In this document: positions 1-64,000 of the stretch, piece by piece
How the letters are laid out: each line of letters starts with the position of its first letter
How positions within the stretch are numbered: the first letter of the stretch is position 1
Program-made: the position numbers and the translations under genes
Source: Ogataea parapolymorpha DL-1
Taxonomy: Eukaryota; Ascomycota; Pichiomycetes; Pichiales; Pichiaceae
Direction: 5' to 3'
Assembly: GCF_000187245.1 (NCBI RefSeq)
Contig: NC_027865.1
Location: 496,001-560,000, forward strand
DNA: 64,000 nucleotides
Notes under the pieces: generated by a model
Told to the model about the DNA's origin: nothing
What the model saw: only the letters and a program-made list of their open reading frames with translations
The model's database searches: none

Positions 1-224
1 AGATTATCCTCAAATGGGTGGACTGGAGTATCAAAATTTCGTCTGTTTTGCTGGTCGTCGTAAACCTGATAGGGATCTCTTCTCTGGGGCATCACGTAGT
101 CTTTAGGGACCTTATAGTCAGGAAATTCGGACAAGTTTGGCAAGAACTTGGGCAATTCCGAACTGTATCTAACATGGACAATTCCTGGGGCTCTCTTGGC
201 CCCAACGGCCAATCTACTGAACAT
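1..224 (-). CDS. Mitochondrial complex I subunit NDUFB8-like (N-terminal part, runs off the window)
   Basis: Only the first 74 codons are inside the window; the gene continues to the left of base 1. Reading leftwards from the ATG at 224, the protein begins MFSRLAVGAKRAPGIVHVRY, a basic, hydroxylated leader typical of mitochondrial import. A proline- and aspartate-rich segment follows (FPDYKVPKDYVMPQRRDPY), then a DNQ-rich stretch ending TPVHPFEDN. This matches the N-terminal pattern of NDUFB8 (ASHI), an accessory subunit of the membrane arm of NADH:ubiquinone oxidoreductase: a short tyrosine/proline motif, an RDPY/RDPW motif, then the region before the single membrane helix. The call is by eye from a fragment. 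Three other complex I-related genes in the window support it. The gene is divergent from SWR1, sharing about 143 bp of upstream sequence. Confidence 0.6.
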   Translation of the reverse strand, partial: MFSRLAVGAKRAPGIVHVRYSSELPKFLPNLSEFPDYKVPKDYVMPQRRDPYQVYDDQQNRRNFDTPVHPFEDN

Positions 225-367
225 CTCTAAGGAAAGGATATTTTACTCCACATTTACAAAAAAATGGACCACCCGTCTAGGGAATGGCAGATTCTTTTTT
301 TTTTGAAATATTTGCCAAACACTAAAAAAAAGTACGACTCTAACATATATACCTGTCCTGGATTAAT

Positions 368-3300
368 ATGCTACCGAGTGAGAACGGCGGAATGCCTAGC
401 GGTAGTCGTTCACAAACTCCCAGCAAGCGGCGGTCGGAGTCTATCGACAGCCAATTGGAGGAGAGTGCTGGAAAACGAAGGAGCACGAGAGTGAAAGAGG
501 TGCCCAATTACTCGCTTTCCAGACCTCGCAACTCACGAGCGCCATCAGCCATAAACACGTTCGGCTCTACAGTGCCGCCATGTTTGAAATCAGGAGCAAT
601 AGAATTCAAATTACCCAAGGTAGACTCATCTCTCCCTATAGAAGAACAGAGGCAAATTGCAAAGTCGAACATGGCCAAGTTGGTGGTTCACAACGAATCT
701 CTCGTACAGGAGTTATACCATCTCGAGAATTTTACCTCGCTTGTATATTTCAAGCCAGAAGAGCCGAAACAACCCGACACATATGAACAGTACAAAACAG
801 AATTCTCATTATGGCCGAAAATCGACGAGGCGAAACTGGGTAGAAGGAGTCGCAGGCTCACAGAAAACAGCGACCCGTTGAAATTAGAGATTGAAAAGAT
901 AATAGAGCGGGATCGTAGCGAGTCAGTCCAGCCCACAGAGCCGGTGGAAGCGAAGAAACCCGCAGTTAAAAAAACAAAGGAAGCGTCAATCAAGTCTGAA
1001 TTTGAGCCTGAGGTGGAAGATTTTGCTTTTGAAAGTGACAGCTCCGAGGTCTCTATTCCACCTGTGACGCCCACAAACATCAAAAAGCTACATTTCAAGG
1101 TGAACGTCAGGCCGCAGCTGGTAACACACCCTTCACATGTCACGTCCCCCAGGTTTGGAAGTTTAGAGGAGTTTCTAAGCTCTTACAGGTCTACAATCGA
1201 AGAGCCTAGTCGAGATTTGTCGAATGAAGAGTACCAGGAATACTTGAACGCGCAGTACGAGCTGATCAACAAGATTCGCGAAGGTCTTGACTCGAAGCTT
1301 TTGACGCTTGATTTTAACGAAAACGTCTTCAGGGCCGTTCCTCAGGGTTTTCGGGAGCCAACCATGATAAAGAAAAATGCGCAGTACAGTTTGAATCATT
1401 ACAAGCCACCCCCCGAGCCTTTCAGGTCGAGGAACGAGCTCACCCACTATGATCATCTTCTCGCACAGGGTATGAGGTCGTCGAAGCTGATCCACGACTT
1501 GCGAGCTTCGAGGATCTCGAGGTGTCGTCGAATTGCAGGAATGATCGAGTCGCACTTCAAGAAGCTTTCCCAGGAACAGGAGAGGAAAGAGCGCGAGTTT
1601 GAGAAGAAGATTGCCAAGCTGGCTAGAGATACAGCCAAGGAGGTGAAGAAAAAATGGTTGGTGGCCGTGAAAGCGTACAAAATTCTGGAGGAGCGGGAAA
1701 AAGAGCGAGAACGTGCAGTCAAAAGCAAGGAGCAGCTTTCCAAGATTCTGGACCAGAGCACCAAGATGTTGGGTGCCCAGGTCGGGAAAAGAAGCGTGAC
1801 TCCCACGTCAAGACAGCATAGTGTTGTTTCTGAGCAGTCTCAGGCAGACAGCGACGATGAGTCAGGTTCGGACGACGACGAAAACATGAGCTCGAGCAGC
1901 AGCGAGGACAACGAGGAGGAAGGAAATGGCCAGCTCAAAGATGACAGCAAACTCACAGTTGAGGAGCTGCGCGAAAAGTACAAGGATTTGGACAAAGTGT
2001 CTGCAGAGCCGGATTCTGACGATGATTCTGAAGCAGAGGAGCCAGATACGTTGGCCTCATTATACGGAGTTGAATCCAATGGAGAACACAAGAAGATCAG
2101 CGTTGTTGACCAACTTACCGACGAGCAGAAAAAGAAGCTGATGGAGGAGTCGAATAACCCGCTCTTGGACGAAAGCGACGATAGCGACGACTCTATGTCG
2201 GACTCATCCGAAACTGAGTCTTCGGAGGAAGAAGTTTCATCGGATGAGTCGCAACCGGGACTGGCTTCTCTTTTTGGCAATAATATCAAAGACGAGCCAG
2301 GAGAGGCAATCACGCCTCCTTCGTCGGACGAGATGGAGGTGGACGGAGACAATCCTGCGATTCCAGACGTTCCTGTGCCTATTCTTCTTCGCGGAACATT
2401 GAGAGAGTATCAAAAACAGGGTCTCAACTGGCTGGCCTCTTTATACAACACAGGAACCAATGGTATTCTCGCTGATGAGATGGGTCTGGGAAAGACTATT
2501 CAGACAATCTCGCTAATCTCGTATCTGGCGTGCGAAAAGAATATATGGGGACCACATTTGATTGTTGTGCCCACGTCGGTGATGCTCAACTGGGAGATGG
2601 AATTCAAACGGTTTGCGCCGGGATTCAAGGTGTTGACGTACTATGGCAATCCCCAGCAAAGAAAGGAGAAGAGAAGGGGCTGGAATACACCAGATACTTT
2701 CCATGTCTGCATCACGTCGTATCAACTGGTTGTTCAAGATCACTCTGTCTTCAGAAGAAAAAAATGGCGGTATATGATTCTTGATGAAGCACATAACATC
2801 AAGAATTTCCGCTCTCAAAGATGGAAGGCCCTGTTGAATTTCAACACCGAAAACCGGTTACTTCTGACGGGTACACCTTTGCAGAACAACATCATGGAAT
2901 TGTGGTCTCTGCTGTACTTTTTGATGCCGTCTTCAAAGGCCGACCAGATGATGCCAGATGGCTTTGCAAATTTAATGGATTTCCAACAGTGGTTCGGACG
3001 CCCGGTGGACAAAATCATACAAGGAGGAGGATATGGTGGCGGACAGGAAGATGACGAGACGAAGGAGACTGTCAACAAGTTGCATCAGGTTCTGCGTCCA
3101 TATCTTCTGAGAAGATTGAAGCAGGACGTCGAAAAACAGATGCCTGCTAAATATGAGCACATTGTCTACTGTCGTCTGTCCAAAAGACAAAGATTGCTCT
3201 ATGACGACTTTATGAGTCGTGCTCAAACGAGAGAGACGCTGGCGAGTGGTAACTTCCTGAGTATTATCAACTGTCTGATGCAGTTGCGGAAAGTTTGCAA

Positions 3301-4864
3301 CCATCCGGATTTGTTTGAGGTGAGACCTATTTTGACCAGTTTGGCAATGGAGAAAAATGTGGCCAGTAGTTTTGATCTGAACGACCTGGTTATTCGGAAG
3401 CATTTGAGAAAATCTCAAAAGCCTAGTGTGGATCTAAATTTTTTGAACTTGACTCCCGCAGAAGACTTCACATGGAACTCTTTCAATGTCGAAAGCTTGA
3501 GAAAAGTGTCTGCCTCGCGCCAGTTCAGCGAGGAAATCCAGAAATTGGAGGCCAACCTGAAGCCAGTTGAAGCCAACTTCGAAAGCCTGACCCAGTACTA
3601 TGAGCACCTGAAATACAAGGAGCAGGCAGAATTGATTGACCTGTTCAAACAGAGGCTTTATGTGAACAATTTTAATTGCGAAAAAAATCCTATCTACTCC
3701 TCCAATCTTCTTGATTTGGTGAAGTTTAATAGATACTCAAAGGAAAATTTCAACCAGCTGGAGGAATTGAAGCTCGTTCAGTCTGTAAGCACACGCGCCG
3801 AGACCGTGAGTGACACAATCGAGAAATATGCTTTTGTCACGCCCAAAGTCGTTACGCAGAATACACTCGACTTGGAGATTCCAGAGCCTGTCCAAAACGA
3901 GATAAGACAGTTGAAACTTGATAATCCATTCCACCAAGCTCAAATCAAGCTTTCCATCACGTTCCCGGACAAGTCTTTGCTCCAGTACGACTGTGGAAAA
4001 TTGCAAAAGCTCGCTAGTCTCTTGCAGGATCTGATTCCAAAAGGTCACAGAGTTCTCATTTTCACACAGATGACAAAAGTGCTGGACATTCTGGAAAAAT
4101 TCATGAATTACAATGGCTACAAGTATATGAGACTGGATGGCGCGACCAAGATAGAAGATAGACAGCTGTTGACAGAACGTTTCAACAAGGACCCGAAAAT
4201 CAAATGTTTCATTCTGAGTACCAGATCTGGAGGTCTGGGAATCAATCTGACTGGAGCAGACACCGTCATATTTTACGACTCGGACTGGAACCCTGCCATG
4301 GATAAACAGTGTCAGGACCGGTGTCACAGAATTGGACAAACGAGAGATGTGCACATCTACCGATTCGTTTCGGAGTACACGATTGAGTCGAACATTTTGA
4401 AGAAAGCGAACCAGAAACGTCAGCTGGACAACGTTGTCATTCAGGAAGGAGATTTCACGACCGATTACTTCAGCAAGATCACAGTGAAAGATCTTTTCGG
4501 AGAAGGCTCCGAGGATTCTCCGGGCGATGCGAAGCCCCTGATAGCAAACGACCAAGGAAAGTCGGAGAACGAGCTTGCAAAGGTTTTGGAGCAGGCTGAG
4601 GACGCAGAAGATGCACAGGCTGCCGAGGTGGCGATGAAGGAGGTGAATCTGGATAATAACGATTTTACTGAGGACCAGAATGTTCTAGCAAGCACAAAGA
4701 GTCCGAGCGTTGTTGGCCAAACACGACAAAACTCTGCCGAGCCTGACGACTTTGTGAAACGAATTGAGTCCAAGGAGGATGAAGAGGAGGAAGAAGACGA
4801 CGGTATTGGTCACATTGACGAGTACATGATCCGGTTTATTGCTGGAGGCTTCTATTTCGATTAA
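368..4864 (+). CDS. SWR1: SWR1-type chromatin-remodelling ATPase
   Basis: A 1498-residue Snf2-family ATPase, expected to be the catalytic subunit of the SWR1 complex, which exchanges H2A for H2A.Z in promoter nucleosomes. The order is that of Swr1. A disordered basic N-terminus comes first, then an HSA helix region (about 345-425, arginine/lysine-rich, where actin and actin-related proteins dock). Next is a long Asp/Glu/Ser acidic stretch (about 490-650) of the kind that handles histone dimers. The first helicase lobe starts near 675, with LADEMGLGKTIQT as the Walker A motif and DEAHNIKN near 806. A long insertion separates it from the second lobe (about 1205-1370, STRSGGLGINL, QCQDRCHRIGQ). 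That large split between lobes separates Swr1/Ino80 remodellers from Snf2 and Isw. The length is close to S. cerevisiae Swr1 (1514). The start is the first ATG in a frame open to the end. Confidence 0.96.
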   Translation: MLPSENGGMPSGSRSQTPSKRRSESIDSQLEESAGKRRSTRVKEVPNYSLSRPRNSRAPSAINTFGSTVPPCLKSGAIEFKLPKVDSSLPIEEQRQIAKSNMAKLVVHNESLVQELYHLENFTSLVYFKPEEPKQPDTYEQYKTEFSLWPKIDEAKLGRRSRRLTENSDPLKLEIEKIIERDRSESVQPTEPVEAKKPAVKKTKEASIKSEFEPEVEDFAFESDSSEVSIPPVTPTNIKKLHFKVNVRPQLVTHPSHVTSPRFGSLEEFLSSYRSTIEEPSRDLSNEEYQEYLNAQYELINKIREGLDSKLLTLDFNENVFRAVPQGFREPTMIKKNAQYSLNHYKPPPEPFRSRNELTHYDHLLAQGMRSSKLIHDLRASRISRCRRIAGMIESHFKKLSQEQERKEREFEKKIAKLARDTAKEVKKKWLVAVKAYKILEEREKERERAVKSKEQLSKILDQSTKMLGAQVGKRSVTPTSRQHSVVSEQSQADSDDESGSDDDENMSSSSSEDNEEEGNGQLKDDSKLTVEELREKYKDLDKVSAEPDSDDDSEAEEPDTLASLYGVESNGEHKKISVVDQLTDEQKKKLMEESNNPLLDESDDSDDSMSDSSETESSEEEVSSDESQPGLASLFGNNIKDEPGEAITPPSSDEMEVDGDNPAIPDVPVPILLRGTLREYQKQGLNWLASLYNTGTNGILADEMGLGKTIQTISLISYLACEKNIWGPHLIVVPTSVMLNWEMEFKRFAPGFKVLTYYGNPQQRKEKRRGWNTPDTFHVCITSYQLVVQDHSVFRRKKWRYMILDEAHNIKNFRSQRWKALLNFNTENRLLLTGTPLQNNIMELWSLLYFLMPSSKADQMMPDGFANLMDFQQWFGRPVDKIIQGGGYGGGQEDDETKETVNKLHQVLRPYLLRRLKQDVEKQMPAKYEHIVYCRLSKRQRLLYDDFMSRAQTRETLASGNFLSIINCLMQLRKVCNHPDLFEVRPILTSLAMEKNVASSFDLNDLVIRKHLRKSQKPSVDLNFLNLTPAEDFTWNSFNVESLRKVSASRQFSEEIQKLEANLKPVEANFESLTQYYEHLKYKEQAELIDLFKQRLYVNNFNCEKNPIYSSNLLDLVKFNRYSKENFNQLEELKLVQSVSTRAETVSDTIEKYAFVTPKVVTQNTLDLEIPEPVQNEIRQLKLDNPFHQAQIKLSITFPDKSLLQYDCGKLQKLASLLQDLIPKGHRVLIFTQMTKVLDILEKFMNYNGYKYMRLDGATKIEDRQLLTERFNKDPKIKCFILSTRSGGLGINLTGADTVIFYDSDWNPAMDKQCQDRCHRIGQTRDVHIYRFVSEYTIESNILKKANQKRQLDNVVIQEGDFTTDYFSKITVKDLFGEGSEDSPGDAKPLIANDQGKSENELAKVLEQAEDAEDAQAAEVAMKEVNLDNNDFTEDQNVLASTKSPSVVGQTRQNSAEPDDFVKRIESKEDEEEEEDDGIGHIDEYMIRFIAGGFYFD

Positions 4865-4952
4865 CTGTATATTATGTAATATTAGATGAGCCGCATGATG
4901 TCATTGCGCCGACCCCAGATTTTCTTCACAGACAGCAAGCAAACTTAAAAAG

Positions 4953-4960
4953 TATAAATA
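4953..4960 (+). promoter_or_regulatory. TATA box of the RTC3-like gene
   Basis: TATAAATA lies 38 bp before the ATG at 4991, in the 126-bp gap after SWR1. The distance is short but within the usual range for a yeast TATA element, and it fits an inducible gene. Confidence 0.5.
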
Positions 4961-4990
4961 TCCCACCACCGCTTCCAATTGAGACCAACC

Positions 4991-5338
4991 ATGACCGGAC
5001 CATATAAACTTTTCTACAAAGGCCAAAGCAAGGATTTTGTCGTTTTCATTGACGACAAGGACGCCTACGAAAAATATGCTCATAAGCACGACCACTCTAT
5101 ACCATTGACTGATGTGGTGTCTAATTTCGACATCTACACCAACCAGATGGGCCAAGGATCCACAGGAAAATTAGAGAAAGCATCGCAGACAGATCTCAGC
5201 GTGGAATTCGGCGAGGTCAAGCATGCAGAGGATGTGCTACCAGTAATTTTGGAAAAAGGAGAAATTTTAAATAGTACAGGAGTGGATCATAAAAAGTGGT
5301 CGTCCACGAATGACTCCAATGGCTTTAACGCAAGATAG
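4991..5338 (+). CDS. RTC3: RTC3/HGI1-like protein with an SBDS-type N-terminal fold
   Basis: A 115-residue protein starting MTGPYKLFYKGQSKDFVVF. The whole protein resembles Rtc3 (YHR087W), a small stress-induced yeast protein built from the N-terminal domain of the SBDS ribosome-maturation factor. Shared features are the YKG motif near residue 9, the F-x-x-F/YT segment before a glycine-rich GQGSTGKLEKAS loop, the EFG motif and the DVLPVILEKGE helix. Rtc3 is linked genetically to telomere capping and RNA metabolism; its biochemical role is not settled. The frame is open slightly upstream without an ATG, so the first ATG at 4991 is the start. A TATA box lies just upstream. Confidence 0.85.
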   Translation: MTGPYKLFYKGQSKDFVVFIDDKDAYEKYAHKHDHSIPLTDVVSNFDIYTNQMGQGSTGKLEKASQTDLSVEFGEVKHAEDVLPVILEKGEILNSTGVDHKKWSSTNDSNGFNAR

Positions 5339-5383
5339 ATCAGGGCATTTTTCTTACAATTGAGTAGTACAAATAAATAAACG

Positions 5384-7516
5384 TTAATTTGTATTTTCGA
5401 GTTCGGACATATTCGAATGCACACTTAATGATTTGATTAGTTTTTTAAAGCTGAAGCTTTTTCTGATTGAGCCAGACCCCGAAATCGTGTGGTCAGCATA
5501 AGTTTCTGTATCTCCGGATACGGTTTCGTCCTTTTCGTCTGTAGATCTCATGTTGCCCAAAGTGTGTGCCAAATTGCGCATGGAGGAGGAAGTAGAAAGC
5601 TTCGTGCCACTCCGGCCTCCTCTCATGAGCGAGGTCGAACGCGGACCCGAGGACTGAGAGTTTTGGTTGTTGAGAGAGGAAATAGACGAGATCGACAGTT
5701 TTTTGCGCAAACTGAAGTCGGAAATGCTGCGTGTGAGTGGGACGGTAGTCTTTGGGATCTCGGATGCCCACAGATCACCCAAGCTCTTTTCCACTCTGAC
5801 TCTATCCTCTTTCTTAATTGCCACTACGACATTGTGGCTGGAAAAGCGGTCTCTGCGCAGAGACTCGTCTGGGTACGGATTGAAATGGTGGATGGAGAAC
5901 TGGCGAACGCTCGCTTCAAGAGCAAAAAGCTGCCCATGACTTTTCTCCCTGAATGGTGTGATGTCGTCAGGAATGAAGCTTCTGAACCTGAACTTCTCAA
6001 GTTCACTTCTGTGCAGTCTGTGTTTTCGTTTATAAAAGGAGTAGGCAAAGTCTTGGTTTCCAATATCGGCGCGCCATTTTGCGGACATTTCACGGAGCTT
6101 CTCCAGCCACACCTGCTTCTCTGACTCTGATGGTAAGATCACCACAATCTCAAACTGCTTGAAATTGTACTCAAACTGGATCTTAAAACAGTGGGGATAA
6201 ATTGTGAAGAGAAGTCCTTTGGCCCCTAAATCACTGTCCTGAATATTGAAGATTGACGAAACAGGAATGATCATTTTGACTCCCAGCTGACGGTGTTTGT
6301 AGGGCCTCACAAGAACAAGATGCGAGTCAAAGAGAATGGAACCGAAGTATTCGTACTTGATGGTTTCTTGGTGGCTCCAGACGGTTGCAAAAGCTGCCAC
6401 TATTATGACGTCTCCCATATTGTCGAAGAAGTAAGGGTCGTCAGATATACGCTTGAGAGAACTGCTCATCATAGTCTTTAGTTGCTGGTTTGCCAGCTCG
6501 ATTTTCTCGTACCTGCCCACATGATTGTTAATCTGAGTGCATTTATCAGCGATATGCTTCACACATGATTCAAGTTTATCGTTCATTCTAGAGTCAATGT
6601 CTCCTTTTGATTTCTGTAAAAGCGAGTCCACTATCAGCTTGTATCTGGAGATCCTGTTTGTGGGCATCTGGACCAGCGAGATGAACCTAATGTCCAGCTG
6701 TTGCTGGAGAAAATAGCTGGAAGCCACGTCTTGGTGCTCCACCATGTAATCGTTGTATATCACGATTGAGCTTGTGTTGTACTGATGAACGTTTTTAGCT
6801 TCTGCAAAGATAATGACTTTTGGAACCAGCTGGCAATATGCACTGTACGTGCGAACATTGATTGAATTATCGTGGATCCAATCAACGATTTTCTCAAGAT
6901 AGCACAGATCCTCAGATCGGGGGACATGGGTTTCGAACATGGGAGAATGGATGGACAGTCTCGATGTCTCAGCTGAGTTTCCACTCTTGACCCATTCGCG
7001 GTATAGCGAGACCAGTCCTTTAAGAAATCGCGTATGCTCTTCCAGCAGACTATCGACGACACTAGCGAAGTTCTCGAAAAATAGCGGAATCGGCTCGCTT
7101 GCTCCAAGATAACTAACGTAAACCTCTTTCAGCACTTTCAGGGATTTGACATACACCTCTTCTGTGTTTAGCAATTCTTTTATTTGCTTCTGCCTAGTGA
7201 AGGATCTCTTAAAAGCAGAAGAAGATGTCTTTTTCACAGGAGTGACGGGTGTTAGAAGACACGTTTCTGGGCCCTCCAAGCTTTCCATCTCAAGACCCGA
7301 ATTCAGGTCCAGCGGGGCTGGGGTGTTAACAGTGATTGACGAGGATGAGTCAAACCGCAAGTCTATGTAGTCTAGAGCTGCGAGCGGTTTGGAGTCATAG
7401 TTTTCCACTTCGGAGGTTGAGTCGCCAACTGATGCCAGCGTAAAGTTGTCACTCAAGTGTTTTTCCTCATTTGGTTCTGGCTTGGACGTATTTGTGTCCG
7501 TATCGATGAGCGACAT
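5384..7516 (-). CDS. Dbl-family Rho GTPase exchange factor (DH-PH), orphan type
   Basis: A 710-residue protein. After a disordered N-terminus (1-95) it has a Dbl-homology domain at about 105-325. Its first conserved helix reads KELLNTEEVYVKSLKVLKEVY, and its last carries the NRISRYKLIVDSLLQKS signature, equivalent to the P-x-R-I-x-R-Y-x-L-L-L motif of DH domains. A PH domain follows (about 355-485), with a WLEKL-type C-terminal helix. A basic, serine-rich tail ends the protein. The DH-PH pair should load GTP on a Rho/Cdc42 GTPase at membranes. It lacks the CNH domain of Rom1/2 and Tus1 and the CH and PB1 domains of Cdc24, so I cannot match it to a named S. cerevisiae GEF. It is convergent with RTC3 (45 bp between stops) and divergent from RRF1. 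Confidence 0.85.
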   Translation of the reverse strand: MSLIDTDTNTSKPEPNEEKHLSDNFTLASVGDSTSEVENYDSKPLAALDYIDLRFDSSSSITVNTPAPLDLNSGLEMESLEGPETCLLTPVTPVKKTSSSAFKRSFTRQKQIKELLNTEEVYVKSLKVLKEVYVSYLGASEPIPLFFENFASVVDSLLEEHTRFLKGLVSLYREWVKSGNSAETSRLSIHSPMFETHVPRSEDLCYLEKIVDWIHDNSINVRTYSAYCQLVPKVIIFAEAKNVHQYNTSSIVIYNDYMVEHQDVASSYFLQQQLDIRFISLVQMPTNRISRYKLIVDSLLQKSKGDIDSRMNDKLESCVKHIADKCTQINNHVGRYEKIELANQQLKTMMSSSLKRISDDPYFFDNMGDVIIVAAFATVWSHQETIKYEYFGSILFDSHLVLVRPYKHRQLGVKMIIPVSSIFNIQDSDLGAKGLLFTIYPHCFKIQFEYNFKQFEIVVILPSESEKQVWLEKLREMSAKWRADIGNQDFAYSFYKRKHRLHRSELEKFRFRSFIPDDITPFREKSHGQLFALEASVRQFSIHHFNPYPDESLRRDRFSSHNVVVAIKKEDRVRVEKSLGDLWASEIPKTTVPLTRSISDFSLRKKLSISSISSLNNQNSQSSGPRSTSLMRGGRSGTKLSTSSSMRNLAHTLGNMRSTDEKDETVSGDTETYADHTISGSGSIRKSFSFKKLIKSLSVHSNMSELENTN

Positions 7517-7786
7517 GGATAATGAAAAACGAGATGTTCAGCGTCTAAAAAGTCGCAATATTGGATAGAAAAATAATTCCTGCATTTCAGCTACTTATAC
7601 TTTTCCAAGCTGCCAAATACCAAATACTTTGATTCGCATCATAACAGACAAATGTGATATAACAGGAACGACTGTGTGGGAAGTGACAGATCGCACAAGT
7701 TCCCCCTTTTTTATTTTATTTTAGGGAGCCTCGGGCTGTGTTAATTTTCTGCATTGGTTGAAAAATTAGATTAAGCAAGACTAGTC

Positions 7787-8458
7787 ATGATAGGACTGAA
7801 ATTCGCCGCTAGAAGCACTCCCCGCTTCCAGTCTTTGTTCTGGAGACCCTTTAGTAGGACGTCGTTTACATTAAAGAGCAAGGCCAAAAATTCCACCGAT
7901 GTCGAGGAAATAAATCCGTCAGCTATACTGAAAGACGTCGACACACAGTTCCAATCTGTCTTGGACAAGTACAAGAAAAAGATCACAGAGATCAAATTGG
8001 GCAAGGCAGATCCCCAAATTTTTAACAAATTGAAAGTCAGGGTCGAAAATGGGACAGTTCCGTTCACCGACATCGCTCAGACCACCCTCAAAGGAAAGTT
8101 TCTTACCATTACCGTTTTTGACCCCAAGAATAGCAAACGGATCATCAGCGCTATTTTGGGTACTAATTTGAACCTGAATGCTGAGGAAGACCCCAAAAAC
8201 CCACAGCTTCTGAGGGTTGCTCTGCCATCCACCACCAAGGACTTGAAAGAGAAACAGGCCAAGGAATTAAAGGAAAACTTCAACATTTTCAAGGCCAGCT
8301 CTGCAAGCATCCGTGCACAGGTGCTTAAAGACCTCAAGAAAGTGCGGGGCTCTGCCGACACGCTTAGGAAGCTGCTGAACGATATTGAGAAGACACACAA
8401 GAACTACACAGAAAAATTGACCAATGCGTACAAAGAGGCCGAAAAGAGCCTGAAATAA
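7787..8458 (+). CDS. RRF1: Mitochondrial ribosome recycling factor
   Basis: A 223-residue protein with a basic, acid-free leader (MIGLKFAARSTPRFQSLFWRPF) typical of a mitochondrial presequence. The body is a ribosome recycling factor: helix 1 with the arginine-equivalent region KKITEIKLGKADPQIFNKLKV, a central beta domain (TTLKGKFLTITVFDPKNSKRIISAI), and a long C-terminal charged helix (RAQVLKDLKKVRGSADTLRKLLNDIEKTHKNYTEKLTNAYKE). It splits post-termination mitoribosomes together with the mitochondrial EF-G2-type factor. The size is near S. cerevisiae Rrf1 (230). It shares a 270-bp upstream region with the divergent Rho GEF gene; nothing else is visible in that region. Confidence 0.93.
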   Translation: MIGLKFAARSTPRFQSLFWRPFSRTSFTLKSKAKNSTDVEEINPSAILKDVDTQFQSVLDKYKKKITEIKLGKADPQIFNKLKVRVENGTVPFTDIAQTTLKGKFLTITVFDPKNSKRIISAILGTNLNLNAEEDPKNPQLLRVALPSTTKDLKEKQAKELKENFNIFKASSASIRAQVLKDLKKVRGSADTLRKLLNDIEKTHKNYTEKLTNAYKEAEKSLK

Positions 8459-8519
8459 AAGATAGAACTCTCACATAGACAATATATGATTGAAAGTTTA
8501 TTAGTATGTCTATTTTACA

Positions 8520-10442
8520 TCAGCTTGTGGCCAGAGTCCAGATGGCCTTGCACTTCTGCCACCAGCTGTGGTCGTATCCGCCCTGGTTGAGGGCCGCAAC
8601 AAATTTCCAAGCTTTTTTACCGTTGGCAATCGGATAGTCAACCACACTTGGGATGGTAGTGGAAATCAGGCTCGTGCGGTCGTAGCACACGGACTTCTCG
8701 TTACAGAGGCCCCGTAGTCCCTCCTCGCCACCGAATTTGCCGTATCCAGAACCCTTGACACCGCCGAAAGGAAGCTGGCACACGTAGAACGTGGCAAAGT
8801 CGTTGATCGCCACGTTTCCGACCTTGAGACGTTTTGTAAGCTCCTCGGCGTGGCCGAAGTCTGTGCTGAAGACAGACGATCCGAGCCCGTAGCTGGTGGA
8901 GTTCGCCAGCTCCACAGCCTCGTCGTCGGAAGTGGCTCGCAAAACTGTCAAAACAGGACCAAACACCTCGTTTGTGGCTAGTGTGCACCCCGGATCAACA
9001 TCCACGATCAGAGTGGGCATGAAATAATGGCCCTGTGGGTAGTTGGGGTGCACATAGCGTTTCCCTCCCTGTAGCAGCCGGGCTCCTCTGTCAACCGCTT
9101 CCAATATCCACTGCTCAAGCTCGTCAAATTTGGGTCCACCCATAATCATGGCTCCCATGTCGATCTCCTCGCTCTGGTCGATATCCGAGCCAATGCGTAG
9201 CTTGGCCACCTTATTTGATAACGTTTCCACCAGTTTTTCGTAGTACTTTGAGTCACCCGCCACAATCACCCGCTCTATCCCGATACAGTTCTGGCCCGCA
9301 CTTTGGAACGTTCCTCTCATTAAAATGGACGCTATTTTATCAACCCCCTTGTTTCTGAGATAATCCTCGCAAATGACCACCGCATCCTTGCCACCCAGCT
9401 CCACTACCACGGGCGTAAGCGCCTCGCCGGCTTTAGCCACAACCTTTTGAGCAACCGGCCTGGACCCAATAAATGTAAGATGCGAAAGTCCAGGATGGCC
9501 AGAAAACAAATCTCCGTCCTTTCCCCACACACACACGAGCTGGACCAGGTTCTCGTCCACGCCACACACTTTGAGAGCCGCCTTAACCACAGAAATATAG
9601 TACTCGGATGACCAGCGGACTCGCTCGCTGCATTTCACCAGAATGGCATTACCGGTGAAAATGGCAGCAACTATAGGACCCAGCAAATTGTGGAACGGAT
9701 AATTCCACGAAACAAGCGCTCCAACAACACCCAGTGGCTCGTAGCGAACTTCTGCTTTTTTGTACTTCATGAACAGGTTGGAACTGCCCGGTCTGCTAGA
9801 CGGTTGCAATGCACGTTCTCCGTTGGCCAGAATCCAGTTGATCTTCTCGAGAGTGACCATGATTTCGCCCATGGACGCGTCTACCATTGTTTTCCCCGAG
9901 TCCCTGCATGCGACCCGCGCAATGGTCTCTTGGTTGCGCAGGATGAACTCGCACAGGGTTCTCAGCACTTTGCGCCGTTTCACCCCAAACTCGCGGTCGG
10001 AATAGAAACTTATCTGTGCATTCTTAGCCTTCTCCACAGCATCATCTATATCTTGTTTCGTGTGGGCAGGAAATTTGCCCAGAAATTGAGACGTTGCGGG
10101 ACAGTAGCAGTAGATATGTGCTGGGTCTTCTGGCTGATAAATGTCTGCAGGTGTAAGCCTTTTGCCTTTCCAATTAGGCTTTGCCTCATCGGGGACTGGG
10201 ACCTCAAACTTACTCGGTTTCTCGACCCGTCTGCGTGTCTTCCGCGCCAGAACCAAAATTATCGGGGCCAGGCCGAGTAGCAACGATAGCGAAATCTGTA
10301 TCGGAAATATCGTGCCCCGGGCCTTTTGCACGTTGTAATACTCGCTCGAGGAATTAATCCAATGGTTTGCCAAGTCTGTCAAGTCCAGTGAATACAGCGT
10401 CTCGTTCAATTGCGAGATCAGTACTGACAGGTTGGAAGCCAT
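8520..10442 (-). CDS. MSC7: Msc7-like membrane-anchored aldehyde dehydrogenase
   Basis: A 640-residue aldehyde dehydrogenase family protein with an N-terminal membrane segment (about 48-67, IQISLSLLLGLAPIILVLA) followed by a basic RKTRRR stop-transfer. This layout is that of Msc7 (YHR039C), an ER-associated ALDH-fold protein found in a screen for meiotic sister-chromatid recombination. The catalytic domain is complete. The general-base region is VVVELGGKDAV (near 348) and the nucleophile region GTFQSAGQNCIGIERV has its cysteine near 385. The active-site residues look intact, so it is probably a real NAD(P)-dependent dehydrogenase of unknown substrate. An in-frame ATG at 10499 would add 19 residues. 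I prefer 10442, which leaves a cytosolic or lumenal N-terminus like that of the yeast protein. Confidence 0.88.
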   Translation of the reverse strand: MASNLSVLISQLNETLYSLDLTDLANHWINSSSEYYNVQKARGTIFPIQISLSLLLGLAPIILVLARKTRRRVEKPSKFEVPVPDEAKPNWKGKRLTPADIYQPEDPAHIYCYCPATSQFLGKFPAHTKQDIDDAVEKAKNAQISFYSDREFGVKRRKVLRTLCEFILRNQETIARVACRDSGKTMVDASMGEIMVTLEKINWILANGERALQPSSRPGSSNLFMKYKKAEVRYEPLGVVGALVSWNYPFHNLLGPIVAAIFTGNAILVKCSERVRWSSEYYISVVKAALKVCGVDENLVQLVCVWGKDGDLFSGHPGLSHLTFIGSRPVAQKVVAKAGEALTPVVVELGGKDAVVICEDYLRNKGVDKIASILMRGTFQSAGQNCIGIERVIVAGDSKYYEKLVETLSNKVAKLRIGSDIDQSEEIDMGAMIMGGPKFDELEQWILEAVDRGARLLQGGKRYVHPNYPQGHYFMPTLIVDVDPGCTLATNEVFGPVLTVLRATSDDEAVELANSTSYGLGSSVFSTDFGHAEELTKRLKVGNVAINDFATFYVCQLPFGGVKGSGYGKFGGEEGLRGLCNEKSVCYDRTSLISTTIPSVVDYPIANGKKAWKFVAALNQGGYDHSWWQKCKAIWTLATS

Positions 10443-10542
10443 TTTGCAAAGGTGTTTATTTTTTAAACGAGAAAAAAAGAGCACACCCTTCGGGAGCACA
10501 GCCTGAAAATCACAGACTTGTTGGACAGGCTTCCCAACAGTG

Positions 10543-11261
10543 CTACTCTTCCTCGCTTATTTCATCATCCAGCCCCTCCAGCGCCTCGTCAAACTCCCTG
10601 TCGAACTCGAGATCTTCCTCGGAGACTGCCGATTTCGGCGGATCGCGGTTTTCGGACTCTCGCTGTTTGGTCTCCGAAAAAGGCTCTTGCGATTTCGAGA
10701 GCCTCGACGAACGAGCAGGTACATTTCTTGTAGATGGTTCTCTTTTTTGCCTCGACTTGGCCAACGATTGAGCCGAGAGGGGACGTGACCGTGGTGTAGT
10801 GGCTGGTTTCCTAATCTTAGAAGCCTGCTCTTTTCTCGCCTCGCCACGGGCATGCTGGCTCAACAGCGTCTTCATCCGCTGCTGTAGCTTCTCAGGCTCC
10901 CGCGACTTGCTCATTTTCACCACAGAGTCCAATCTTTCGAGACTAAACTCGCCTGCCGTCTCATTGTAGATCAACACATGATCCGAGTGTCCGTGGCCAG
11001 CGGGCGGCCTTTTGCCTTCGAAAAACAGCTTGGACACACCGTCCTTGGCCGATGACTCCAGAATATACTCATCGTTATAGTTCAAAAGCGTCGATTCGCC
11101 GCTTGAGTCCAGAGTATCTGGACGAAAAGTGTCTACGATTAGCACAAACGCAAGCACCCATACTTACATCTGATTCCAAAAAAGCGCCGCAAGTCAGCGT
11201 CTCCAAGAGCCTGGCCGACCCGCAGGTCGTACTCGCCGTCTGGAATTTCGCAATCGTCCAT
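10543..11261 (-). CDS. ELL-associated factor (EAF) homologue, two exons
   Basis: The coding sequence joins exon 1 (11261-11168) to exon 2 (11132-10543), 227 residues, across a 35-nt intron. Exon 1 reads MDDCEIPDGEYDLRVGQALG and ends before the join that gives FFGIRYTFRPDTLDSSGEST. The join restores the hallmark of the EAF domain, where animal EAF1/EAF2 read TIRYDFKPASIDTS. The domain continues with a YNDEYILE-like strand and HVLIYNETAGEFSLERLDSVVKMSKSR, again matching the conserved HDTGEFVLEKL segment. The C-terminus is basic and serine-rich, ending in an acidic tail (EEDLEFDREFDEALEGLDDE). EAF proteins bind the Pol II elongation factor ELL; S. pombe has the pair, S. cerevisiae does not. Without splicing, exon 1 meets a stop within the intron. 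The neighbouring minus-strand genes are DOC1 (56 bp upstream) and MSC7. Confidence 0.85.
11133..11167 (-). other. 35-nt intron in the EAF gene
   Basis: On the minus strand the intron starts GTAAGTATGG at 11167 and ends CTAATCGTAG at 11133. It has a consensus 5' splice site, a CTAAT branch site and an acceptor three bases after the branch pentamer. Removing it joins phase-1 exons and restores the conserved IRYxF motif of the EAF domain, which is strong protein-level support. Confidence 0.85.
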
Positions 11262-11303
11262 TCTCCTAGCAATGTCAGAGATATATTAAATTTGGTGTGG
11301 GGA

Positions 11304-11311
11304 TTATATAA
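11304..11311 (-). promoter_or_regulatory. TATA element upstream of EAF
   Basis: TTATATAA (palindromic) lies 43 bp upstream of the EAF start codon, in the 56-bp gap between EAF and DOC1. The EAF promoter must overlap the 3' part of DOC1, as the gap is too short to hold more. Confidence 0.35.
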
Positions 11312-11317
11312 GCGAGA

Positions 11318-12010
11318 TCAGCGAATGGTGCTTTCGCTGAGCATTTTTATGCTGGTGAACCCGACGCCGAGCGAGCTGTCGATGTCGGAACGCATGGCGT
11401 TCTCCGAAAGCGGGCTGAACACCTTGATTGAGCGCACATGCGAGTCTTTCCCGTTCTGATGGTTGGAGAGAAAGCATATTTTTATGAGGTAGCATTTGAG
11501 CAGGTTATCGCTCCGAACACCTTTGAAGAATATATGTTGCCAGCCAGAAGGCTCGAAAAACTCTTTGGATGATACCTCCATCAAATCGTGTTCGCCCGAT
11601 CCTGCCAGCACGAGGATTTTAGATGGCGTGTACGACTCGTCCAGCTGGTAATTAAAGTAGAAGGAGAGTCTTTGCACAGTCACTCGTTTTGTAAAATGTA
11701 TAGTGATGAAGTGTGGCTGCTGGCCATCGGACTGCCAGTAGCTGAACGGCGAATCTTCGCGCAGCTCCTTGATCCCGTAGCCCTGTTTGTACGTCGAGAC
11801 CCCCCACGCGGCAAGATTACCGATGTCAATCAGTCCCAGATGTTCGAGCTTGCGTATTCCTGTGGTGAACAATTCCTCCTCGTCGGACTTGGCCGCGTTA
11901 TTGAAGTGGCCGCCTGTTTCGTAGTCGGAGCCGTGCACAGAGTCCTCCTCAAAATGCTCGTCCTCAGACTCGTGCACGGGGTGCACAGAGCTGTCCGAGA
12001 AACGCGACAT
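11318..12010 (-). CDS. DOC1: Anaphase-promoting complex subunit Doc1/Apc10
   Basis: A 230-residue protein. After an acidic, disordered N-terminus (1-55) comes the DOC (APC10) jelly-roll domain. It contains IGNLAAWGVSTYKQGYGIKELREDSPFSYWQSDGQQPHFI-type sequence, where conserved W-S-S-x-K-x-G-x-G and YWQSDG(x)QPH motifs define the family. The continuation HFTKRVTVQRLSFYFNYQLDESYTPSKILVLAG is the next conserved strand pair. Doc1 forms the D-box co-receptor with Cdc20/Cdh1 on the APC/C and promotes processive ubiquitination. The C-terminal ESTIR resembles an IR tail, the feature by which Apc10 docks on a TPR subunit (Cdc27). The start ATG is 30 bp after the stop of the Rab gene. Confidence 0.95.
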   Translation of the reverse strand: MSRFSDSSVHPVHESEDEHFEEDSVHGSDYETGGHFNNAAKSDEEELFTTGIRKLEHLGLIDIGNLAAWGVSTYKQGYGIKELREDSPFSYWQSDGQQPHFITIHFTKRVTVQRLSFYFNYQLDESYTPSKILVLAGSGEHDLMEVSSKEFFEPSGWQHIFFKGVRSDNLLKCYLIKICFLSNHQNGKDSHVRSIKVFSPLSENAMRSDIDSSLGVGFTSIKMLSESTIR

Positions 12011-12040
12011 GGGAACAAAATGTTTATTCAGCTTTTTAAT

Positions 12041-12658
12041 CTAGCAGCAGGAGTATTTTTTTCTGGGCAGTGCCAGATCGATCTGGTCGAACGCAAAATC
12101 AATCGGCTCGAAGTGCAGCAGGATCTCGTGGCCGATTTCCGCGCACTGCTGGAATACACGCTCCACGTCCTGGTATCGGCGCGCCGATGTCTCTAAAACG
12201 TCCGTTTTCACGTCGCCGATTAGTCCTGCCGGCAGACTCTGTGCAAACTCTACAGCCTGCCGTCGCGAGATCTGCTGCAGAGCGTGCTGGTCGGTCTTGT
12301 TGCCCACGATCAGAATCCGGAGCCGCGGGTTGTTGCAATGCTCCAGGATCTTGTCGAGCCACCGCCGAAGACTGTAAAAAGACTGCGCGTTGGTCACGTC
12401 GTAGACCAAAATAGCGATTTCAGCGCCGCGGTAGAACGCTCGCGTCATGGCGTTGAACCTTTCTTGTCCCGCCGTGTCCCAGATCTGCAACTGCAGCTGG
12501 TCTCCAGCCCTGGTTTTGACGGCATGCGACAGGAAATTCGCACCAATAGTGGCCCGGTAGCTGCTAGCAAAATACCGCTGCACAAACTGCGCGCGGATAG
12601 ACGTCTTGCCAACGCCTTGGTCTCCTAGAAGAACCACCTTGAGAGACCTTTCGGCCAT
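12041..12658 (-). CDS. Rab-family small GTPase, Rab7/Ypt7-like
   Basis: A Rab GTPase of 205 residues (208 if the in-frame ATG at 12667 is used). All nucleotide motifs are present: GDQGVGKTS (P-loop), the ATIGANF effector loop, WDTAGQERF (switch II with the catalytic Gln), NKTD and ETSA. The effector loop ATIGANFLSHAV is closest to that of Rab7/Ypt7 (ATIGADFLTKEV), pointing to late endosome or vacuole traffic. The C-terminus ends SCC, a geranylgeranylation signal. The rest of the sequence is fairly divergent (for example NCSNPRLRILIV-type spacing and an unusual glutamine-rich G4-G5 segment), so it may be a second Rab7-like protein and not the main Ypt7. Confidence 0.85.
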   Translation of the reverse strand: MAERSLKVVLLGDQGVGKTSIRAQFVQRYFASSYRATIGANFLSHAVKTRAGDQLQLQIWDTAGQERFNAMTRAFYRGAEIAILVYDVTNAQSFYSLRRWLDKILEHCNNPRLRILIVGNKTDQHALQQISRRQAVEFAQSLPAGLIGDVKTDVLETSARRYQDVERVFQQCAEIGHEILLHFEPIDFAFDQIDLALPRKKYSCC

Positions 12659-12756
12659 GGCATACAAGAAAGTGAGTATTTTTTACGACAAAAACCGTCG
12701 ATCGACGCGTCCATTTTATTATCATCCGTTATTTTCTACAAAACGCTCTAAATCTA

Positions 12757-13716
12757 TCATTCCAGCGAAGAAAGGAAGTGCTCGGCTTCGAGAGCAGCCA
12801 TGCAGCCGGTTCCTGCAGAGGTGATGGCCTGTCTGTAAACTTTATCTTGGACATCACCAGCGGCAAAGACACCAGGGATGGATGTCTGGGCAGTTCCCGG
12901 CTTGGTCTTAATGTATCCGGTCTCATCGGTGTCAAGCTGGTTCTCAAAAATCTTGGTGGCTGGAGTGTGTCCGATAGCGTAGAACAGACCGTTCACAGCC
13001 AGAGTGGACTCCTCGTTAGTCTTGACATTCTTGATCTTAAGACCGTTCAAAAGCTTGCCGTCTCCCACAGCCTCGAGCGAAACGGTGTTGAACAGGATTT
13101 CGAGCTTTTCGTTGTTCTGCACACGCTTCTGCATGATCGTCGAAGCTCTCAAGTGGTCCTTTCTCACAAGCAGGTACACCTTGGACCCGTACTTGGTCAA
13201 GAACAATGCCTCCTCACAGGCAGAGTCTCCACCTCCAACAACAGCCAAAGGCTTGTTTCTGAAGATAGGAACTGCACCGTCGCAAACAGCACAGGCAGAG
13301 ATACCCTGTTGCCAGTAGGTCTCTTCTCCTGGCAGATGGAGTCTCTTGGCAGAGGCACCGGTGGCAATCACAACGGCGTCGGTGGTGATTGGCTCAGCGT
13401 CCTCGTTGAACTCGGTCCACAGTTTGAACGGCCTCGAAGAGAAGTCAACCTTGGAAATGGTCTCTGTAATGATTTCGGTGCCGAATCTCTCCGACTGAGC
13501 TCTCATTTGCTCCATCAGCTTGCTGCCATTGATGCCCTCTGGAAATCCTGGGAAATTCTCAATGTCGGTGGTGGTGGTCAGTTGTCCTCCAGCAGCGATA
13601 CCGTTGGCCATCATACCTTCGTACAACACCGGCTTCATTTCTGCACGAGCTAGATAGATGGCAGCGGTGTGGGCTGCTGGGCCAGAGCCAATGATTGTCA
13701 CTTTGTTATGAACCAT
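12757..13716 (-). CDS. TRR1: Thioredoxin reductase (cytosolic form; longer in-frame start at 13773)
   Basis: A 319-residue low-molecular-weight NADPH-thioredoxin reductase. It reduces thioredoxin through an FAD and a redox-active disulfide. Visible motifs are the FAD-binding [19 protein letters not shown], the CAVC redox pair near residue 142, the NADPH-binding [15 protein letters not shown] and the C-terminal FAD motif [24 protein letters not shown]. The frame stays open upstream with ATGs at 13773 and 13827. Starting at 13773 adds [19 protein letters not shown], a positively charged, acid-free leader that looks like a mitochondrial presequence. Kluyveromyces lactis TRR1 is known to make both mitochondrial and cytosolic enzymes from one gene. 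The 319-residue form equals S. cerevisiae Trr1 in length. Confidence 0.97.
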
Positions 13717-13968
13717 TCTTGTTTGCTTGATAAATTGAAAGGATGTATTTAACCGTCTAAGAGAAAGGAACATGCAATACCTTAAATACTTTTCATGTAT
13801 TTCAAATATTTGTAATCCGCGAAACATCTAGATCGGTGGCGGGGCGTGGCGGTGCAAGATTTTATCGGATGGCCCAGAGCACTCTATCAAATGATGTATT
13901 AGGTAATATTACAAACGTCTGTGGCCAGCACCGTTGCATGCGTAATGGGGATGTACTGGCTGGCCCCA

Positions 13969-14445
13969 TCAGTTTTCGCTAATCAATTTTTTGCCCAGAA
14001 CAAACTCCTTCACCTCTTTTCGACAGCAGATGGCTGGATTCAAAACCACGCTGCTCAGCCAGTATTCCAGAGATTTGCGACGACTCTCCAGAAACGCAGG
14101 ATCGAATCTGTCCTGAAACAGGCCGGATCGTGGAGGAAACTTGGGCAGTTCCGTTTTTCCCGTGTACTTTTCGAGCTTGTTTCTCAGCTCGTCAAAATCG
14201 TTATATCGTTTGCGGATCTTGAACCGAGCACCTCGCACCGTCTCGAACTCGATTGTCCACAACGCATACTTCCCTCCGTTTATTCCTTGAATTATTGTTG
14301 GCTCTGCAATCGTACAGTTTGCGCACCAGACCGAATCGCTAGCAAACAGCTGCTCGTTGGAGTTGTTTTGCAGTGTAATTGGATGAGGCACCAATTTTGT
14401 CAGTTCGCCCAAATTCTGGTCCAAATGAGTGTGCTCATCTGACAT
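13969..14445 (-). CDS. YPT35: Ypt35-like PX-domain protein (Vps13 adaptor)
   Basis: A 158-residue protein consisting of a short N-terminal tail (1-45) and a PX domain. The domain shows the phosphoinositide-binding pattern: ARFKIRKRYNDFDELRNKLE (the R-R-Y-x-D-F motif), a proline-rich loop ELPKFPPRSG and R-R-K-S-LEYWL with the second basic residue. Ypt35 is an endosomal PI3P-binding adaptor that recruits the lipid transfer protein Vps13. The tail contains LVPHPITL (about residues 18-25), a possible PxP motif of the kind by which adaptors bind Vps13. The frame is open up to 14730, but that extension overlaps the divergent NDUFAF2 gene and is not conserved in look, so I start at the ATG at 14445. 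Confidence 0.82.
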   Translation of the reverse strand: MSDEHTHLDQNLGELTKLVPHPITLQNNSNEQLFASDSVWCANCTIAEPTIIQGINGGKYALWTIEFETVRGARFKIRKRYNDFDELRNKLEKYTGKTELPKFPPRSGLFQDRFDPAFLESRRKSLEYWLSSVVLNPAICCRKEVKEFVLGKKLISEN

Positions 14446-14499
14446 GCCAAACTGATAAGTTAAAAAAAATAATTTGGGGTAAATTATTTCCATTTCACG
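14446..14499. promoter_or_regulatory. 54-bp divergent intergenic region of YPT35 and NDUFAF2
   Basis: Only 54 bp separate the two start codons. The segment is AT-rich with a run of eight A residues and TAATTTGGGGTAAATTA. It must contain both 5' leaders, or the promoters must extend into the opposing coding regions. The alternative is that one start lies further downstream. Confidence 0.5.
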
Positions 14500-14922
14500 A
14501 TGGATCAAATCAACAAATTGATACCCTTGTGGAAACAATTGTATTATAAATGGAAGTCTCTGAGAACAATTCCATTGAGAAAGAAGTTCTTCGTTGGTTA
14601 CGATCTGACCGGGAATACGTATTGGGAGTTCTTTGTCGAGCGCAAAAAGGGCATTCGACCCCGCAGACTTTACCAGCCATATAAACCGCAGGAATTCATT
14701 GTCGATTACTACGAAAACATCCCTGTCCAATGGCTGCAGTGGCTTAGATATACACGGCTAAGGCCACCCTCGCTGGAGGAATTGGTCGAGGATAAAATGA
14801 GAATAGAGAGAATTCAACAACTCGCCCAGCTCAAAGACCAACAGCTACATTATAAAGAGCTACAGAAGGACGAGGCCATAGGAAGAAGCATGGAAAAGGC
14901 GTTGAGAAACATTAAAAAATAA
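14500..14922 (+). CDS. Complex I assembly factor NDUFAF2 (mimitin/N7BML-like)
   Basis: A 140-residue protein of the NDUFA12/NDUFAF2 family. The diagnostic segment reads FVGYDLTGNTYWEFFVERKKGIRPRRLYQ (human NDUFAF2: VGTDQFGNKYYYIPQ...RERRIV). It is followed by DYYENIPVQWLQWLRYTRLRPPSLEEL, which matches the conserved IPxEWxxWLRxTRxxPPTxEE block. The C-terminal charged, presumably helical tail and lack of the NDUFA12 C-terminal proline region favour the assembly factor over the structural subunit. NDUFAF2 occupies the NDUFA12 position in a late assembly intermediate in the mitochondrial matrix. Its presence argues for a functional complex I in this yeast. Confidence 0.85.
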   Translation: MDQINKLIPLWKQLYYKWKSLRTIPLRKKFFVGYDLTGNTYWEFFVERKKGIRPRRLYQPYKPQEFIVDYYENIPVQWLQWLRYTRLRPPSLEELVEDKMRIERIQQLAQLKDQQLHYKELQKDEAIGRSMEKALRNIKK

Positions 14923-14930
14923 TACATCGG

Positions 14931-17591
14931 CTATACATTCTCCAAGTTCTCCTTGTCGCGCTCCTTTCTAAGTGCATCCACCAGCTTGTTGACCAACACT
15001 GAGCCATACTGATCCAGGAGATTTTCGTCATGGCCAGGAAGCAGTTTCATGGTGTTGTTCATTTGAACGCGCATACGGTCGGCCACAGAAGGGTCGATCT
15101 CGTCCTCGTCAAGGAGTCTCGCTTGCAGCCTGCGCAAGTCCATCACGATCTTGTCGGCTATGTCTGATGCAGATTCGGGCTTGGGCTTGTCCAGTCTCAT
15201 CCCGGCCAAACGAGAGCGTACGTTGGAAGTGGGTGAGACATCTGAGCGCGAGGAGGCGGAGCGAGCTTGTTTGGCGGAGCACACAGAGGGAGTGCGGGTG
15301 AAAGTTGGCGAGTCGTTGGCTGATAGCTTGGCAGCAGGCAGCACTGTGGAAGGCGATTTGGACGGTTTGTTCTGAACGCTGGGTTTCATAGGGGTCAGAT
15401 CCGGTCTGGAAACAATCTTCCTCACAACCTTAGGCGGCGACACAAGATCTTGAGTGTTGCTGGATGTAAGCGGCGATGAAAACAGCGAGTCAGAGCCCGA
15501 GATCCCACTGCCGAGCGTCCAGCTGAACATGCATCCGTCGTGGCTTGCAGTCATAACAGTTTTCGAATTGCTGTCAAATAGCAAACCGATGATTGTCTCG
15601 GAATGGCCCCATTGGGAGCTCAGCAATTTTCCATCTTTGAACTGAAATAAACGGATACATTTGTCAGGAGACGAGGTGAACATCAGGCCATCGTGAATCT
15701 CGAAGTTGTCCACCTGAAGTGGGTCAAAATTCTTGTTGAACAGTTTCATGGACCTGAGATATTCAAATGTGGTCAGGCTGTAAATAATTATGTTTTTGTC
15801 ATTTGTGGCAACAACCAGCTCCTCAGGGGTGACACCAAACGTCATAGCTGAAGTCTTGATAGAGATGATTTTCTCCTGAACAAGAACAGGGCCTTCATCC
15901 TTGATTTCAAGCTTGTGGACAGAAAGAGTGCGGTCAGATGACAATGCAATAAGCATATTTTTTGTAAATAGCATCTTAATAACATTTCCTTTGTGGACAG
16001 TCAGGGTTTGGAACAATGCCCAGCCGTCTGACCCTTTCTTCATGAATAACTGAATGGTTCTGTCGCGGGAACAGGATGCGGCAAATGCATACTCCGCTAT
16101 CGTGAACATTACGATGTCATTGATGCTGGACTCATGGGCACGCACTCTTATTGATTCTCTGTACCCTTTGATGAAGTCTTCTCTTTTTTGCAGGAAGACC
16201 AGGGTGCCAAACCTATCACCTAGTACAAGATCCTGACTGCTGCAATCTAAAGCGCTCAGCGCATTATCAAGCAAGTCTCCAGGAGGCAGAGTGATAGAAT
16301 GAAGCAAGACAAACTCTTTATTTTCCAACCGTTTCACTATACCATCTTTGGTCCAGAGAAGTATTTCACCGTTGAAACAGCGCTTCAATCCGTTCAGTTT
16401 CGAAGCCAGCGAGCTGATCAAAACTTTTGGACTTCCTGTCTCCAACAAGTCCACGTAAAGAATTTGTTCGTCTTGCAGATATACCAGGGTCTTGAAATCG
16501 AACAACGGTTGCAATGCCATTATTCCCGACCGCTTGACAATTTTGGTTGGTGAACTTGGAGTTGGACGGATGGTATCATTGATAGGAGCGGTAAACACCT
16601 CGTTCAAGGGTATAATGTTGAGCTCCTTGCCGCCTATTATCACGTCCTCGTGGATATGGTCGATTTTGAACTGATTGGTGTCTGATGGCAATTGGTATAT
16701 TTTGCGGAGAACAATGGACTCGTCGTCCAAGTTAATGATTCCGAGATCGCCTTGATCAGACATCACAATGAGCTCCGAGAAGTTGAGACAGTCAATGTCA
16801 ATGAAGTTCGAATTGAGGAAGTTCTTCAACAGCACATTTCTTCCCTTTAAAATAGTGCCCGCCCGGGCCACATCCTCTCTCCAGACCTTAATGTGGCGCA
16901 GTCCGATGGTGATGATATGGTCATCGTGCCAGAATAGCTTGTTGACGATCGAGGAGCACTTGTTACTTCCCCTGAACACAAAGCGTTTATTAGTGAACTT
17001 CCACACGATCAAGAACCCGTCATTCACCAATCCCAGCGAGCACAGCCTTTTAGAGTCTGTGGAGAAACAAAGCGAGTTGATTCCAAACTGGTGTTCCTGA
17101 ATGATGTAACTTGGACGGCACGAACAGTTTCTTGCAAGAGAATACACCAGGATCCGCGGCTGATAGCCAACTTCTCCCACAGCAAGCAGCTTCTTATCGG
17201 GAGAAATGGCAATGCAGTTGATAGACCTCACTTTGTTGGCCAGAGGGGACGAACCGGTATCGTCAGACTTGCGTATCTTGAGAGTTCGGGCGCTAGGAGA
17301 CTCGTACAGATTATCTCTTGACTCCTCAGCGGTCAGAGAGCCATCACGGGAAATCAGTTCCGGGTCTCCACCAAGCGGAAACCCGTACTCATCGACTTTG
17401 CTTGTTTTTGGTGCTACCAGCACATTATTGGCACAAAAGAACTTCTGCCACTGTACCTTCAATTCTTTGTCGACTTTGCACACCACAACGCCGCCGCTGG
17501 CAGTGTACGCAATATAATCATCCTGCGCAACAAATTGGGCTGGAGTCTCGGACGACGTGCCGTATATTTTTTCTATGGTGAGCTCGCTCAT
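14931..17591 (-). CDS. WD40 repeat protein of the WDR62/MAPKBP1 type
   Basis: An 886-residue protein made of two tandem WD40 propellers (about 1-720) and a disordered serine/proline tail with a helical C-terminus (about 800-886). The N-terminal block, with a HELP-like start (LTIEKIYGTSS), VRSINCIAISPDKKLLAVGEVGYQPRILVYSL, a HQFGINSLCFSTDSKRLCSLGLVNDGFLIVW repeat and NKLFWHDDHIITIGLRHIKVW, follows the order seen in the MAPKBP1/WDR62 family and related EML proteins. The animal members are spindle-pole and JNK scaffold proteins; there is no clear S. cerevisiae counterpart. Its function here is unknown. It ends 8 bp after the NDUFAF2 stop, on the opposite strand, a very tight convergent pair. Confidence 0.75.
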   Translation of the reverse strand: MSELTIEKIYGTSSETPAQFVAQDDYIAYTASGGVVVCKVDKELKVQWQKFFCANNVLVAPKTSKVDEYGFPLGGDPELISRDGSLTAEESRDNLYESPSARTLKIRKSDDTGSSPLANKVRSINCIAISPDKKLLAVGEVGYQPRILVYSLARNCSCRPSYIIQEHQFGINSLCFSTDSKRLCSLGLVNDGFLIVWKFTNKRFVFRGSNKCSSIVNKLFWHDDHIITIGLRHIKVWREDVARAGTILKGRNVLLKNFLNSNFIDIDCLNFSELIVMSDQGDLGIINLDDESIVLRKIYQLPSDTNQFKIDHIHEDVIIGGKELNIIPLNEVFTAPINDTIRPTPSSPTKIVKRSGIMALQPLFDFKTLVYLQDEQILYVDLLETGSPKVLISSLASKLNGLKRCFNGEILLWTKDGIVKRLENKEFVLLHSITLPPGDLLDNALSALDCSSQDLVLGDRFGTLVFLQKREDFIKGYRESIRVRAHESSINDIVMFTIAEYAFAASCSRDRTIQLFMKKGSDGWALFQTLTVHKGNVIKMLFTKNMLIALSSDRTLSVHKLEIKDEGPVLVQEKIISIKTSAMTFGVTPEELVVATNDKNIIIYSLTTFEYLRSMKLFNKNFDPLQVDNFEIHDGLMFTSSPDKCIRLFQFKDGKLLSSQWGHSETIIGLLFDSNSKTVMTASHDGCMFSWTLGSGISGSDSLFSSPLTSSNTQDLVSPPKVVRKIVSRPDLTPMKPSVQNKPSKSPSTVLPAAKLSANDSPTFTRTPSVCSAKQARSASSRSDVSPTSNVRSRLAGMRLDKPKPESASDIADKIVMDLRRLQARLLDEDEIDPSVADRMRVQMNNTMKLLPGHDENLLDQYGSVLVNKLVDALRKERDKENLENV

Positions 17592-17653
17592 GATAGATCA
17601 ACAATTGTTTATATTTTTTTATTTTTATTTACCCTTACATAAGCTACGCGTCG

Positions 17654-19306
17654 ATGGAACTGCCCCAGGACATCAAACATTTGTATGTTCTTTGGATAGA
17701 GGAAGAGCTCCGGAAGCACCAGCATGCGGGCTCCAGACTTGCTTTCACGTATATGAGAGCTGTTCAGAGCGTCAAACAGTGTCCCATGATGGTTCGTCTG
17801 CCCTCCCAGCTGAGGAGTCTTCGGTTTATAGGCGACAAAATGGTGGCGACCATGCGCAAACGGCTACAGGAGTACTGCGAGGAGCACGGATACGAGCTAC
17901 CAGACGACCAGCAAGAAGAAGAGCCCGAAAAAGCAGGCAAAAAACGGAGTTCTGAGAAAGACTCAGAGGGCACTAAAAAACGACGGCAACTGAAGTCTGC
18001 GCGCAAATACATCCCGCAACGCAACACAGGCGGCTATGCAATTCTATTGGCTCTCTATGTGCATGATCCAGGCTGTGACGGGCTAACGAAAGACGAGATC
18101 ATCAAGCATGCCGCACAATACTGTTCTACAAGCTTCACTGCCAACCCTAGCACGGGACAATTCTACTCTGCCTGGGGGAGCATCAAGACTCTAGAGAAAA
18201 ACGAGTACGTGCAGTCACGCGGACACCCGGTGTACTATTTCCTAACGGAAACCGGGGTCGAGGTGGCTCAGATTTTGAAAGCAGTCGAGGAAGAACAGAA
18301 GAACGAAAGTCAGGACGGAGTCGATAGCTCGCCAATTTTGAAGCGCACAGAGGACAGAATGGTCGATGTCGAGCGCATAGACACATGGATACCTCCCTTG
18401 GCGAAAAAAGCTGGCCAACCAGCAAATGTCGAAAACGTTCCTCACGAAATATGGAACGGCGGAAGTTACGAGATAGAGCTGATACTGGATAACAGAGAGG
18501 TGCGGTCTCGCGAGGAGCGCGATTTTTTCTCTGACCAGCTGCTCGGCCATGGAATTACGACCTCGGTGCGTGCTCTGACAGTCGGCGACGGCGTCTGGGT
18601 GGCCCGTCATAAGGAGTCTGGTAAGGAGGCCGTTTTAGACTTTATTTTTGAGCGCAAAAGACTTGACGATTTTGCGTCCTCTATTAAGGACGGGCGCTTT
18701 TTCGAGCAGAAATCGCGCCTGCTAAGAACGGGCATCAGGACCATATTTTATGTGGTGGAAGAACAAATGTCCAGTGACGTCTCTCGCTTTAGCGACGCTA
18801 TCCAGACGTGCATCTCCATGTGCATCACAAACTCCCGTTTTCATGTCAAAAGGACAAAGGACAGTGACGACACTGTTTCGACGCTCGCGTCCCTTTCCAA
18901 GAGAATCCAGAAATTTTATAAACACCAATCGCTGCTCGTTCTGGAACCTCGAGACCTAAAATCGCAGCATGAGTACGGTCAGTTATTATCACGAGTTTCT
19001 GCCGATAACCCAGAATTTCAATGCGTATACAACTTTGTTACGTTCCAGTCGCTGCTCTCAAAATCCAACATGGTCTCGGTCAGAGAAATTTTCATAAGGA
19101 TGCTCATGACTATCAAGGGTGTGTCTCTGGATAAGGCGATAGCCATCCAGCTGCACTACGGAACGCCAAAAAACCTAATTGACAGCTATGCAAACTACAC
19201 TGACGACAAATCGCGCATGATTCACGACGCCCTCAAAAACCAAGTTGGTAACCGCAAAATAGGGGCGGCCCTGAGCTCGAAGATCTACGAGGTCTGGGGA
19301 AAATAA
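17654..19306 (+). CDS. MUS81: Structure-specific endonuclease subunit Mus81
   Basis: A 550-residue XPF-family nuclease. The N-terminal helix-hairpin-helix region has LRFIGDKMVATMRKRLQEY. A winged-helix segment (about 115-200) carries GGYAILLALYV. The ERCC4 nuclease domain (about 270-420) contains DNREVRS and the catalytic ERKRLDDFASSIKDGRFFEQKSRL motif near 333. A C-terminal (HhH)2 domain ends the protein. Mus81 pairs with Mms4/Eme1 and cuts replication forks, D-loops and nicked Holliday junctions. All catalytic residues (D-x-R-E, ERKxxDD) are present. It is slightly shorter than S. cerevisiae Mus81 (632). It is divergent from the WD40 gene with 62 bp between starts. Confidence 0.96.
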   Translation: MELPQDIKHLYVLWIEEELRKHQHAGSRLAFTYMRAVQSVKQCPMMVRLPSQLRSLRFIGDKMVATMRKRLQEYCEEHGYELPDDQQEEEPEKAGKKRSSEKDSEGTKKRRQLKSARKYIPQRNTGGYAILLALYVHDPGCDGLTKDEIIKHAAQYCSTSFTANPSTGQFYSAWGSIKTLEKNEYVQSRGHPVYYFLTETGVEVAQILKAVEEEQKNESQDGVDSSPILKRTEDRMVDVERIDTWIPPLAKKAGQPANVENVPHEIWNGGSYEIELILDNREVRSREERDFFSDQLLGHGITTSVRALTVGDGVWVARHKESGKEAVLDFIFERKRLDDFASSIKDGRFFEQKSRLLRTGIRTIFYVVEEQMSSDVSRFSDAIQTCISMCITNSRFHVKRTKDSDDTVSTLASLSKRIQKFYKHQSLLVLEPRDLKSQHEYGQLLSRVSADNPEFQCVYNFVTFQSLLSKSNMVSVREIFIRMLMTIKGVSLDKAIAIQLHYGTPKNLIDSYANYTDDKSRMIHDALKNQVGNRKIGAALSSKIYEVWGK

Positions 19307-19590
19307 GGTTAAGGAAAACAAGGTTAACAACTGTACACCAGAGCCTAAAAAAATTCCAATAAACATTTATCAGAAAACAAAACAAAAGACATAGAGATAT
19401 TATCTCTAAAACTGGAAAGGTACGCAGCTGGACTCAAGCACCAAAACAATTGGGCGTAAAAGACAGACATTCAAATAGAAATTGTTCTTACTTTTTCCAA
19501 TTGTGTTTTCCGGAGTGAGCTGTGTATAAAAAGGTGTCAAATAACTGTCAAAGTTGTTCAATAGTTGGATGGTATAAGAAATAGCAATCA
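19307..19590 (+). promoter_or_regulatory. MUS81 3' region and MNN2-like promoter with TATA box
   Basis: 284 bp without a convincing gene. TATAAAAAG at 19525-19533 lies 66 bp before the MNN2-like ATG. A short open frame on the minus strand (to 19406) lacks an ATG and was not called. Confidence 0.45.
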
Positions 19591-21339
19591 ATGTGGATAA
19601 CGAGGACAAACCTCAAATATCGAACAAAACAAAGAGTTCGCACCTCTGTGATACTTGCATGCGCTGCATCTGTGCTCTTGTTTCTTGTGATACGATCGTT
19701 TTTTCTGGAAAATAATGAAAGGGTAGCTGGGAGCAATGCAATTGTTGTGAACGACGACGTGGCCCGGGGGTCGACTTCCAAGAAAACTGCCAAGGAGTTG
19801 TTGGCCCAAAAAAAGAAAACTCATGAGAGTGTCTATGACAACCTTAGTGTCGAGGACCGCGAGAAGATGCGAATCATCAACCAGCCATCTCCTGATGATC
19901 CAAGGGGCCTTAGGTTGGAACTAGGCCATACGTTCTTCAAGTCAGTGTTTAACGTGTTGGACAAAGGCAAGCCCAGGGTATCACCTCTGACGAAGTACAA
20001 GTCCACGGAAAGAATATATCACGCAGGTTACGAAGTGATGGGCGATGGCCCATCGTTGTCAAAAGAATATCTTTCCGGGTTTTTGCAGCTAAGTCGAAGT
20101 GAGATAAACTCAATGAAGAAAAGCCATTCATTTGTCACTCGAAATCTCCCGGACACGTATCCTATTGGCCTTTACTCCGGAAACGGCGTGGTGTACGTTG
20201 GAGGAGGAAAATTTAATTGGCTAGCTTTGCTTTCGATTAAAACCCTTAGATCTGTCGGGTCCAAGTTACCTGTTGAAGTTCTGATCCCGAAACTGGACGA
20301 ATACGAAGTTGATTTGTGTACCACGATTTTTCCAGCTCTGGATGCCAAATGTATATACATGCCAAAGCAGCTGGGAGAGCAAATCAGTGAAAGATTCTCA
20401 TTTTTCGGATATCAGTACAAGGCTCTGGCACTGATGCTATCGAGCTTTGAAAATGTGCTGCTGCTAGACGCAGATAATACACCTTTGCATGCGCCGGACC
20501 ACTTGTTCGAGACGGAGCCATTCACCAGCACGGGTATGGTCATCTGGCCCGATTATTGGAAACGGTCCACTGCTCCTGCATTTTACGACATCGTCAACAT
20601 CGAAATCGATGAGAGCCATCGGGTCAGTCATGGGTTCCAAGAGTATGGAAAATATACAGTTCCCAATTCTCCGCCAGACCAGCCTCCTCCTTTGCATCAA
20701 CTCAAGGGAGCCATCCCGGATCCTTCGAGCGAGTCTGGCCAACTGATGCTCTCCAAAAAAACACATTCGAAGGTCATGCTTCTTGCACTCTACTACAACA
20801 TGTATGGTCCAAATCATTACTATCCTCTTCTTTCGCAAGGATCAGATGGCGAGGGAGACAAGGAGACATTTATTGCTGCTGCTCATGTGCTGAAAAAGTC
20901 ATTTTACCAGGTCAAGAAAATTATCAAGAGTATTGGAAGATGGGTCAATCATGAATTTACAGGAAGTGCGATGGGACAGTTCAACTGTCACGAGGATTAC
21001 GAACTGTACAAAAAATATGAGAATACTTTTGAGCATGTGGATGAAGTTCCCAAGCTGCTTTTCTTGCACTCCAACTTCCCTAAGCTCGATCCATGGTCTC
21101 TCAAAGTGGATGAGGTCATCTACGACCCAAAAACAGGTAAGCGTGAGCGACTCTATGGAACAGGGTATCTGGAAGCACTGGGCTTTGATTTTGAACGGGT
21201 GCAATGGGAGAACATGAAGTTTTACATCTGTGACCTTAATTTGCATCCAAAGCTTTTTTCTGACCGCGATATAGATCATGACGAGCTTTGCGCTGAAATC
21301 AAAGAGCATCTGGAATTTTTGAAAAGCACCACAAATTAA
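19591..21339 (+). CDS. Golgi alpha-1,2-mannosyltransferase, MNN2/MNN5 family
   Basis: A 582-residue type II membrane protein: a short basic cytosolic tail (residues 1-20), a signal anchor (about 21-38, VILACAASVLLFLVIRSFF), a stem, and a GT71-family catalytic domain. Family features are YSGNGVVYVGGGKFNWLALLSIKTLRSVGSKLPVEVLIP near 200-230, FSFFGYQYKALALMLSSFENVLLLDADNTPL with the DxD metal-binding motif near 292, and TGMVIWPDYWKRSTAP. These enzymes start the alpha-1,2-mannose branches on the alpha-1,6 backbone of N-glycan outer chains. This window also carries the OCH1-family enzyme that begins that backbone. Mnn2 and Mnn5 cannot be told apart here. Confidence 0.88.
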   Translation: MWITRTNLKYRTKQRVRTSVILACAASVLLFLVIRSFFLENNERVAGSNAIVVNDDVARGSTSKKTAKELLAQKKKTHESVYDNLSVEDREKMRIINQPSPDDPRGLRLELGHTFFKSVFNVLDKGKPRVSPLTKYKSTERIYHAGYEVMGDGPSLSKEYLSGFLQLSRSEINSMKKSHSFVTRNLPDTYPIGLYSGNGVVYVGGGKFNWLALLSIKTLRSVGSKLPVEVLIPKLDEYEVDLCTTIFPALDAKCIYMPKQLGEQISERFSFFGYQYKALALMLSSFENVLLLDADNTPLHAPDHLFETEPFTSTGMVIWPDYWKRSTAPAFYDIVNIEIDESHRVSHGFQEYGKYTVPNSPPDQPPPLHQLKGAIPDPSSESGQLMLSKKTHSKVMLLALYYNMYGPNHYYPLLSQGSDGEGDKETFIAAAHVLKKSFYQVKKIIKSIGRWVNHEFTGSAMGQFNCHEDYELYKKYENTFEHVDEVPKLLFLHSNFPKLDPWSLKVDEVIYDPKTGKRERLYGTGYLEALGFDFERVQWENMKFYICDLNLHPKLFSDRDIDHDELCAEIKEHLEFLKSTTN

Positions 21340-21365
21340 TAGAAGCCAGTCATAATTCAGATACG

Positions 21366-22205
21366 TTAATTTTTCAAAATTTGTAGCAGATCGTTCCAAT
21401 CGTCGATTTCAAGATATTTGACAAACTTGGCCTCTCTCTCGCTGATCTCGTCGTTGATACTGTACACCTTGTAGCCAAGCCGACAAAGCGCCTTACTGGC
21501 CGAGCCACCCTTGATAATGATAGCTTTATCACAGTAAATCATGCTCAGGACGTCTGTGGAGGAGTCGCCCACGTATATGGCTCTATCATTCCCAACAAGT
21601 TCTTTGGTGAGTACCAATTTATCGTAGCCTGTGCGAATATCTATGTCTGTCACGACATTTCCTGTGCATATATCGTTGGAATCAAATTCAAACTCGTTAA
21701 CTAGTATCTGATCCGGCTGTTTTTTGAATGATGCAAAATACTTGGCGATCATCAATCCAGTCCAATTGATGCTTAAAACACTGAAATGTATGTTAGTGTT
21801 GCACAGGTGGCTGTAAAAATTCTCAAATCCGGTTCTTATGGGTATTTTATTGACCAAGTTCTCAAAAGTTGACTTTCCTATGCCTCGAAAAACAGCTAGG
21901 CGAACCGCTTCATTGATGGAGCTTTTTTCGCTTTCTTTGATAGCTTTCTGATACATTATTTCCCTCTCAAGACAGTCGCGCAAACTATATGATTTTCCCG
22001 GCAACACTTCGTTCTGAAACCTGTTAAAGCTGTCCATGTATAGTTTAAAGAAATAGTCAAATCCAAACTCGGCATTTTTCCCAAGGACATCAAATATAAC
22101 CGCAATGGTGTCCTTGGCTGTAATTGTGTCGTCCCAATCACTCACAATGCGGGATATACCCTCAAAATGGCGAGCCAATTGCTGGTAATTTTGCACTTTA
22201 TTCAT
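21366..22205 (-). CDS. HAD-superfamily phosphatase-like protein, similar to Cto1 (YCR015C)
   Basis: A 279-residue haloacid dehalogenase-fold protein. Motif I is SDWDDTIT near residue 22-29 (the D-x-D nucleophile pair), and the C-terminal motif reads AIYVGDSSTDVLSMIYCDKAIIIKGG, the VGD-S-x-x-D motif that binds magnesium. The central cap region is helical. The combination of motif I, about 280 residues and a C-terminal helical tail resembles the fungal protein Cto1 (YCR015C), of unknown substrate. The frame is open upstream without another ATG, so the start at 22205 is preferred. The protein is likely cytosolic; no leader or membrane segment is visible. Confidence 0.75.
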   Translation of the reverse strand: MNKVQNYQQLARHFEGISRIVSDWDDTITAKDTIAVIFDVLGKNAEFGFDYFFKLYMDSFNRFQNEVLPGKSYSLRDCLEREIMYQKAIKESEKSSINEAVRLAVFRGIGKSTFENLVNKIPIRTGFENFYSHLCNTNIHFSVLSINWTGLMIAKYFASFKKQPDQILVNEFEFDSNDICTGNVVTDIDIRTGYDKLVLTKELVGNDRAIYVGDSSTDVLSMIYCDKAIIIKGGSASKALCRLGYKVYSINDEISEREAKFVKYLEIDDWNDLLQILKN

Positions 22206-22355
22206 GAGCGGTTCAATTGATAATATTCTCGGTAAATCACAAATAAAATGGTTTGAGGTGTATTTAGAATTACATATGGTTCTCAACGTTAGTGCTACAC
22301 TGACTCTATCTGCGATACATGTTCTCCGCCTAACTTACTCCTTACATACTAACGC

Positions 22356-25259
22356 TCACCACCGGCTGTTTCCTCTATTAGGCCGTCTTTGGAACTCGTT
22401 GTAATACTGACCTTGGTTCTGTCTCTGTCCGTAGCCTTGGTAATTGTTGTAGTTTGCATTGTTGTAATTCTGATTGTTGTAGTTGTTGTAACCACGATTG
22501 TAGCCTTGATTGTAGTTGTTGTATCCCTGGTTTTGGTAATTATTGTATCCCTGATTCTGGTAATTATTATATCCCTGGTTCTGATAACTATTTTGTGCCG
22601 GAGGCTGATAAGCCTGACTTTGAGCCTGCTCCTGATACATGTGGATGAAACTTTTGTATCCGCCAACACGCATCGTATACATTGTGTCTCCATGAGGGCC
22701 AATATGAGGCTTGTAGTCGATGTCGTTCCTGGCTTGGAAGTTCCTATTGTTTCTGTAAAACTTGTTGGAGCTGTACACGATCTGGTCCTTATCCTGCTGC
22801 GTCAAAAGTTTCAGATGAGGTCTATACCCGGCCAAAAGCATGGACTTACTGTTCACCTTGGCTGGCAATCTATACTCCATGGCCAAATAAGTATCGTTAG
22901 AGATATCGAAATATTGATCTGTCGCCACGTCCAGTTCATATTTAAGTGTTCCCTTGGGGTCGAATTTGTCCATGATGAACACCTTTCCTGCCAATCCGGT
23001 TTTGCGAGCATGAATGTATATCTCCTCCTTGTTTTTCGTTTCGTAAAACTTCAAGAACTTATCAAAGTACTTGTTTTTGCGACCTAGAAATAGCACCTCA
23101 TTGCGGTTGGTATTGCGTTCGATTTCATACTCGGTCAGCTCGGAGTACTTTTCGCGCACTGTCTTGAGCAAACGAGTCTCGTCAATAAATGGAAGCAAGC
23201 ATATGCCCTGCCAGGCCATTTTGGCACCATTCATATCGATTTTGAAATCCGTAGGATAGAAGTCAATGATTTCTGAATGAGGCTCAGACATCAGAGGTCT
23301 GAAAACCTCCGGGAGATTGTGGCCTGATGCAGCAGGAAGAACACTCATCAATTGCTCAAATGGCCTAAAAGGTGTTCCCTGTTTAAATTCAACTTTGATA
23401 TCAGACAGATTTGTGAAATCAGCAGCAAATGGGGCATAATGGTACGGATAGTACCAGTTCCACGAGGGACATCCTTGGAAATAGTACAATAGTGCCCAGG
23501 ATATTCCCTCAACATAGCATCGAACCATGTCTTTTCTGATCTTTTCTATTTCCTCGGCATCGGTGGTCTCAAACTTCTGCTGGTAATATCTTGTTTTGTA
23601 GCCCGGTTCCCAGAGACGGATAGAGTCAGTCGTATCTATCACTTCAGCATCTGACTGCTCAGAGTCGGAGTTGAAGGCAGCCGACGCCGATCTCTTTTTC
23701 TCAGAAACATCAATCGGTTCCTGCTCCTCAATCTCGGCTTCTTTGACAACGCTTACAGCGCTGGCGTTTCCGTTAGCTTCAGTATTATTGAACAACGCCT
23801 TTTTGAGAATATCTGCAACATTCTTGTTTGCAGCGTTGGCTTTGGAAATAGTGTTGATGTTTTGAACGATCTCGCTGTTCGTCATCTTCAATCCTCCAGC
23901 GGTCTCGCCTGTTGTTAGACTTGTCAGAGTCATATTTTGTGTAGGCATTATTGGTGCTTTTTCCTTGCCCTTGGTGACCGTTTTGAGTAGCTGGTTCTTA
24001 ACGGCGTTAGTCTGTTCCCGTTCCAACTTACGCCGTTTGTCGTTCTCTTCTCTGCGTCTCTCGCCTTCATACCGCTTACGGAAAATTTCGTCTTCCTTTT
24101 GCGCCAAATGGCTCATCAGAGTTTCAACACCTTCCAAATTAAGCTTTCCATCACAGGTCAAGTAATCTTTCATGCTTGGCAAAACACGTTTCCAAATGTC
24201 CACGAGGATGTCGATACCGTTGTCTCGAACGTCTAAAGACGGCAAATGTGGCAAGAAATCGTTACCAACAAAGAAACACATGAAAACCCAGTCGTCAATG
24301 GCACGTTCCAGATCAAAATTGAATGACAAGCGAGGGATGTTTAACTCAACTTCGAGATATTCTCGTAATATGCTCACATGAAGCCACAAAAACGGCTTTT
24401 TCTGATCTGCAGCCAAAAGTCTCTGTCGCGTGGCTTCGTCCATGTTCACTTGATCGGCTAGTTTCAGCTGTCTTTGAGCTTGGTCCTTTGCAAACACGTC
24501 CTCACGGAGAACTTTGAAATGAGGTTCGTGGGTGGCCAGACCCAGGAAAATCAAATCGGCATCCAATCCATAGATGCAATGTGTGGTGTTCGGGTTGTAT
24601 TCTGGGTCCGATCTCTGAGATCTGATAAAGTTCATGATCTTGTGCTCTCCTTCTCCAGGCACTGTGGCGTCACTGATAATCACTTGCAAGCTTGCCCATC
24701 CAGGATCGTTGGCAAGTTTGTATGCCACCCAGTATCGAAGCGAACGCGCAAGAATATCCATGAACGGTGTGCCAGGAGTAATCGAGTTTGAGTCCCACGA
24801 TTTCTTTCCCTTGATAGCGAGGTCTATTTCCTCACCTCGCATTTCTCTCTCCTGAATCTGCCGTTCCAACTCCTCCTGTGCCAGGGCCGCATCTCTGGCC
24901 GAACGGAACCGTCTAGACCGCTGCTGGTTCATCTTTGCACGAGGAGCAACGCCGTCAACGGCGATCATGAGCAATTTACGTGGACGAGCCATATTGAGCA
25001 CACGATCCGTGTATCTGAAAATCTCCACCATCATCTCTGCTTCCGTTTCTGGAGGGGGCTTATTTTCTGGGTGGGAACACGGGTGAACAATACCGTTCAT
25101 GTCCAAATACAGATTATCCAGCTCTCCATTAGGATTCGGATTGGAGTACTGGACGGGCTGTTCCACATCACCCACCACTATTGGCTCTTCTTCTATCACC
25201 GGTGAGATAATTTTGGGATATTTACGCGAAAGCCATCTGAAAAGCGCAGGAACACCCAT
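22356..25259 (-). CDS. RAT1: Nuclear 5'-3' exoribonuclease Rat1/Xrn2
   Basis: A 967-residue XRN-family exonuclease, the nuclear enzyme that trims rRNA and snoRNA precursors and drives torpedo termination of RNA polymerase II. The N-terminus MGVPALFRWLSRKYPKII is the invariant XRN start. The catalytic acidic residues lie in LYLDMNGIVHPCSHPENKPPPETEAEMM, GEGEHKIMNFIRSQ and YGLDADLIFLGLATHEPHF. A second conserved block follows (about 620-870, YYFQGCPSWNWYYPYHYAPFAADF). The extreme C-terminus (about 890-967) is a low-complexity Asn/Gln/Tyr/Gly tail containing a near-perfect 8-residue repeat. Residues 400-560 form a charged linker with EKKRSAS, probably carrying the nuclear localisation signal. 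Confidence 0.97.
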   Translation of the reverse strand: MGVPALFRWLSRKYPKIISPVIEEEPIVVGDVEQPVQYSNPNPNGELDNLYLDMNGIVHPCSHPENKPPPETEAEMMVEIFRYTDRVLNMARPRKLLMIAVDGVAPRAKMNQQRSRRFRSARDAALAQEELERQIQEREMRGEEIDLAIKGKKSWDSNSITPGTPFMDILARSLRYWVAYKLANDPGWASLQVIISDATVPGEGEHKIMNFIRSQRSDPEYNPNTTHCIYGLDADLIFLGLATHEPHFKVLREDVFAKDQAQRQLKLADQVNMDEATRQRLLAADQKKPFLWLHVSILREYLEVELNIPRLSFNFDLERAIDDWVFMCFFVGNDFLPHLPSLDVRDNGIDILVDIWKRVLPSMKDYLTCDGKLNLEGVETLMSHLAQKEDEIFRKRYEGERRREENDKRRKLEREQTNAVKNQLLKTVTKGKEKAPIMPTQNMTLTSLTTGETAGGLKMTNSEIVQNINTISKANAANKNVADILKKALFNNTEANGNASAVSVVKEAEIEEQEPIDVSEKKRSASAAFNSDSEQSDAEVIDTTDSIRLWEPGYKTRYYQQKFETTDAEEIEKIRKDMVRCYVEGISWALLYYFQGCPSWNWYYPYHYAPFAADFTNLSDIKVEFKQGTPFRPFEQLMSVLPAASGHNLPEVFRPLMSEPHSEIIDFYPTDFKIDMNGAKMAWQGICLLPFIDETRLLKTVREKYSELTEYEIERNTNRNEVLFLGRKNKYFDKFLKFYETKNKEEIYIHARKTGLAGKVFIMDKFDPKGTLKYELDVATDQYFDISNDTYLAMEYRLPAKVNSKSMLLAGYRPHLKLLTQQDKDQIVYSSNKFYRNNRNFQARNDIDYKPHIGPHGDTMYTMRVGGYKSFIHMYQEQAQSQAYQPPAQNSYQNQGYNNYQNQGYNNYQNQGYNNYNQGYNRGYNNYNNQNYNNANYNNYQGYGQRQNQGQYYNEFQRRPNRGNSRW
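22521..22592 (-). repeat. 24-bp tandem repeat coding the Rat1 NYQNQGYN tail
   Basis: Three adjacent 24-bp units begin at 22521, 22545 and 22569, each starting RTATCCCTGRTT on the plus strand, and encode three copies of NYQNQGYN. Degenerate GYNNYN units continue on the side towards the stop codon. Tandem coding repeats like this commonly vary in copy number between strains. Confidence 0.8.
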
Positions 25260-25357
25260 ATTGACTTCTTTGTGATAATTTTTTAAAAATTCAATTAATT
25301 TTATATATGATTATCTCAGCCAGATAAATAAAGAGGGGACGACGATCATATAGTGCC

Positions 25358-26863
25358 ATGATCCGAATAAAAAATACAAAACGGCTACTCAGCACGGCGA
25401 AATCGTCTTTCATCCATGATTACTCCATTTTGCCCACCAGCATACAGTACCGATTGCCGTCAAAAGAGCATCCCGCGCTGTCTGATAATCATTCCAACAT
25501 CATTCGATACATTTTGGAAATGGGCGACATTGAAGGTTTTGACTGGCAAAAAAACCTGCAGATGTTCCAAAAGTACCCGATGATGACTACGAAGAGACTT
25601 GAAAAACGCACGAAAAGACCCTCGAATGTCAGAATGCTCTCGTCTGACTTTATCGAGGACTCGTTGTACAACCCCTCCTACGGCTATTTTGCGAAGCAGG
25701 CAACCATTTTCCAGCATGACGAGCCTATCGTGTACAAAGAACTCAGTGGTCAGGATGAGTTTATGCAAAAATGGATTTCTGCGTATGATCAATACGACCA
25801 AAAAATGGTGCCCACTCTAAAACATAGCAAGGAGAACCACTTCCAATTGACGAAGCCGTCGTTGCAATTATGGCACACCCCCACGGAGTTGTTCCAGCCG
25901 TATTACGGCGAGGCACTGGCGAGATATTTACTGGTGAATTACAAACTGAACCAGTATCCATACAACGATCTCACCATCTACGAAATAGGAGGAGGAAATG
26001 GAACGCTCATGACCAACATTCTAGACTTTATACAGAGAACACAGCCAGAGGTCTACGAGCGCACAAGATACAACATCGTGGAGATCTCGTCGCGTTTATT
26101 CGACAAGCAAATAAAGAACAAGAGCAAACATAGCCACAAGGTGCACCTCATCAACCAGTCTGTTCTCGACTGGAACAAGCCTGTGATCGAGCCGTGTTTT
26201 GTTGTGGCGCTCGAGGTGTTTGATAATTTGGCACACGATGTGGTTCGCTACGATATTAACACCAATCAGCCATATCAGGGATACGTGGTGATTGATGAGA
26301 ACAATGACTTCAAAGAGGTGTTTTCACCTGAACTGAACCCATGGACCAAGCATTTTTTGAATCTTCGTGAACAGAGCAAATGCGCGGTGTCATCACTGAA
26401 AAATCATCCTCTCAACCAGCACAAACTGTTACAACAGCTAAAAAATGCATTCTACCCTTTGAGAAATAATTTGTCGGACCCTGAATTTGTGCCAACCAGA
26501 CTACTAAAATTATTCGAGATATTAAAAAAATACTTCCCCAACCATCAGCTGGTGTCGTCGGACTTTTCAAGTTTCGACAACACCGTCCCGGGCTATTGCT
26601 CGCCGTTGGTCCAGACGATGCACAAAGACAGGATGGTCAATGTCGACAGCTACATGGTGAACCAGGGGTATTTTGACATCATGTTCCCTACTAATTTTGA
26701 CGTGATGAGCGAGCTGTACCGGTTGGTGGTTGGCAAACTATGCAACACCAGCACCCATGCAGATTTTCTGAGCGTGTGGGCAGATACAGAGGTCACAACC
26801 ACGAAAAGTGGAGAGAACCCAATGCTCGATCTATATTCTAACGCATCATTTCTGTACAGTTGA
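25358..26863 (+). CDS. MidA/NDUFAF7-family mitochondrial SAM-dependent methyltransferase
   Basis: A 501-residue protein with an N-terminal mitochondrial leader (MIRIKNTKRLLSTAKSSF). The core matches the MidA/DUF185 family: the SSDFIEDSLYNPSYGYFAKQA block near 95-115, TPTELFQPYYGEALARYLLV, and the SAM-binding motif TIYEIGGGNGTLMTNILDF near 210. NDUFAF7 methylates an arginine of NDUFS2 during early assembly of complex I. The equivalent S. cerevisiae protein (YKL162C) persists although that yeast lacks complex I, so the target here is only inferred. It is divergent from RAT1 with 98 bp between starts. Confidence 0.8.
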   Translation: MIRIKNTKRLLSTAKSSFIHDYSILPTSIQYRLPSKEHPALSDNHSNIIRYILEMGDIEGFDWQKNLQMFQKYPMMTTKRLEKRTKRPSNVRMLSSDFIEDSLYNPSYGYFAKQATIFQHDEPIVYKELSGQDEFMQKWISAYDQYDQKMVPTLKHSKENHFQLTKPSLQLWHTPTELFQPYYGEALARYLLVNYKLNQYPYNDLTIYEIGGGNGTLMTNILDFIQRTQPEVYERTRYNIVEISSRLFDKQIKNKSKHSHKVHLINQSVLDWNKPVIEPCFVVALEVFDNLAHDVVRYDINTNQPYQGYVVIDENNDFKEVFSPELNPWTKHFLNLREQSKCAVSSLKNHPLNQHKLLQQLKNAFYPLRNNLSDPEFVPTRLLKLFEILKKYFPNHQLVSSDFSSFDNTVPGYCSPLVQTMHKDRMVNVDSYMVNQGYFDIMFPTNFDVMSELYRLVVGKLCNTSTHADFLSVWADTEVTTTKSGENPMLDLYSNASFLYS

Positions 26864-27042
26864 TAAAAGTCAAAACGGGCAATAGTTTTTTTTTTCCTTA
26901 TTTTTTTCATGAATATGCACAATTACGTCTTAAGAAGTAAAAATATGTTCATGAAAATATGCATCATACTTACAAGCCTTTTCTTTTAAAGCCTAAACGG
27001 TAGCCCAGTAAAAAAAGAGTTATTTTTTTTCACACGATCATT

Positions 27043-28695
27043 ATGGGGAAATCTTTCTTTACCAATACGACTGAGTGCAAGGACTTGTCCTCTCAAACGT
27101 CGTCCGACTCCAGCAGCAACGGGTTCTTCTCTGCTACCGATAGCTACTTACCCCAAAGAAAGTTGAAATCCAGACATGTGCAGCTCATAGCCATTGGAGG
27201 ATCCATTGGAACGGGTTTGTTTGTCACGATTGGAACCGGACTGGTCCGCGGAGGCCCCGGCTCTCTTCTTATTGCCTTCACTTTTTGGACAGTCATCATT
27301 TTAATGTTGACCACGGCCATCGGTGAAATCGTCTGCTATTTGCCGACAGCATCTCCATTCATCGAAATGGCAGGACGTGCAGTGGATGAAGCTGCTGAAT
27401 TCGCAAGTGGATGGAACTTCTTCCTTGTGGAGGCGCTCTACATCCCGTTTGAGATCACTGCCTGCAACACCATGGTGCATTTCTGGAGAAGCGACTACTC
27501 TCCAGGCATCGCTTTTGCAATCCAAATTGTACTTTACATTGCATTCAATATCTGGACTGTGAGATGGTACGGAGAGAGCGAGTTCATTCTTTCGATCACC
27601 AAGCTGATTCTGGCGATTGGACTGTTGCTTTTCACATTTATCGTGATGGTGGGAGGAAATCCGCAGCACGATGTATTTGGCTTCCGAAACTTCAACATTT
27701 CACCATTTGCAGAGTATGTGACCACTGGATCCCTTGGAAAGTTTGAAGGGTGGCTCGCAGCCTGGGCTAAAGCAGGGTTTGTGTGTGTTGGACCGGAATA
27801 TCTCTCCATGGTTGCTGGAGAGGCCAGTAACCCACGCAAGACAATGAGGACAGCTTTCAAGACAGTCATTTACAGACTGGCCATCTTTTATATCGGTGGC
27901 TCGCTATCTGTCGGCATCCTGGTCGCCTGCAACAACCCGCAACTTATCGCTTCTGTTACCAGTGGAAAAACCGACGCTTCCGCATCGCCATACGTCATCG
28001 CCATTCAAAACCTCAATATTAAGATTCTACCGCATATCATCAACGTTGTGATCATCCTCAGTGCATTCTCTGCTGGTAACTCATATTATTACTGTGCATC
28101 TCGTCAACTTTATTCTCTTGCGAAACGTGGATTTGCTCCACGGTTCCTTTGTTTGTGCAACGGCAACGGCATACCTATTTTCTCTGTTGCCGTCACCACC
28201 GTTTTCGCTCTTTTATCACTCTTGCAACTTGGAAGAAGCTCTGCCGTTGTGCTGAACTGGATCGTGAATCTCTGTACTGGCGCGCAACTCATCAACTACG
28301 GCTGGATGACCATCACCTACATTGGGTTCTATAGGGCTGTGCAAGCACAGGGCGTCGACAGACGCTCTCTGCCATATAGATCATGGTTCCAACCGTACTC
28401 GATCTATATTGTCACGTTCTTCGTGTGGATCCAGATCTTCGTCATTGGATACACCGTCTTCCTGCCCGGCTGGTGGCAGGTGTCTGACTTCCTCTTCTAC
28501 TACCTGATGATCTTTGTCAACATCGGACTGTTTGTCTTCTGGAAGCTTTTCAAACGCACAAAATTCATCAAGTCCCAGGACGTCGACTTAGTGTCGGGCT
28601 TGGAAGAGGTCGAAGCCCATGAAATGGCCATTGCTCTAGAGAAGGATACCCAGAGCGACAAATGGTACGACACTGCGCTTTCGTGGATACTGTAG
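27043..28695 (+). CDS. AGP2-like amino acid/polyamine/carnitine permease of the plasma membrane
   Basis: A 550-residue APC-superfamily (yeast amino-acid transporter) permease with about 12 membrane helices. Helix 1 carries the substrate-binding IAIGGSIGTGLFVTIGTGL motif. The segment FASGWNFFLVEALYIPFEITACNTMVHFWRSDYSPGIAF and the later GRFEGWLAAWAKAGFVCVGPEYLSMVAGEASNPRKTMRTAF region resemble Agp2 more than Gap1 or Dip5. Agp2 is both a low-affinity transporter and a plasma-membrane regulator of polyamine and carnitine uptake. The substrate here is inferred. The cytosolic N-terminus is serine-rich and contains lysines suitable for ubiquitin-dependent turnover. Confidence 0.8.
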   Translation: MGKSFFTNTTECKDLSSQTSSDSSSNGFFSATDSYLPQRKLKSRHVQLIAIGGSIGTGLFVTIGTGLVRGGPGSLLIAFTFWTVIILMLTTAIGEIVCYLPTASPFIEMAGRAVDEAAEFASGWNFFLVEALYIPFEITACNTMVHFWRSDYSPGIAFAIQIVLYIAFNIWTVRWYGESEFILSITKLILAIGLLLFTFIVMVGGNPQHDVFGFRNFNISPFAEYVTTGSLGKFEGWLAAWAKAGFVCVGPEYLSMVAGEASNPRKTMRTAFKTVIYRLAIFYIGGSLSVGILVACNNPQLIASVTSGKTDASASPYVIAIQNLNIKILPHIINVVIILSAFSAGNSYYYCASRQLYSLAKRGFAPRFLCLCNGNGIPIFSVAVTTVFALLSLLQLGRSSAVVLNWIVNLCTGAQLINYGWMTITYIGFYRAVQAQGVDRRSLPYRSWFQPYSIYIVTFFVWIQIFVIGYTVFLPGWWQVSDFLFYYLMIFVNIGLFVFWKLFKRTKFIKSQDVDLVSGLEEVEAHEMAIALEKDTQSDKWYDTALSWIL

Positions 28696-28746
28696 TTTGA
28701 TTACAAATTCATAGATTATTCTAGATAAGTATTTTTCCTGTTTTTG

Positions 28747-28754
28747 TTCCAGAA
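28747..28754 (+). promoter_or_regulatory. Heat shock element-like site upstream of the Hsp20-domain gene
   Basis: TTCCAGAA is a perfect tail-to-tail pair of nGAAn half-sites; a weak third match (ATC for TTC) follows. It lies 37 bp upstream of the TATA box and 95 bp before the ATG. The spacing is what Hsf1 promoters show, but eight bases can arise by chance. Confidence 0.35.
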
Positions 28755-28790
28755 AAATCTGGGTCAAGATCTTGGCTGTGCTCGCTTAAG

Positions 28791-28797
28791 TATAAAG
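28791..28797 (+). promoter_or_regulatory. TATA box of the Hsp20-domain gene
   Basis: TATAAAG lies 51 bp before the ATG at 28842, in a 146-bp gap after the permease gene. Confidence 0.45.
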
Positions 28798-28841
28798 CCT
28801 TGCCCCCAAAGCCTTCTTTGTAATCAACCTTCTTCTTATCA

Positions 28842-29501
28842 ATGCTTCTGATTTCTCCACAGCTTTGCAACTATGCTAACTACCCTGTGTTTAGTGTTCA
28901 GCGTCGTGTGACGCCCGCTATCCACAGACTTGAGGATGACAACAACTACTATGTGGTATTTGAACAGACATGTCAAAGACCCTTCTTTGAGGACTACGAG
29001 TTTGAGATCCGTGGCAGAAAGCTGCTTGTGAGCTGTGACAAGGATGACTTCTATAAAGTGCTCGACATGCCCGATGACGCAGATTTGAGACGCGATATAG
29101 ACCTGCGCTGGGTGAACGGCGCACTGCTGGTAGCCATTCCGAAAAGAAGACCAATCAGAATCTCCTTCAACGCCTTCGACGACTCGTTCACGACATCGCC
29201 TGTATCTGTTCGCAAAGGAAAACACAGCCGTTCCACAAAGAAACACACAGAGATCTTATCGGAGCCAGAGCAACCAGAACACGTGAAACGCATTCCTATC
29301 GAGACCCCGCAAGAAGAGAAGAAGCAGACAGTGTCCGAGTTAAGTAGGCCAAGTAGGCCAGTGGCACGTGTGCCGAGGGAAATCATACATCCAGAAGCAG
29401 ACCTGAAGAAAAATTATACCACTATGGAGCGTCACACAAGCCTCGCCCCAAAAACTTACTCGCCTACCATTGAGGACGTTGCCGATGAAGAATTTGCTTA
29501 A
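28842..29501 (+). CDS. Divergent alpha-crystallin (Hsp20)-domain protein
   Basis: A 219-residue protein that I cannot match to a named yeast gene. Residues about 22-105 have the beta-sandwich order of an alpha-crystallin domain. A VQRRVTPAIHRLEDDNNYYVVFEQ start is followed by YEFEIRGRKLLVSCDKDDFYKVLDMPDDADLRRDIDLRWVNGALLVAIPKR. The last part resembles the consensus F-x-R-x-F-x-LP-x-x-A-D-x-x-x-I-x-A-x-x-x-NG-V-L-x-I-x-x-P. The rest (about 110-219) is charged and disordered, ending in DVADEEFA, with no obvious IXI anchor. A small heat-shock-type chaperone or adaptor is plausible, and an HSE-like element and TATA box upstream agree with stress control. Fold assignment is by eye. Confidence 0.6.
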   Translation: MLLISPQLCNYANYPVFSVQRRVTPAIHRLEDDNNYYVVFEQTCQRPFFEDYEFEIRGRKLLVSCDKDDFYKVLDMPDDADLRRDIDLRWVNGALLVAIPKRRPIRISFNAFDDSFTTSPVSVRKGKHSRSTKKHTEILSEPEQPEHVKRIPIETPQEEKKQTVSELSRPSRPVARVPREIIHPEADLKKNYTTMERHTSLAPKTYSPTIEDVADEEFA

Positions 29502-29584
29502 TGATTAATTCTATTCAGCATGTACATTAATAATGGATTCATTCATGGTTTCTACAAATACCTAAACTGTAGAGGTCGTAGCTG

Positions 29585-30052
29585 TTAGCGTGCCACCGTT
29601 CCTGGCATGATATGGTCGTCAAACACGATCTGGAAAGCTGCGATAGACTCAGAAGTGTCAGCGCGGCTGGACTGATTGGAGATATCAGAAACCGTCCTTG
29701 ACAGCTCCGGCAACGCCATGGCCTGCACGGGAGAGCTCAATTGCCTAGGATAATAGCTTTGCACATCTGCTATCTTGCTGCCGTCTATTGACGACGATGG
29801 CCCATTTTCTGGCAGGTCGATACAGGTATTTATGGCAGAAAAAGGCTTAGCACGCGATTTCTGCACAGCGTTCATGCGAATCATGGGGCACAGTCTTGTC
29901 CTTTGAGGGCTTTCCTGCTCAAAGTCAGAGAAGTGCAATATTTCGACGTCAGCATTGTTTGAAACAAGCATCTTGCGCACTTTGTCAAACAGCCCCAGCG
30001 AAAAACCGTTTGCGATGGAATATAATATGCCCATATCGACAATCACAGACAT
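29585..30052 (-). CDS. Unknown 155-residue protein
   Basis: I do not recognise this protein. It starts MSVIVDMGILYSIANGFSLG, mildly hydrophobic, followed by LFDKVRKMLVSNNADVEIL, then a serine- and proline-rich, probably disordered stretch to the end. No catalytic motif is visible. Its ATG lies only 19 bp after the stop of the next gene on the same strand, in a different frame, with an in-frame TAA two codons upstream of the ATG. So it is not a simple frameshifted continuation. It may be a real small gene with its promoter inside its neighbour, or a wrongly joined exon. Confidence 0.45.
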   Translation of the reverse strand: MSVIVDMGILYSIANGFSLGLFDKVRKMLVSNNADVEILHFSDFEQESPQRTRLCPMIRMNAVQKSRAKPFSAINTCIDLPENGPSSSIDGSKIADVQSYYPRQLSSPVQAMALPELSRTVSDISNQSSRADTSESIAAFQIVFDDHIMPGTVAR

Positions 30053-30071
30053 AAATTAGGGACCCTTTCTT

Positions 30072-31244
30072 TTATGTACTAAAAATTTCTCCTCGGCCCG
30101 AAATTTCGGGCTTACTCAACACCGATGGGGCAAATGAAAACGCAACGCTGCTTTGCCTCACTATGATTGGCGTGGTCGACTCGCTGCTGAATATGCTGTC
30201 CTTGCACCCAATATAGTCGGCCATTTCGCGCTCGTCCATCGCCGAGGACTCGGCCGTCGAAATCGAGCTCCAGTCAGAAGCCATGCTGTTGCTGTCGCTA
30301 TCGTCTGTGCTGACGTAATCAGAGAGAATCGAATCGAGCAGGCTTTCCTTGCGTGCATGCGTTGCGGTTGGTTTGGCTAGCTGTGCGATGCTGAGCTTGA
30401 GATGGATGCGCTTGGCGACGGTCGACTTGAGATAGCTGGTCCACAGCGCGATTAGGTCGTCGTGGCCTGGATCGATCAGGTTCTCCTGGCTTTTTCTGAT
30501 AAGCCTGTCCATGGCAGCTTTTCTTTGCGAGTCGGTGACGCTGGATGGACGAGACAGTTTTTGGACAGTGTTTGTGCGGTTTAGTTGTGGAGTCTCTGGG
30601 CGTGTTATTGGCAACGAAATCGTGATTGATTCAGTCTTTGTGTGCTTCTTGCGGCCGCCAAACACTCGCCGTTGACGGATGTTACGCCATTTCTGGGCGG
30701 TGCGTCTCTTAAATTTGCGGACCAGCTGTCTGAGCATTGTCAGCCATCCGACCTTGCGTTTGACGGCATTTGATCTTCTAAGAGTGCCCGTGGACTTGAC
30801 TGACCTGGTGGTCAGCTGCCGGCGCAGAGACGATTGTCTAGACGGCTCGAATGGGGCCACTGCGCTCTTGGAAGATGCAGTGGACTTGTTTCGAGCGAGA
30901 TTCGAGTGGCTGGACGGTGCACTCTCGTAGCCCTCCATGAGCTGCTGGAGCAGCTGGCTGTTGCGAACGCTCTGCGAACCGTCTACTCCCCAGGTAGATG
31001 TCAATGTGACGTGTTTACTGGAGCGCATGGAGGATCTGGAGCGCAGGTATGGATTATCAAAAATAGTGGTCACACTGGAGGTGGTTTTTTTGTGTGTGTG
31101 CAGAGCATGGACTGACTGGTCGTACTTTGAGGAGCTGACACTTTGGGCGTCGTTGATCAGCGCTTTCCGGTTGTCAGCGAGCATTTCTGAGGCTACAGTA
31201 TCGTAGCTGGAGTCAGAACGGCTTGTATGGTCAACTTCAATCAT
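30072..31244 (-). CDS. Unknown serine-rich protein with a basic amphipathic segment
   Basis: A 390-residue protein, rich in serine, threonine and basic residues, without a recognised domain. Two parts look structured. One is a strongly basic, tryptophan-containing segment at about 163-195 (KVGWLTMLRQLVRKFKRRT). It could form a membrane-binding amphipathic helix or bind an acidic phospholipid patch. The other is a short helical segment around 260-300 (DDLIALWTSYLKSTVAKRIHLKLSIAQ). Many RxxS/SxxS sites suggest heavy phosphorylation, as in bud-neck and cortical proteins, but that is inference. The last codons contain a 16-bp perfect palindrome (30096-30111). Confidence 0.65.
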   Translation of the reverse strand: MIEVDHTSRSDSSYDTVASEMLADNRKALINDAQSVSSSKYDQSVHALHTHKKTTSSVTTIFDNPYLRSRSSMRSSKHVTLTSTWGVDGSQSVRNSQLLQQLMEGYESAPSSHSNLARNKSTASSKSAVAPFEPSRQSSLRRQLTTRSVKSTGTLRRSNAVKRKVGWLTMLRQLVRKFKRRTAQKWRNIRQRRVFGGRKKHTKTESITISLPITRPETPQLNRTNTVQKLSRPSSVTDSQRKAAMDRLIRKSQENLIDPGHDDLIALWTSYLKSTVAKRIHLKLSIAQLAKPTATHARKESLLDSILSDYVSTDDSDSNSMASDWSSISTAESSAMDEREMADYIGCKDSIFSSESTTPIIVRQSSVAFSFAPSVLSKPEISGRGEIFST

Positions 31245-31386
31245 GGTGAAATTGGATGCAAAGCCTGAACGTCACAGTATTATATATATGGATGGCTGGT
31301 TTATCGTCTGAACACAGCCAGGAAAATTGCAACGGTTTTTCAAATTAAATAATTTTCTGCATTATTTTTATTATGACTGATTGAGT

Positions 31387-34218
31387 CTATGTAAAATATC
31401 TTGGCTCATCAAATACATGGAACCGGTGCTCGCGAACACCGTCGCCGTAGAATATCGAAGGGAACCTCATATCTGGCGGCACATCCTTCTCATCGATTCG
31501 TTTCTGTGAGTACGTCTCGTCATAGTGTCCATTCACGGGGATCACAAACTTGCCGGCCTGCACCTCCGTGTCTGTGATGGTGCCCCTGCTGATTCGGGCA
31601 TAGCCTGTGCGTTTCATCTTTTTGTATAGAATGTACTCGCACCAACGGTCGTCGTCCGTCGGGTCGATGTCGTACATGCCTGATTTTTCGCTCACGTAGG
31701 TGTTGTAGTTGCCCTTGAGAGGATCTGTCACGAGGTAGCTCAGCAGAACCATTGGCCGCTCCGAGCTACCCATGATGTCTGCCACCGCAAGGCTCTGCAA
31801 TCTGCGGTCCTCAACATCTTCCTCCTGTCCGGAATGGAACACCACCACGTCGACCAGTTCGCCGTAGCAGTCCAGCGTGGCATGGATGGCCGGAGCCAGC
31901 TCTCCGACTGGTGACGGGAGCAAGTGGTGGGTGGAGTTCAGAATAGGGAACTTGGACAGCAGTGCGGCTCCCCAGGTGTGTTTGTTTGGTCCTGGGCCAA
32001 AGTCGACGTACATCTCGAGCTCCTCTGCGATTCTCTGAGTCAGGTCTCTATTACCCATGATAATTCTTTGGGTGTCAGATTCGAGCAAACCCACAACGTC
32101 CAGCTCGAGGTCCTTGATCAAATCGCGCATGCGATGCTCAGACGCCCACATATCGTTGTCGAGACCAAAATGGATGGTCCAGATACCTGCTGTCATGAGT
32201 CTCGACTTTGGGTGGTACGGCTTTGGTTTCTCGAACTGGGAGCGAGCAAACGCGATCCAGCACGATAGCAGAGTCAGCAGCACCAGGTGATTGGCCAATT
32301 TTCTTAAAACAGAGTGCAGCTGTTTGCCGTTGACCTCAAGAGGCTGGTAGTCATACACCAGCCCGACAATCATCAGGACAGACAGCCCAAGAACAATGTC
32401 GGACCTTTCACGCAACAGCGGTCCGCCAGGAACAAAGGCATATGCGACAACCCAAACATGCATCAGCGAAAGAATGACGGTGAAGAGGAAAGAGACGCAG
32501 AAAATGGCACCCAAAGACGTATGCTTCGAGATATGGTGGAAACACAGCGGGGTTATGTAGCATAACCAAAAGGCGTACGCCATTCCTCCAATATAACCCA
32601 GCCATCCATTGAAAGCATACAGCACGATGGCACCGAGCACACCGGCATAAGTGACTTTCTTGTAGCTATTATTTTTGTAAAGTCCAAAGAAAATACCTGC
32701 ACACATGGTGATCAGGGTGATGGCTCCGTGGGGAACAGGAATAGGTCCGCGAATAGGATAACCCTCCCAGTTCCAGAGAATGATGGTGGAAGAGTCGGTG
32801 AGCATGGCGCTCATGGAGTATATCAGTGAGCCGAAACCCATGGCGGTGAGCACGAACGAGGGTTTTTTAGTTTTAATGTCTTTCTCGGAGAGCGGAGCAG
32901 CATTAGGTAGTTTGGTGAAAAGTGCAGAGACCACACCCACAATCAGACCAGTCAGGTTCCAGCCTCCAGTGTCCTTGTTCATAATTGGCCAGATCGGATT
33001 GTTGGTCCAAAATGCGAATTTTGCAATGGCCGAGAGTATGAGGCCAAGAACGAAGGTGGCAGCATAAGTTTTGATGGCCAGAGTATCTTTTTGATTTCCG
33101 AGCGTCCAGATGTCGCAGCTCAGCGATATGGTGGCCAGACCAATACCAGCAGCGGTAGTGAGCAGTCTCGAAGCTGGGTCAGCGACCAAGTAGGAGCCCA
33201 CGCCCAGCAGACACGAAACAGCCTTGACGATCTGAGGATAAGTGGCAACCAATTTCGAAGTTCCCGGGATCGAGAGAAGAATAGGAGACAGCAGAGTCAG
33301 ACAGGCAGTTTCGTAGCCCGAGATTCCCATGTGCCACAAAGGAAAGTACCAGATCAACAAGAATAGCGACGAGTACATGGACCAAAAAATAAAAGCGTTG
33401 ATCACGTCGACTGTGAGCTGGAATAAGGATGCGCCTTGCTGAGTAGGTTTCGCGTGCAATTTTGGCTCTTTGGCAGAGGTCGTTGATGTTTTGAAGCTGG
33501 TGGAGAACATAGTGGCGTCTTTGGACGTGGAAACAATTTCGATGGTGAGATCTTTGAAATCGCAGATCGACCAGGCGTCGAATCCGATATCCAGGAAAAT
33601 CAGCGACCACTCACAGTAGGCGTAGTACGAGTATGCTCCTGGAACCTTGTGCACCTTGTGCTGGATGAAAAGATAGATGAGCGGCACAAGCATGAAGAAA
33701 AAGGCAAATGCCGTGTATTTTCTGTATCTCCTGATCTTGGACCCGGTCGGTGACAGCTTGGTGACAGCCATGTCCCAGGGAATGGTTAGAACGATATACG
33801 AGATCATAAATATGTCATGGAAATCGTGGTCGTCAGTGGAGGTGATGTAGACCCATCCTCCGCAGGTGACGGTTCTGATCAGACCGGTGACAAGGCCCAA
33901 GATCGGAAAGATCGAGTTTTGCCTGTAGAACACAATGTAGCTGATGAAAAGCAGCAGAAATCTCGGCCCAGACGTGAGAGCAATCAGAATCTGGAACACA
34001 GACCGCTCTGGATACCGGTCACCGATGGTGGCAGACACGCTGGGGAACCACTCATCGGGGTAACCATAGTGCTCGTTCTGGACGATCTTGTAGAAATGGA
34101 GCCAATAACCAACACCTAGAGCTGCCAAAAAAGCAGCCAGGGAGCACACCGTGTGAGCTATAGCAATAAACTGTGCGTTGAAGCTCAACAACGGCTGGGC
34201 AGTAGACGAATTGGCCAT
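31387..34218 (-). CDS. CWH43: Cwh43-type GPI-anchor lipid remodelling protein
   Basis: A 943-residue multipass membrane protein close in length to S. cerevisiae Cwh43 (953). The N-terminal third has the DRAM/Frag1-like arrangement of helices, with YPDEWFPSVSATIGDRYPERSVFQILIALTSGPRFLLL. A middle block has many helices. The C-terminal about 230 residues form an endonuclease/exonuclease/phosphatase-like lumenal or cytosolic domain (IWTIHFGLDNDMWASEHRMRDLIKDLELDVVGLLESD, VVVFHSGQEEDVEDRRLQ, NGHYDET). Cwh43 replaces the diacylglycerol of GPI anchors with ceramide in the ER or Golgi. The open frame begins upstream at 34287; I choose the ATG at 34218 because the family proteins begin shortly before the first helix. 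Confidence 0.93.
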   Translation of the reverse strand: MANSSTAQPLLSFNAQFIAIAHTVCSLAAFLAALGVGYWLHFYKIVQNEHYGYPDEWFPSVSATIGDRYPERSVFQILIALTSGPRFLLLFISYIVFYRQNSIFPILGLVTGLIRTVTCGGWVYITSTDDHDFHDIFMISYIVLTIPWDMAVTKLSPTGSKIRRYRKYTAFAFFFMLVPLIYLFIQHKVHKVPGAYSYYAYCEWSLIFLDIGFDAWSICDFKDLTIEIVSTSKDATMFSTSFKTSTTSAKEPKLHAKPTQQGASLFQLTVDVINAFIFWSMYSSLFLLIWYFPLWHMGISGYETACLTLLSPILLSIPGTSKLVATYPQIVKAVSCLLGVGSYLVADPASRLLTTAAGIGLATISLSCDIWTLGNQKDTLAIKTYAATFVLGLILSAIAKFAFWTNNPIWPIMNKDTGGWNLTGLIVGVVSALFTKLPNAAPLSEKDIKTKKPSFVLTAMGFGSLIYSMSAMLTDSSTIILWNWEGYPIRGPIPVPHGAITLITMCAGIFFGLYKNNSYKKVTYAGVLGAIVLYAFNGWLGYIGGMAYAFWLCYITPLCFHHISKHTSLGAIFCVSFLFTVILSLMHVWVVAYAFVPGGPLLRERSDIVLGLSVLMIVGLVYDYQPLEVNGKQLHSVLRKLANHLVLLTLLSCWIAFARSQFEKPKPYHPKSRLMTAGIWTIHFGLDNDMWASEHRMRDLIKDLELDVVGLLESDTQRIIMGNRDLTQRIAEELEMYVDFGPGPNKHTWGAALLSKFPILNSTHHLLPSPVGELAPAIHATLDCYGELVDVVVFHSGQEEDVEDRRLQSLAVADIMGSSERPMVLLSYLVTDPLKGNYNTYVSEKSGMYDIDPTDDDRWCEYILYKKMKRTGYARISRGTITDTEVQAGKFVIPVNGHYDETYSQKRIDEKDVPPDMRFPSIFYGDGVREHRFHVFDEPRYFT

Positions 34219-34348
34219 TGCAAAACAAAGTTGGACACTTGAACAGAAAAATAAAAATACACCCTGGATCCAGAAATAGACATACACCCTTGCACAGAAC
34301 GAGTGGAATCAAATATTTTTAGGGAATAACTACTTTTACCCCTCAAAT

Positions 34349-34665
34349 ATGGCAGGTAAGTCCTCATCAGCCACGATCTAATGCCAGTCAAACCGTTTAA
34401 GAAAAGCCCAGACGTCTCGTTCGACGATATCGACTACCGCGACCCATTGGAACTGAAAAAAGCTCAGGAGTCGCTCATGAGAGAGCAGTTCATCAAGGTG
34501 GAGGTGCTCAAGATCGTGAGAAAGGCTCTTGAGAACTGCTTCAGAGTCAACGGCCCCAACGCACACGAGGAGTGCCGCAACCTCGCCAATAGATACTTGG
34601 ACCTGCTGCCAGAGAGTCGCGCACAGGGATTTTTGGGCTACCAGCGCAACGACCCGTCGAAATAG
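34349..34665 (+). CDS. Complex I subunit NDUFB10 (PDSW)-like, probably two exons
   Basis: Joining 34349-34355 to 34388-34665 gives a 94-residue protein starting MAVKPFKKSP. The core YRDPLELKKAQESLMREQFIKVEVLKIVRKALENCFRVNGPNAHEECRNLANRYLDLLPESRAQGFLGYQRND matches fungal NDUFB10, an intermembrane-space-facing accessory subunit of the complex I membrane arm. It has the paired cysteines expected (about 52 and 65). There is no leader, as in the family. If the 32-nt intron is not removed, translation could begin at the ATG at 34381. This would give MPVKPF and the same length, with an upstream mini-ORF whose TAA overlaps that ATG (TAATG). I favour splicing because the intron pattern is shared with EAF and POP8. 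Confidence 0.8.
34356..34387 (+). other. Probable 32-nt intron in the NDUFB10-like gene
   Basis: Starts GTAAGTCC and ends CTAATGCCAG, with the same 5' site and CTAAY-NNN-AG 3' end as the EAF intron. Exon 1 is only 7 nt (ATGGCAG). Protein evidence is weak because spliced and unspliced products differ by one residue. Confidence 0.65.
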
Positions 34666-35070
34666 CGGTCTGCCAATGGTGGTTTAATCGGCCTTGCATG
34701 AATCACCTTATTTATTCTATTTATTTATTAACCGTGTGGTTGTGCAAGCCCGCCTACCCGTCTAATTTCCGAGACACGCAATCACCAGATTTGCTCGAAA
34801 ATAATTTGGGGTGCTGGAAAGCGAGCGTTTCGGGCGTCTATTGACAACGTCTAGCCTATGGAACCAACCATAGTGTAGAACAAGTCGCCAGTTGGATGCC
34901 TAAGGCTCCGGCAACTTCGGTCCGCGCGCCAAATCCTCCCCTGGTGGTTGCCTCAGAAAACATCCTTGCACCGTCTCGGAGAAGAGACGTGCTGCCACCA
35001 CCTTGTATAAATAGTGTCATGACCCCCCTAAAAGTTTCGGAAAACATCGTTTCGAATATTCTACAAAATA
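34666..35070 (+). promoter_or_regulatory. PGK1 promoter region
   Basis: 405 bp without a gene. It contains the NDUFB10 3' end, then a long upstream region of a strongly expressed glycolytic gene. TATAAATAG at 35006-35014 lies 57 bp before the PGK1 ATG, and the leader from about 35030 is A/T-rich with ACAAAATA just before the ATG, a favourable start context. I could not identify individual activator sites with confidence. Confidence 0.7.
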
Positions 35071-36321
35071 ATGTCTCTTGCTAACAAGCTATCCGTCAAG
35101 GACCTTCAATTCACAGGTAAAAGAGTGTTCATCAGAGTGGACTTCAATGTTCCTCTTGATGGGGACAAGATCACCAACAATCAGAGAATTGTTGCTGCCT
35201 TGCCAACCATCAAGTACGTTTTGGATCAAAAGCCAAAGGTCGTCGTTTTGGCTTCCCATTTGGGCAGACCAAACGGTGAGGTCAACAAGAAATTCACCTT
35301 GAAGCCTGTTGCTGGCGAATTGGAGTCTTTGCTGGGTAAGAAGGTCACTTTCTTGCCAGACTGTGTTGGACCTGAGGTTGAGTCTGCTGTCAACAGTGCG
35401 ACCGATGGCGCCGTTATTCTTTTGGAGAACCTCAGATTCCACATTGAAGAAGAGGGATCGAAGAAGACACCAGAAGGAAAGGTCAAGGCTTCGAAGGAGG
35501 ACGTTGAGAAGTTTAGAAAGCAATTGACCGCCTTGGCCGACGTCTACGTCAACGACGCTTTCGGTACCGCCCACAGAGCCCACTCGTCCATGGTTGGCTT
35601 TGAGCTCAACGAGAGAGCTGCTGGTTTCCTGATGGCCAAGGAGCTGGAGTACTTCTCTAAGGCTCTGGAGAACCCAGTCAGACCATTCCTGGCTATTTTG
35701 GGAGGTGCCAAGGTGTCCGACAAGATCCAATTGATTGACAACTTGCTCGACAAGGTCGACATCCTGATCATCGGCGGTGGTATGGCCTTCACTTTCAACA
35801 AGATTGTCAACAACATGAACATTGGAAAATCCCTATTTGACAAGGACGGTGCAGAGATTGTTCCTAAACTGATCGAGAAGGCAAAGAAGAACGGCGTTGA
35901 GGTCATCCTTCCTGTTGACTTTGTCACCGCCGACAGCTTCTCTCCAGACGCCAAGACCGGCTACGCTACTTTGGAGGAAGGTATTCCTGACGACTGGCAA
36001 GGACTGGACGCTGGCGAGAAGTCCAGCAAGCTTTACGCCGACGCCATTGCCAAGGCCAAGACCATTGTTTGGAACGGCCCACCAGGTGTCTTTGAGTTCG
36101 AGAAGTTTGCCAACGGAACCAAGTCCATGCTCGAGGCCTGTGTCAAGAGTGCCCAGGCTGGAAACACCGTCATCATTGGAGGTGGTGACACTGCCACAGT
36201 TGCCAAGAAGTTTGGTGGAGCAGACAAGCTGTCTCATGTTTCTACTGGTGGAGGTGCTTCTCTGGAGCTTTTGGAGGGTAAGGAGTTGCCAGGTGTGGTT
36301 GCTTTGGGAAACAAAGCATAA
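35071..36321 (+). CDS. PGK1: Phosphoglycerate kinase
   Basis: A complete 416-residue phosphoglycerate kinase, which makes ATP and 3-phosphoglycerate from ADP and 1,3-bisphosphoglycerate in glycolysis. Visible motifs include [26 protein letters not shown] and [20 protein letters not shown] at the substrate end, the hinge region, [39 protein letters not shown], and the nucleotide-binding [13 protein letters not shown] near residue 371. The length equals that of S. cerevisiae Pgk1 (416). Codon choice is strongly biased (for example GTC/GTT and AAG), as expected of a highly expressed gene. Confidence 0.99.
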
Positions 36322-36373
36322 ACGTTAAATTTATATACTGAGAGAAAAAAAATAATTAATTTTAATATAAACA

Positions 36374-36973
36374 ATGGATCGAGGGGGTAAGAGAATGCCT
36401 TTGAGCGAGATTACCGGCAAGCTGGGTCTTAATAGACGGTCGGACCGTGTGTTGAAACCTAACCAGCTAAAAATAAGGTCTTCCAAGAACGCCAATCGCA
36501 CGATCAACGTGGCAAGCCTCACCAGATCGTATCTCCATAAGGAGACGCAAACACGCACGAAATCCAACATTGACGAGATTACGCGCCAGATCAGTCTGCG
36601 ACATCGATCTCCAGACAACGATATGGCCACTGCGCGCCGCAGTGGCACGTTTTCGGGGGTTCTGACCGATCAGCTCAACGATTACCTAACCAATATACAC
36701 TCTGGAAACGCAGTTTTGGGGTACGACCAGCCGATCTCGAAGCAACGATTGCCAACCGTCACAATATCGCGCATAAACGAGATTTCGCCGCAATTGAGGC
36801 TTGTCGAGATCGACCACGACAAAGTGGTGGCTTTGGCGTGTTTCAAGCCCATATTCAACGTCAAGCTCAGGGCGGACGACCGCGTGCATCTGGGGTCTGC
36901 GTTTTACTACATTTGGTTCGAGGGAACCAAAATCCAATGCTATTATCGTTGGTATAAAGTCATGAGACATTAG
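36374..36973 (+). CDS. Unknown 199-residue protein
   Basis: I do not recognise this protein. The first half is basic and disordered (MDRGGKRMPLSEITGKLGLN, many RS/RT pairs). The last 60 residues look like a compact beta domain (RLVEIDHDKVVALACFKPIFNVKLRADDRVHLGSAFYYIWFEGTKIQCYYRWYKVM), with alternation typical of a small OB-like or beta-barrel fold. This is only a suggestion. The stop codon overlaps the stop of the convergent ATP25 gene by 3 bp. The open frame with a good ATG, 52 bp after PGK1, and the ordered C-terminus argue for a real gene. Confidence 0.6.
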   Translation: MDRGGKRMPLSEITGKLGLNRRSDRVLKPNQLKIRSSKNANRTINVASLTRSYLHKETQTRTKSNIDEITRQISLRHRSPDNDMATARRSGTFSGVLTDQLNDYLTNIHSGNAVLGYDQPISKQRLPTVTISRINEISPQLRLVEIDHDKVVALACFKPIFNVKLRADDRVHLGSAFYYIWFEGTKIQCYYRWYKVMRH

Positions 36974-38433
36974 TTTCCGGCCTTGGCCAGAACCGTGTCC
37001 AGCTCGGTCTTGTGCGCGGAGGCGTCGAATGATGGCCACAGTTTCAGATACGGAAGGTAATTATCCACAAATTCCAGACATTGGGCTGATGTGCCATTTA
37101 TAGACAGGAACTTAAGTGCTGCCTGGACAGGAACAAAGTCTTCGCGTTGAAGTGCCGCTTCGAGCACTTTTTTCATATAAACCCAGTTACCGCGATTGGC
37201 GAAGATTGTGAGGAACAACAGGTCCATTTTCGTAACGAACGCAGCATCCTTGCGACTTTGGTACAGCTTGTGGCACAAATTGTACAGCTTGTGGATCATC
37301 GGGGAATATCTGAACTGGACATCGGAGTCCTGTGTCGTGGATGCAAGCGTGACAAAGCCATCGGCATCGATCTGCGATCCGGCAACCACCAGCACGGGCA
37401 ACAGCTCCTGTATGTCTTTTTCTGTCAGCACAGGGCTGAACGTCTCGAGAATGGAGAAGATACGAGCGTACCGTTTATTGAACACGGCTGTGTCTGTCTC
37501 AAGTCCTTCGTGGAACTCGGCCGACTGCAGCACGACCTCGACCAGCTTGGAGATTTCTTTGGCGGTCACGAGTCGGCCGTTGGCCTGTTTAGACTTGAGA
37601 TGGTTCTCCAGGCGGTCCAGTGGACAACTGGCAGGGTCTGCGAGATGCTGTTCTTTCAGCTGCTGGAAACGGCCCGCTGTCTCTGTGCTGGAACTTCTAG
37701 AAAATCGGGACAGTTGCGTAAGCACCTGAATAGCATTCATCGGTCTTCGCATGGTGTGCATGAACCTGAAGCCCGAGAAAATACTATCATCCTCCGCTGG
37801 CTGGGCCCTGTTTTCGTACTTTTCCTTATCCTTGGCCCACAGAGCCTCGAGGTTCATGGCAGCGCGCCTCTCGGGCGTCATGAAATGCACAAAAATATTG
37901 TCCTTTTTGCAGTCCACCATCACCCAGGTGTTGGGTTCTGCGCCATAATTGTTCATCGCATAGCTGGGGCCCTTTTTGCCTCTCTTGAGCAGTCGGCGCC
38001 GGAACTTGGCCAATTGACCGGTCGTCAGCAGCCCTTCGTGCGTCGACAGGCTCTTGAGCTGGTGCTTAACATAGAAGTTGAGTTCGAAGGTGGCCTTTTG
38101 CAGATGCTTGGAGCTCTTGCCCGTGGCTATGATCATGAAGTCGGCCACCTCCTGGGCACCCTCGTTGGAGGTCTGCTCGCTGTCTGCGCCACGCAGATCG
38201 AACACCTCGATGTCAGTCATTCCAAGCTTCTGTGCTACGAACTCCAGCAGTGGCTGCAGGGTGTCTGGCGAGTTGGCAGGAAGCTCGGGGAGGGGGGTCT
38301 GGTTGAGCACGGCGGATTTCTGTGGCGTCTGGCGCAGATACCACGGCGCGTCTGACGAGTTCAGACGGACGCCGAAGCGGACGCGCGGACGACACAGCGT
38401 CGGCAGGGCCCTTCTAGCACAGAGCAGTAGCAT
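36970..38433 (-). CDS. ATP25: Mitochondrial Atp25-like protein with RsfS/DUF143 domain
   Basis: A 487-residue protein with an N-terminal presequence (MLLLCARRALPTLCRPRVRF). The N-terminal half (about 50-230) contains the RsfS/DUF143 oligomerisation domain: GMTDIEVFDLRGADSEQTSNEGAQEVADFMIIATGKSSKHLQKATFELNFYVK and NTWVMVDCKKDNIFVHFMTPERRAAMNLEALW. The C-terminal half is a helical fungal-specific Atp25 domain. S. cerevisiae Atp25 is cleaved into two parts: the N-terminal RsfS part acts on the mitoribosome, and the C-terminal part stabilises the ATP9 mRNA. Here the protein is shorter than in S. cerevisiae (612). It is divergent from DAL81 with 197 bp between starts. Confidence 0.88.
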   Translation of the reverse strand: MLLLCARRALPTLCRPRVRFGVRLNSSDAPWYLRQTPQKSAVLNQTPLPELPANSPDTLQPLLEFVAQKLGMTDIEVFDLRGADSEQTSNEGAQEVADFMIIATGKSSKHLQKATFELNFYVKHQLKSLSTHEGLLTTGQLAKFRRRLLKRGKKGPSYAMNNYGAEPNTWVMVDCKKDNIFVHFMTPERRAAMNLEALWAKDKEKYENRAQPAEDDSIFSGFRFMHTMRRPMNAIQVLTQLSRFSRSSSTETAGRFQQLKEQHLADPASCPLDRLENHLKSKQANGRLVTAKEISKLVEVVLQSAEFHEGLETDTAVFNKRYARIFSILETFSPVLTEKDIQELLPVLVVAGSQIDADGFVTLASTTQDSDVQFRYSPMIHKLYNLCHKLYQSRKDAAFVTKMDLLFLTIFANRGNWVYMKKVLEAALQREDFVPVQAALKFLSINGTSAQCLEFVDNYLPYLKLWPSFDASAHKTELDTVLAKAGN

Positions 38434-38630
38434 AGTTGTATTTGATTTTTAATATTTTTCACCGTTTGCGCTATAGCTTGGTGTCGTACACGACCTTCAT
38501 ATCTGAAAAAAATAAAGCAGTACGATAGTGACAAGACAAAAATATTCATCTTGCGCACTGTCTTGCACGGGCCACCTCTTTAATACAAGTTTGGAACACT
38601 TTGAAAAACCACAGACTGTCTTCCATTTGC

Positions 38631-41081
38631 ATGGAAAAAGAGCCGGCCACTGCGGACGATCATCAGAACAAGTTATACACTCCTATGTCAAACCAAGATC
38701 CTGTTGTGGATAAAGTGACAGATATGGATCCCGGGTCTGGATCTGGCCCCGGCACAAACTCGAGCGGCCAATTTGCGTACGAATACCCCAACTGGCGTGA
38801 CAACGGCGAGTTCAACTTCTACACAGACAACAATCTCCAACTTGACATGGGCACACAGCAGCCCTTTGTACATACCTCACAGTCAAACATGATGTCTCCG
38901 GCCAACGTGGGGTCGGTGATCACGCCGGCGTCGCCGGCCGAATACGTGATGCATCTCCAGCAGTACCAAAATATGATGTTGGAACAGGGGATGAAGACAG
39001 AAAACGGGAATAATGCCTCAACGGCTGGCGCGAGCGCGGGCTCTGTGGCTCCTAGCGGGCCACCGGGCTCTGCGAACGGGTCAGGCCAGTTTGTGCCGTT
39101 CATGCCGCCCTTTATGAACCCGCAGGCCCTGATGGGCCAGTACTCCGGCGCCGTGCCAGGGCCCTATCCTATGCAGCCAATGCCAATTCCGTATCCTGTT
39201 CCTGCGAAAAGCGAGCCACCTCAGCCACGCACCAAGGTCAAGCCGTGCGACCACTGTCGGCGGCGCAAAATCAAATGTGTGATGGTGCCGGACTCCAACA
39301 CGTGCAAGATGTGCCAGAATAAGGGGATGAAGTGCACGTTCATAGATGCCAGCACGGGCGGCACAAAACGATCATTTTCGAGCCCGGAAAACGACGCCAA
39401 ACGCCACAAGTTTGAGGATCCATCCATCGTGCCGCCCCCAAACGTGCCGTTGCGCGAAACCCTGCCGATCAAGGACTATGCCACCATGCAGGGCCACTCG
39501 CTGCTGAAAAAAACGCTCAGTCTGCAGTATCCGCGCTCGAGCTTCTACGTGGGGCCCACGTCGATCTACGACAGACTCTTTCTTGAGAACGTTGTTTTGG
39601 ACAAAATCGACCAGTTCCAGCTCAACAAGGCCTACTCGATCCGCAAAGTCGCCAATGACGTCCAGTTCACGCTGCGCGACGATTTCACAGAAGACTTGTA
39701 CGAGAAGTCCGAGTGGGACGTCGACAGCGTCGAACGGTACGTCGCGCCGCACGGCCAGAAACTCATCGATCTTTATTTTCGCACAGTTCACCCGTCGTTT
39801 CCAATATTGCACAAGAAAGTCGTTCTGGAGAAATACTCACGCACGCATCGCGAGTTCGGCGCTCCGCTGCTTGCTGCCCTCTACTGTCTGGCCATCCAAT
39901 GGTGGGATTACGACCCGCACCTGTCGCAGTTCCCTAAACCCAACGTGGTGTCGCTGCACAAGTTTGCGCTCAAGACGTTTTCGGACGTGATTCAAAGACC
40001 CAAGCTGAGTGCCGTTCAGGCCGGCCTGTTGCTGCTTCAGTGCCGCTCGAGCGGGTCGCAGGACAATAACTGGCTGCTGTGTTCACAGGTGGTGGCTTTG
40101 GCAGAGGAACTGGGACTGGGACTGGACTGTGCCAACTGGAGACTCCCGCGCTGGGAACGTGGACTGCGCAAGCGGCTCGCGTGGGCCGTGTACATCCAGG
40201 ACAAGTGGTCGTCGCTCGTGGAGTCGCGGCCGAGCCACATTATCGAAGGTAAGAACTGGCAGGTCCAAATGGTAGCCAGCGAGGATTTTCCCGACAAGGG
40301 CGACGCCGACCAACAAAAAGACGGGTCTGCAGACTACGAGAACGGGGAAGCTCTGTTCCGGCAACTGATCACGCTGAGCCAGATTTTAAGCGAGATTCTG
40401 GACGCCTTCTACACCATGCACAGCATAGAGACGGTGACGACGATCGACGAGGTGCTGAAGCTGGCCAAACCGCTACAGTTAAAACTAAGAAACTGGTACC
40501 ACTCGCTGCCGGAAACGCTGCAGATGAACACGCTCAAGCCGCGGAAATTCAACTCGAACGGCTACTTGCAACTGGCATACTTTGCGACGGAAATTACCCT
40601 GCACCGTCGTATCATTTCCGCTCTCCACGCCCAGAAAGACGGGTGTCAGCCAGAGCTGGTGCGTGTTTGTCGCTCGGCTGCCCAGGCGCGTCTGACGGCG
40701 TCGATCGAGTTCACCCGCAACCTGAAGCCCGAACACATCCAGTCGTTCTGGCAGTCGGCAGCAGTTAACAACTTCGCTCTGATAGGCATTTTTGCTACCA
40801 TTTTGTACGTCACCAGCGACTCCACAGAGGAAGCCAACGGTTTCAAACAGCAGCTTTTCGACTACCGGTGGATTCTCAAGATCAACAGCAAGAGCTTCGA
40901 TATAGCAGGCGAGGCGCTCTCGAAGATCGACGGATTGATCAAAAATATACCTGGCCTGATGGGCGACTATAAAGACCCATCCACAGCAGTCCCTGTGGAG
41001 ACAGAGGTGGACGGCGAGTCGCAGTCGGAGACGTCCCAAAGCGAACGGAGCGACAGAGCCGCCGAACAGAGCGACAAATAG
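38631..41081 (+). CDS. DAL81: Zn(II)2Cys6 transcription factor Dal81/Uga35
   Basis: An 816-residue transcription factor. A Zn(II)2Cys6 cluster at about 204-238 reads PCDHCRRRKIKCVMV followed by CKMCQNKGMKCTF, with all six cysteines. The fungal-specific regulatory domain begins with TSIYDRLFLENVVLDKIDQFQLNKAYSIRKVANDVQF and HPSFPILHKKVVLEKYSRTHREFGAPLLAALYCLAIQWWDY, followed by WERGLRKRLAWAVYIQDKWSSLVESRPSHI. This pattern fits Dal81, a general co-activator of GABA, urea, allantoin and amino-acid sensing (SPS) genes with a zinc cluster that is partly dispensable in S. cerevisiae. The frame is open upstream without an ATG, so the first ATG at 38631 is used. Confidence 0.9.
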   Translation: MEKEPATADDHQNKLYTPMSNQDPVVDKVTDMDPGSGSGPGTNSSGQFAYEYPNWRDNGEFNFYTDNNLQLDMGTQQPFVHTSQSNMMSPANVGSVITPASPAEYVMHLQQYQNMMLEQGMKTENGNNASTAGASAGSVAPSGPPGSANGSGQFVPFMPPFMNPQALMGQYSGAVPGPYPMQPMPIPYPVPAKSEPPQPRTKVKPCDHCRRRKIKCVMVPDSNTCKMCQNKGMKCTFIDASTGGTKRSFSSPENDAKRHKFEDPSIVPPPNVPLRETLPIKDYATMQGHSLLKKTLSLQYPRSSFYVGPTSIYDRLFLENVVLDKIDQFQLNKAYSIRKVANDVQFTLRDDFTEDLYEKSEWDVDSVERYVAPHGQKLIDLYFRTVHPSFPILHKKVVLEKYSRTHREFGAPLLAALYCLAIQWWDYDPHLSQFPKPNVVSLHKFALKTFSDVIQRPKLSAVQAGLLLLQCRSSGSQDNNWLLCSQVVALAEELGLGLDCANWRLPRWERGLRKRLAWAVYIQDKWSSLVESRPSHIIEGKNWQVQMVASEDFPDKGDADQQKDGSADYENGEALFRQLITLSQILSEILDAFYTMHSIETVTTIDEVLKLAKPLQLKLRNWYHSLPETLQMNTLKPRKFNSNGYLQLAYFATEITLHRRIISALHAQKDGCQPELVRVCRSAAQARLTASIEFTRNLKPEHIQSFWQSAAVNNFALIGIFATILYVTSDSTEEANGFKQQLFDYRWILKINSKSFDIAGEALSKIDGLIKNIPGLMGDYKDPSTAVPVETEVDGESQSETSQSERSDRAAEQSDK

Positions 41082-41155
41082 CATGCGAGGCCTTATAAAC
41101 GTTCCCATGTACATTAACATCCGGCTAAATAAGTATCATAAATTATCTAGTAGCT

Positions 41156-41632
41156 TCATAAGAAACTCTTCACCTCCACGTCCTCCTTTTTCTCCTGAAC
41201 AGGCTTCTTGGTTCCGCGAATTCCCGTGAACTCGCTCTTCGGAAGCCCAAAATACTCAAACCGCTCGTTCAGAACAGCCAGCTCGCTTTCCACGTCCTCA
41301 ACGCGCATTTTTCCTTTTTTGAGCTCCTCGATGATGTGCTCGAACTTCTTGAACCGCTGCTGATAATTATCGTTCATCTCCTCAATATAATTCTTTTCTC
41401 TCATTATGTTTAGCACGGACGATCCCGCCAATGTGATTAGAAACATCTGCCAGACAGTCATTCGCAACGACCGTCTTGTCAGGGCCTTCTTGAGCTCGCT
41501 CTCCTCCTTGGACTCGTCTTGTTTCTGGTTGGGGTCTGGCTGGTGGCCCATCTGCTGGAAGTACGCGGCCGACGGGCGCTGGATCGGCGAGGTGCTGTAG
41601 CGGCGAATAGCGGGTAAACAGGCGCGGATCAT
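41156..41632 (-). CDS. Mitochondrial inner-membrane coiled-coil protein, Ina17-like
   Basis: A 158-residue protein with a mitochondrial leader (MIRACLPAIRRYSTSPIQRP) cut probably after about residue 13-15. It has one membrane helix at about 59-78 (WQMFLITLAGSSVLNIM) and a C-terminal coiled coil (about 80-130, FKKFEHIIEELKKGKMRVEDVESELAVLNERF). This layout, and the KGKMRVEDVESEL segment, resemble Ina17, a subunit of the INAC complex that helps assemble the F1Fo ATP synthase peripheral stalk. I recognise the layout better than the sequence, so the name is tentative. It is convergent with DAL81 (74 bp between stops). Confidence 0.55.
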   Translation of the reverse strand: MIRACLPAIRRYSTSPIQRPSAAYFQQMGHQPDPNQKQDESKEESELKKALTRRSLRMTVWQMFLITLAGSSVLNIMREKNYIEEMNDNYQQRFKKFEHIIEELKKGKMRVEDVESELAVLNERFEYFGLPKSEFTGIRGTKKPVQEKKEDVEVKSFL

Positions 41633-41713
41633 ACTGAATAATTTTAATTAACTCTTCACATTTATACATTTTTCAGAATCTTTTTTGCGCGATCGATTAC
41701 ATAAGCGCACCGG

Positions 41714-44700
41714 TTACCGCTCCTCGTCAAGGAAGTCGTCGATCTCACGCGCATCGTCGTCGTTGGCGTTCACGTCGAACAGCGACTCGTCCTCGTCGTC
41801 GATAATGCGGTCGTTGAACGACGCAAACCGCTCGTAGTTGTCGAGGCCGCCCCTTCTGAAGCGCGAAAAAAAGCCGTTTTTCAGGAAACTCGAGAGCCGG
41901 TGCTGTAATGCCACCACGGCGCTCACAAACACAAGACCACCCCTCACGACCTTATTCACGGCACGGTCCACAGGCGTCTCCTCAATCAGGTGCAATTCCT
42001 CGTCCTCGTCGAGACGGATCTCTCCAAACCTCGAAAAACCTCCATTACGACGGATTCCTCTGTCGTAAACGAAGGTGGCCGCCCCCACAAACGCGGCAAT
42101 CGGCGCGAAAATCACCCAGAAAAGGCCCGCCCCGTGCAGTCCCGCGCCGTACTTGTCCTTGTACTGCTCTTTCTTGCCCGGACATGGATGAGAAATCCAT
42201 TTGTCCAGCTCTAGTCCCTGCTCGCAGGTGCTCATTGGAATTTTTCGGTATCCGGTCGGCTCCCAGTACTCGACCTGGTCCTCGTCCAGCTGGCAATATT
42301 CTGTTGGGTCCACTGGTTTCAGGCCCTTGATCAGCTGGCACGTGCCGTCGGCGGCCAGCACAAAGTTGTAGTCGCACTCAAAGTCGTGACGCGTGCATTT
42401 GCAGTTTTTGGTCTTCTTGTACAGCTTGTTCAGCGGCGCAGCACCAACAAAACAGTCCGACTGTGACGCCTTGCGCCTTGGATATCTGGCCTCGTGGCCA
42501 AACAGACAGTTGTCCGACTGGTGCGGGTGTTTAGGCGACCAGTACTCGTAGTCCGTAAAATCGGTCAGCTCGTTCTCGTCGTTCACCATCAGCTCACATT
42601 GTCGCTGCTGGAGGCCGGCAAAGTTCAGATTGTATATCTCGTCGCGGCCTCTTTCGTCCTTAGCCAGCAGGATGAACTTACGGGACGTGTCAGAGGGAAC
42701 CGTTGCAATGTCCCAGACGTTCCTTGGAGACTCTGCAAACTCGTAATCCTGCCAAGTCTCGCCCTCGTCAAGAGAGTACGACACGGTGTTTGTGAGCCCC
42801 TGCTTGACCAGCACAAGAATTGTACCCTGGTCGCCAAACTCCCACATATAATTGCCCTTCTTGACTTCTTTCCATGTTGCTCCCGCGTCGTTCGAGAAGA
42901 AAGTGGCCGTTTCCGGCGAACTGTACGGTAGCAGTGCCGTGCCGACGTTTCCAACTCCAAAAAGCAGCCCCACGGCCGAGGCCGACGAATAAGTGTCTCT
43001 CGAGGGATCGTTTCTTTCGGTAAACGAGTGCAAATTCAGCGTGCATTCCTTCTTGCCGCTGCACTTATACTTGTTGCCTTCAGAATCCACAGGCGGCGGA
43101 ACCAGATAATCCCACTCTGCGCCGTCATTGTACGTGATCATGGTCTTGACAGCCTTCTCGTCGCCATTGCGCACCACGTCATCGTAGTTGGCCACAACGT
43201 TGACCGTGGCTATTCCCTCCAAACTCTGCACGCTCTCAAAGTCCACAAACGCAAACTCGTTGCGGTTCACATGGGACAGCGACTGCACATACTGCGTGCC
43301 GTTGTAGTTCGATTTCAATAGCGCACCAAACTCGCGCTGCGAGGCCGAGTGCGTGGTCACGTGCAGGAAAATCTGGTCGGAGTTCACGTCCAAAATCGTG
43401 TAGGCTGTCTGTCTGGTGACCATGATGTCCTTGGGGAACATGGCCTCGGCAAAAATCTTGCCGTCGGCAGAAACAAACGCAGTCAGCGAGTTGTCGTCGT
43501 CCAGCCGTGCAACCACCAGGAATTTGCCTGTCTGTGCAAACCCAATGATCCTGTCAAACAGCGTTTTGATGTCCTTTTGGAAGTAGTCTGTGCTGGAGAT
43601 TAGCCGCAAAGCCTGGCGGTCGTCGGTGAACTGGTCGCACACAATCAGTGTCTCGTTGACGGCGTACTCCTTGTCGTTGAACAGAGAGCCGACATAGTTG
43701 CACGTGTTGGCGTCGGCCACCAGACGCTCGAACGATTCGCCGTGGTTTTGGGTGTGATACGTCTCCACCACACAGTTGCTGGAAAACAGATTCGCACAGC
43801 TCCGTTCGGCACGCACAATAAACTCTGAGGCATTGTGTTTGTTGAAAGTCAGCGAGAGCTTCTCGAACTCGTGGCCCCTGACGGGCAGAGTGCGCTCATA
43901 GACCGAGACTCCTCTGTCAGGCGAGAAAAAGAGCGCGTCGGCGTCGGTCAAAATGTAGACATGGTCTGCTTTGTAAGGGTTGCTGTAAACGCCAGTGACA
44001 ATGTGCTGGCCGTTCAGGAACTTGCCAAACGAAGAGCCTCCGTCAAACGAGATGTACAGAACCTTGTTCTCGGTGAGCACAAAAAGTGTCTCGTCTGGAA
44101 GACCGTCTGAGTCGTAGGTGAGATAGAAATACTCGGCAATTCTCTCGCCCAGCGGAATGTGCGTAACTTTCACAGGATCCGTCATGTTCTGCAAATCATT
44201 CTCACAGTCAAAAGTGAAGTCGTCTTCCTCTATTTCGTAGCCGCCCTCTGGATCACACGTGTCGCCCGGTATCATCTGTCTCGTTGTAATTTTGATCATA
44301 CCCTTCTGGTCGGCGCACTGATTCGCAGCTAACACCTCCAGAACCGGCTCACAGACATCATTCTCGCCTTTGATGAAGCCGAATGTGCACTCAGTATCGT
44401 CAATCGTGCACTTGCAAGGCTCCTCGATAACTTTGAGGTCCTCGTACGGATGGTTCACAAAACAGTCCGCGTTTTGCTTCCGTCTTCTGAACTTCTCCGT
44501 GTGTCCCAAAACACAGACTGGAGAGTCGCTGTCCGGGAGCACTCTGGCGTACCAGTCCTCAAAATCGTCTTCAGAACACGTTCTTTCAAACGCTCCAGTG
44601 AAGTCTATGGCATACAGAAAAATCTTGGAAAGCGAGGAATCCTCTCCCGTGACAAGAACCTGCTGCGTGCTGCCATCCAGAGACGTGAAAACATCGAGCG

Positions 44701-46252
44701 GCAGTATATGATCGCCAAATTCCGCCTCTTCCCAGGAGTCGCCTTGGTCAAGAGAGTACAGGAACGTGTTTGGAAGAGTACTAGGGTCCAGCCGCACGTC
44801 CAACAGATGCGACATGTCGATCTGAATGGCAACGATGATGTTTCCGAGGTCGGCAAACGTGAACACCGCAGACCCGTCAACGACTTTTTTCCACGTCACA
44901 CCGTTGTCTCTGGAAATGTACGTATTGAGTTCGTTGAGGTCAGATGTCAGGTACTTGCCGACGTTTCCTATTCCAACGAGAATCCCCGGAGTGGGGCCAG
45001 TAGCGAACTTCCCGTTTGTGTTTCTGATCGTGGTCCACATCAAATTGAGCGAGCACTCGGAATCCCCGTCGCAGTCATCGTCATCGGTAGTTCTAAGATA
45101 ATGCCATGTCTTTCCGTCGTCAATCGAGATTTTGGACTTAGCCAGCGGGGACGCGCTATCGTCGTCCGCGTTTTCGTGGCTCAGCAATAGAATAACTCCC
45201 TCCACTTCCTGCACCATCGTGATGTCCGACAATCCTAGCCCGTTTGTCAAAACATTCTCGTGGATCTTGTCAAAGAACAGCCCAGACGAGTCCGACTTGT
45301 ACAAATCTGCATCCAGTGCAGCATTTTTTGGCTGACGCTGGCCCTGAATGGCAATGTAGAGCGACTGCGGCGTGGAGGGCAATATTCTGAACATCCACGA
45401 TTTGAGCTGGTCCTCGAAATAAGCCCGTCTGAACGTTTCTCCGTCCTTAGAAATAAATAGTATGATCTCGGCATCAGGAGTGTACTTGTCAACAGAAACA
45501 GTGGCAATAATGAATGACTGGACCACCCGGATCGACACAAGATTCATCCTGTCGAACTCTGCAGACGGTGAAGATACGGTCTTGAAGAAATCGTTTGTGG
45601 TCAGAAGTCCACCTTTTTTGTCGATACCCGCCTGGTCTCCGTCCACTTTGGAACATATAATCTTCTCGTCCGGTCCTGCCGTAAACGCTTTGTTGCTCTT
45701 TGCGAAAATACAGTAGTCCAAGCCGTCGTGATCCACTTTTTTAGGAGGCGTTTTCAGACCATCGTTGCTGAAAAACCAGTTTTTTTTGCATTCAAATAGA
45801 AATTGTTCGCTCGCCGCACAGTCCTCGAAATTGAAAAGGATATAGTCGTGGTTGGCATAGTTGACCTGAACATTACCCAAGCTGAATTTGTTGCCACTGT
45901 GGTCGACCTCAAAAGGAGTCCAAGTTTTTCCGCGATCGCGGGTGTAGAACTGGGTTTTGGACGTAGATAGAGCAAATCCCAGCTCTTTGGCATAGTCCAC
46001 GGTGTGAACACTCGTTAAATTGACCTCTTGCCCAGCAGAATTTTTGAGATCCACCTTTTTCCAGTTTTTGGCATTGTCTTCCGATATATACAGGCTGTTG
46101 TCCTCTATGATAAGCACCACAGACGAGTCGTCAAAGTACGTGAGGTCGTGGCCCGCGCTGAACTCTTTTCTCGACACTGCTGGCTTCCAGTCCGCAGCCC
46201 CTACAAGACTCACAAGAGCCAGAACGGGAAACAGCAACGTTGACCACTTCAT
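41714..46252 (-). CDS. VPS10: Vacuolar protein sorting receptor Vps10
   Basis: A 1512-residue type I membrane receptor that carries carboxypeptidase Y-type cargo from the late Golgi to the endosome and is returned by retromer. The signal peptide is MKWSTLLFPVLALVSLVGA; I start at 46252, the ATG of this leader, not at the in-frame ATG at 46279. Two tandem Vps10 domains (about 20-660 and 690-1350) each hold Asp-box repeats such as SEDNAKNW, SRDNGVTWKK, SNDAGATWKE and SLDEGETW, and cysteine-rich 10CC modules. One membrane helix lies near 1385-1405 (ALFWVIFAPIAAFVGAATF-like). The cytosolic tail has YERF and an acidic C-terminus, a possible tyrosine-based retrieval signal. Length is close to S. 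cerevisiae Vps10 (1579). Confidence 0.97.
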   Translation of the reverse strand: MKWSTLLFPVLALVSLVGAADWKPAVSRKEFSAGHDLTYFDDSSVVLIIEDNSLYISEDNAKNWKKVDLKNSAGQEVNLTSVHTVDYAKELGFALSTSKTQFYTRDRGKTWTPFEVDHSGNKFSLGNVQVNYANHDYILFNFEDCAASEQFLFECKKNWFFSNDGLKTPPKKVDHDGLDYCIFAKSNKAFTAGPDEKIICSKVDGDQAGIDKKGGLLTTNDFFKTVSSPSAEFDRMNLVSIRVVQSFIIATVSVDKYTPDAEIILFISKDGETFRRAYFEDQLKSWMFRILPSTPQSLYIAIQGQRQPKNAALDADLYKSDSSGLFFDKIHENVLTNGLGLSDITMVQEVEGVILLLSHENADDDSASPLAKSKISIDDGKTWHYLRTTDDDDCDGDSECSLNLMWTTIRNTNGKFATGPTPGILVGIGNVGKYLTSDLNELNTYISRDNGVTWKKVVDGSAVFTFADLGNIIVAIQIDMSHLLDVRLDPSTLPNTFLYSLDQGDSWEEAEFGDHILPLDVFTSLDGSTQQVLVTGEDSSLSKIFLYAIDFTGAFERTCSEDDFEDWYARVLPDSDSPVCVLGHTEKFRRRKQNADCFVNHPYEDLKVIEEPCKCTIDDTECTFGFIKGENDVCEPVLEVLAANQCADQKGMIKITTRQMIPGDTCDPEGGYEIEEDDFTFDCENDLQNMTDPVKVTHIPLGERIAEYFYLTYDSDGLPDETLFVLTENKVLYISFDGGSSFGKFLNGQHIVTGVYSNPYKADHVYILTDADALFFSPDRGVSVYERTLPVRGHEFEKLSLTFNKHNASEFIVRAERSCANLFSSNCVVETYHTQNHGESFERLVADANTCNYVGSLFNDKEYAVNETLIVCDQFTDDRQALRLISSTDYFQKDIKTLFDRIIGFAQTGKFLVVARLDDDNSLTAFVSADGKIFAEAMFPKDIMVTRQTAYTILDVNSDQIFLHVTTHSASQREFGALLKSNYNGTQYVQSLSHVNRNEFAFVDFESVQSLEGIATVNVVANYDDVVRNGDEKAVKTMITYNDGAEWDYLVPPPVDSEGNKYKCSGKKECTLNLHSFTERNDPSRDTYSSASAVGLLFGVGNVGTALLPYSSPETATFFSNDAGATWKEVKKGNYMWEFGDQGTILVLVKQGLTNTVSYSLDEGETWQDYEFAESPRNVWDIATVPSDTSRKFILLAKDERGRDEIYNLNFAGLQQRQCELMVNDENELTDFTDYEYWSPKHPHQSDNCLFGHEARYPRRKASQSDCFVGAAPLNKLYKKTKNCKCTRHDFECDYNFVLAADGTCQLIKGLKPVDPTEYCQLDEDQVEYWEPTGYRKIPMSTCEQGLELDKWISHPCPGKKEQYKDKYGAGLHGAGLFWVIFAPIAAFVGAATFVYDRGIRRNGGFSRFGEIRLDEDEELHLIEETPVDRAVNKVVRGGLVFVSAVVALQHRLSSFLKNGFFSRFRRGGLDNYERFASFNDRIIDDEDESLFDVNANDDDAREIDDFLDEER

Positions 46253-46402
46253 TCTAAAATATGGCAATGGTCTTCCCAAGCAAGTTTGAGCGTAATTGGT
46301 TGGCGTAGACCCAAAATGAAAGTGCTCCTAATAAGTGCTTAAATTTAGGACTTTGCCTTTATTTAGTTTTTTTCTGTGTTCATAACCACCAGCCATAATT
46401 AG

Positions 46403-46808
46403 CTACTCCTCGCACCAGGAGAATCGGTCAGGGCCCGCAATGGCCATGAGGGTAGGCCCTGTGGCGAGAATGTTGAAGAATGCCGTTGATTGGTCGACGT
46501 CTAGGAGCGAGAGGTCTGGCGCATTGGCTGTAAGGGCAGAGGAGAGAAGATGGGTCTCGTCTGCGGGCACCCTAATATAGACGCGCTCGTTCTCTATTTT
46601 AAGGATGTCATAATGCACTGCGGTACCCGTGATACCGTGTAGCTTTGAGAGAGCCTTGTAGATAAGAGATTTCCACGTGATCGCATCCAGAGCAGGTAAT
46701 ATTTCAAGAGAGGGCACGAAACGGCTGCTGTTAGGAAGCAAAGAAGGATACTCACAGTTCTACGAGCAGGTAACTCCATTCGGAGATGAATGAGATTTGT
46801 TTCGACAT
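46403..46808 (-). CDS. POP8: RNase P/MRP subunit Pop8, two exons
   Basis: Joining exon 1 (46808-46756) to exon 2 (46724-46403) gives 124 residues, starting MSKQISFISEWSYLLVEL. The core LDAITWKSLIYKALSKLHGITGTAVHYDILKIENERVYIRVPADETHLLSSAL lines up with S. cerevisiae Pop8 (MTWRQWLNNALKRSYGIFGEGVEYSFL...KLAYIRV), a small protein of nuclear RNase P and RNase MRP that works beside Pop5. S. cerevisiae POP8 also has an intron. Without splicing, exon 1 ends at a TGA within the intron. The 3' splice site is a tandem CAGCAG (NAGNAG), so a 125-residue variant with one extra serine is possible. Confidence 0.85.
46725..46755 (-). other. 31-nt intron in POP8 (28 nt with the alternative acceptor)
   Basis: On the minus strand it begins GTGAGTATCC at 46755 and ends CTAACAGCAG at 46725. 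The 31-nt form has the same CTAAY-NNN-AG 3' end as the EAF and NDUFB10 introns; the upstream AG at 46728 would give 28 nt. Both keep the frame. Confidence 0.8.
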
Positions 46809-46912
46809 AAGGTAAGGTGTGCTGACTCTTCAGCAGTGAGCACCAGGGTGTATGGTTCTGGTTGATTTGATTATTTTATTTATTTTATTTTTTATTTTTT
46901 TATTTTTTTGAA
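46809..46912 (-). promoter_or_regulatory. POP8 promoter remnant with poly(dA:dT) tract
   Basis: About 104 bp between the POP8 start and the transposon's left TA. The part next to the transposon (46868-46911) is an almost pure T-rich tract on the plus strand, a nucleosome-excluding element often shared by divergent yeast promoters. Confidence 0.5.
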
Positions 46913-46914
46913 TA
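46913..46914. repeat. Left TA target-site duplication
   Basis: TA immediately precedes the left terminal repeat (CAGGTAAAACCGG). The right copy is at 52574-52575. TA duplication is the hallmark of Tc1/mariner insertion. Confidence 0.8.
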
Positions 46915-47079
46915 CAGGTAAAACCGGAAATATTGGATTTCTTCTGGGAATATTTGATTTCCCCGTCGGAAACATTTGAATAGTGCGTCGGTAAAAATTG
47001 TATCGTGATTTGAGTCATGTGATGGTAATATTTGGATCCTCGCTCGGTATCTTTTGTATCTAGAATTGTACTGGAATTG
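46915..47079 (+). repeat. Left terminal inverted repeat of the transposon (165 bp)
   Basis: Matches the reverse complement of 52409-52573 with about nine mismatches, mostly after position 105. Internal direct repeats of the form GGAAATATTTG begin at 46926, 46947, 46968 and 46990, so spaced 21, 21 and 22 bp, with a fifth copy at 47024. These are probable transposase binding sites on one face of the helix. An open frame reading outwards lies in both terminal repeats. Confidence 0.9.
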
Positions 47080-47328
47080 TATTATGTGGGAACAACAATT
47101 GGATTTCCACAAAATAGACTTAGACCAGTATTGATGCAAGGTGGCCAGTATTGGGCGCAGGTGTTTTGGTATTGTGTATTCCCTTCCTGCATTGTGTTGT
47201 TCCACCGAAAGATTTACTCAGCGATCAAAAATGATTGATCGATAATTGTTTTGTTTATTTGTTTTGGTCAACAAATGTAATGGAAATGGCCTATAAATGA
47301 TGTAGGATTGAATGGATCTAGTCCAGTG
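47080..47328 (+). promoter_or_regulatory. Transposase upstream region
   Basis: About 250 bp between the left terminal repeat and the transposase ATG, AT-rich, with CCTATAAATG near 47290 and a very short upstream frame ending just before the gene. No other feature seen. Confidence 0.4.
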
Positions 47329-50300
47329 ATGGACTATCCAAAGGTTCGTTGCAAAGATAAAGGGCTGACCAGCTCGCCGAACAAGGACACCGAGGCGGGA
47401 GCTGTGAGAAAACTGTCTATTGAAAGAAAGATTGGCAAAGGAAGTCGGGCGAATTCTAATGCATCGGCCTCATCATCTAGGGTTGGCACTCCACGGAGGA
47501 CGAGATCGATGACTAAGGCGATCGAGAAAGCTTCGGAAACGTGGCAAACGGGAGGAGACCCCCAAACACCGGTAAGAGGTCCATCAAAGCAGTGCGATTG
47601 GGAAGACAACGAACGCCTGAATTCAGGTGAATATTGCTTACAGTCTCCTTTGGAGGCGAAAAGTATAGTGTCTCGTTCAGAAGGGCAGCAGAGTGCTCCT
47701 TCGACTCCGCCAACCAGAACGCCTTCGTCGAGAAAAAGGTCAATGAGCAGGAAACTGAAAGAGTCTCTAAAATCAGGTCCGGAGCTCGGGGACGTGGGAA
47801 GCTCTCCAAGATCTAAATCACAAAGTCTTAGGCGTAGGGTTTCTTCAGGCCGCCTCCGGCAAGCAAGACTTTCTAACTCAGGAGACCCTGCGTCGCATCC
47901 TAAGTTACCTGAACAGCTGGATAGTCTCCCCAAAGAAGAGGTGAATGCTTTGGATCTGAATAATGAGCCAATAGCTTCGCAACAAAATCATGATCACGAA
48001 GACTTCACATGTGATGGCCCGAAAGTCATGGATATGCGGGATGCACCGACAGAGCCAAGAAAACCGATGTTGGACTCGAATTGTACGATTGACAATCATG
48101 CAAAAACTGATACTTGTCCTAAGCTTGAGACTATCGATTTACCAATTGCGATTCTGAGCGAGACTAGAATTGGCAGCAGCCCATTAGCCGATGGGACAAG
48201 AGAAGCCGAAACCAATTCGATTGAAGTGTTCCCATCGGCTACCCCGACGAGCGACACTGAACACTCGAGAGGGCCCCAAGAAGAAGAGCAAAAAACTGTT
48301 TTAGGCCTTGGTAAATATTCGGGTGGCTTTGTGGATGATGATTTTGTGCTACATCCAAACGACAAATTTGAGTTGACATCCATATTAGTTCCCACCTCAA
48401 AGCTTGCAGAGTCAAATAACGGGAAAGAGGCCTCAACTGAGAAATTCGAGAATGAATATCCTGGAATAGAGAAGCTTACTGAAAGTAAGTCAACTAACGA
48501 GAGCGAAGCAATCAATATTGAGAGTGCTAAGCAGGAGATAGCCACCGCTGTGAAAGACCCAATCCGCAATTCTGATCCAGGATGTTCTGATGTTGGCTTA
48601 GCTGGGCCCGTCGAAAGTCGTGCCGAGTTAGATAAAGAACCGACTGGACCAAATGAGAATTCATCTAGACCAATTGAACCAGTGGAAGGCACAATTACGC
48701 CACCTAGTTTTTCAAATGTGCCCCAGGAACCTGTTCACAATGATGTAATTGCAGATCGATGCGACTCCCGAAGCTACTCCTTGCAAGGTTCTATTATGGC
48801 TAGTTACCATGATGAACCAAAGAATTCGAAGATCCCTGATTCACCAGATTCAACTTCTACAGTTGTACATCATCCTCTCACCGTGTCGGATAGGTGTTCA
48901 GAATTGAATAAAAAAGACAGGCAAGTGCCAAAGCTGAAAACAGTGAACGTCACCAATAATCCCTTTTATGTTCCAACTATGGGTGCTCGATCTGACATGA
49001 CAGACAGGAGACGCAATCACTCCTCTGGTAATAATCAGGGTCAGAAAGGTCTGCAACAGGCTGATCTTGAACTTCATGACGCTCTCACCAATTTTGGCGC
49101 ATCATACATGACTCAGTATAGAACACCAGCTCCTTCACTTGATATGAAGTCAGTTGACTGGGATGCTATGAGTGGTATATCTTTTACTGGCTCAAGGGCT
49201 ATGATTGACACACAATCTCAGCATTACCCGTCTTACTCTTACCCAGTTCTTGACCCGCGTGATCATCGTGCGGTAAATCACTATGAAGGATGCGTTCCCC
49301 TCGGCGATGATCCGTACAGAGCAGAGCAGATACCAGCAAAAAGCTTTAGTTCCAGCAGTAGGTACTCTAGTGGGGTCAAGAAAGAAGAATCTGATGAGTT
49401 TCATGATGAGAATCAACCGCCTTTCCTCTTCGATCCGAACAAGGTGGAAGATTTTAATGGTGGAGACCCATCGAAGAAACGTGGCGGTGGAACCAAAGGT
49501 AGAACTTGGAACCGTCAAGAATATAGTGATAGAGATCGGCAACAGTTTTTTGATTTGTGGTTGTCTACTGTGCCACGGAATGCAAAGGCAGCAGCCGAAG
49601 CTCTAGGAATCAGGTACACTACTGCGTCGAATTGGATTAAGCAGTTTCGCGACAATGGGCAGGAAGAAATACCCATGGGTGGAATACTTGGCAGGCCGTA
49701 TGCTAACCCATTGACTGAAGAGCATGAAACGCATATCATTTCCTTCTATAAAAGAATTACTCAAGAGAAAAGGGCCATGAAACTTGATGAATTGCTCGAT
49801 GAGTTGACAACCCAGTTTGAGGATCTTAAGCTTTCCAAGACAGGCTTGAGAAAACATTTGAATGATATGAATTTCAAGTATCAACGCTTGAGCAAGCATG
49901 CTGAAAATCGAAACTCTCCGGCAACCATAGCCTACAGGCAGAAGTGGATTGACTATTTGGATCAGTCCGGTGCAAACTATACACGTAATTGTGTGTTTAT
50001 TGATGAAGCTGGATTTGATGAAAATATGAAGGACAATTTCGGCTGGGCTTTCAAGGGTTCCCATCCTGTTGTTGACATTAAGAACAATGCACCGGCATTT
50101 ACGTTATTTGGCGCAATCTCACACGAGGGAATAGTTGATGTCCAAGTGAAATATCCAAAGAACTCCAAAGCCTGGCACGAATGTGTCATGCAATGGGAAC
50201 ACCACATTAATACGGATAAACCAAATGATCCAGAACCAGGTTGTGCCGAGGAAAATGCAGGCAGCTCCCAAAAATCTCCTAGTAAAGCAAGTAAAGGCAG

Positions 50301-50796
50301 GCCTCCAAGAAATACTAAGGCATCCAGAGCTCGGGCGGCAGACAAAGCGAAGAGAATGACCATGGCAGGGAACAAAGAACTGGATACATCCTTACCTGGA
50401 AGTTCCAAAGATCACTTCATGTATTTCTTATGGTCATTGATGGATAGGTTGCGCCATAACTCAACGTTCAATCAACGGTGTTTTTTCATTCTGGATAATG
50501 CCCGGATTCACAAAGGAGGTGAGATCACAGATATGATCAAAATGGCCAACCAGAAGTATGATACAGGATTTGAAGTGCTTTATTTACCGCCCTACTCTCC
50601 GGAGCTGAATCCAATCGAGAATATTTGGTCGATGATGAAGAGAAACTTTGCAGACACAAGACGGAGCAAACTGGTGGATCGATTGGCTTGCTCACAAAAT
50701 GGAATCACTCCTGAAATTGTTGCAAAGACGGTGAAGCATGCTACAAAGTATTTTGATCACTGTCGTCAGGGTATTCCTCTTAAGAACTTGCATTAG
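47329..50796 (+). CDS. Tc1/mariner-superfamily transposase with a very long N-terminal region
   Basis: About 1155 residues. Residues 1-730 are disordered, rich in Ser, Glu and Lys, with basic patches such as GTPRRTRSMTK. At about 737-790 a helix-turn-helix segment reads RDRQQFFDLWLSTVPRNAKAAAEALGIRYTTASNWIKQF, then a second recognition-type region to about 870. The DDE catalytic domain follows: CVFIDEAGF (first Asp near 889), CFFILDNARIH (second Asp near 1054) and YLPPYSPELNPIENIWSMM (Glu near 1095). Forty residues lie between the last two acids (DD40E spacing). A lysine-rich insertion of about 70 residues between the first two acids contains an AT-hook-like KGRPPRN. All three catalytic acids are present. 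The frame is open from 47308, but the first ATG is 47329. Confidence 0.9.
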   Translation: MDYPKVRCKDKGLTSSPNKDTEAGAVRKLSIERKIGKGSRANSNASASSSRVGTPRRTRSMTKAIEKASETWQTGGDPQTPVRGPSKQCDWEDNERLNSGEYCLQSPLEAKSIVSRSEGQQSAPSTPPTRTPSSRKRSMSRKLKESLKSGPELGDVGSSPRSKSQSLRRRVSSGRLRQARLSNSGDPASHPKLPEQLDSLPKEEVNALDLNNEPIASQQNHDHEDFTCDGPKVMDMRDAPTEPRKPMLDSNCTIDNHAKTDTCPKLETIDLPIAILSETRIGSSPLADGTREAETNSIEVFPSATPTSDTEHSRGPQEEEQKTVLGLGKYSGGFVDDDFVLHPNDKFELTSILVPTSKLAESNNGKEASTEKFENEYPGIEKLTESKSTNESEAINIESAKQEIATAVKDPIRNSDPGCSDVGLAGPVESRAELDKEPTGPNENSSRPIEPVEGTITPPSFSNVPQEPVHNDVIADRCDSRSYSLQGSIMASYHDEPKNSKIPDSPDSTSTVVHHPLTVSDRCSELNKKDRQVPKLKTVNVTNNPFYVPTMGARSDMTDRRRNHSSGNNQGQKGLQQADLELHDALTNFGASYMTQYRTPAPSLDMKSVDWDAMSGISFTGSRAMIDTQSQHYPSYSYPVLDPRDHRAVNHYEGCVPLGDDPYRAEQIPAKSFSSSSRYSSGVKKEESDEFHDENQPPFLFDPNKVEDFNGGDPSKKRGGGTKGRTWNRQEYSDRDRQQFFDLWLSTVPRNAKAAAEALGIRYTTASNWIKQFRDNGQEEIPMGGILGRPYANPLTEEHETHIISFYKRITQEKRAMKLDELLDELTTQFEDLKLSKTGLRKHLNDMNFKYQRLSKHAENRNSPATIAYRQKWIDYLDQSGANYTRNCVFIDEAGFDENMKDNFGWAFKGSHPVVDIKNNAPAFTLFGAISHEGIVDVQVKYPKNSKAWHECVMQWEHHINTDKPNDPEPGCAEENAGSSQKSPSKASKGRPPRNTKASRARAADKAKRMTMAGNKELDTSLPGSSKDHFMYFLWSLMDRLRHNSTFNQRCFFILDNARIHKGGEITDMIKMANQKYDTGFEVLYLPPYSPELNPIENIWSMMKRNFADTRRSKLVDRLACSQNGITPEIVAKTVKHATKYFDHCRQGIPLKNLH

Positions 50797-52408
50797 TATT
50801 GAAATGCATCAAGATTGACCTTCAATTGGAACCAATAAAAATGCAAAAGCAATCAAAAAGGTGTCAAACAATGTTCAATTGCACACAATTATACCACAAA
50901 TCTATTTCAAATCTTAGCCTATCCCATTTAGTACTTAAATACTGCTCATTTGCTATATAATTCAAATACATATGCTGTTCAATACACCACTCTCAATTCA
51001 ATCAGTAATCCAAAGCAGCTCAATAACCTAAACCTTGCACCATATCTTAATCAAATCTAATCCAATTTCCAGTACAATTTATTTTCTTCTACAATAAACG
51101 TCTAATTTGGGTTCAATGATAATTCAAATGTCATTCAATTCCTATCGAAAATCACAATAATGTGATAAAGCACCAACATTACTAATGCAATTGTTAATGA
51201 CTGGTACATTTTTGTAATAAATTACTAGCATTATGAGCGCAATTCTTGATGAATATTACAATTTTGTGACAAATCAGGACCATTATTACCACAAATCTTG
51301 ACGAATTGTCCATTTTTGTGATAATTCAATAACATATCTGGTACAGTTCTTAGTTAATAATACAAATGTGATTTAAATCAGGAACATTACTGGTACACTT
51401 CTAGACGGCTAGTCCAAATTTGTGATAAATCAAGAGCATTACAAGTACAATTTTTGATCATTTTTATTGTCTTACCCAATTATATCACAATAATAGTGCA
51501 TATTTGATCCAAATCAAATACAAAAGTCTAACAATTTTAGGAGATTAATCAATATCAATACAATTCTAACACAATTTGATGACCATTTCTTGCTCAGAAA
51601 GCAAAGGAAACTTATTTTAGGTACACTATCTGTTCAATAACACGTACTCAATGCATTTGATTCGCATTTTGTGGGTATTTTGCGTACAAAGATCATTCAA
51701 TTCAAATACAAATCTGTCCTGAAGCTTCAAAAATGTACGTTATTTTCAAACCAGTCACAATTGAGTTACAATCCCAACACAATCTGGTTATAATAAAATC
51801 TTATCTGTTCAAAATGTGTCTATAAGGTATCCAATTCGCATTCAAATCTTGCATTTAATGCAATGAACCTCCAATATACATACAATTCCACTTGATCATG
51901 TCACATTTTGGGCACAATCGAACCACAATACTATATGAAGTCTCAATTACAGCTCCATTGGTGCATAATTCCAATACAATCTTACTTCAAATTTCATTAT
52001 TCGCTATAATGGACATGCATTTGCTGGCCAAATGTCATTCAATATCATTCAATTGAGCTCCAATATATTACAATACTATAACATTAGTTGTCTAAAAACA
52101 TGAACTCGTGCAATTTGGTTGCAATTTTAATCCTACATCAAATATATAACATACCCAGCTAGATACTTATCAGATCATCATGTTCTGTGAGCCTTACCAT
52201 CCATAAACAGCAGAAAAGCAGCTCAATCGTCTCCATTTGGAATTCATTTTGATCAATGTCTTAATTCTATGTTAATTTGTGTCTATATATTGATCGATAG
52301 ATCACAAAGCTGCACAAATTGCATGCAATCTTTTCTATGTAGATCTAATGCATACCTCACATATGCAATCCAGCTACAATGTGGATGCAATAGTATCAGA
52401 CACCAATC
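50797..52408 (+). other. Long AT-rich non-coding tail of the transposon
   Basis: About 1.6 kb with no open frame of note. It is densely filled with short CAAT, ATTCAAAT and CAATTC motifs. The segment 51125-51488 is a regular 52-bp degenerate array, listed separately. I see no second gene, tRNA or captured host sequence. Confidence 0.8.
51125..51488 (+). repeat. Degenerate 52-bp tandem repeat inside the transposon
   Basis: Six units begin CATTAC/CATTAT/CATATC at 51177, 51229, 51281, 51333, 51385 and 51437, all exactly 52 bp apart; a seventh, more diverged unit precedes at 51125. Shared parts in each unit are CATTAYTGGTAC at the start, AATTCTTGAT in the middle and TTTGTGATAAATCAG towards the end. 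The units are diverged, yet their spacing is preserved. Confidence 0.85.
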
Positions 52409-52573
52409 CAATTTCAATACAGTTCCAGATACAAAAGATACCGAGCGAGCATTCAAATATTGTCATCACATGACTCAAATCACGATACAATTTTTACCGA
52501 CGCACTATTCAAATGTTTCCGACGAGGAAATCAAATATTCCCAGAAGAAATCCAATATTTCCGGTTTTACCTG
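52409..52573 (-). repeat. Right terminal inverted repeat of the transposon (165 bp)
   Basis: Inverted copy of 46915-47079, ending TTTTACCTG at 52573 followed by the TA duplication. It contains ATGs at 52470 and 52513 reading outwards towards EFM7. Confidence 0.9.
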
Positions 52574-52580
52574 TAATTAA
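52470..52580 (+). other. Upstream open frame in the right terminal repeat, before EFM7
   Basis: A 36-codon frame starting MTQITIQF runs through the terminal repeat and stops at TAA (52578-52580), 4 bp before the EFM7 start at 52585. If transcription of EFM7 begins inside the transposon it would be an upstream ORF. Confidence 0.4.
52574..52575. repeat. Right TA target-site duplication
   Basis: TA follows the last base of the right terminal repeat and pairs with 46913-46914. Confidence 0.75.
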
Positions 52581-52584
52581 TTCT

Positions 52585-53322
52585 ATGTCTTTGTTTGACG
52601 ACCTTTTTGCCACGGAGGAGGAGCCCCAAAAACCAAAAACTACAATTGAGTACACCCAGAAAAATGGAGAGGTCATTCTGGTGACACTGGTGGGATCGTC
52701 ACCTCTGTACGGCCATATTCTCACCAATGCATGTAAATCACTAGCCAGACAATTGGAGAATAATCCTCAGCTGGTGGTTGGACGCACGGTGCTCGAGTTT
52801 GGAGCGGGCGGAGCGCTGCCGTCTCTGCTGAGCGCCAAACTGGGTGCAAAGAAAGTTCTCGCCACAGACTATCCAGACCCAGACCTCGTATCAAACATAC
52901 AGCATAACATCGAACAAAATAAATTACATAATTGCACTGCCAAGGGCTACATCTGGGGCAACGACGTCGAAGAATTGATGCAGGAACTGCCTCAAGGCCA
53001 TAAAACGTTCGACGTGCTTTTGTTGAGTGATGTGATTTTCAACCACACCGAACAAAGAAAGCTCCTGCAGAGCTGCAAGCTGCTGGTGACGCCTCAGACG
53101 GGCCGTGTGCTCGTCCCATTCTCGCCCCACAGACCCAAACTACTTGCCGCGGACCTCAATTTCTTTGAGCTTGCCCAAGAGTACGGATTCGAGGTGTTTG
53201 ACGAAGGAATTGAGATGTGGTCTCCGCTGTTCAAGGACGACCAGGACGAGACTACAGCCGAATTACGCAGCCGCGTGTACAAGTATTCGATGAGGCTGGT
53301 GCGAGGTGTTGACGACAATTAG
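52585..53322 (+). CDS. EFM7: Protein-lysine/N-terminal methyltransferase Efm7 (Nnt1)-like
   Basis: A 245-residue class I SAM methyltransferase starting MSLFDDLFATEEEPQ. The family features of Efm7/Nnt1 are present: LVGSSPLYGHILTNACKSLARQLE, the SAM loop VLEFGAGGALPSLLSAKLGAKKVLATDYPDPDLV and the post-loop IWGNDVEEL. Efm7 methylates the N-terminal glycine and Lys3 of translation elongation factor eEF1A in S. cerevisiae. A transposon ends 11 bp before this ATG. An in-frame ATG at 52513 inside the terminal repeat would add 24 residues (MFPTRKSNIPRRNPIFPV...), basic and without acidic residues. I choose 52585 because family members begin near an LFDD-like segment. Confidence 0.9.
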   Translation: MSLFDDLFATEEEPQKPKTTIEYTQKNGEVILVTLVGSSPLYGHILTNACKSLARQLENNPQLVVGRTVLEFGAGGALPSLLSAKLGAKKVLATDYPDPDLVSNIQHNIEQNKLHNCTAKGYIWGNDVEELMQELPQGHKTFDVLLLSDVIFNHTEQRKLLQSCKLLVTPQTGRVLVPFSPHRPKLLAADLNFFELAQEYGFEVFDEGIEMWSPLFKDDQDETTAELRSRVYKYSMRLVRGVDDN

Positions 53323-53464
53323 GGGTTCTTTTTTTTTTTTTGAATTAATTTTCGCAAGAAATTCTCGGCAGATCACATCTGGCACATGCACACGACCTTT
53401 GTGGGGCTGGGCTTAGTGAGTTTTTCCGGGACGAAAAAGGAAATGTTTCGAAAGCCATTCGAGT

Positions 53465-53472
53465 TATAAAAG
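53465..53472 (+). promoter_or_regulatory. TATA box of the chitinase gene
   Basis: TATAAAAG lies 74 bp before the ATG at 53539, in the 216-bp gap after EFM7. The gap also holds a run of 13 T residues just after the EFM7 stop. Confidence 0.55.
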
Positions 53473-53538
53473 GTGAAGCCTGGCGCAAACCTGGCTCATC
53501 CACTCCCACTTCAGTCACTCTTTTACACTTTAGTCGTT

Positions 53539-55302
53539 ATGATCCCTACACTCGTTTTGAAACAGGTGGTTTCGGCCCTGTTCCTGTTTTCCACCGCCCA
53601 GGCTTTTGATGCCGCTTCCAAAACCAATGTGGCTCTGTATTGGGGCCAGAACTCTGCCGGCACTCAGGACAGGCTTTCCACTTATTGTGAGAGCGATGCT
53701 GCTGATATTTTCTTGCTCTCATTCATGACCACGTTCTCTGACGCAGACACTCTTCCAACCTTGAATTTTGCTAATGCCTGCAGCAGCCAGTTTTCTGACG
53801 GACTTTTGCAATGCGATACAATTGCCGAGGATATCAAGACCTGTCAAGGTCTTGGCAAAAAGGTCTTACTTTCGCTCGGAGGAGCCAGCGGCAGCTACGG
53901 CTTCAGCTCCGATTCAGTTGCCGAGGAGTTTGCCGGCACTCTTTGGAACATGTTTGGAGGTGGAGACGCCGACGAACGTCCATTTGGCGATGCAGTTATA
54001 GACGGTTTCGACTTTGATATTGAAAACAATGACTCTACCGGTTATGCCGCTCTCGCAACCAAACTGAGAGAATACTATAGCAAGGACTCTTCTAAAGACT
54101 ACTACATTTCTGCTGCTCCTCAATGTGTTTACCCTGATGCTTCCACGGGTGACATGCTTGCCAATGCCGACGTTGACTTTGCTTTTATCCAATTCTACAA
54201 CAACTATTGTAACGTCGACAAACAGTTCAACTGGGACACCTGGGCCAACTTCGCTGCCAACACGTCTCCTAACAAGGACATTAAGTTGTACCTGGGACTG
54301 CCTGCCTCCAGTACGGCCGCTTCTACCGGTTATGTGGACGTTGACACGGTGAAGAGTGCGCTCGAGAGCATTGATAACACAAACCTCGGAGGTATCATGC
54401 TTTGGGACGCCTCGCAGGCTTTCAGCAACGAGGTTGACGGTGGAAACTACGCCGAGGCAATGAAGAGCATTTTAATTGACAGCCAAGGTACCAGCTCTAC
54501 TTCCTCTGCCACCACCGTGAGTTCTAGCACCTCAAAGAGCTTTTCCAGCACGTCCTCAGAAAGCGCTTCGTCTACGTCGTCTTCCGTCTCCTCCACTTCT
54601 GCTGAAAAGAAAGCTTTGACATCTAGCTCTTCTAGTGTCTCCAGCTCTTCTAGCGCCACCAGCTCCACAACTGTTTCGAGCTCTTCAACCATCTCCAGCG
54701 CTTTGAGTGTGCCAACCTCTACAAGTGTTTCCAGCGCCTCCAGCTCTGTGTCGACCAATACCCCGGCCACGTCCGAGGCAAGCTCTGCCGCTCCGAGCTC
54801 CGTTTCTTCGAGCTTTGCTCCTTCATCCTCCGAAACACTCGTGAGCTCGTCCTCCGTCACCGCCACCTCCACTCAAACACCACAACCCACCCCACCTTCA
54901 ACCACACTCCTAACCAGAACCACTAGCAGCACGAGCTCTTCTTCTACCACTGCCACCCCAAGTGCAGCATACACTGACTGTTCGTCGCTAAGCGGATTGG
55001 AAAAGGCCAAGTGTCTAAATGCCAACTTTGCCAGCGGCCTGTTCAACGGGTCACCTGACTCGTGCTCCACCGAGGGAGAGATTGCCTGCTCGTCAGACGG
55101 CTCGTTCGCCATTTGCAACTTCGGCAAGTGGGTCAAGATGCAGTGTGCTGCAGGCACCACCTGCTACGCGTACGTGCAGAACTCGGACGTCGATGTGGGG
55201 TGCAACTACGAGGCTCAGAAAAACTCGTTCACGAAAAGAGACGGCTTCATGGACATTTTTAAAAGAAGCTCAAGCCACAGTCATCATGCACACCGGACGT
55301 AA
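53539..55302 (+). CDS. CTS1: Secreted chitinase, Cts1-type (GH18 with serine/threonine-rich stalk and chitin-binding domain)
   Basis: A 587-residue secreted endochitinase of the class that separates mother and daughter cells. The signal peptide is MIPTLVLKQVVSALFLFSTAQA. The GH18 barrel (about 25-315) begins TNVALYWGQNSAGTQDRLSTYC and carries the catalytic motif DGFDFDIENND near 156-166, with the proton-donor glutamate. A long Ser/Thr-rich region (about 320-480) should be heavily O-mannosylated. The C-terminal about 75 residues (SSLSGLEKAKCLNANFASGLFNGSPDSCSTEGEIACSSDGSFAIC) form a CBM19-like chitin-binding domain with paired cysteines. The order matches S. cerevisiae Cts1 (562). An open frame continues upstream to 53473 but without ATG. 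Confidence 0.95.
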   Translation: MIPTLVLKQVVSALFLFSTAQAFDAASKTNVALYWGQNSAGTQDRLSTYCESDAADIFLLSFMTTFSDADTLPTLNFANACSSQFSDGLLQCDTIAEDIKTCQGLGKKVLLSLGGASGSYGFSSDSVAEEFAGTLWNMFGGGDADERPFGDAVIDGFDFDIENNDSTGYAALATKLREYYSKDSSKDYYISAAPQCVYPDASTGDMLANADVDFAFIQFYNNYCNVDKQFNWDTWANFAANTSPNKDIKLYLGLPASSTAASTGYVDVDTVKSALESIDNTNLGGIMLWDASQAFSNEVDGGNYAEAMKSILIDSQGTSSTSSATTVSSSTSKSFSSTSSESASSTSSSVSSTSAEKKALTSSSSSVSSSSSATSSTTVSSSSTISSALSVPTSTSVSSASSSVSTNTPATSEASSAAPSSVSSSFAPSSSETLVSSSSVTATSTQTPQPTPPSTTLLTRTTSSTSSSSTTATPSAAYTDCSSLSGLEKAKCLNANFASGLFNGSPDSCSTEGEIACSSDGSFAICNFGKWVKMQCAAGTTCYAYVQNSDVDVGCNYEAQKNSFTKRDGFMDIFKRSSSHSHHAHRT

Positions 55303-55360
55303 TGTGATGTATCACAGTCCAATATATATATAAATAGGCCAAAATACAGGATTTTGCGTT

Positions 55361-55624
55361 ATGACTTCTATAACCGTCAAACCCAGGCCCGTGGGACTGC
55401 GAAAGGTCCGTAAACCAAATAGGCCAAAACTGGGGCGCGTCAGGAGAAACAGGAGGAAACAGCCGCGTATCGACACCGATCTACTCTTGCAAGAGCTTGC
55501 TCTGCTCTCTAAGATACAGGACCCTCCACGGAAGCGACGGTATCCTCAAACGCTCGCCATATCGTTTCTGACCGGCTACTCTCTAGCCATTGCTGCCAAA
55601 TTGTACAATCTGATAAGAAATTAA
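55361..55624 (+). CDS. Unknown small basic protein with a hydrophobic C-terminus
   Basis: An 87-residue frame with a good ATG, starting MTSITVKPRPVGLRKVRKPN. The first 50 residues are extremely basic (RPKLGRVRRNRRKQPR). A leucine-rich helix follows (DTDLLLQELALLSKIQ), and the last 25 residues (TLAISFLTGYSLAIAAKLYNLI) could be a membrane or tail-anchor helix. I do not recognise it. It sits 58 bp after the chitinase gene and 99 bp before the YOR1-type gene, all on the plus strand. Such a charge pattern suits a nucleic-acid- or membrane-associated protein, but no function can be given, and the frame may not be expressed. Confidence 0.45.
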   Translation: MTSITVKPRPVGLRKVRKPNRPKLGRVRRNRRKQPRIDTDLLLQELALLSKIQDPPRKRRYPQTLAISFLTGYSLAIAAKLYNLIRN

Positions 55625-55723
55625 ATTCAAAATTATGCAATTTTGCTCGGGAATATACCGTTTTCGGGTTTCGTCCGCTTTGCAACAAATTTCACTCACC
55701 TCTTTCTTCCACTTTTTGGTACT

Positions 55724-58700
55724 ATGGAAGACCCCCTTGACAAACAGACGCCCGCAAGGCGCATGTACTCGTTCCTGCTGTGGAACAAGTCCGTGCCCCC
55801 GCTGCCGTCGGACGAGGAGCGGCCCCAGTTCCCGTTCAGAAACACCAGTTTTTTAAGCAACCTCTTCTTTTCGTGGGTCCTCCCGATACTGAGAGTCGGC
55901 TACAGAAGAACGCTCGAGCCCCAGGACCTCTTTGCCATCCGCCGCGGGTCGCATCTCGACGTCGATGTGCGTGCCAAGACTTTTCTCACCAAATTCACCG
56001 CCCGCAAGCGCAAGGCTGAACAAAAGTATCTCAAGAAAAATGGCATCCCTGACACCCCACATGCACGCAGGGCGCTTATCACAGACCCTGACTTTTCGTA
56101 CTCGTCGCTGCTAGTGCTCGCATCGCTTTTTGAGACCTTTAAGTGGGAGTACACCCTCAGTGTGCTCTATAAAATAGGTGGAGACGTAGCAATGGGCCTC
56201 AACCCGCTGCTGCTGCGTGCGCTGATCGCCTACGTCCACCAAAAGGCGTCCGGCGTCCCTGTCAACAATAGTGGGTACGGCTACTCGCTAGGGATCACAG
56301 GGCTCGTGCTGGGCATGGGCCTCTGTATCGCGCACTATTTCCACGACTCGGCGTTCGTGGGGTGCGAGGTCAAGGGGCTGCTGACAAAAGTGCTTCTCGA
56401 CAAGTCGTTCCGGCTTGACAGACGCTCGCGCACTCAGTTCACGCCGTCAGCCATCACCTCGCTGCTCGGCACAGACCTCTCCCGGATCGATCTGGCGGCC
56501 AGTTTCTTTGCTTACATAATCACGTTCCCGATCGGCGTGGCTATAACGCTGGTGCTGCTGTCCATTTACATGGGCGGGCCGGCGATTGGTGGCGTCGGGT
56601 TTCTGATTCTGGCCGCGTGCGGCATCGTGTACAGTACGCGTCCCCTCATGCGGCTGCGGCGCGGCATTAACGTGCATACCGACGCCCGTGTCAAGGCTGT
56701 CAAGGAGGTGCTCAACAGCATGAAAATCATAAAGTTCTACTCGTGGGAGCCGGCGTATTTGAAGCTGGTGTCGGCAATTAGAGGCAGGGAGATGTCGTAC
56801 ATGTTGCACATCCAGTTTCTGCGGAACCTTGTCACTGCGTTGGCCATTTCTCTGCCGAGTGTGTCGTCGATGATTGGATTTTTGTCTATGTACGGCTACA
56901 ATGGGGGCAGTTTACGGAACGCTGCGAATGTTTTTTCGTCCCTGGCACTGTTTAATATTCTGGTTGGCCACATTGCGCTGATGCCGCTGGCTTTGAGCTC
57001 CACTGCGGATGCGTACGTTGCGTGCAAGCGGGTGCAGGCGTACCTGCTTTCCGCGGAGGAAGTGCCCGACGAAAATTATATTTGCGTGGAGAAAGCCGCC
57101 GAGGCGGTGAGAGTGGTCGACGCGTCCTTCTCGTGGGACGAGCGTCTTGCGCCGGATGCGTGTGACAAGGAGGCAGCCCTGGCGGAGAAGCACGCGGTGT
57201 CGCTGCGGCCTTCTCTGGGTCCGCTCACGTTCTCGCTCGCACACGGCGAATTTGTCGTGGTGACCGGCCCCATTGGCTCAGGCAAGTCGTCGCTGCTGTG
57301 CGCGCTGAGCGGGTTGATGCCGCGGGTGACGGGCTGTATCACTGTTGCCGGGCAGCTGCTGCTCTGTGCCCAGCCGTGGATCCAGAACGCTACCGTGCGT
57401 AACAACATCATCTTCGGCTGTGAGCCAGACAAGCAGCTGTATGCGGAAATTGTGCGGGGCTGCGGGCTCGAGAGTGATTTCGAGATGCTGCCTGCTGGTG
57501 ACCTCACGGAGATTGGTGAGCGCGGCGTGAACCTGTCGGGCGGGCAAAAGGCGCGCATCAACCTTGCGCGTGCCGTGTACTCGGTGCTGAGCAGAAACTT
57601 CAACATTTTGCTGCTGGACGACGTGCTGAGTGCGGTGGACGCTAAAGTGGGGCGCCACATCATGGACGAGTGCATTCTCGGGCTGCTCCGCGGCCGCACG
57701 CGGGTGCTCGCCACGCATCAGCTGTCGTTGATCCAGGCTGCAGACCGAATCATGTTTGTGAATCCGGACGGCTCTGTCGACGTAGACACGCCGGAGCGGC
57801 TGCTGGCGAAGAACGGGCATTTTTCCAAGCTGATGGAGTTCCAGCAGGAGGGCACCAAGCAGGAAAAGCCAGAGTTGCCCGATATCGTGGCTGAGGACGA
57901 GGAGGACGAGGAGCTCAAGCTGGTGCAGAAACAAACGACGCAGCGCGAGTACGAAAAAGACCGCGGCCGTCTGATTGAGCAGGAGCATCGCGAAAAGGAT
58001 GCCATCCCGATGCACATCGTGGTATCGTATTTCCGGTCTGGCTGCGGCCGGCTGGGCATCACCGGCATGTTTCCGATGATTTTCGCCAGCATGGCGTGCT
58101 CCACGTTCTGCATGCTCTTCCAGAACGTGTGGCTGTCGTTCTGGTCGACGCAGAAATTCCCCGGCCGCTCCGACGGCTTTTACATCGGGCTGTACGTGAT
58201 GTTCGCGCTGCTGTACGTGGTGTGCACCGCGTGGCAGTTCTGCAGCATCGTGTACGTGACGAACCACGCGTCTGAGCGGCTCAACATCCGCGCTCTGGAG
58301 CGCGTGCTGCGTGCGCCAATGTCCTTCTTCGACACCACGCCGATGGGCCGCATTCTTAATAGGTTCACTAAGGACACCGACGTGCTGGACAACGAGATCT
58401 CGGAACAGTTCCGCCTCATTCTTTTCGGCTTCTCCAACATGGTGGGCATTTATATTATGTGCATCATCTACATGCCGTACTTTGCCGTGTGCGTGCCGTT
58501 CATCTTCCTGGCGGTGTCGATGCTGTTTTCGTTCTACCAGGCGTCGGCGCGCGAGGTGAAGCGGATCGAGGGGGTGCAGCGGTCGATCGTCTATGCCAAC
58601 TTCGACGAGGTGCTACAGGGCAACGAGACTATCAAGTTGTACAACTTGACGGGCAAGTTTGTGGACAAGAACATCACGCTGATCAATAGAATGAACGAGT

Positions 58701-59812
58701 CGTACTTCTTGGCCAACTCGCTTCAACGGTGGCTGGCTGTGTCGTTGCATGGGTGTGCGGCCGGTATGAACTTGCTCATCTCGATGCTTTGCGTGGGGCG
58801 CGCATTCAAAATCAGTGCCGCCAGCTCGGGACTTATTATTTCGTACCTCGTCAGCGTCAGCATGCAGCTGATCAACACGTCGCGGTCGATGGGCCAGTTG
58901 GAGCAAAATCTCAGCAGCGTCGAGCGGATTGGCGAATACGCGATCGACCTGCCGCAGGAAGCCCCTGCAGAAAGCTCGGACCCGGCGAAAAAACCTCCCC
59001 CATCTTGGCCCGAGCACGGCCAAATCAAGTTCTCCCACGTAAGCCTGCGGTACCGTCCAAACCTGCCGCTCGTGCTCCAGGACCTCAACCTCGAGATTGC
59101 GGCAGCAGAGAAAATTGGCATTTGCGGCCGCACAGGCGCAGGCAAGTCCACCATAATGACGGCACTGTACCGGCTGAGCGAGCCCGAGGGAGCGATTGAG
59201 ATCGACGGCGTCAATATCCTCGACATCGGCCTGCACGAGCTGCGCTCGCGACTGTCAATTATCCCACAGGACCCGGTGCTGTTCCGCGGCACGATTCGCT
59301 TGAACCTAGACCCCTTCTCGCAGCTGTCTGACGACGTGCTGTACGGCGCGCTTGTGAAATCGGGCTGCATCTTGCCCGACGAGTTGCCCGAAGTCAAGCA
59401 GCAAACAGGACCAGACCTGCACAAGTTCCACCTGAACAGCGTGGTGGAGGACAATGGCGCCAACTTCTCGCTCGGCCAACGCCAGATGCTCGCGCTGACG
59501 AGAGCCATTGTTCGGGACTGCAAAGTGTTGATTCTAGACGAGGCCACATCGAGCGTCGACTACGAGACCGACGCTCGCGTGCAAGCGACGATCGTCCGTG
59601 AGTTTTCGCACTGCACGATTCTGTGCATTGCGCACCGGCTCAAGACGATCGTCAACTACGACAAGATCCTTGTCATGGACAAGGGCCGCGTGGCGGAGTT
59701 TGGCACGCCGATGGAGCTGTACCACGCGCGCGGAATTTTCCGCTCCATGTGCGACAAGAGCAGGATCGGCGGCACCGAGATCGAGCAGGCACAGGCTGCC
59801 AAAACCGCATAA
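55724..59812 (+). CDS. YOR1: ABC transporter of the MRP/ABCC family, Yor1-like multidrug exporter
   Basis: A 1362-residue full ABC transporter. The N-terminus has the YOR1-type block RRMYSFLLWNKSVPPLPSDEERPQFPFRNTSFLSNLFFSWVLPILRVGYRRTLEPQDLF. Two membrane domains and two nucleotide-binding domains follow. NBD1 has GPIGSGKSS near 515 and LSGGQKARINLARAVYS near 605 with the LLDDVLSAVDA Walker B. NBD2 has GRTGAGKST near 1133 and FSLGQRQMLALTRAI with VLILDEATSSVD. It lacks the extra N-terminal TMD0 of Ycf1. Yor1 exports organic anions and oligomycin at the plasma membrane. It is shorter than S. cerevisiae Yor1 (1477). Codon use is noticeably GC-rich compared with the genes in the first third of the window. 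The frame is open from 55643; the first ATG is 55724. Confidence 0.9.
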   Translation: MEDPLDKQTPARRMYSFLLWNKSVPPLPSDEERPQFPFRNTSFLSNLFFSWVLPILRVGYRRTLEPQDLFAIRRGSHLDVDVRAKTFLTKFTARKRKAEQKYLKKNGIPDTPHARRALITDPDFSYSSLLVLASLFETFKWEYTLSVLYKIGGDVAMGLNPLLLRALIAYVHQKASGVPVNNSGYGYSLGITGLVLGMGLCIAHYFHDSAFVGCEVKGLLTKVLLDKSFRLDRRSRTQFTPSAITSLLGTDLSRIDLAASFFAYIITFPIGVAITLVLLSIYMGGPAIGGVGFLILAACGIVYSTRPLMRLRRGINVHTDARVKAVKEVLNSMKIIKFYSWEPAYLKLVSAIRGREMSYMLHIQFLRNLVTALAISLPSVSSMIGFLSMYGYNGGSLRNAANVFSSLALFNILVGHIALMPLALSSTADAYVACKRVQAYLLSAEEVPDENYICVEKAAEAVRVVDASFSWDERLAPDACDKEAALAEKHAVSLRPSLGPLTFSLAHGEFVVVTGPIGSGKSSLLCALSGLMPRVTGCITVAGQLLLCAQPWIQNATVRNNIIFGCEPDKQLYAEIVRGCGLESDFEMLPAGDLTEIGERGVNLSGGQKARINLARAVYSVLSRNFNILLLDDVLSAVDAKVGRHIMDECILGLLRGRTRVLATHQLSLIQAADRIMFVNPDGSVDVDTPERLLAKNGHFSKLMEFQQEGTKQEKPELPDIVAEDEEDEELKLVQKQTTQREYEKDRGRLIEQEHREKDAIPMHIVVSYFRSGCGRLGITGMFPMIFASMACSTFCMLFQNVWLSFWSTQKFPGRSDGFYIGLYVMFALLYVVCTAWQFCSIVYVTNHASERLNIRALERVLRAPMSFFDTTPMGRILNRFTKDTDVLDNEISEQFRLILFGFSNMVGIYIMCIIYMPYFAVCVPFIFLAVSMLFSFYQASAREVKRIEGVQRSIVYANFDEVLQGNETIKLYNLTGKFVDKNITLINRMNESYFLANSLQRWLAVSLHGCAAGMNLLISMLCVGRAFKISAASSGLIISYLVSVSMQLINTSRSMGQLEQNLSSVERIGEYAIDLPQEAPAESSDPAKKPPPSWPEHGQIKFSHVSLRYRPNLPLVLQDLNLEIAAAEKIGICGRTGAGKSTIMTALYRLSEPEGAIEIDGVNILDIGLHELRSRLSIIPQDPVLFRGTIRLNLDPFSQLSDDVLYGALVKSGCILPDELPEVKQQTGPDLHKFHLNSVVEDNGANFSLGQRQMLALTRAIVRDCKVLILDEATSSVDYETDARVQATIVREFSHCTILCIAHRLKTIVNYDKILVMDKGRVAEFGTPMELYHARGIFRSMCDKSRIGGTEIEQAQAAKTA

Positions 59813-59844
59813 TTGGTCCACATTTCTATTGTCTAATCTATAAC

Positions 59845-60927
59845 TCATATCCGAAGATAGTGCTTGCATCTCTCGTAAACGTAGAAGCTGCAGGCAAACA
59901 TCGGCACTATTTTGAGGAACCCGATCCCGAGCCCCACGTAAAAGCCTTTGAATCCACGCTCCGCATATATCATCACTATCGTGTGGCCGATGGAGAAGAA
60001 CTGGCCTCCCAGGTTCGCCACCCCACCGACTTGCATTCGTCTCCGGATCACCTCAAATGGATAAGCTGCCGCCTGCGCCAGCATTCCCGCCCCGCCGCCC
60101 GCGAGCAGCTGGGCCCACATCTTAAGCGGCTTGCGCGTGTCGAACGACGACTCGGACCTGACTTTTGTGGTCTCCAGCGTCGCGTCGTCGTCGATGACCG
60201 TGTATGGCGCGATGTGGGGCAGGCGGAACAGATCATGGATCATGTCGTGCGAGTAGAAGCTGACCCCCGCGTACGGGACCATGCCTATGATGGTTGGCAC
60301 AAATCCTCTATAGAAATTTGTCATGGCCTGGAAAACGTGCACATTGCGATCCACGATGCGGTGGAGCAAGCGCAAAAGTGGGGGTTTGTTTGCCACGTAA
60401 CCCCCAGTGGTGAAACTGTAGCGCGGGTGCTCGTAGTAAATGGTCTTGAGGATGTGCCATATCTTTCCTCGCCCGTGCTGGATCCTGCTGTGGGACGTCT
60501 CAAACGCCAATCTCACACGAACAAGGTCTAGCGGGTACGTGAACGCCACGCTGAGCACGCCCGCAAACGATCCCGCCAGAAGCCGTCTTCCAGCCGTCTC
60601 ATATTCGTCCCGCGGAATGAGAAACGTGCGGATCTGCTCGTAACAAACAAACTTGATTGCTGCGTAGGGAAAAATCCGCAGCAGCGTGGCCGAGTGGCCC
60701 TGGTACAGGCCCATAAACCCGTCGTTGTGGTAAATTAGCTGGATAGCCTTGAGCATGCCCCGGAACGACCCTGCGAGATGGCGATAATGCGGGTTGTTTG
60801 TTTGGAACAGGATCTTCACCCTGTCCAGGGGCGCTATGAGCGTCTTGGCAGAGATTCCCGCCACTCCCCCGGCAATCCCGCTTCGTACCACGTACTCGAG
60901 CGAGTGCTTGTCTATTTTGTCGGTCAT
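59845..60927 (-). CDS. LEU5: Mitochondrial coenzyme A carrier Leu5
   Basis: A 360-residue mitochondrial carrier with three repeats. The signature motifs are APLDRVKILFQ (repeat 1), YPLDLVRVRLA (repeat 2) and YPFEVIRRRMQ (repeat 3), each followed by the paired glycine-aromatic segment (GLYQGHSATLLRIFPYAAIKF, RGFVPTIIGMVPYAGVSFYS, GFYVGLGIGFLKIVPM). Repeat 1 and the VRSGIAGGVAGISAKT start match Leu5, required for CoA accumulation in the matrix and, through it, for leucine synthesis. The length is close to S. cerevisiae Leu5 (357). It is convergent with the YOR1-type gene with 32 bp between stops. Confidence 0.93.
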   Translation of the reverse strand: MTDKIDKHSLEYVVRSGIAGGVAGISAKTLIAPLDRVKILFQTNNPHYRHLAGSFRGMLKAIQLIYHNDGFMGLYQGHSATLLRIFPYAAIKFVCYEQIRTFLIPRDEYETAGRRLLAGSFAGVLSVAFTYPLDLVRVRLAFETSHSRIQHGRGKIWHILKTIYYEHPRYSFTTGGYVANKPPLLRLLHRIVDRNVHVFQAMTNFYRGFVPTIIGMVPYAGVSFYSHDMIHDLFRLPHIAPYTVIDDDATLETTKVRSESSFDTRKPLKMWAQLLAGGGAGMLAQAAAYPFEVIRRRMQVGGVANLGGQFFSIGHTIVMIYAERGFKGFYVGLGIGFLKIVPMFACSFYVYERCKHYLRI

Positions 60928-61057
60928 GGCAAGGTTTATGCTTTTTCAGATAATTTTTTTTATTTTCTTGACTTTTTTTTTTTCAGTGACTACAGATCAC
61001 TCAACTCCCCAATATTTTACCTTTCTTGTCATTTTTTTCCTTCCTACCGAATATTCC
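60928..61057 (-). promoter_or_regulatory. LEU5 upstream region
   Basis: 130 bp between LEU5 and the GID8 stop, containing several T tracts on the plus strand (A tracts on the coding strand). No TATA box was recognised. Confidence 0.4.
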
Positions 61058-62134
61058 CTATTTATCTAACATCTCCTTTATCAGGCTCGCAAAATCCTCG
61101 TCGTTTACCTCGCACAGCCACGACGCAACAGACATCAACTGGCGCAGCTTGGAGTTTTCCACCTGCTCGAATCGCGAGTCCAGTGCTTCAGCCGCACCCG
61201 GCTCGACTCCGTTTTTCTTATCGCTGATTTTGGTGAGATACCACTGATTTTCCTGGCTGAGCGCGTCGAGATCGCAGTTGTTCACGTTGAGCAGGATCGA
61301 TTTGTTCACTAGGTCGGCCACCTTGCCTCGCACCTTCAGGTTCAGTAAACTCTTCAGCTTGACCGGAACGCCCTCCATGTCTGGCTGGCGGAGCCGTTTG
61401 CCAAAACACAGCAGCGCCATAGTCAGCTCCAGCTCCTGCACAAAGTCTTTGTTCTGCAGGATTTTCAGCGTCGACAACTTGCTGGAGATAAAGTGCAGCA
61501 CGCGGTCCAGAAACTGCTTCTCGTCCAGACATTTTTCGGGAGGCCCGGCAAACTGGGTCCGGATGATCTCGATCAGGTTCAAATGCAGCAGCTTGAAGTA
61601 GATAAACTGGTTCTTCTCGAACAGACTGGGGAAATTCTTGTTGATGAGCACCACCGCCTCTTCTATCTGTCCGTTCAGAATGTGCAATTTAATCTCGTTT
61701 CTGGACTTGATGGACGAGAGCCCGAAACTGAGCCGTTTGTAGAATGCGAGGTCGTGGCCCGGGTCTTCGTCGTAGTGGCCGATCAGCTGCTTGTACGAGT
61801 CGTATATGTTTTTCTGGATCTCGTTTGCTGAGAAAAACGCCTCCACGTCGAAATCGTCGTCGGGGCCCAGTTCGGACGTCTCAATGGGCTGCAACAAGAC
61901 GTCCTTTTCCAATGCGTCTGAAATAAAGTCAAACCCGAGTTCTTTGGCCAGGTCGCGCGCCGCGTTGATGTAGCCCTCGTATATCAGATAGTTGAGCACC
62001 AGATGGTCCACTTTGGACATCAGCTCCAACTCCTGCTGCGTGGCTATCCTGTCCTTAATATCGTCGCCATGGCAAACATTGAATACAGGCAGGTCCTTTT
62101 TTATCAGTTTCAAATACGTCTCGTGCCTGCTCAT
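61058..62134 (-). CDS. GID8: GID/CTLH ubiquitin ligase subunit Gid8
   Basis: A 358-residue LisH-CTLH protein. The LisH motif is VDHLVLNYLIYEGYINAARDLAKELGF (about 43-70), CTLH follows as EIKLHILNGQIEEAVVLINKNFPSLFEKNQFIYFKLLHLNLIEIIR (about 153-198), and a CRA-type helical domain completes the protein. Gid8 (Twa1) is the scaffold of the GID complex, which degrades gluconeogenic enzymes when glucose returns. In methylotrophic yeasts the same complex affects methanol metabolism and glucose repression. It is shorter than S. cerevisiae Gid8 (455). Confidence 0.9.
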   Translation of the reverse strand: MSRHETYLKLIKKDLPVFNVCHGDDIKDRIATQQELELMSKVDHLVLNYLIYEGYINAARDLAKELGFDFISDALEKDVLLQPIETSELGPDDDFDVEAFFSANEIQKNIYDSYKQLIGHYDEDPGHDLAFYKRLSFGLSSIKSRNEIKLHILNGQIEEAVVLINKNFPSLFEKNQFIYFKLLHLNLIEIIRTQFAGPPEKCLDEKQFLDRVLHFISSKLSTLKILQNKDFVQELELTMALLCFGKRLRQPDMEGVPVKLKSLLNLKVRGKVADLVNKSILLNVNNCDLDALSQENQWYLTKISDKKNGVEPGAAEALDSRFEQVENSKLRQLMSVASWLCEVNDEDFASLIKEMLDK

Positions 62135-62171
62135 GAGAATTATCTAAAATGCAGCTAATTATTTATTTTTC

Positions 62172-63437
62172 CTATTTGTTTTTTGGCTTCCAGCTGCCAG
62201 AAAATAAATGCTCCACAAATGCCAGCCTATCTGAGCTGCTCTTTGAGCCCATGTGCCCCACGTTCGGACTAAAGCTCGTGATTGGTAACACCATTACGTC
62301 CCCCATGATCTTTGGCTTGTCCATGTTGGTCAGCGACCTCCAGTTGATAAGCTGGTCCTCAGAATGCAATGGCTCGTTATTCTTGTTAATTTCTGTCTTT
62401 TTCAGCTTATATTTGCCGTGCTTGCGCCAATACAACGACCCCACGCCGTACCCGTCGCCCAACTTGCCGTCGCTCGCCACATTGTTCAGATAATCAAACA
62501 GAGTGTCTGTAAATATCCCCGGTCCTGTCCACTGCATGATATCTGCGCCCGAGTCCTTGCCTTCCACTCTTTTCAAAACGCCCATGTGCTGTTTGCGGAA
62601 CGTCTCCTCCACGATCCGGATGATCAGCTCGCGCAGCAGCGGGTGTCCCGGCTTCGCCTGGATCGTCCACTGGCAGAACTGCAGTCTGCGCGAGAACCAC
62701 TCGTGCCAGTCGGGCCTGTCCGGGTCGGCCTCAATGCCAATCACCAGCCCCACAGGCGTGGTTCTTGCTTCTGGATCTATCTGGGAGAGATCGGCCTTAT
62801 TGTCGGCAGCGTGGATCAGGTCGCGATCAAACGTGGCCCAGTCCTTGATCGGCTTTAAACACACCGTGTCCATGTCTGAGTAGGTGCCTCCGCGCGCGTA
62901 GATCACCAAATACCGGAAAAAATCCGCCTTCATGATATTTTTCGGAAGCAGCTGGTACGCTCTGACCACCTCCGGCACGTTCGCGTACAAACTCGCCACA
63001 AAGTCCTCAATCACAGAGTCCGGAATCAGGTGGTACACGTAGTCTGGATTTTTCTCGACCCACGTCTTCTGAAACCGTCTGTACTGCTTGGGGAAGTTGT
63101 CGTCTTCGAGATCGACCTTCCATGTCTGCCAGATCTGGTTCGGCACGGGCTTTTCAGGATAATATGGGAAATAGAAGGTGAGTTTTTCACGCAGGGTGGC
63201 CGACTCTGCCGGAAGCCGGTTTAAGTGGCGCAAATGCGCTCCAAAAGTATGTAGATTCGAGTTTAGCTCGGCCTCGATCTTCGCGTCCACTTGGGCCAAA
63301 TCGCGCGTCCCAGGGCTCCACGTCCAAACGTTCTGGACCACCCAGTACAGCAGCACCACAAGAACAACCACCAGCCGGCGATTCGTCGCCATGTAGAGTC
63401 GCGCGCGCTTCAGCACCGGGACATTGGTTATTGACAT
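62172..63437 (-). CDS. OCH1: Alpha-1,6-mannosyltransferase of the OCH1 family
   Basis: A 421-residue GT32-family type II Golgi enzyme. A short cytosolic tail precedes a signal anchor at about 22-39 (VVVLVVLLYWVVQNVW). The catalytic domain has PNQIWQTWKVD and the YARGGTYSDMDTVCLKP block with the DxD motif near 201, then GPGIFTDTLFDYLNNV. Och1 adds the first alpha-1,6-mannose of the outer chain to N-glycans in the cis-Golgi. Och1 and its paralogue Hoc1 are hard to separate by eye. Hansenula polymorpha is known to carry several members, so the exact orthologue is not certain. I start at 63437; in-frame ATGs at 63458 and 63392 also exist. Confidence 0.85.
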   Translation of the reverse strand: MSITNVPVLKRARLYMATNRRLVVVLVVLLYWVVQNVWTWSPGTRDLAQVDAKIEAELNSNLHTFGAHLRHLNRLPAESATLREKLTFYFPYYPEKPVPNQIWQTWKVDLEDDNFPKQYRRFQKTWVEKNPDYVYHLIPDSVIEDFVASLYANVPEVVRAYQLLPKNIMKADFFRYLVIYARGGTYSDMDTVCLKPIKDWATFDRDLIHAADNKADLSQIDPEARTTPVGLVIGIEADPDRPDWHEWFSRRLQFCQWTIQAKPGHPLLRELIIRIVEETFRKQHMGVLKRVEGKDSGADIMQWTGPGIFTDTLFDYLNNVASDGKLGDGYGVGSLYWRKHGKYKLKKTEINKNNEPLHSEDQLINWRSLTNMDKPKIMGDVMVLPITSFSPNVGHMGSKSSSDRLAFVEHLFSGSWKPKNK

Positions 63438-63480
63438 GAAATTTAAAAAATACACCATTCTTCACCGTTACATAATCTAT

Positions 63481-64000
63481 TTATTTATCGAATTTCCACG
63501 TTCCTTCCAATTCGTCGTACTTGCGCTTCGAGTTGGCGTTTCTATCGTTTGCTGGCGCAGGAGCCATCATAGAACTTCCTATCCCGCTCACACGCATTGT
63601 TTCTCTCTTGAGACGCCGGATATTCCGCTCTCTCTCGATCTCCCGCTTCTCGATCTCCCACGGTGTAAGGGTTTCCACGCGAGGACTGAAGTCTGCTCCG
63701 TACTTCTTGCTGTCGAACCGCATGCCCTGCAGCTCGAGCGAGACCACGCCGGGCGAGCCGTTGCCCGTGTCCGGCGCAGGCGGCTGGTATACCTTGTTGA
63801 GCAGCGGCAAACTCTCGTTGTTGAACAGGATCTGCTGCGGATTCTCCAAGAACTCCTTCTTAAGCTTGAAAATGGCGTCGTGTAGCGAGATCGCGATGGC
63901 ATTCTGGAACTCCCGGCGAAGACCCATATCCGCCACCACGGTGCGCGCAAACTCCTCCGGCGTGATGGCGCTGTTCAAGATATCCCACTCGATCTTGTCT
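63481..64000 (-). CDS. SNF5/SFH1-family chromatin remodelling subunit (C-terminal part, runs off the window)
   Basis: The last 172 codons of a gene that begins beyond base 64000 (in-frame codons continue from 63999). It ends the SNF5/SMARCB1 homology domain: IEWDILNSAITPEEFARTVVADMGLRREFQNAIAISLHDAI matches the second repeat of that domain. It then has a proline-rich linker and the helical WEIEKREIERERNIRRLKRETM segment, which is typical of the short-tailed Sfh1 subunit of the RSC complex. The absence of the long glutamine- or proline-rich C-terminus of Snf5 favours Sfh1, but the fragment cannot decide. It is tandem to the OCH1-family gene with 43 bp between. Confidence 0.75.
   Translation of the reverse strand, partial: DKIEWDILNSAITPEEFARTVVADMGLRREFQNAIAISLHDAIFKLKKEFLENPQQILFNNESLPLLNKVYQPPAPDTGNGSPGVVSLELQGMRFDSKKYGADFSPRVETLTPWEIEKREIERERNIRRLKRETMRVSGIGSSMMAPAPANDRNANSKRKYDELEGTWKFDK

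Follow-up and report, generated by a model that had tools for sequence, protein, structure and literature searches.

Three short interruptions on chromosome 2

The window analysed here is a 64,000-nt part of chromosome 2 of Ogataea parapolymorpha (Hansenula polymorpha) DL-1. Three genes in the window, EAF, NDUFB10 and POP8, each contain a short segment that starts with GTRAGT and finishes with CTAAY-NNN-AG. A sequence-only reading had proposed these segments as introns of 35, 32 and 31 nt, respectively, and its coordinates and motifs were confirmed. The features are as follows, in window positions.

10543..11132, minus strand: EAF exon 2, through the stop codon
11133..11167, minus strand: EAF predicted intron, 35 nt, GTAAGT...CTAAT-CGT-AG, branch A at nucleotide 29
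11168..11261, minus strand: EAF exon 1, 94 nt, from the ATG to the 5' splice site
34349..34355, plus strand: NDUFB10 exon 1 (ATGGCAG), if spliced
34356..34387, plus strand: NDUFB10 probable intron, 32 nt, after ATGGCAG, GTAAGT...CTAAT-GCC-AG, branch A at nucleotide 26
34388..34665, plus strand: NDUFB10 exon 2, through the stop codon (PF10249, 25.5 bits, cut-off 22.2)
46403..46724, minus strand: POP8 exon 2, through the stop codon
46725..46755, minus strand: POP8 predicted intron, 31 nt, GTGAGT...CTAAC-AGC-AG, tandem acceptor (AG at gaps 0 and 3), branch A at nucleotide 25
46756..46808, minus strand: POP8 exon 1, 53 nt, MSKQISFISEWSYLLVE plus two bases

All three segments have the GT-AG ends of U2-type introns, and in each a 5' splice site precedes a CTAAY branch site. 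Removal of the segment restores conserved protein in EAF and POP8, as the sequence-only reading had held, with Pfam domains joined across both junctions; NDUFB10 does not need the removal.

The spliced EAF protein is identical to the annotated protein HPODL_04811 (100% identity over 227 aa) and matches PF09816 (EAF) with 64.3 bits over residues 11–111, the junction lying near residue 31. Read-through would yield a product of 40 aa, for which Pfam gave no match. The EAF segment is convincing as a predicted intron because the Pfam domain is joined across the junction and the spliced protein is already annotated. In O. haglerorum and O. angusta, the EAF entries diverge from the DL-1 protein near this intron, which exemplifies how tiny introns can derail gene models.

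Spliced POP8 matches PF20976 (Pop8) with 71.8 bits over profile positions 1–72, and exons 1 and 2 jointly align to the solved Pop8 of S. cerevisiae (6agb_H; E 3e-7, query residues 9–84). The read-through frame, which lacks an ATG, scores 65.5 bits over profile positions 18–72. The homology match P0001 is a read-through frame and was rejected as support for the spliced model. As the Pfam domain is joined across the junction, the predicted POP8 intron is also convincing. Its acceptors are arranged as CTAAC-AG|CAG, and use of the inner AG would give a 28-nt intron (46728-46755), in frame, with one extra serine. Either acceptor is possible because both keep the frame and score the same on Pfam (71.6 bits for the inner and 71.8 bits for the outer). 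The codons of the O. philodendri POP8 entry are compatible with a 36-nt gap-3 intron of matching position and phase, and no other tested pattern gave a solution.

The NDUFB10 segment is a probable intron by its sequence signals, and the evidence for it is weaker than for EAF and POP8. An ATG within the branch motif CTAATGCCAG, at 34381, opens the same frame unspliced, and splicing is therefore not required; the products differ by one residue (MPVKPF unspliced and MAVKPF spliced). NDUFB10 could thus be intronless, starting at this ATG, with ATGGCAGGTAAG... as a short upstream frame that ends in the overlapping TAA. The open MPVKPF... frame has equal Pfam bits (25.5), and the O. polymorpha entry P0010 also starts with MPVKPF. 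However, the segment fits the intron signals and typical intron length of this genome, and four of the seven aligned non-Ogataea homologues (P0011, P0013, P0018 and P0020) have an MA start, as if spliced, a likeness of one residue only. The intronless model is possible but unlikely.

The alternative that the three represent retained coding sequence, frameshift errors or matches arising by chance was weighed against simulations and protein domains. Short motifs do arise by chance: the window holds four more GTRAGT...CTAAY...AG sites, of 17–24, 35, 48 and 57 nt, that differ in gap or length, three within long open frames and one without a spliced frame, and these four look like chance matches. 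However, a search requiring GTRAGT, CTAAY, a gap of 3–5 bases and a length of 30–47 nt found 3 candidates in the window and 9 in C2:1-200000, compared with means of 0.1 (maximum 1) and 0.275 (maximum 2), respectively, in 40 second-order Markov simulations. Twelve candidates of this gap and length range were found in 264 kb read directly, and the spliced protein exceeds a Pfam cut-off in 11 of them. The junction lies within the Pfam domain in six of these 11: EAF, Pop8, SEM1, clathrin adaptor small chain, ubiquitin-conjugating enzyme and VHS, the last only once two adjacent introns are likewise taken out. The twelfth candidate, C2:173358, has only two residues after its junction and lay outside the Pfam scan. 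For SEM1, the Pfam score is 65.6 bits with the gap-4 AG as acceptor and 27.9 bits, under the cut-off, with the gap-0 AG. That Pfam domains span junctions in unrelated genes, and that the spliced EAF protein was annotated independently, makes this alternative highly improbable. At least two of the three interruptions, those of EAF and POP8, are almost certainly genuine introns, judged from sequence.

Genome-wide gaps and lengths

The genome was searched for the same signals at defined gaps, the gap being the number of bases between the branch motif and the AG. The reversed pattern was used for comparison and is not a neutral background, as it exceeds the forward count in several searches, among them that for 36–66-base spacing. 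Gap 3 gave 91 matches against 25 for the reversed pattern, in line with the genome-wide excess predicted by the sequence-only reading; gap 4 gave 110 against 31 and gap 5 gave 90 against 31. A near-fused branch site and acceptor of the Yarrowia type (gap 2) was rejected, since gaps 0–2 together showed no enrichment genome-wide (60 against 77 reversed). Of these 60 matches, 33 use a 5' splice site that also occurs in a listed gap 3–5 match and 27 do not. With GTATGT as the 5' splice site, 73 uncollapsed rows were obtained against 90 reversed, and several look real.

The preferred gap is thus narrow (3–5), as in yeast introns with a constrained branch-to-AG distance. The exact three-base gap of the window trio (for POP8, assuming the outer AG) could mark a special class that is handled apart from other introns. 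However, gaps 3, 4 and 5 occur about equally often, both in the matches and among 80 distinct 5' splice sites, where 62 fall at gap 3–5 (22, 22 and 18 at gaps 3, 4 and 5, respectively; gap-0 AGs passed over by hand). Moreover, the three gaps share the searched 5' splice site and have overlapping branch-A positions (medians 27, 28 and 30). A special exact-gap class is therefore very unlikely, and a fixed three-base gap was rejected as a genome rule, holding for the window trio only.

Lengths were read from 281 listed matches (all 91 at gap 3, 100 of the 110 at gap 4 and all 90 at gap 5). Within the 21–53 nt that the patterns permit, the median is 35 nt and 230 of the 281 fall at 30–41 nt. The anticipated length peak near 30–36 nt was observed, with 72 of the 91 gap-3 matches in this range. 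The branch A lies at nucleotides 24–33 in 222 of the 281 listed matches and at 15–23 in only 9, which defines a sharp floor at nucleotide 24. A GTRAGT-to-CTAAC spacing of 36–66 bases showed no excess genome-wide (45 matches against 158 reversed), and short introns are therefore the main population seen by these patterns. The three tiny introns accordingly look typical, rather than special, among the pattern-detected introns of this yeast. The sequence-only reading thus stands in its introns of about 31–35 nt, its excess and its length peak, and fails in its fixed gap and distinct class and in its claim of an extreme branch-to-AG distance. Retention need not shift the frame because length is divisible by three in 24 of the 82 gap-3 matches of 28–40 nt.

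TopHat has a usual minimum intron of 70 nt. It was among the tools behind the published O. parapolymorpha intron annotation, which gives an average intron length of 65 (Ravin 2013). Compared with about 35 here, this average implies either that longer introns exist that the patterns miss or that short introns are under-annotated. No intron length distribution for Ogataea was found in the literature searched, and earlier reports of these short introns are possible.

Splicing machinery and snoRNA-carrying introns

The genes for Slu7 (42.7 bits, cut-off 27.9), Prp18 (123.7 bits, cut-off 32.5) and U2AF1 are present, the best matches of the latter being the S. pombe U2AF23 chains 7c08_A and 4yh8_A (E about 1e-50). 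The idea that loss of Slu7 or Prp18 might accompany close acceptors, on which work by Brys and Schwer from 1996 reportedly bears, was rejected because both genes are present. The segments are very probably ordinary U2-type spliceosomal introns in a genome where many introns appear to have shrunk to the apparent size limit of the spliceosome. Splicing at these sites would involve a GTRAGT 5' splice site, a CTAAY branch site and an AG 3–5 bases on, read by standard budding-yeast machinery that retains U2AF1, Slu7 and Prp18. The floor at nucleotide 24 may be steric, and U2AF1 may help to choose the close AG.

In some longer introns a box C/D snoRNA sits directly against the splice signals on either side, and these flanking signals can pair as its closing stem. 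Rfam at the gathering score gave 0 matches in the window and C2:1-200000. Extended pairing between the 5' splice site and branch region was rejected as a general trait of short introns, being slightly below chance: at intron positions 6–9, 251 of 576 cells paired in 144 introns, compared with a shuffled mean of 270, in a set from which some of the longest and shortest gap-3 sequences and those outside 28–50 nt were dropped. As a tentative view, an intron would consist of splice signals plus any cargo. Empty introns would pile up at the hard floor (branch A at or beyond nucleotide 24), and a box C/D snoRNA would be inserted almost without spacer. The near-complementary 5' splice site (e.g. GTAAGTAC) and branch region (e.g. 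GTACTAAC) would form the closing stem, the same bases serving first as splice signals and later as snoRNA ends. The snoRNA-carrying introns suggest a second, structural use of splice signals.

Comparison with other short or tight introns

Encephalitozoon cuniculi is a microsporidian parasite with few introns. It differs in this from O. parapolymorpha, whose published annotation holds 457 intron-containing genes, and resembles it in its short introns (mean 35.8 nt, as quoted in PMC2483917). Because O. parapolymorpha is free-living, amenable to genetics and has many introns close to the minimum length, the question of what sets the minimal spliceosomal intron can be tested in it base by base. 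Geotrichum candidum introns are likewise called unusually short among yeasts in PMC4479816, and the pattern-limited median in O. parapolymorpha is 35 nt.

The branch-to-AG gap itself was described as extreme for a budding yeast in the sequence-only reading. According to Irimia and Roy (2008; PMC2483917), the gap is 2 nt in Yarrowia, 3 in C. guilliermondii, 4–5 in C. lusitaniae, 6–8 in E. gossypii and 7–8 in D. hansenii. A gap of 3–5 is therefore not extreme, as known budding-yeast gaps span 2 to 7–8 nt and that of Yarrowia is shorter; it is the small intron length that stands out as unusual. The constrained-gap introns in that source share a strong CTAAC with the AG a few bases on, at the same distances in C. 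guilliermondii and C. lusitaniae, whereas O. parapolymorpha spreads its gap over 3–5 and its detected introns measure about 35 nt. Yarrowia lipolytica is also alike in having its branch site near the AG, and in 72.5% of its introns, according to PMC13309789, one nucleotide separates the branch motif from the three-base acceptor motif, equivalent to gap 2 here. Yarrowia shows the clearest constraint yet has long introns, with a median of 204 in the table of PMC2483917.

Probable short introns in the window

The window covers C2:496001-560000, on chromosome 2 of Ogataea parapolymorpha (formerly Hansenula polymorpha) DL-1. The three GT-AG segments put forward by the sequence-only reading are all present as described:

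11133-11167, minus strand, EAF, 35 nt
34356-34387, plus strand, NDUFB10, 32 nt
46725-46755, minus strand, POP8, 31 nt

Removal of the EAF and POP8 segments restores conserved protein sequence, as had been proposed. Spliced EAF encodes 227 amino acids and matches PF09816 across the junction near residue 31 (64.3 bits, residues 11-111), whereas the 40-residue read-through product has no hit in the Pfam scan. The spliced product and the DL-1 protein HPODL_04811 are identical from end to end, and the EAF intron is thus already in the public annotation. EAF gene models around this tiny intron differ among Ogataea; in O. haglerorum and O. angusta entries (P0006 and P0007), a portion of the domain is replaced or lacking.

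Spliced POP8 encodes 124 amino acids and matches PF20976 from profile position 1 (71.8 bits). Read-through from exon 1 meets a stop after 18 amino acids, and the unspliced downstream frame has no ATG and matches PF20976 only from profile position 18 (65.5 bits). The solved S. cerevisiae Pop8 aligns with exons 1 and 2 jointly. The O. philodendri POP8 entry reads MSQITSITSEWQYLLVEL, followed by additional residues. A codon-compatibility test on a 40-residue stretch of this entry, allowing four 5' splice sites, gaps of 3-7 bases between CTAAY and the acceptor AG, and lengths divisible by three, yielded a single codon-compatible intron, which has the same position and phase, a length of 36 nt and a gap of 3. 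Once it is removed, 15 of the 22 residues flanking the junction are identical. O. philodendri POP8 would have an intron at the corresponding place, as deduced from protein rather than DNA.

POP8 (46725-46755) is a tandem acceptor case, in which either the inner or the outer AG could be used. The inner AG gives a 125-residue protein scoring 71.6 bits against 71.8 bits, and the two acceptors therefore cannot be told apart by homology. The same arrangement, with AGC between CTAAY and AG and one AG adjoining the branch motif, is observed in 8 of 91 gap-3 matches genome-wide. NDUFB10 does give the sensible frame claimed for it on splicing (MAVKPF), but its intron reading is ambiguous because the unspliced start, MPVKPF, differs by one residue.

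The genome-wide intron population

Candidates with GTRAGT, CTAAY, a gap of 3-5 and a length of 30-47 nt number three in the window and nine in C2:1-200000, compared with means of 0.1 and 0.275 in 40 second-order Markov simulations per region. One additional in-frame window match (C2:506166-506213) is 48 nt long, just beyond the length range, and looks like chance. All 11 spliced proteins scanned among these 12 candidates exceed the Pfam cut-off, with the families EAF, Pop8, NDUFB10, ubiquitin together with UCH, septin, Tctex-1, VHS, DSS1/SEM1, ribosomal S24e, clathrin adaptor small chain and ubiquitin-conjugating enzyme; gene names more specific than the family are our reading. The junction lies within the domain in six (EAF, Pop8, SEM1, adaptor chain, ubiquitin-conjugating enzyme and VHS). 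The VHS frame requires that two adjoining introns also be spliced out; its junctions then fall at residues 18, 48 and 73, within a domain that spans 13-153. The twelfth candidate, outside the Pfam scan, is a small cysteine-rich protein that gains two residues after the junction. Among the first ten gap-3 loci listed, six give a Pfam-backed spliced protein, and in three of these (zinc cluster, Urm1 and ankyrin) the domain crosses the junction; two fall in a single gene that has no Pfam hit, one yields no sensible gene, and one was left out of the scan.

Across the genome (8,874,589 bases, seven contigs), gaps 3, 4 and 5 give 91, 110 and 90 matches, compared with 25, 31 and 31 for the reversed pattern. 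The gap-3 matches comprise 76 with GTAAGT and 15 with GTGAGT. The spread over gaps 3-5 contradicts the single fixed three-base 3' architecture of the sequence-only reading. Gaps 0-2 show no genome-wide excess (60 matches versus 77 reversed); of the 60, 33 use a 5' splice site that also belongs to a listed gap 3-5 match, and the remaining 27 start at other 5' splice sites. SEM1 shows, as judged from its predicted products, a case in which the gap-0 AG would be skipped: the gap-0 product scores 27.9 bits, below the Pfam cut-off, and the gap-4 product 65.6 bits. When GTRAGT and CTAAC are 36-66 bases apart (gap 0-9), 45 matches face 158 reversed ones, and at 67-97 bases (gap 3-5), 31 face 62. The reversed pattern is thus not a neutral background, and the gap 3-5 excess is, if anything, understated.

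The predicted genome-wide peak of short lengths is borne out. Among the 281 matches listed (gap 3, 91/91; gap 4, 100/110; gap 5, 90/90), 230 are 30-41 nt long, with a median of 35 nt under patterns that admit only 21-53 nt. Branch A, numbered from the intron start, lies at nucleotide 24-33 in 222 of the 281 and at 15-23 in nine; no gap-3 match (0/91) has it at 16-23. This sharp floor suggests that a minimal reach from the 5' splice site to branch A may be required and that intron bases beyond it would have been lost. The published DL-1 annotation, with RNA-seq-guided models, reports 457 intron-containing genes and introns averaging 65 in length (Ravin et al. 2013, PMC3866509). Longer introns and those with other signals escape the present patterns, and the two lengths are therefore not necessarily in conflict.

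Introns carrying box C/D snoRNAs

Of the 31 matches in the 67-97 class, 27 were fetched. Rfam identifies a box C/D snoRNA in six loci, four over the gathering score (snR77, snR47, snR75 and snR79) and two below it (snR71 and snR56); in a seventh, a box C/D pair is recognized from motifs alone. The remaining 20 include likely chance matches and fused adjoining introns. Locus L067 (C2:729700-732300) holds a cluster in the order snR78, snR77, snR76, snR75, SNORD27-like RNA and snR73, two of the six below the gathering score; snR77 and snR75 sit between intron signals, and another intron, in which boxes C and D are assigned from their motifs alone, follows downstream. Candida and filamentous fungi are known to have similar clusters of intronic snoRNAs (PMC5033589). 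Eight box C/D introns of 89-110 nt result, six by Rfam and two by motif only (loci L041-L043, L045, L050, L051, L058 and L067):

C2:730414-730519, box C/D intron
C2:730702-730803, box C/D intron
C2:779306-779415, box C/D intron
C3:1126363-1126451, box C/D intron
C5:151041-151130, box C/D intron
C6:1382404-1382513, box C/D intron
C4:987692-987789, box C/D intron
C2:731057-731146, box C/D intron

The six Rfam matches begin 5-10 nt past the first G and finish 1-8 nt short of CTAAC; the snoRNAs are packed almost flush from the 5' splice site to the branch site. Pairing of intron positions 6-8 with the base triplet ahead of CTAAC is present in 7/8 snoRNA introns, 1/20 other loci of the class and 7/79 short introns (snoRNA versus short introns, Fisher p 4e-6), prolonging a partial complementarity between GTAAGT and the branch site. 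The predicted mean stem probability is 0.77, 0.07 and 0.18, respectively, with snR77 (0.00) and snR75 (0.39) as exceptions. In 7/8 introns of O. parapolymorpha, the one species covered, the splice signals can pair as a snoRNA closing stem. C/D snoRNAs usually have such a stem, and the overlap may therefore simply be a by-product of compaction.

Splicing machinery and comparison with other introns

The spliceosome looks conventional, with genes for Slu7, Prp18 and U2AF1. U2AF1 is an open frame in C3:596300-597500 (locus L039) whose best match is S. pombe U2AF23. It reads as a single frame without an intron; in most Saccharomycetaceae retaining U2AF1, an intron divides the first zinc finger (PMC4202332). 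U2AF1 has been suggested to accompany short branch-to-acceptor distances (quoted in PMC5499181 and PMC4202332), a causal link being unproven according to PMC4202332, and its retention here fits that association. A Methyltransf_10 protein (148 bits) is also present and is, in our reading, METTL16; the family also occurs in bacteria (5/14 control genomes). The combination of METTL16 and A at +4 agrees with the association described in PMC10581693.

The introns had been expected to be extreme for a budding yeast. Their length is unusual for a yeast, but their gap is not extreme. In P. kudriavzevii, also of the Pichiaceae, the reported branch-to-acceptor distance exceeds that of S. cerevisiae. The distance is 2 nt in Yarrowia, 3 in C. 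guilliermondii and 4-5 in C. lusitaniae (Irimia and Roy 2008, PMC2483917). For 72.5% of Yarrowia introns, the branch motif and the three-base acceptor motif lie one nucleotide apart (PMC13309789), which is gap 2 by the present counting. Geotrichum introns, termed short, have a median of 71 (PMC4479816), compared with the pattern-limited median of 35 here, and Encephalitozoon has short introns with conserved signals and a mean of 35.8 (PMC2483917). Short gaps and short introns are thus known elsewhere, and the O. parapolymorpha introns belong to a known kind, at its short end.
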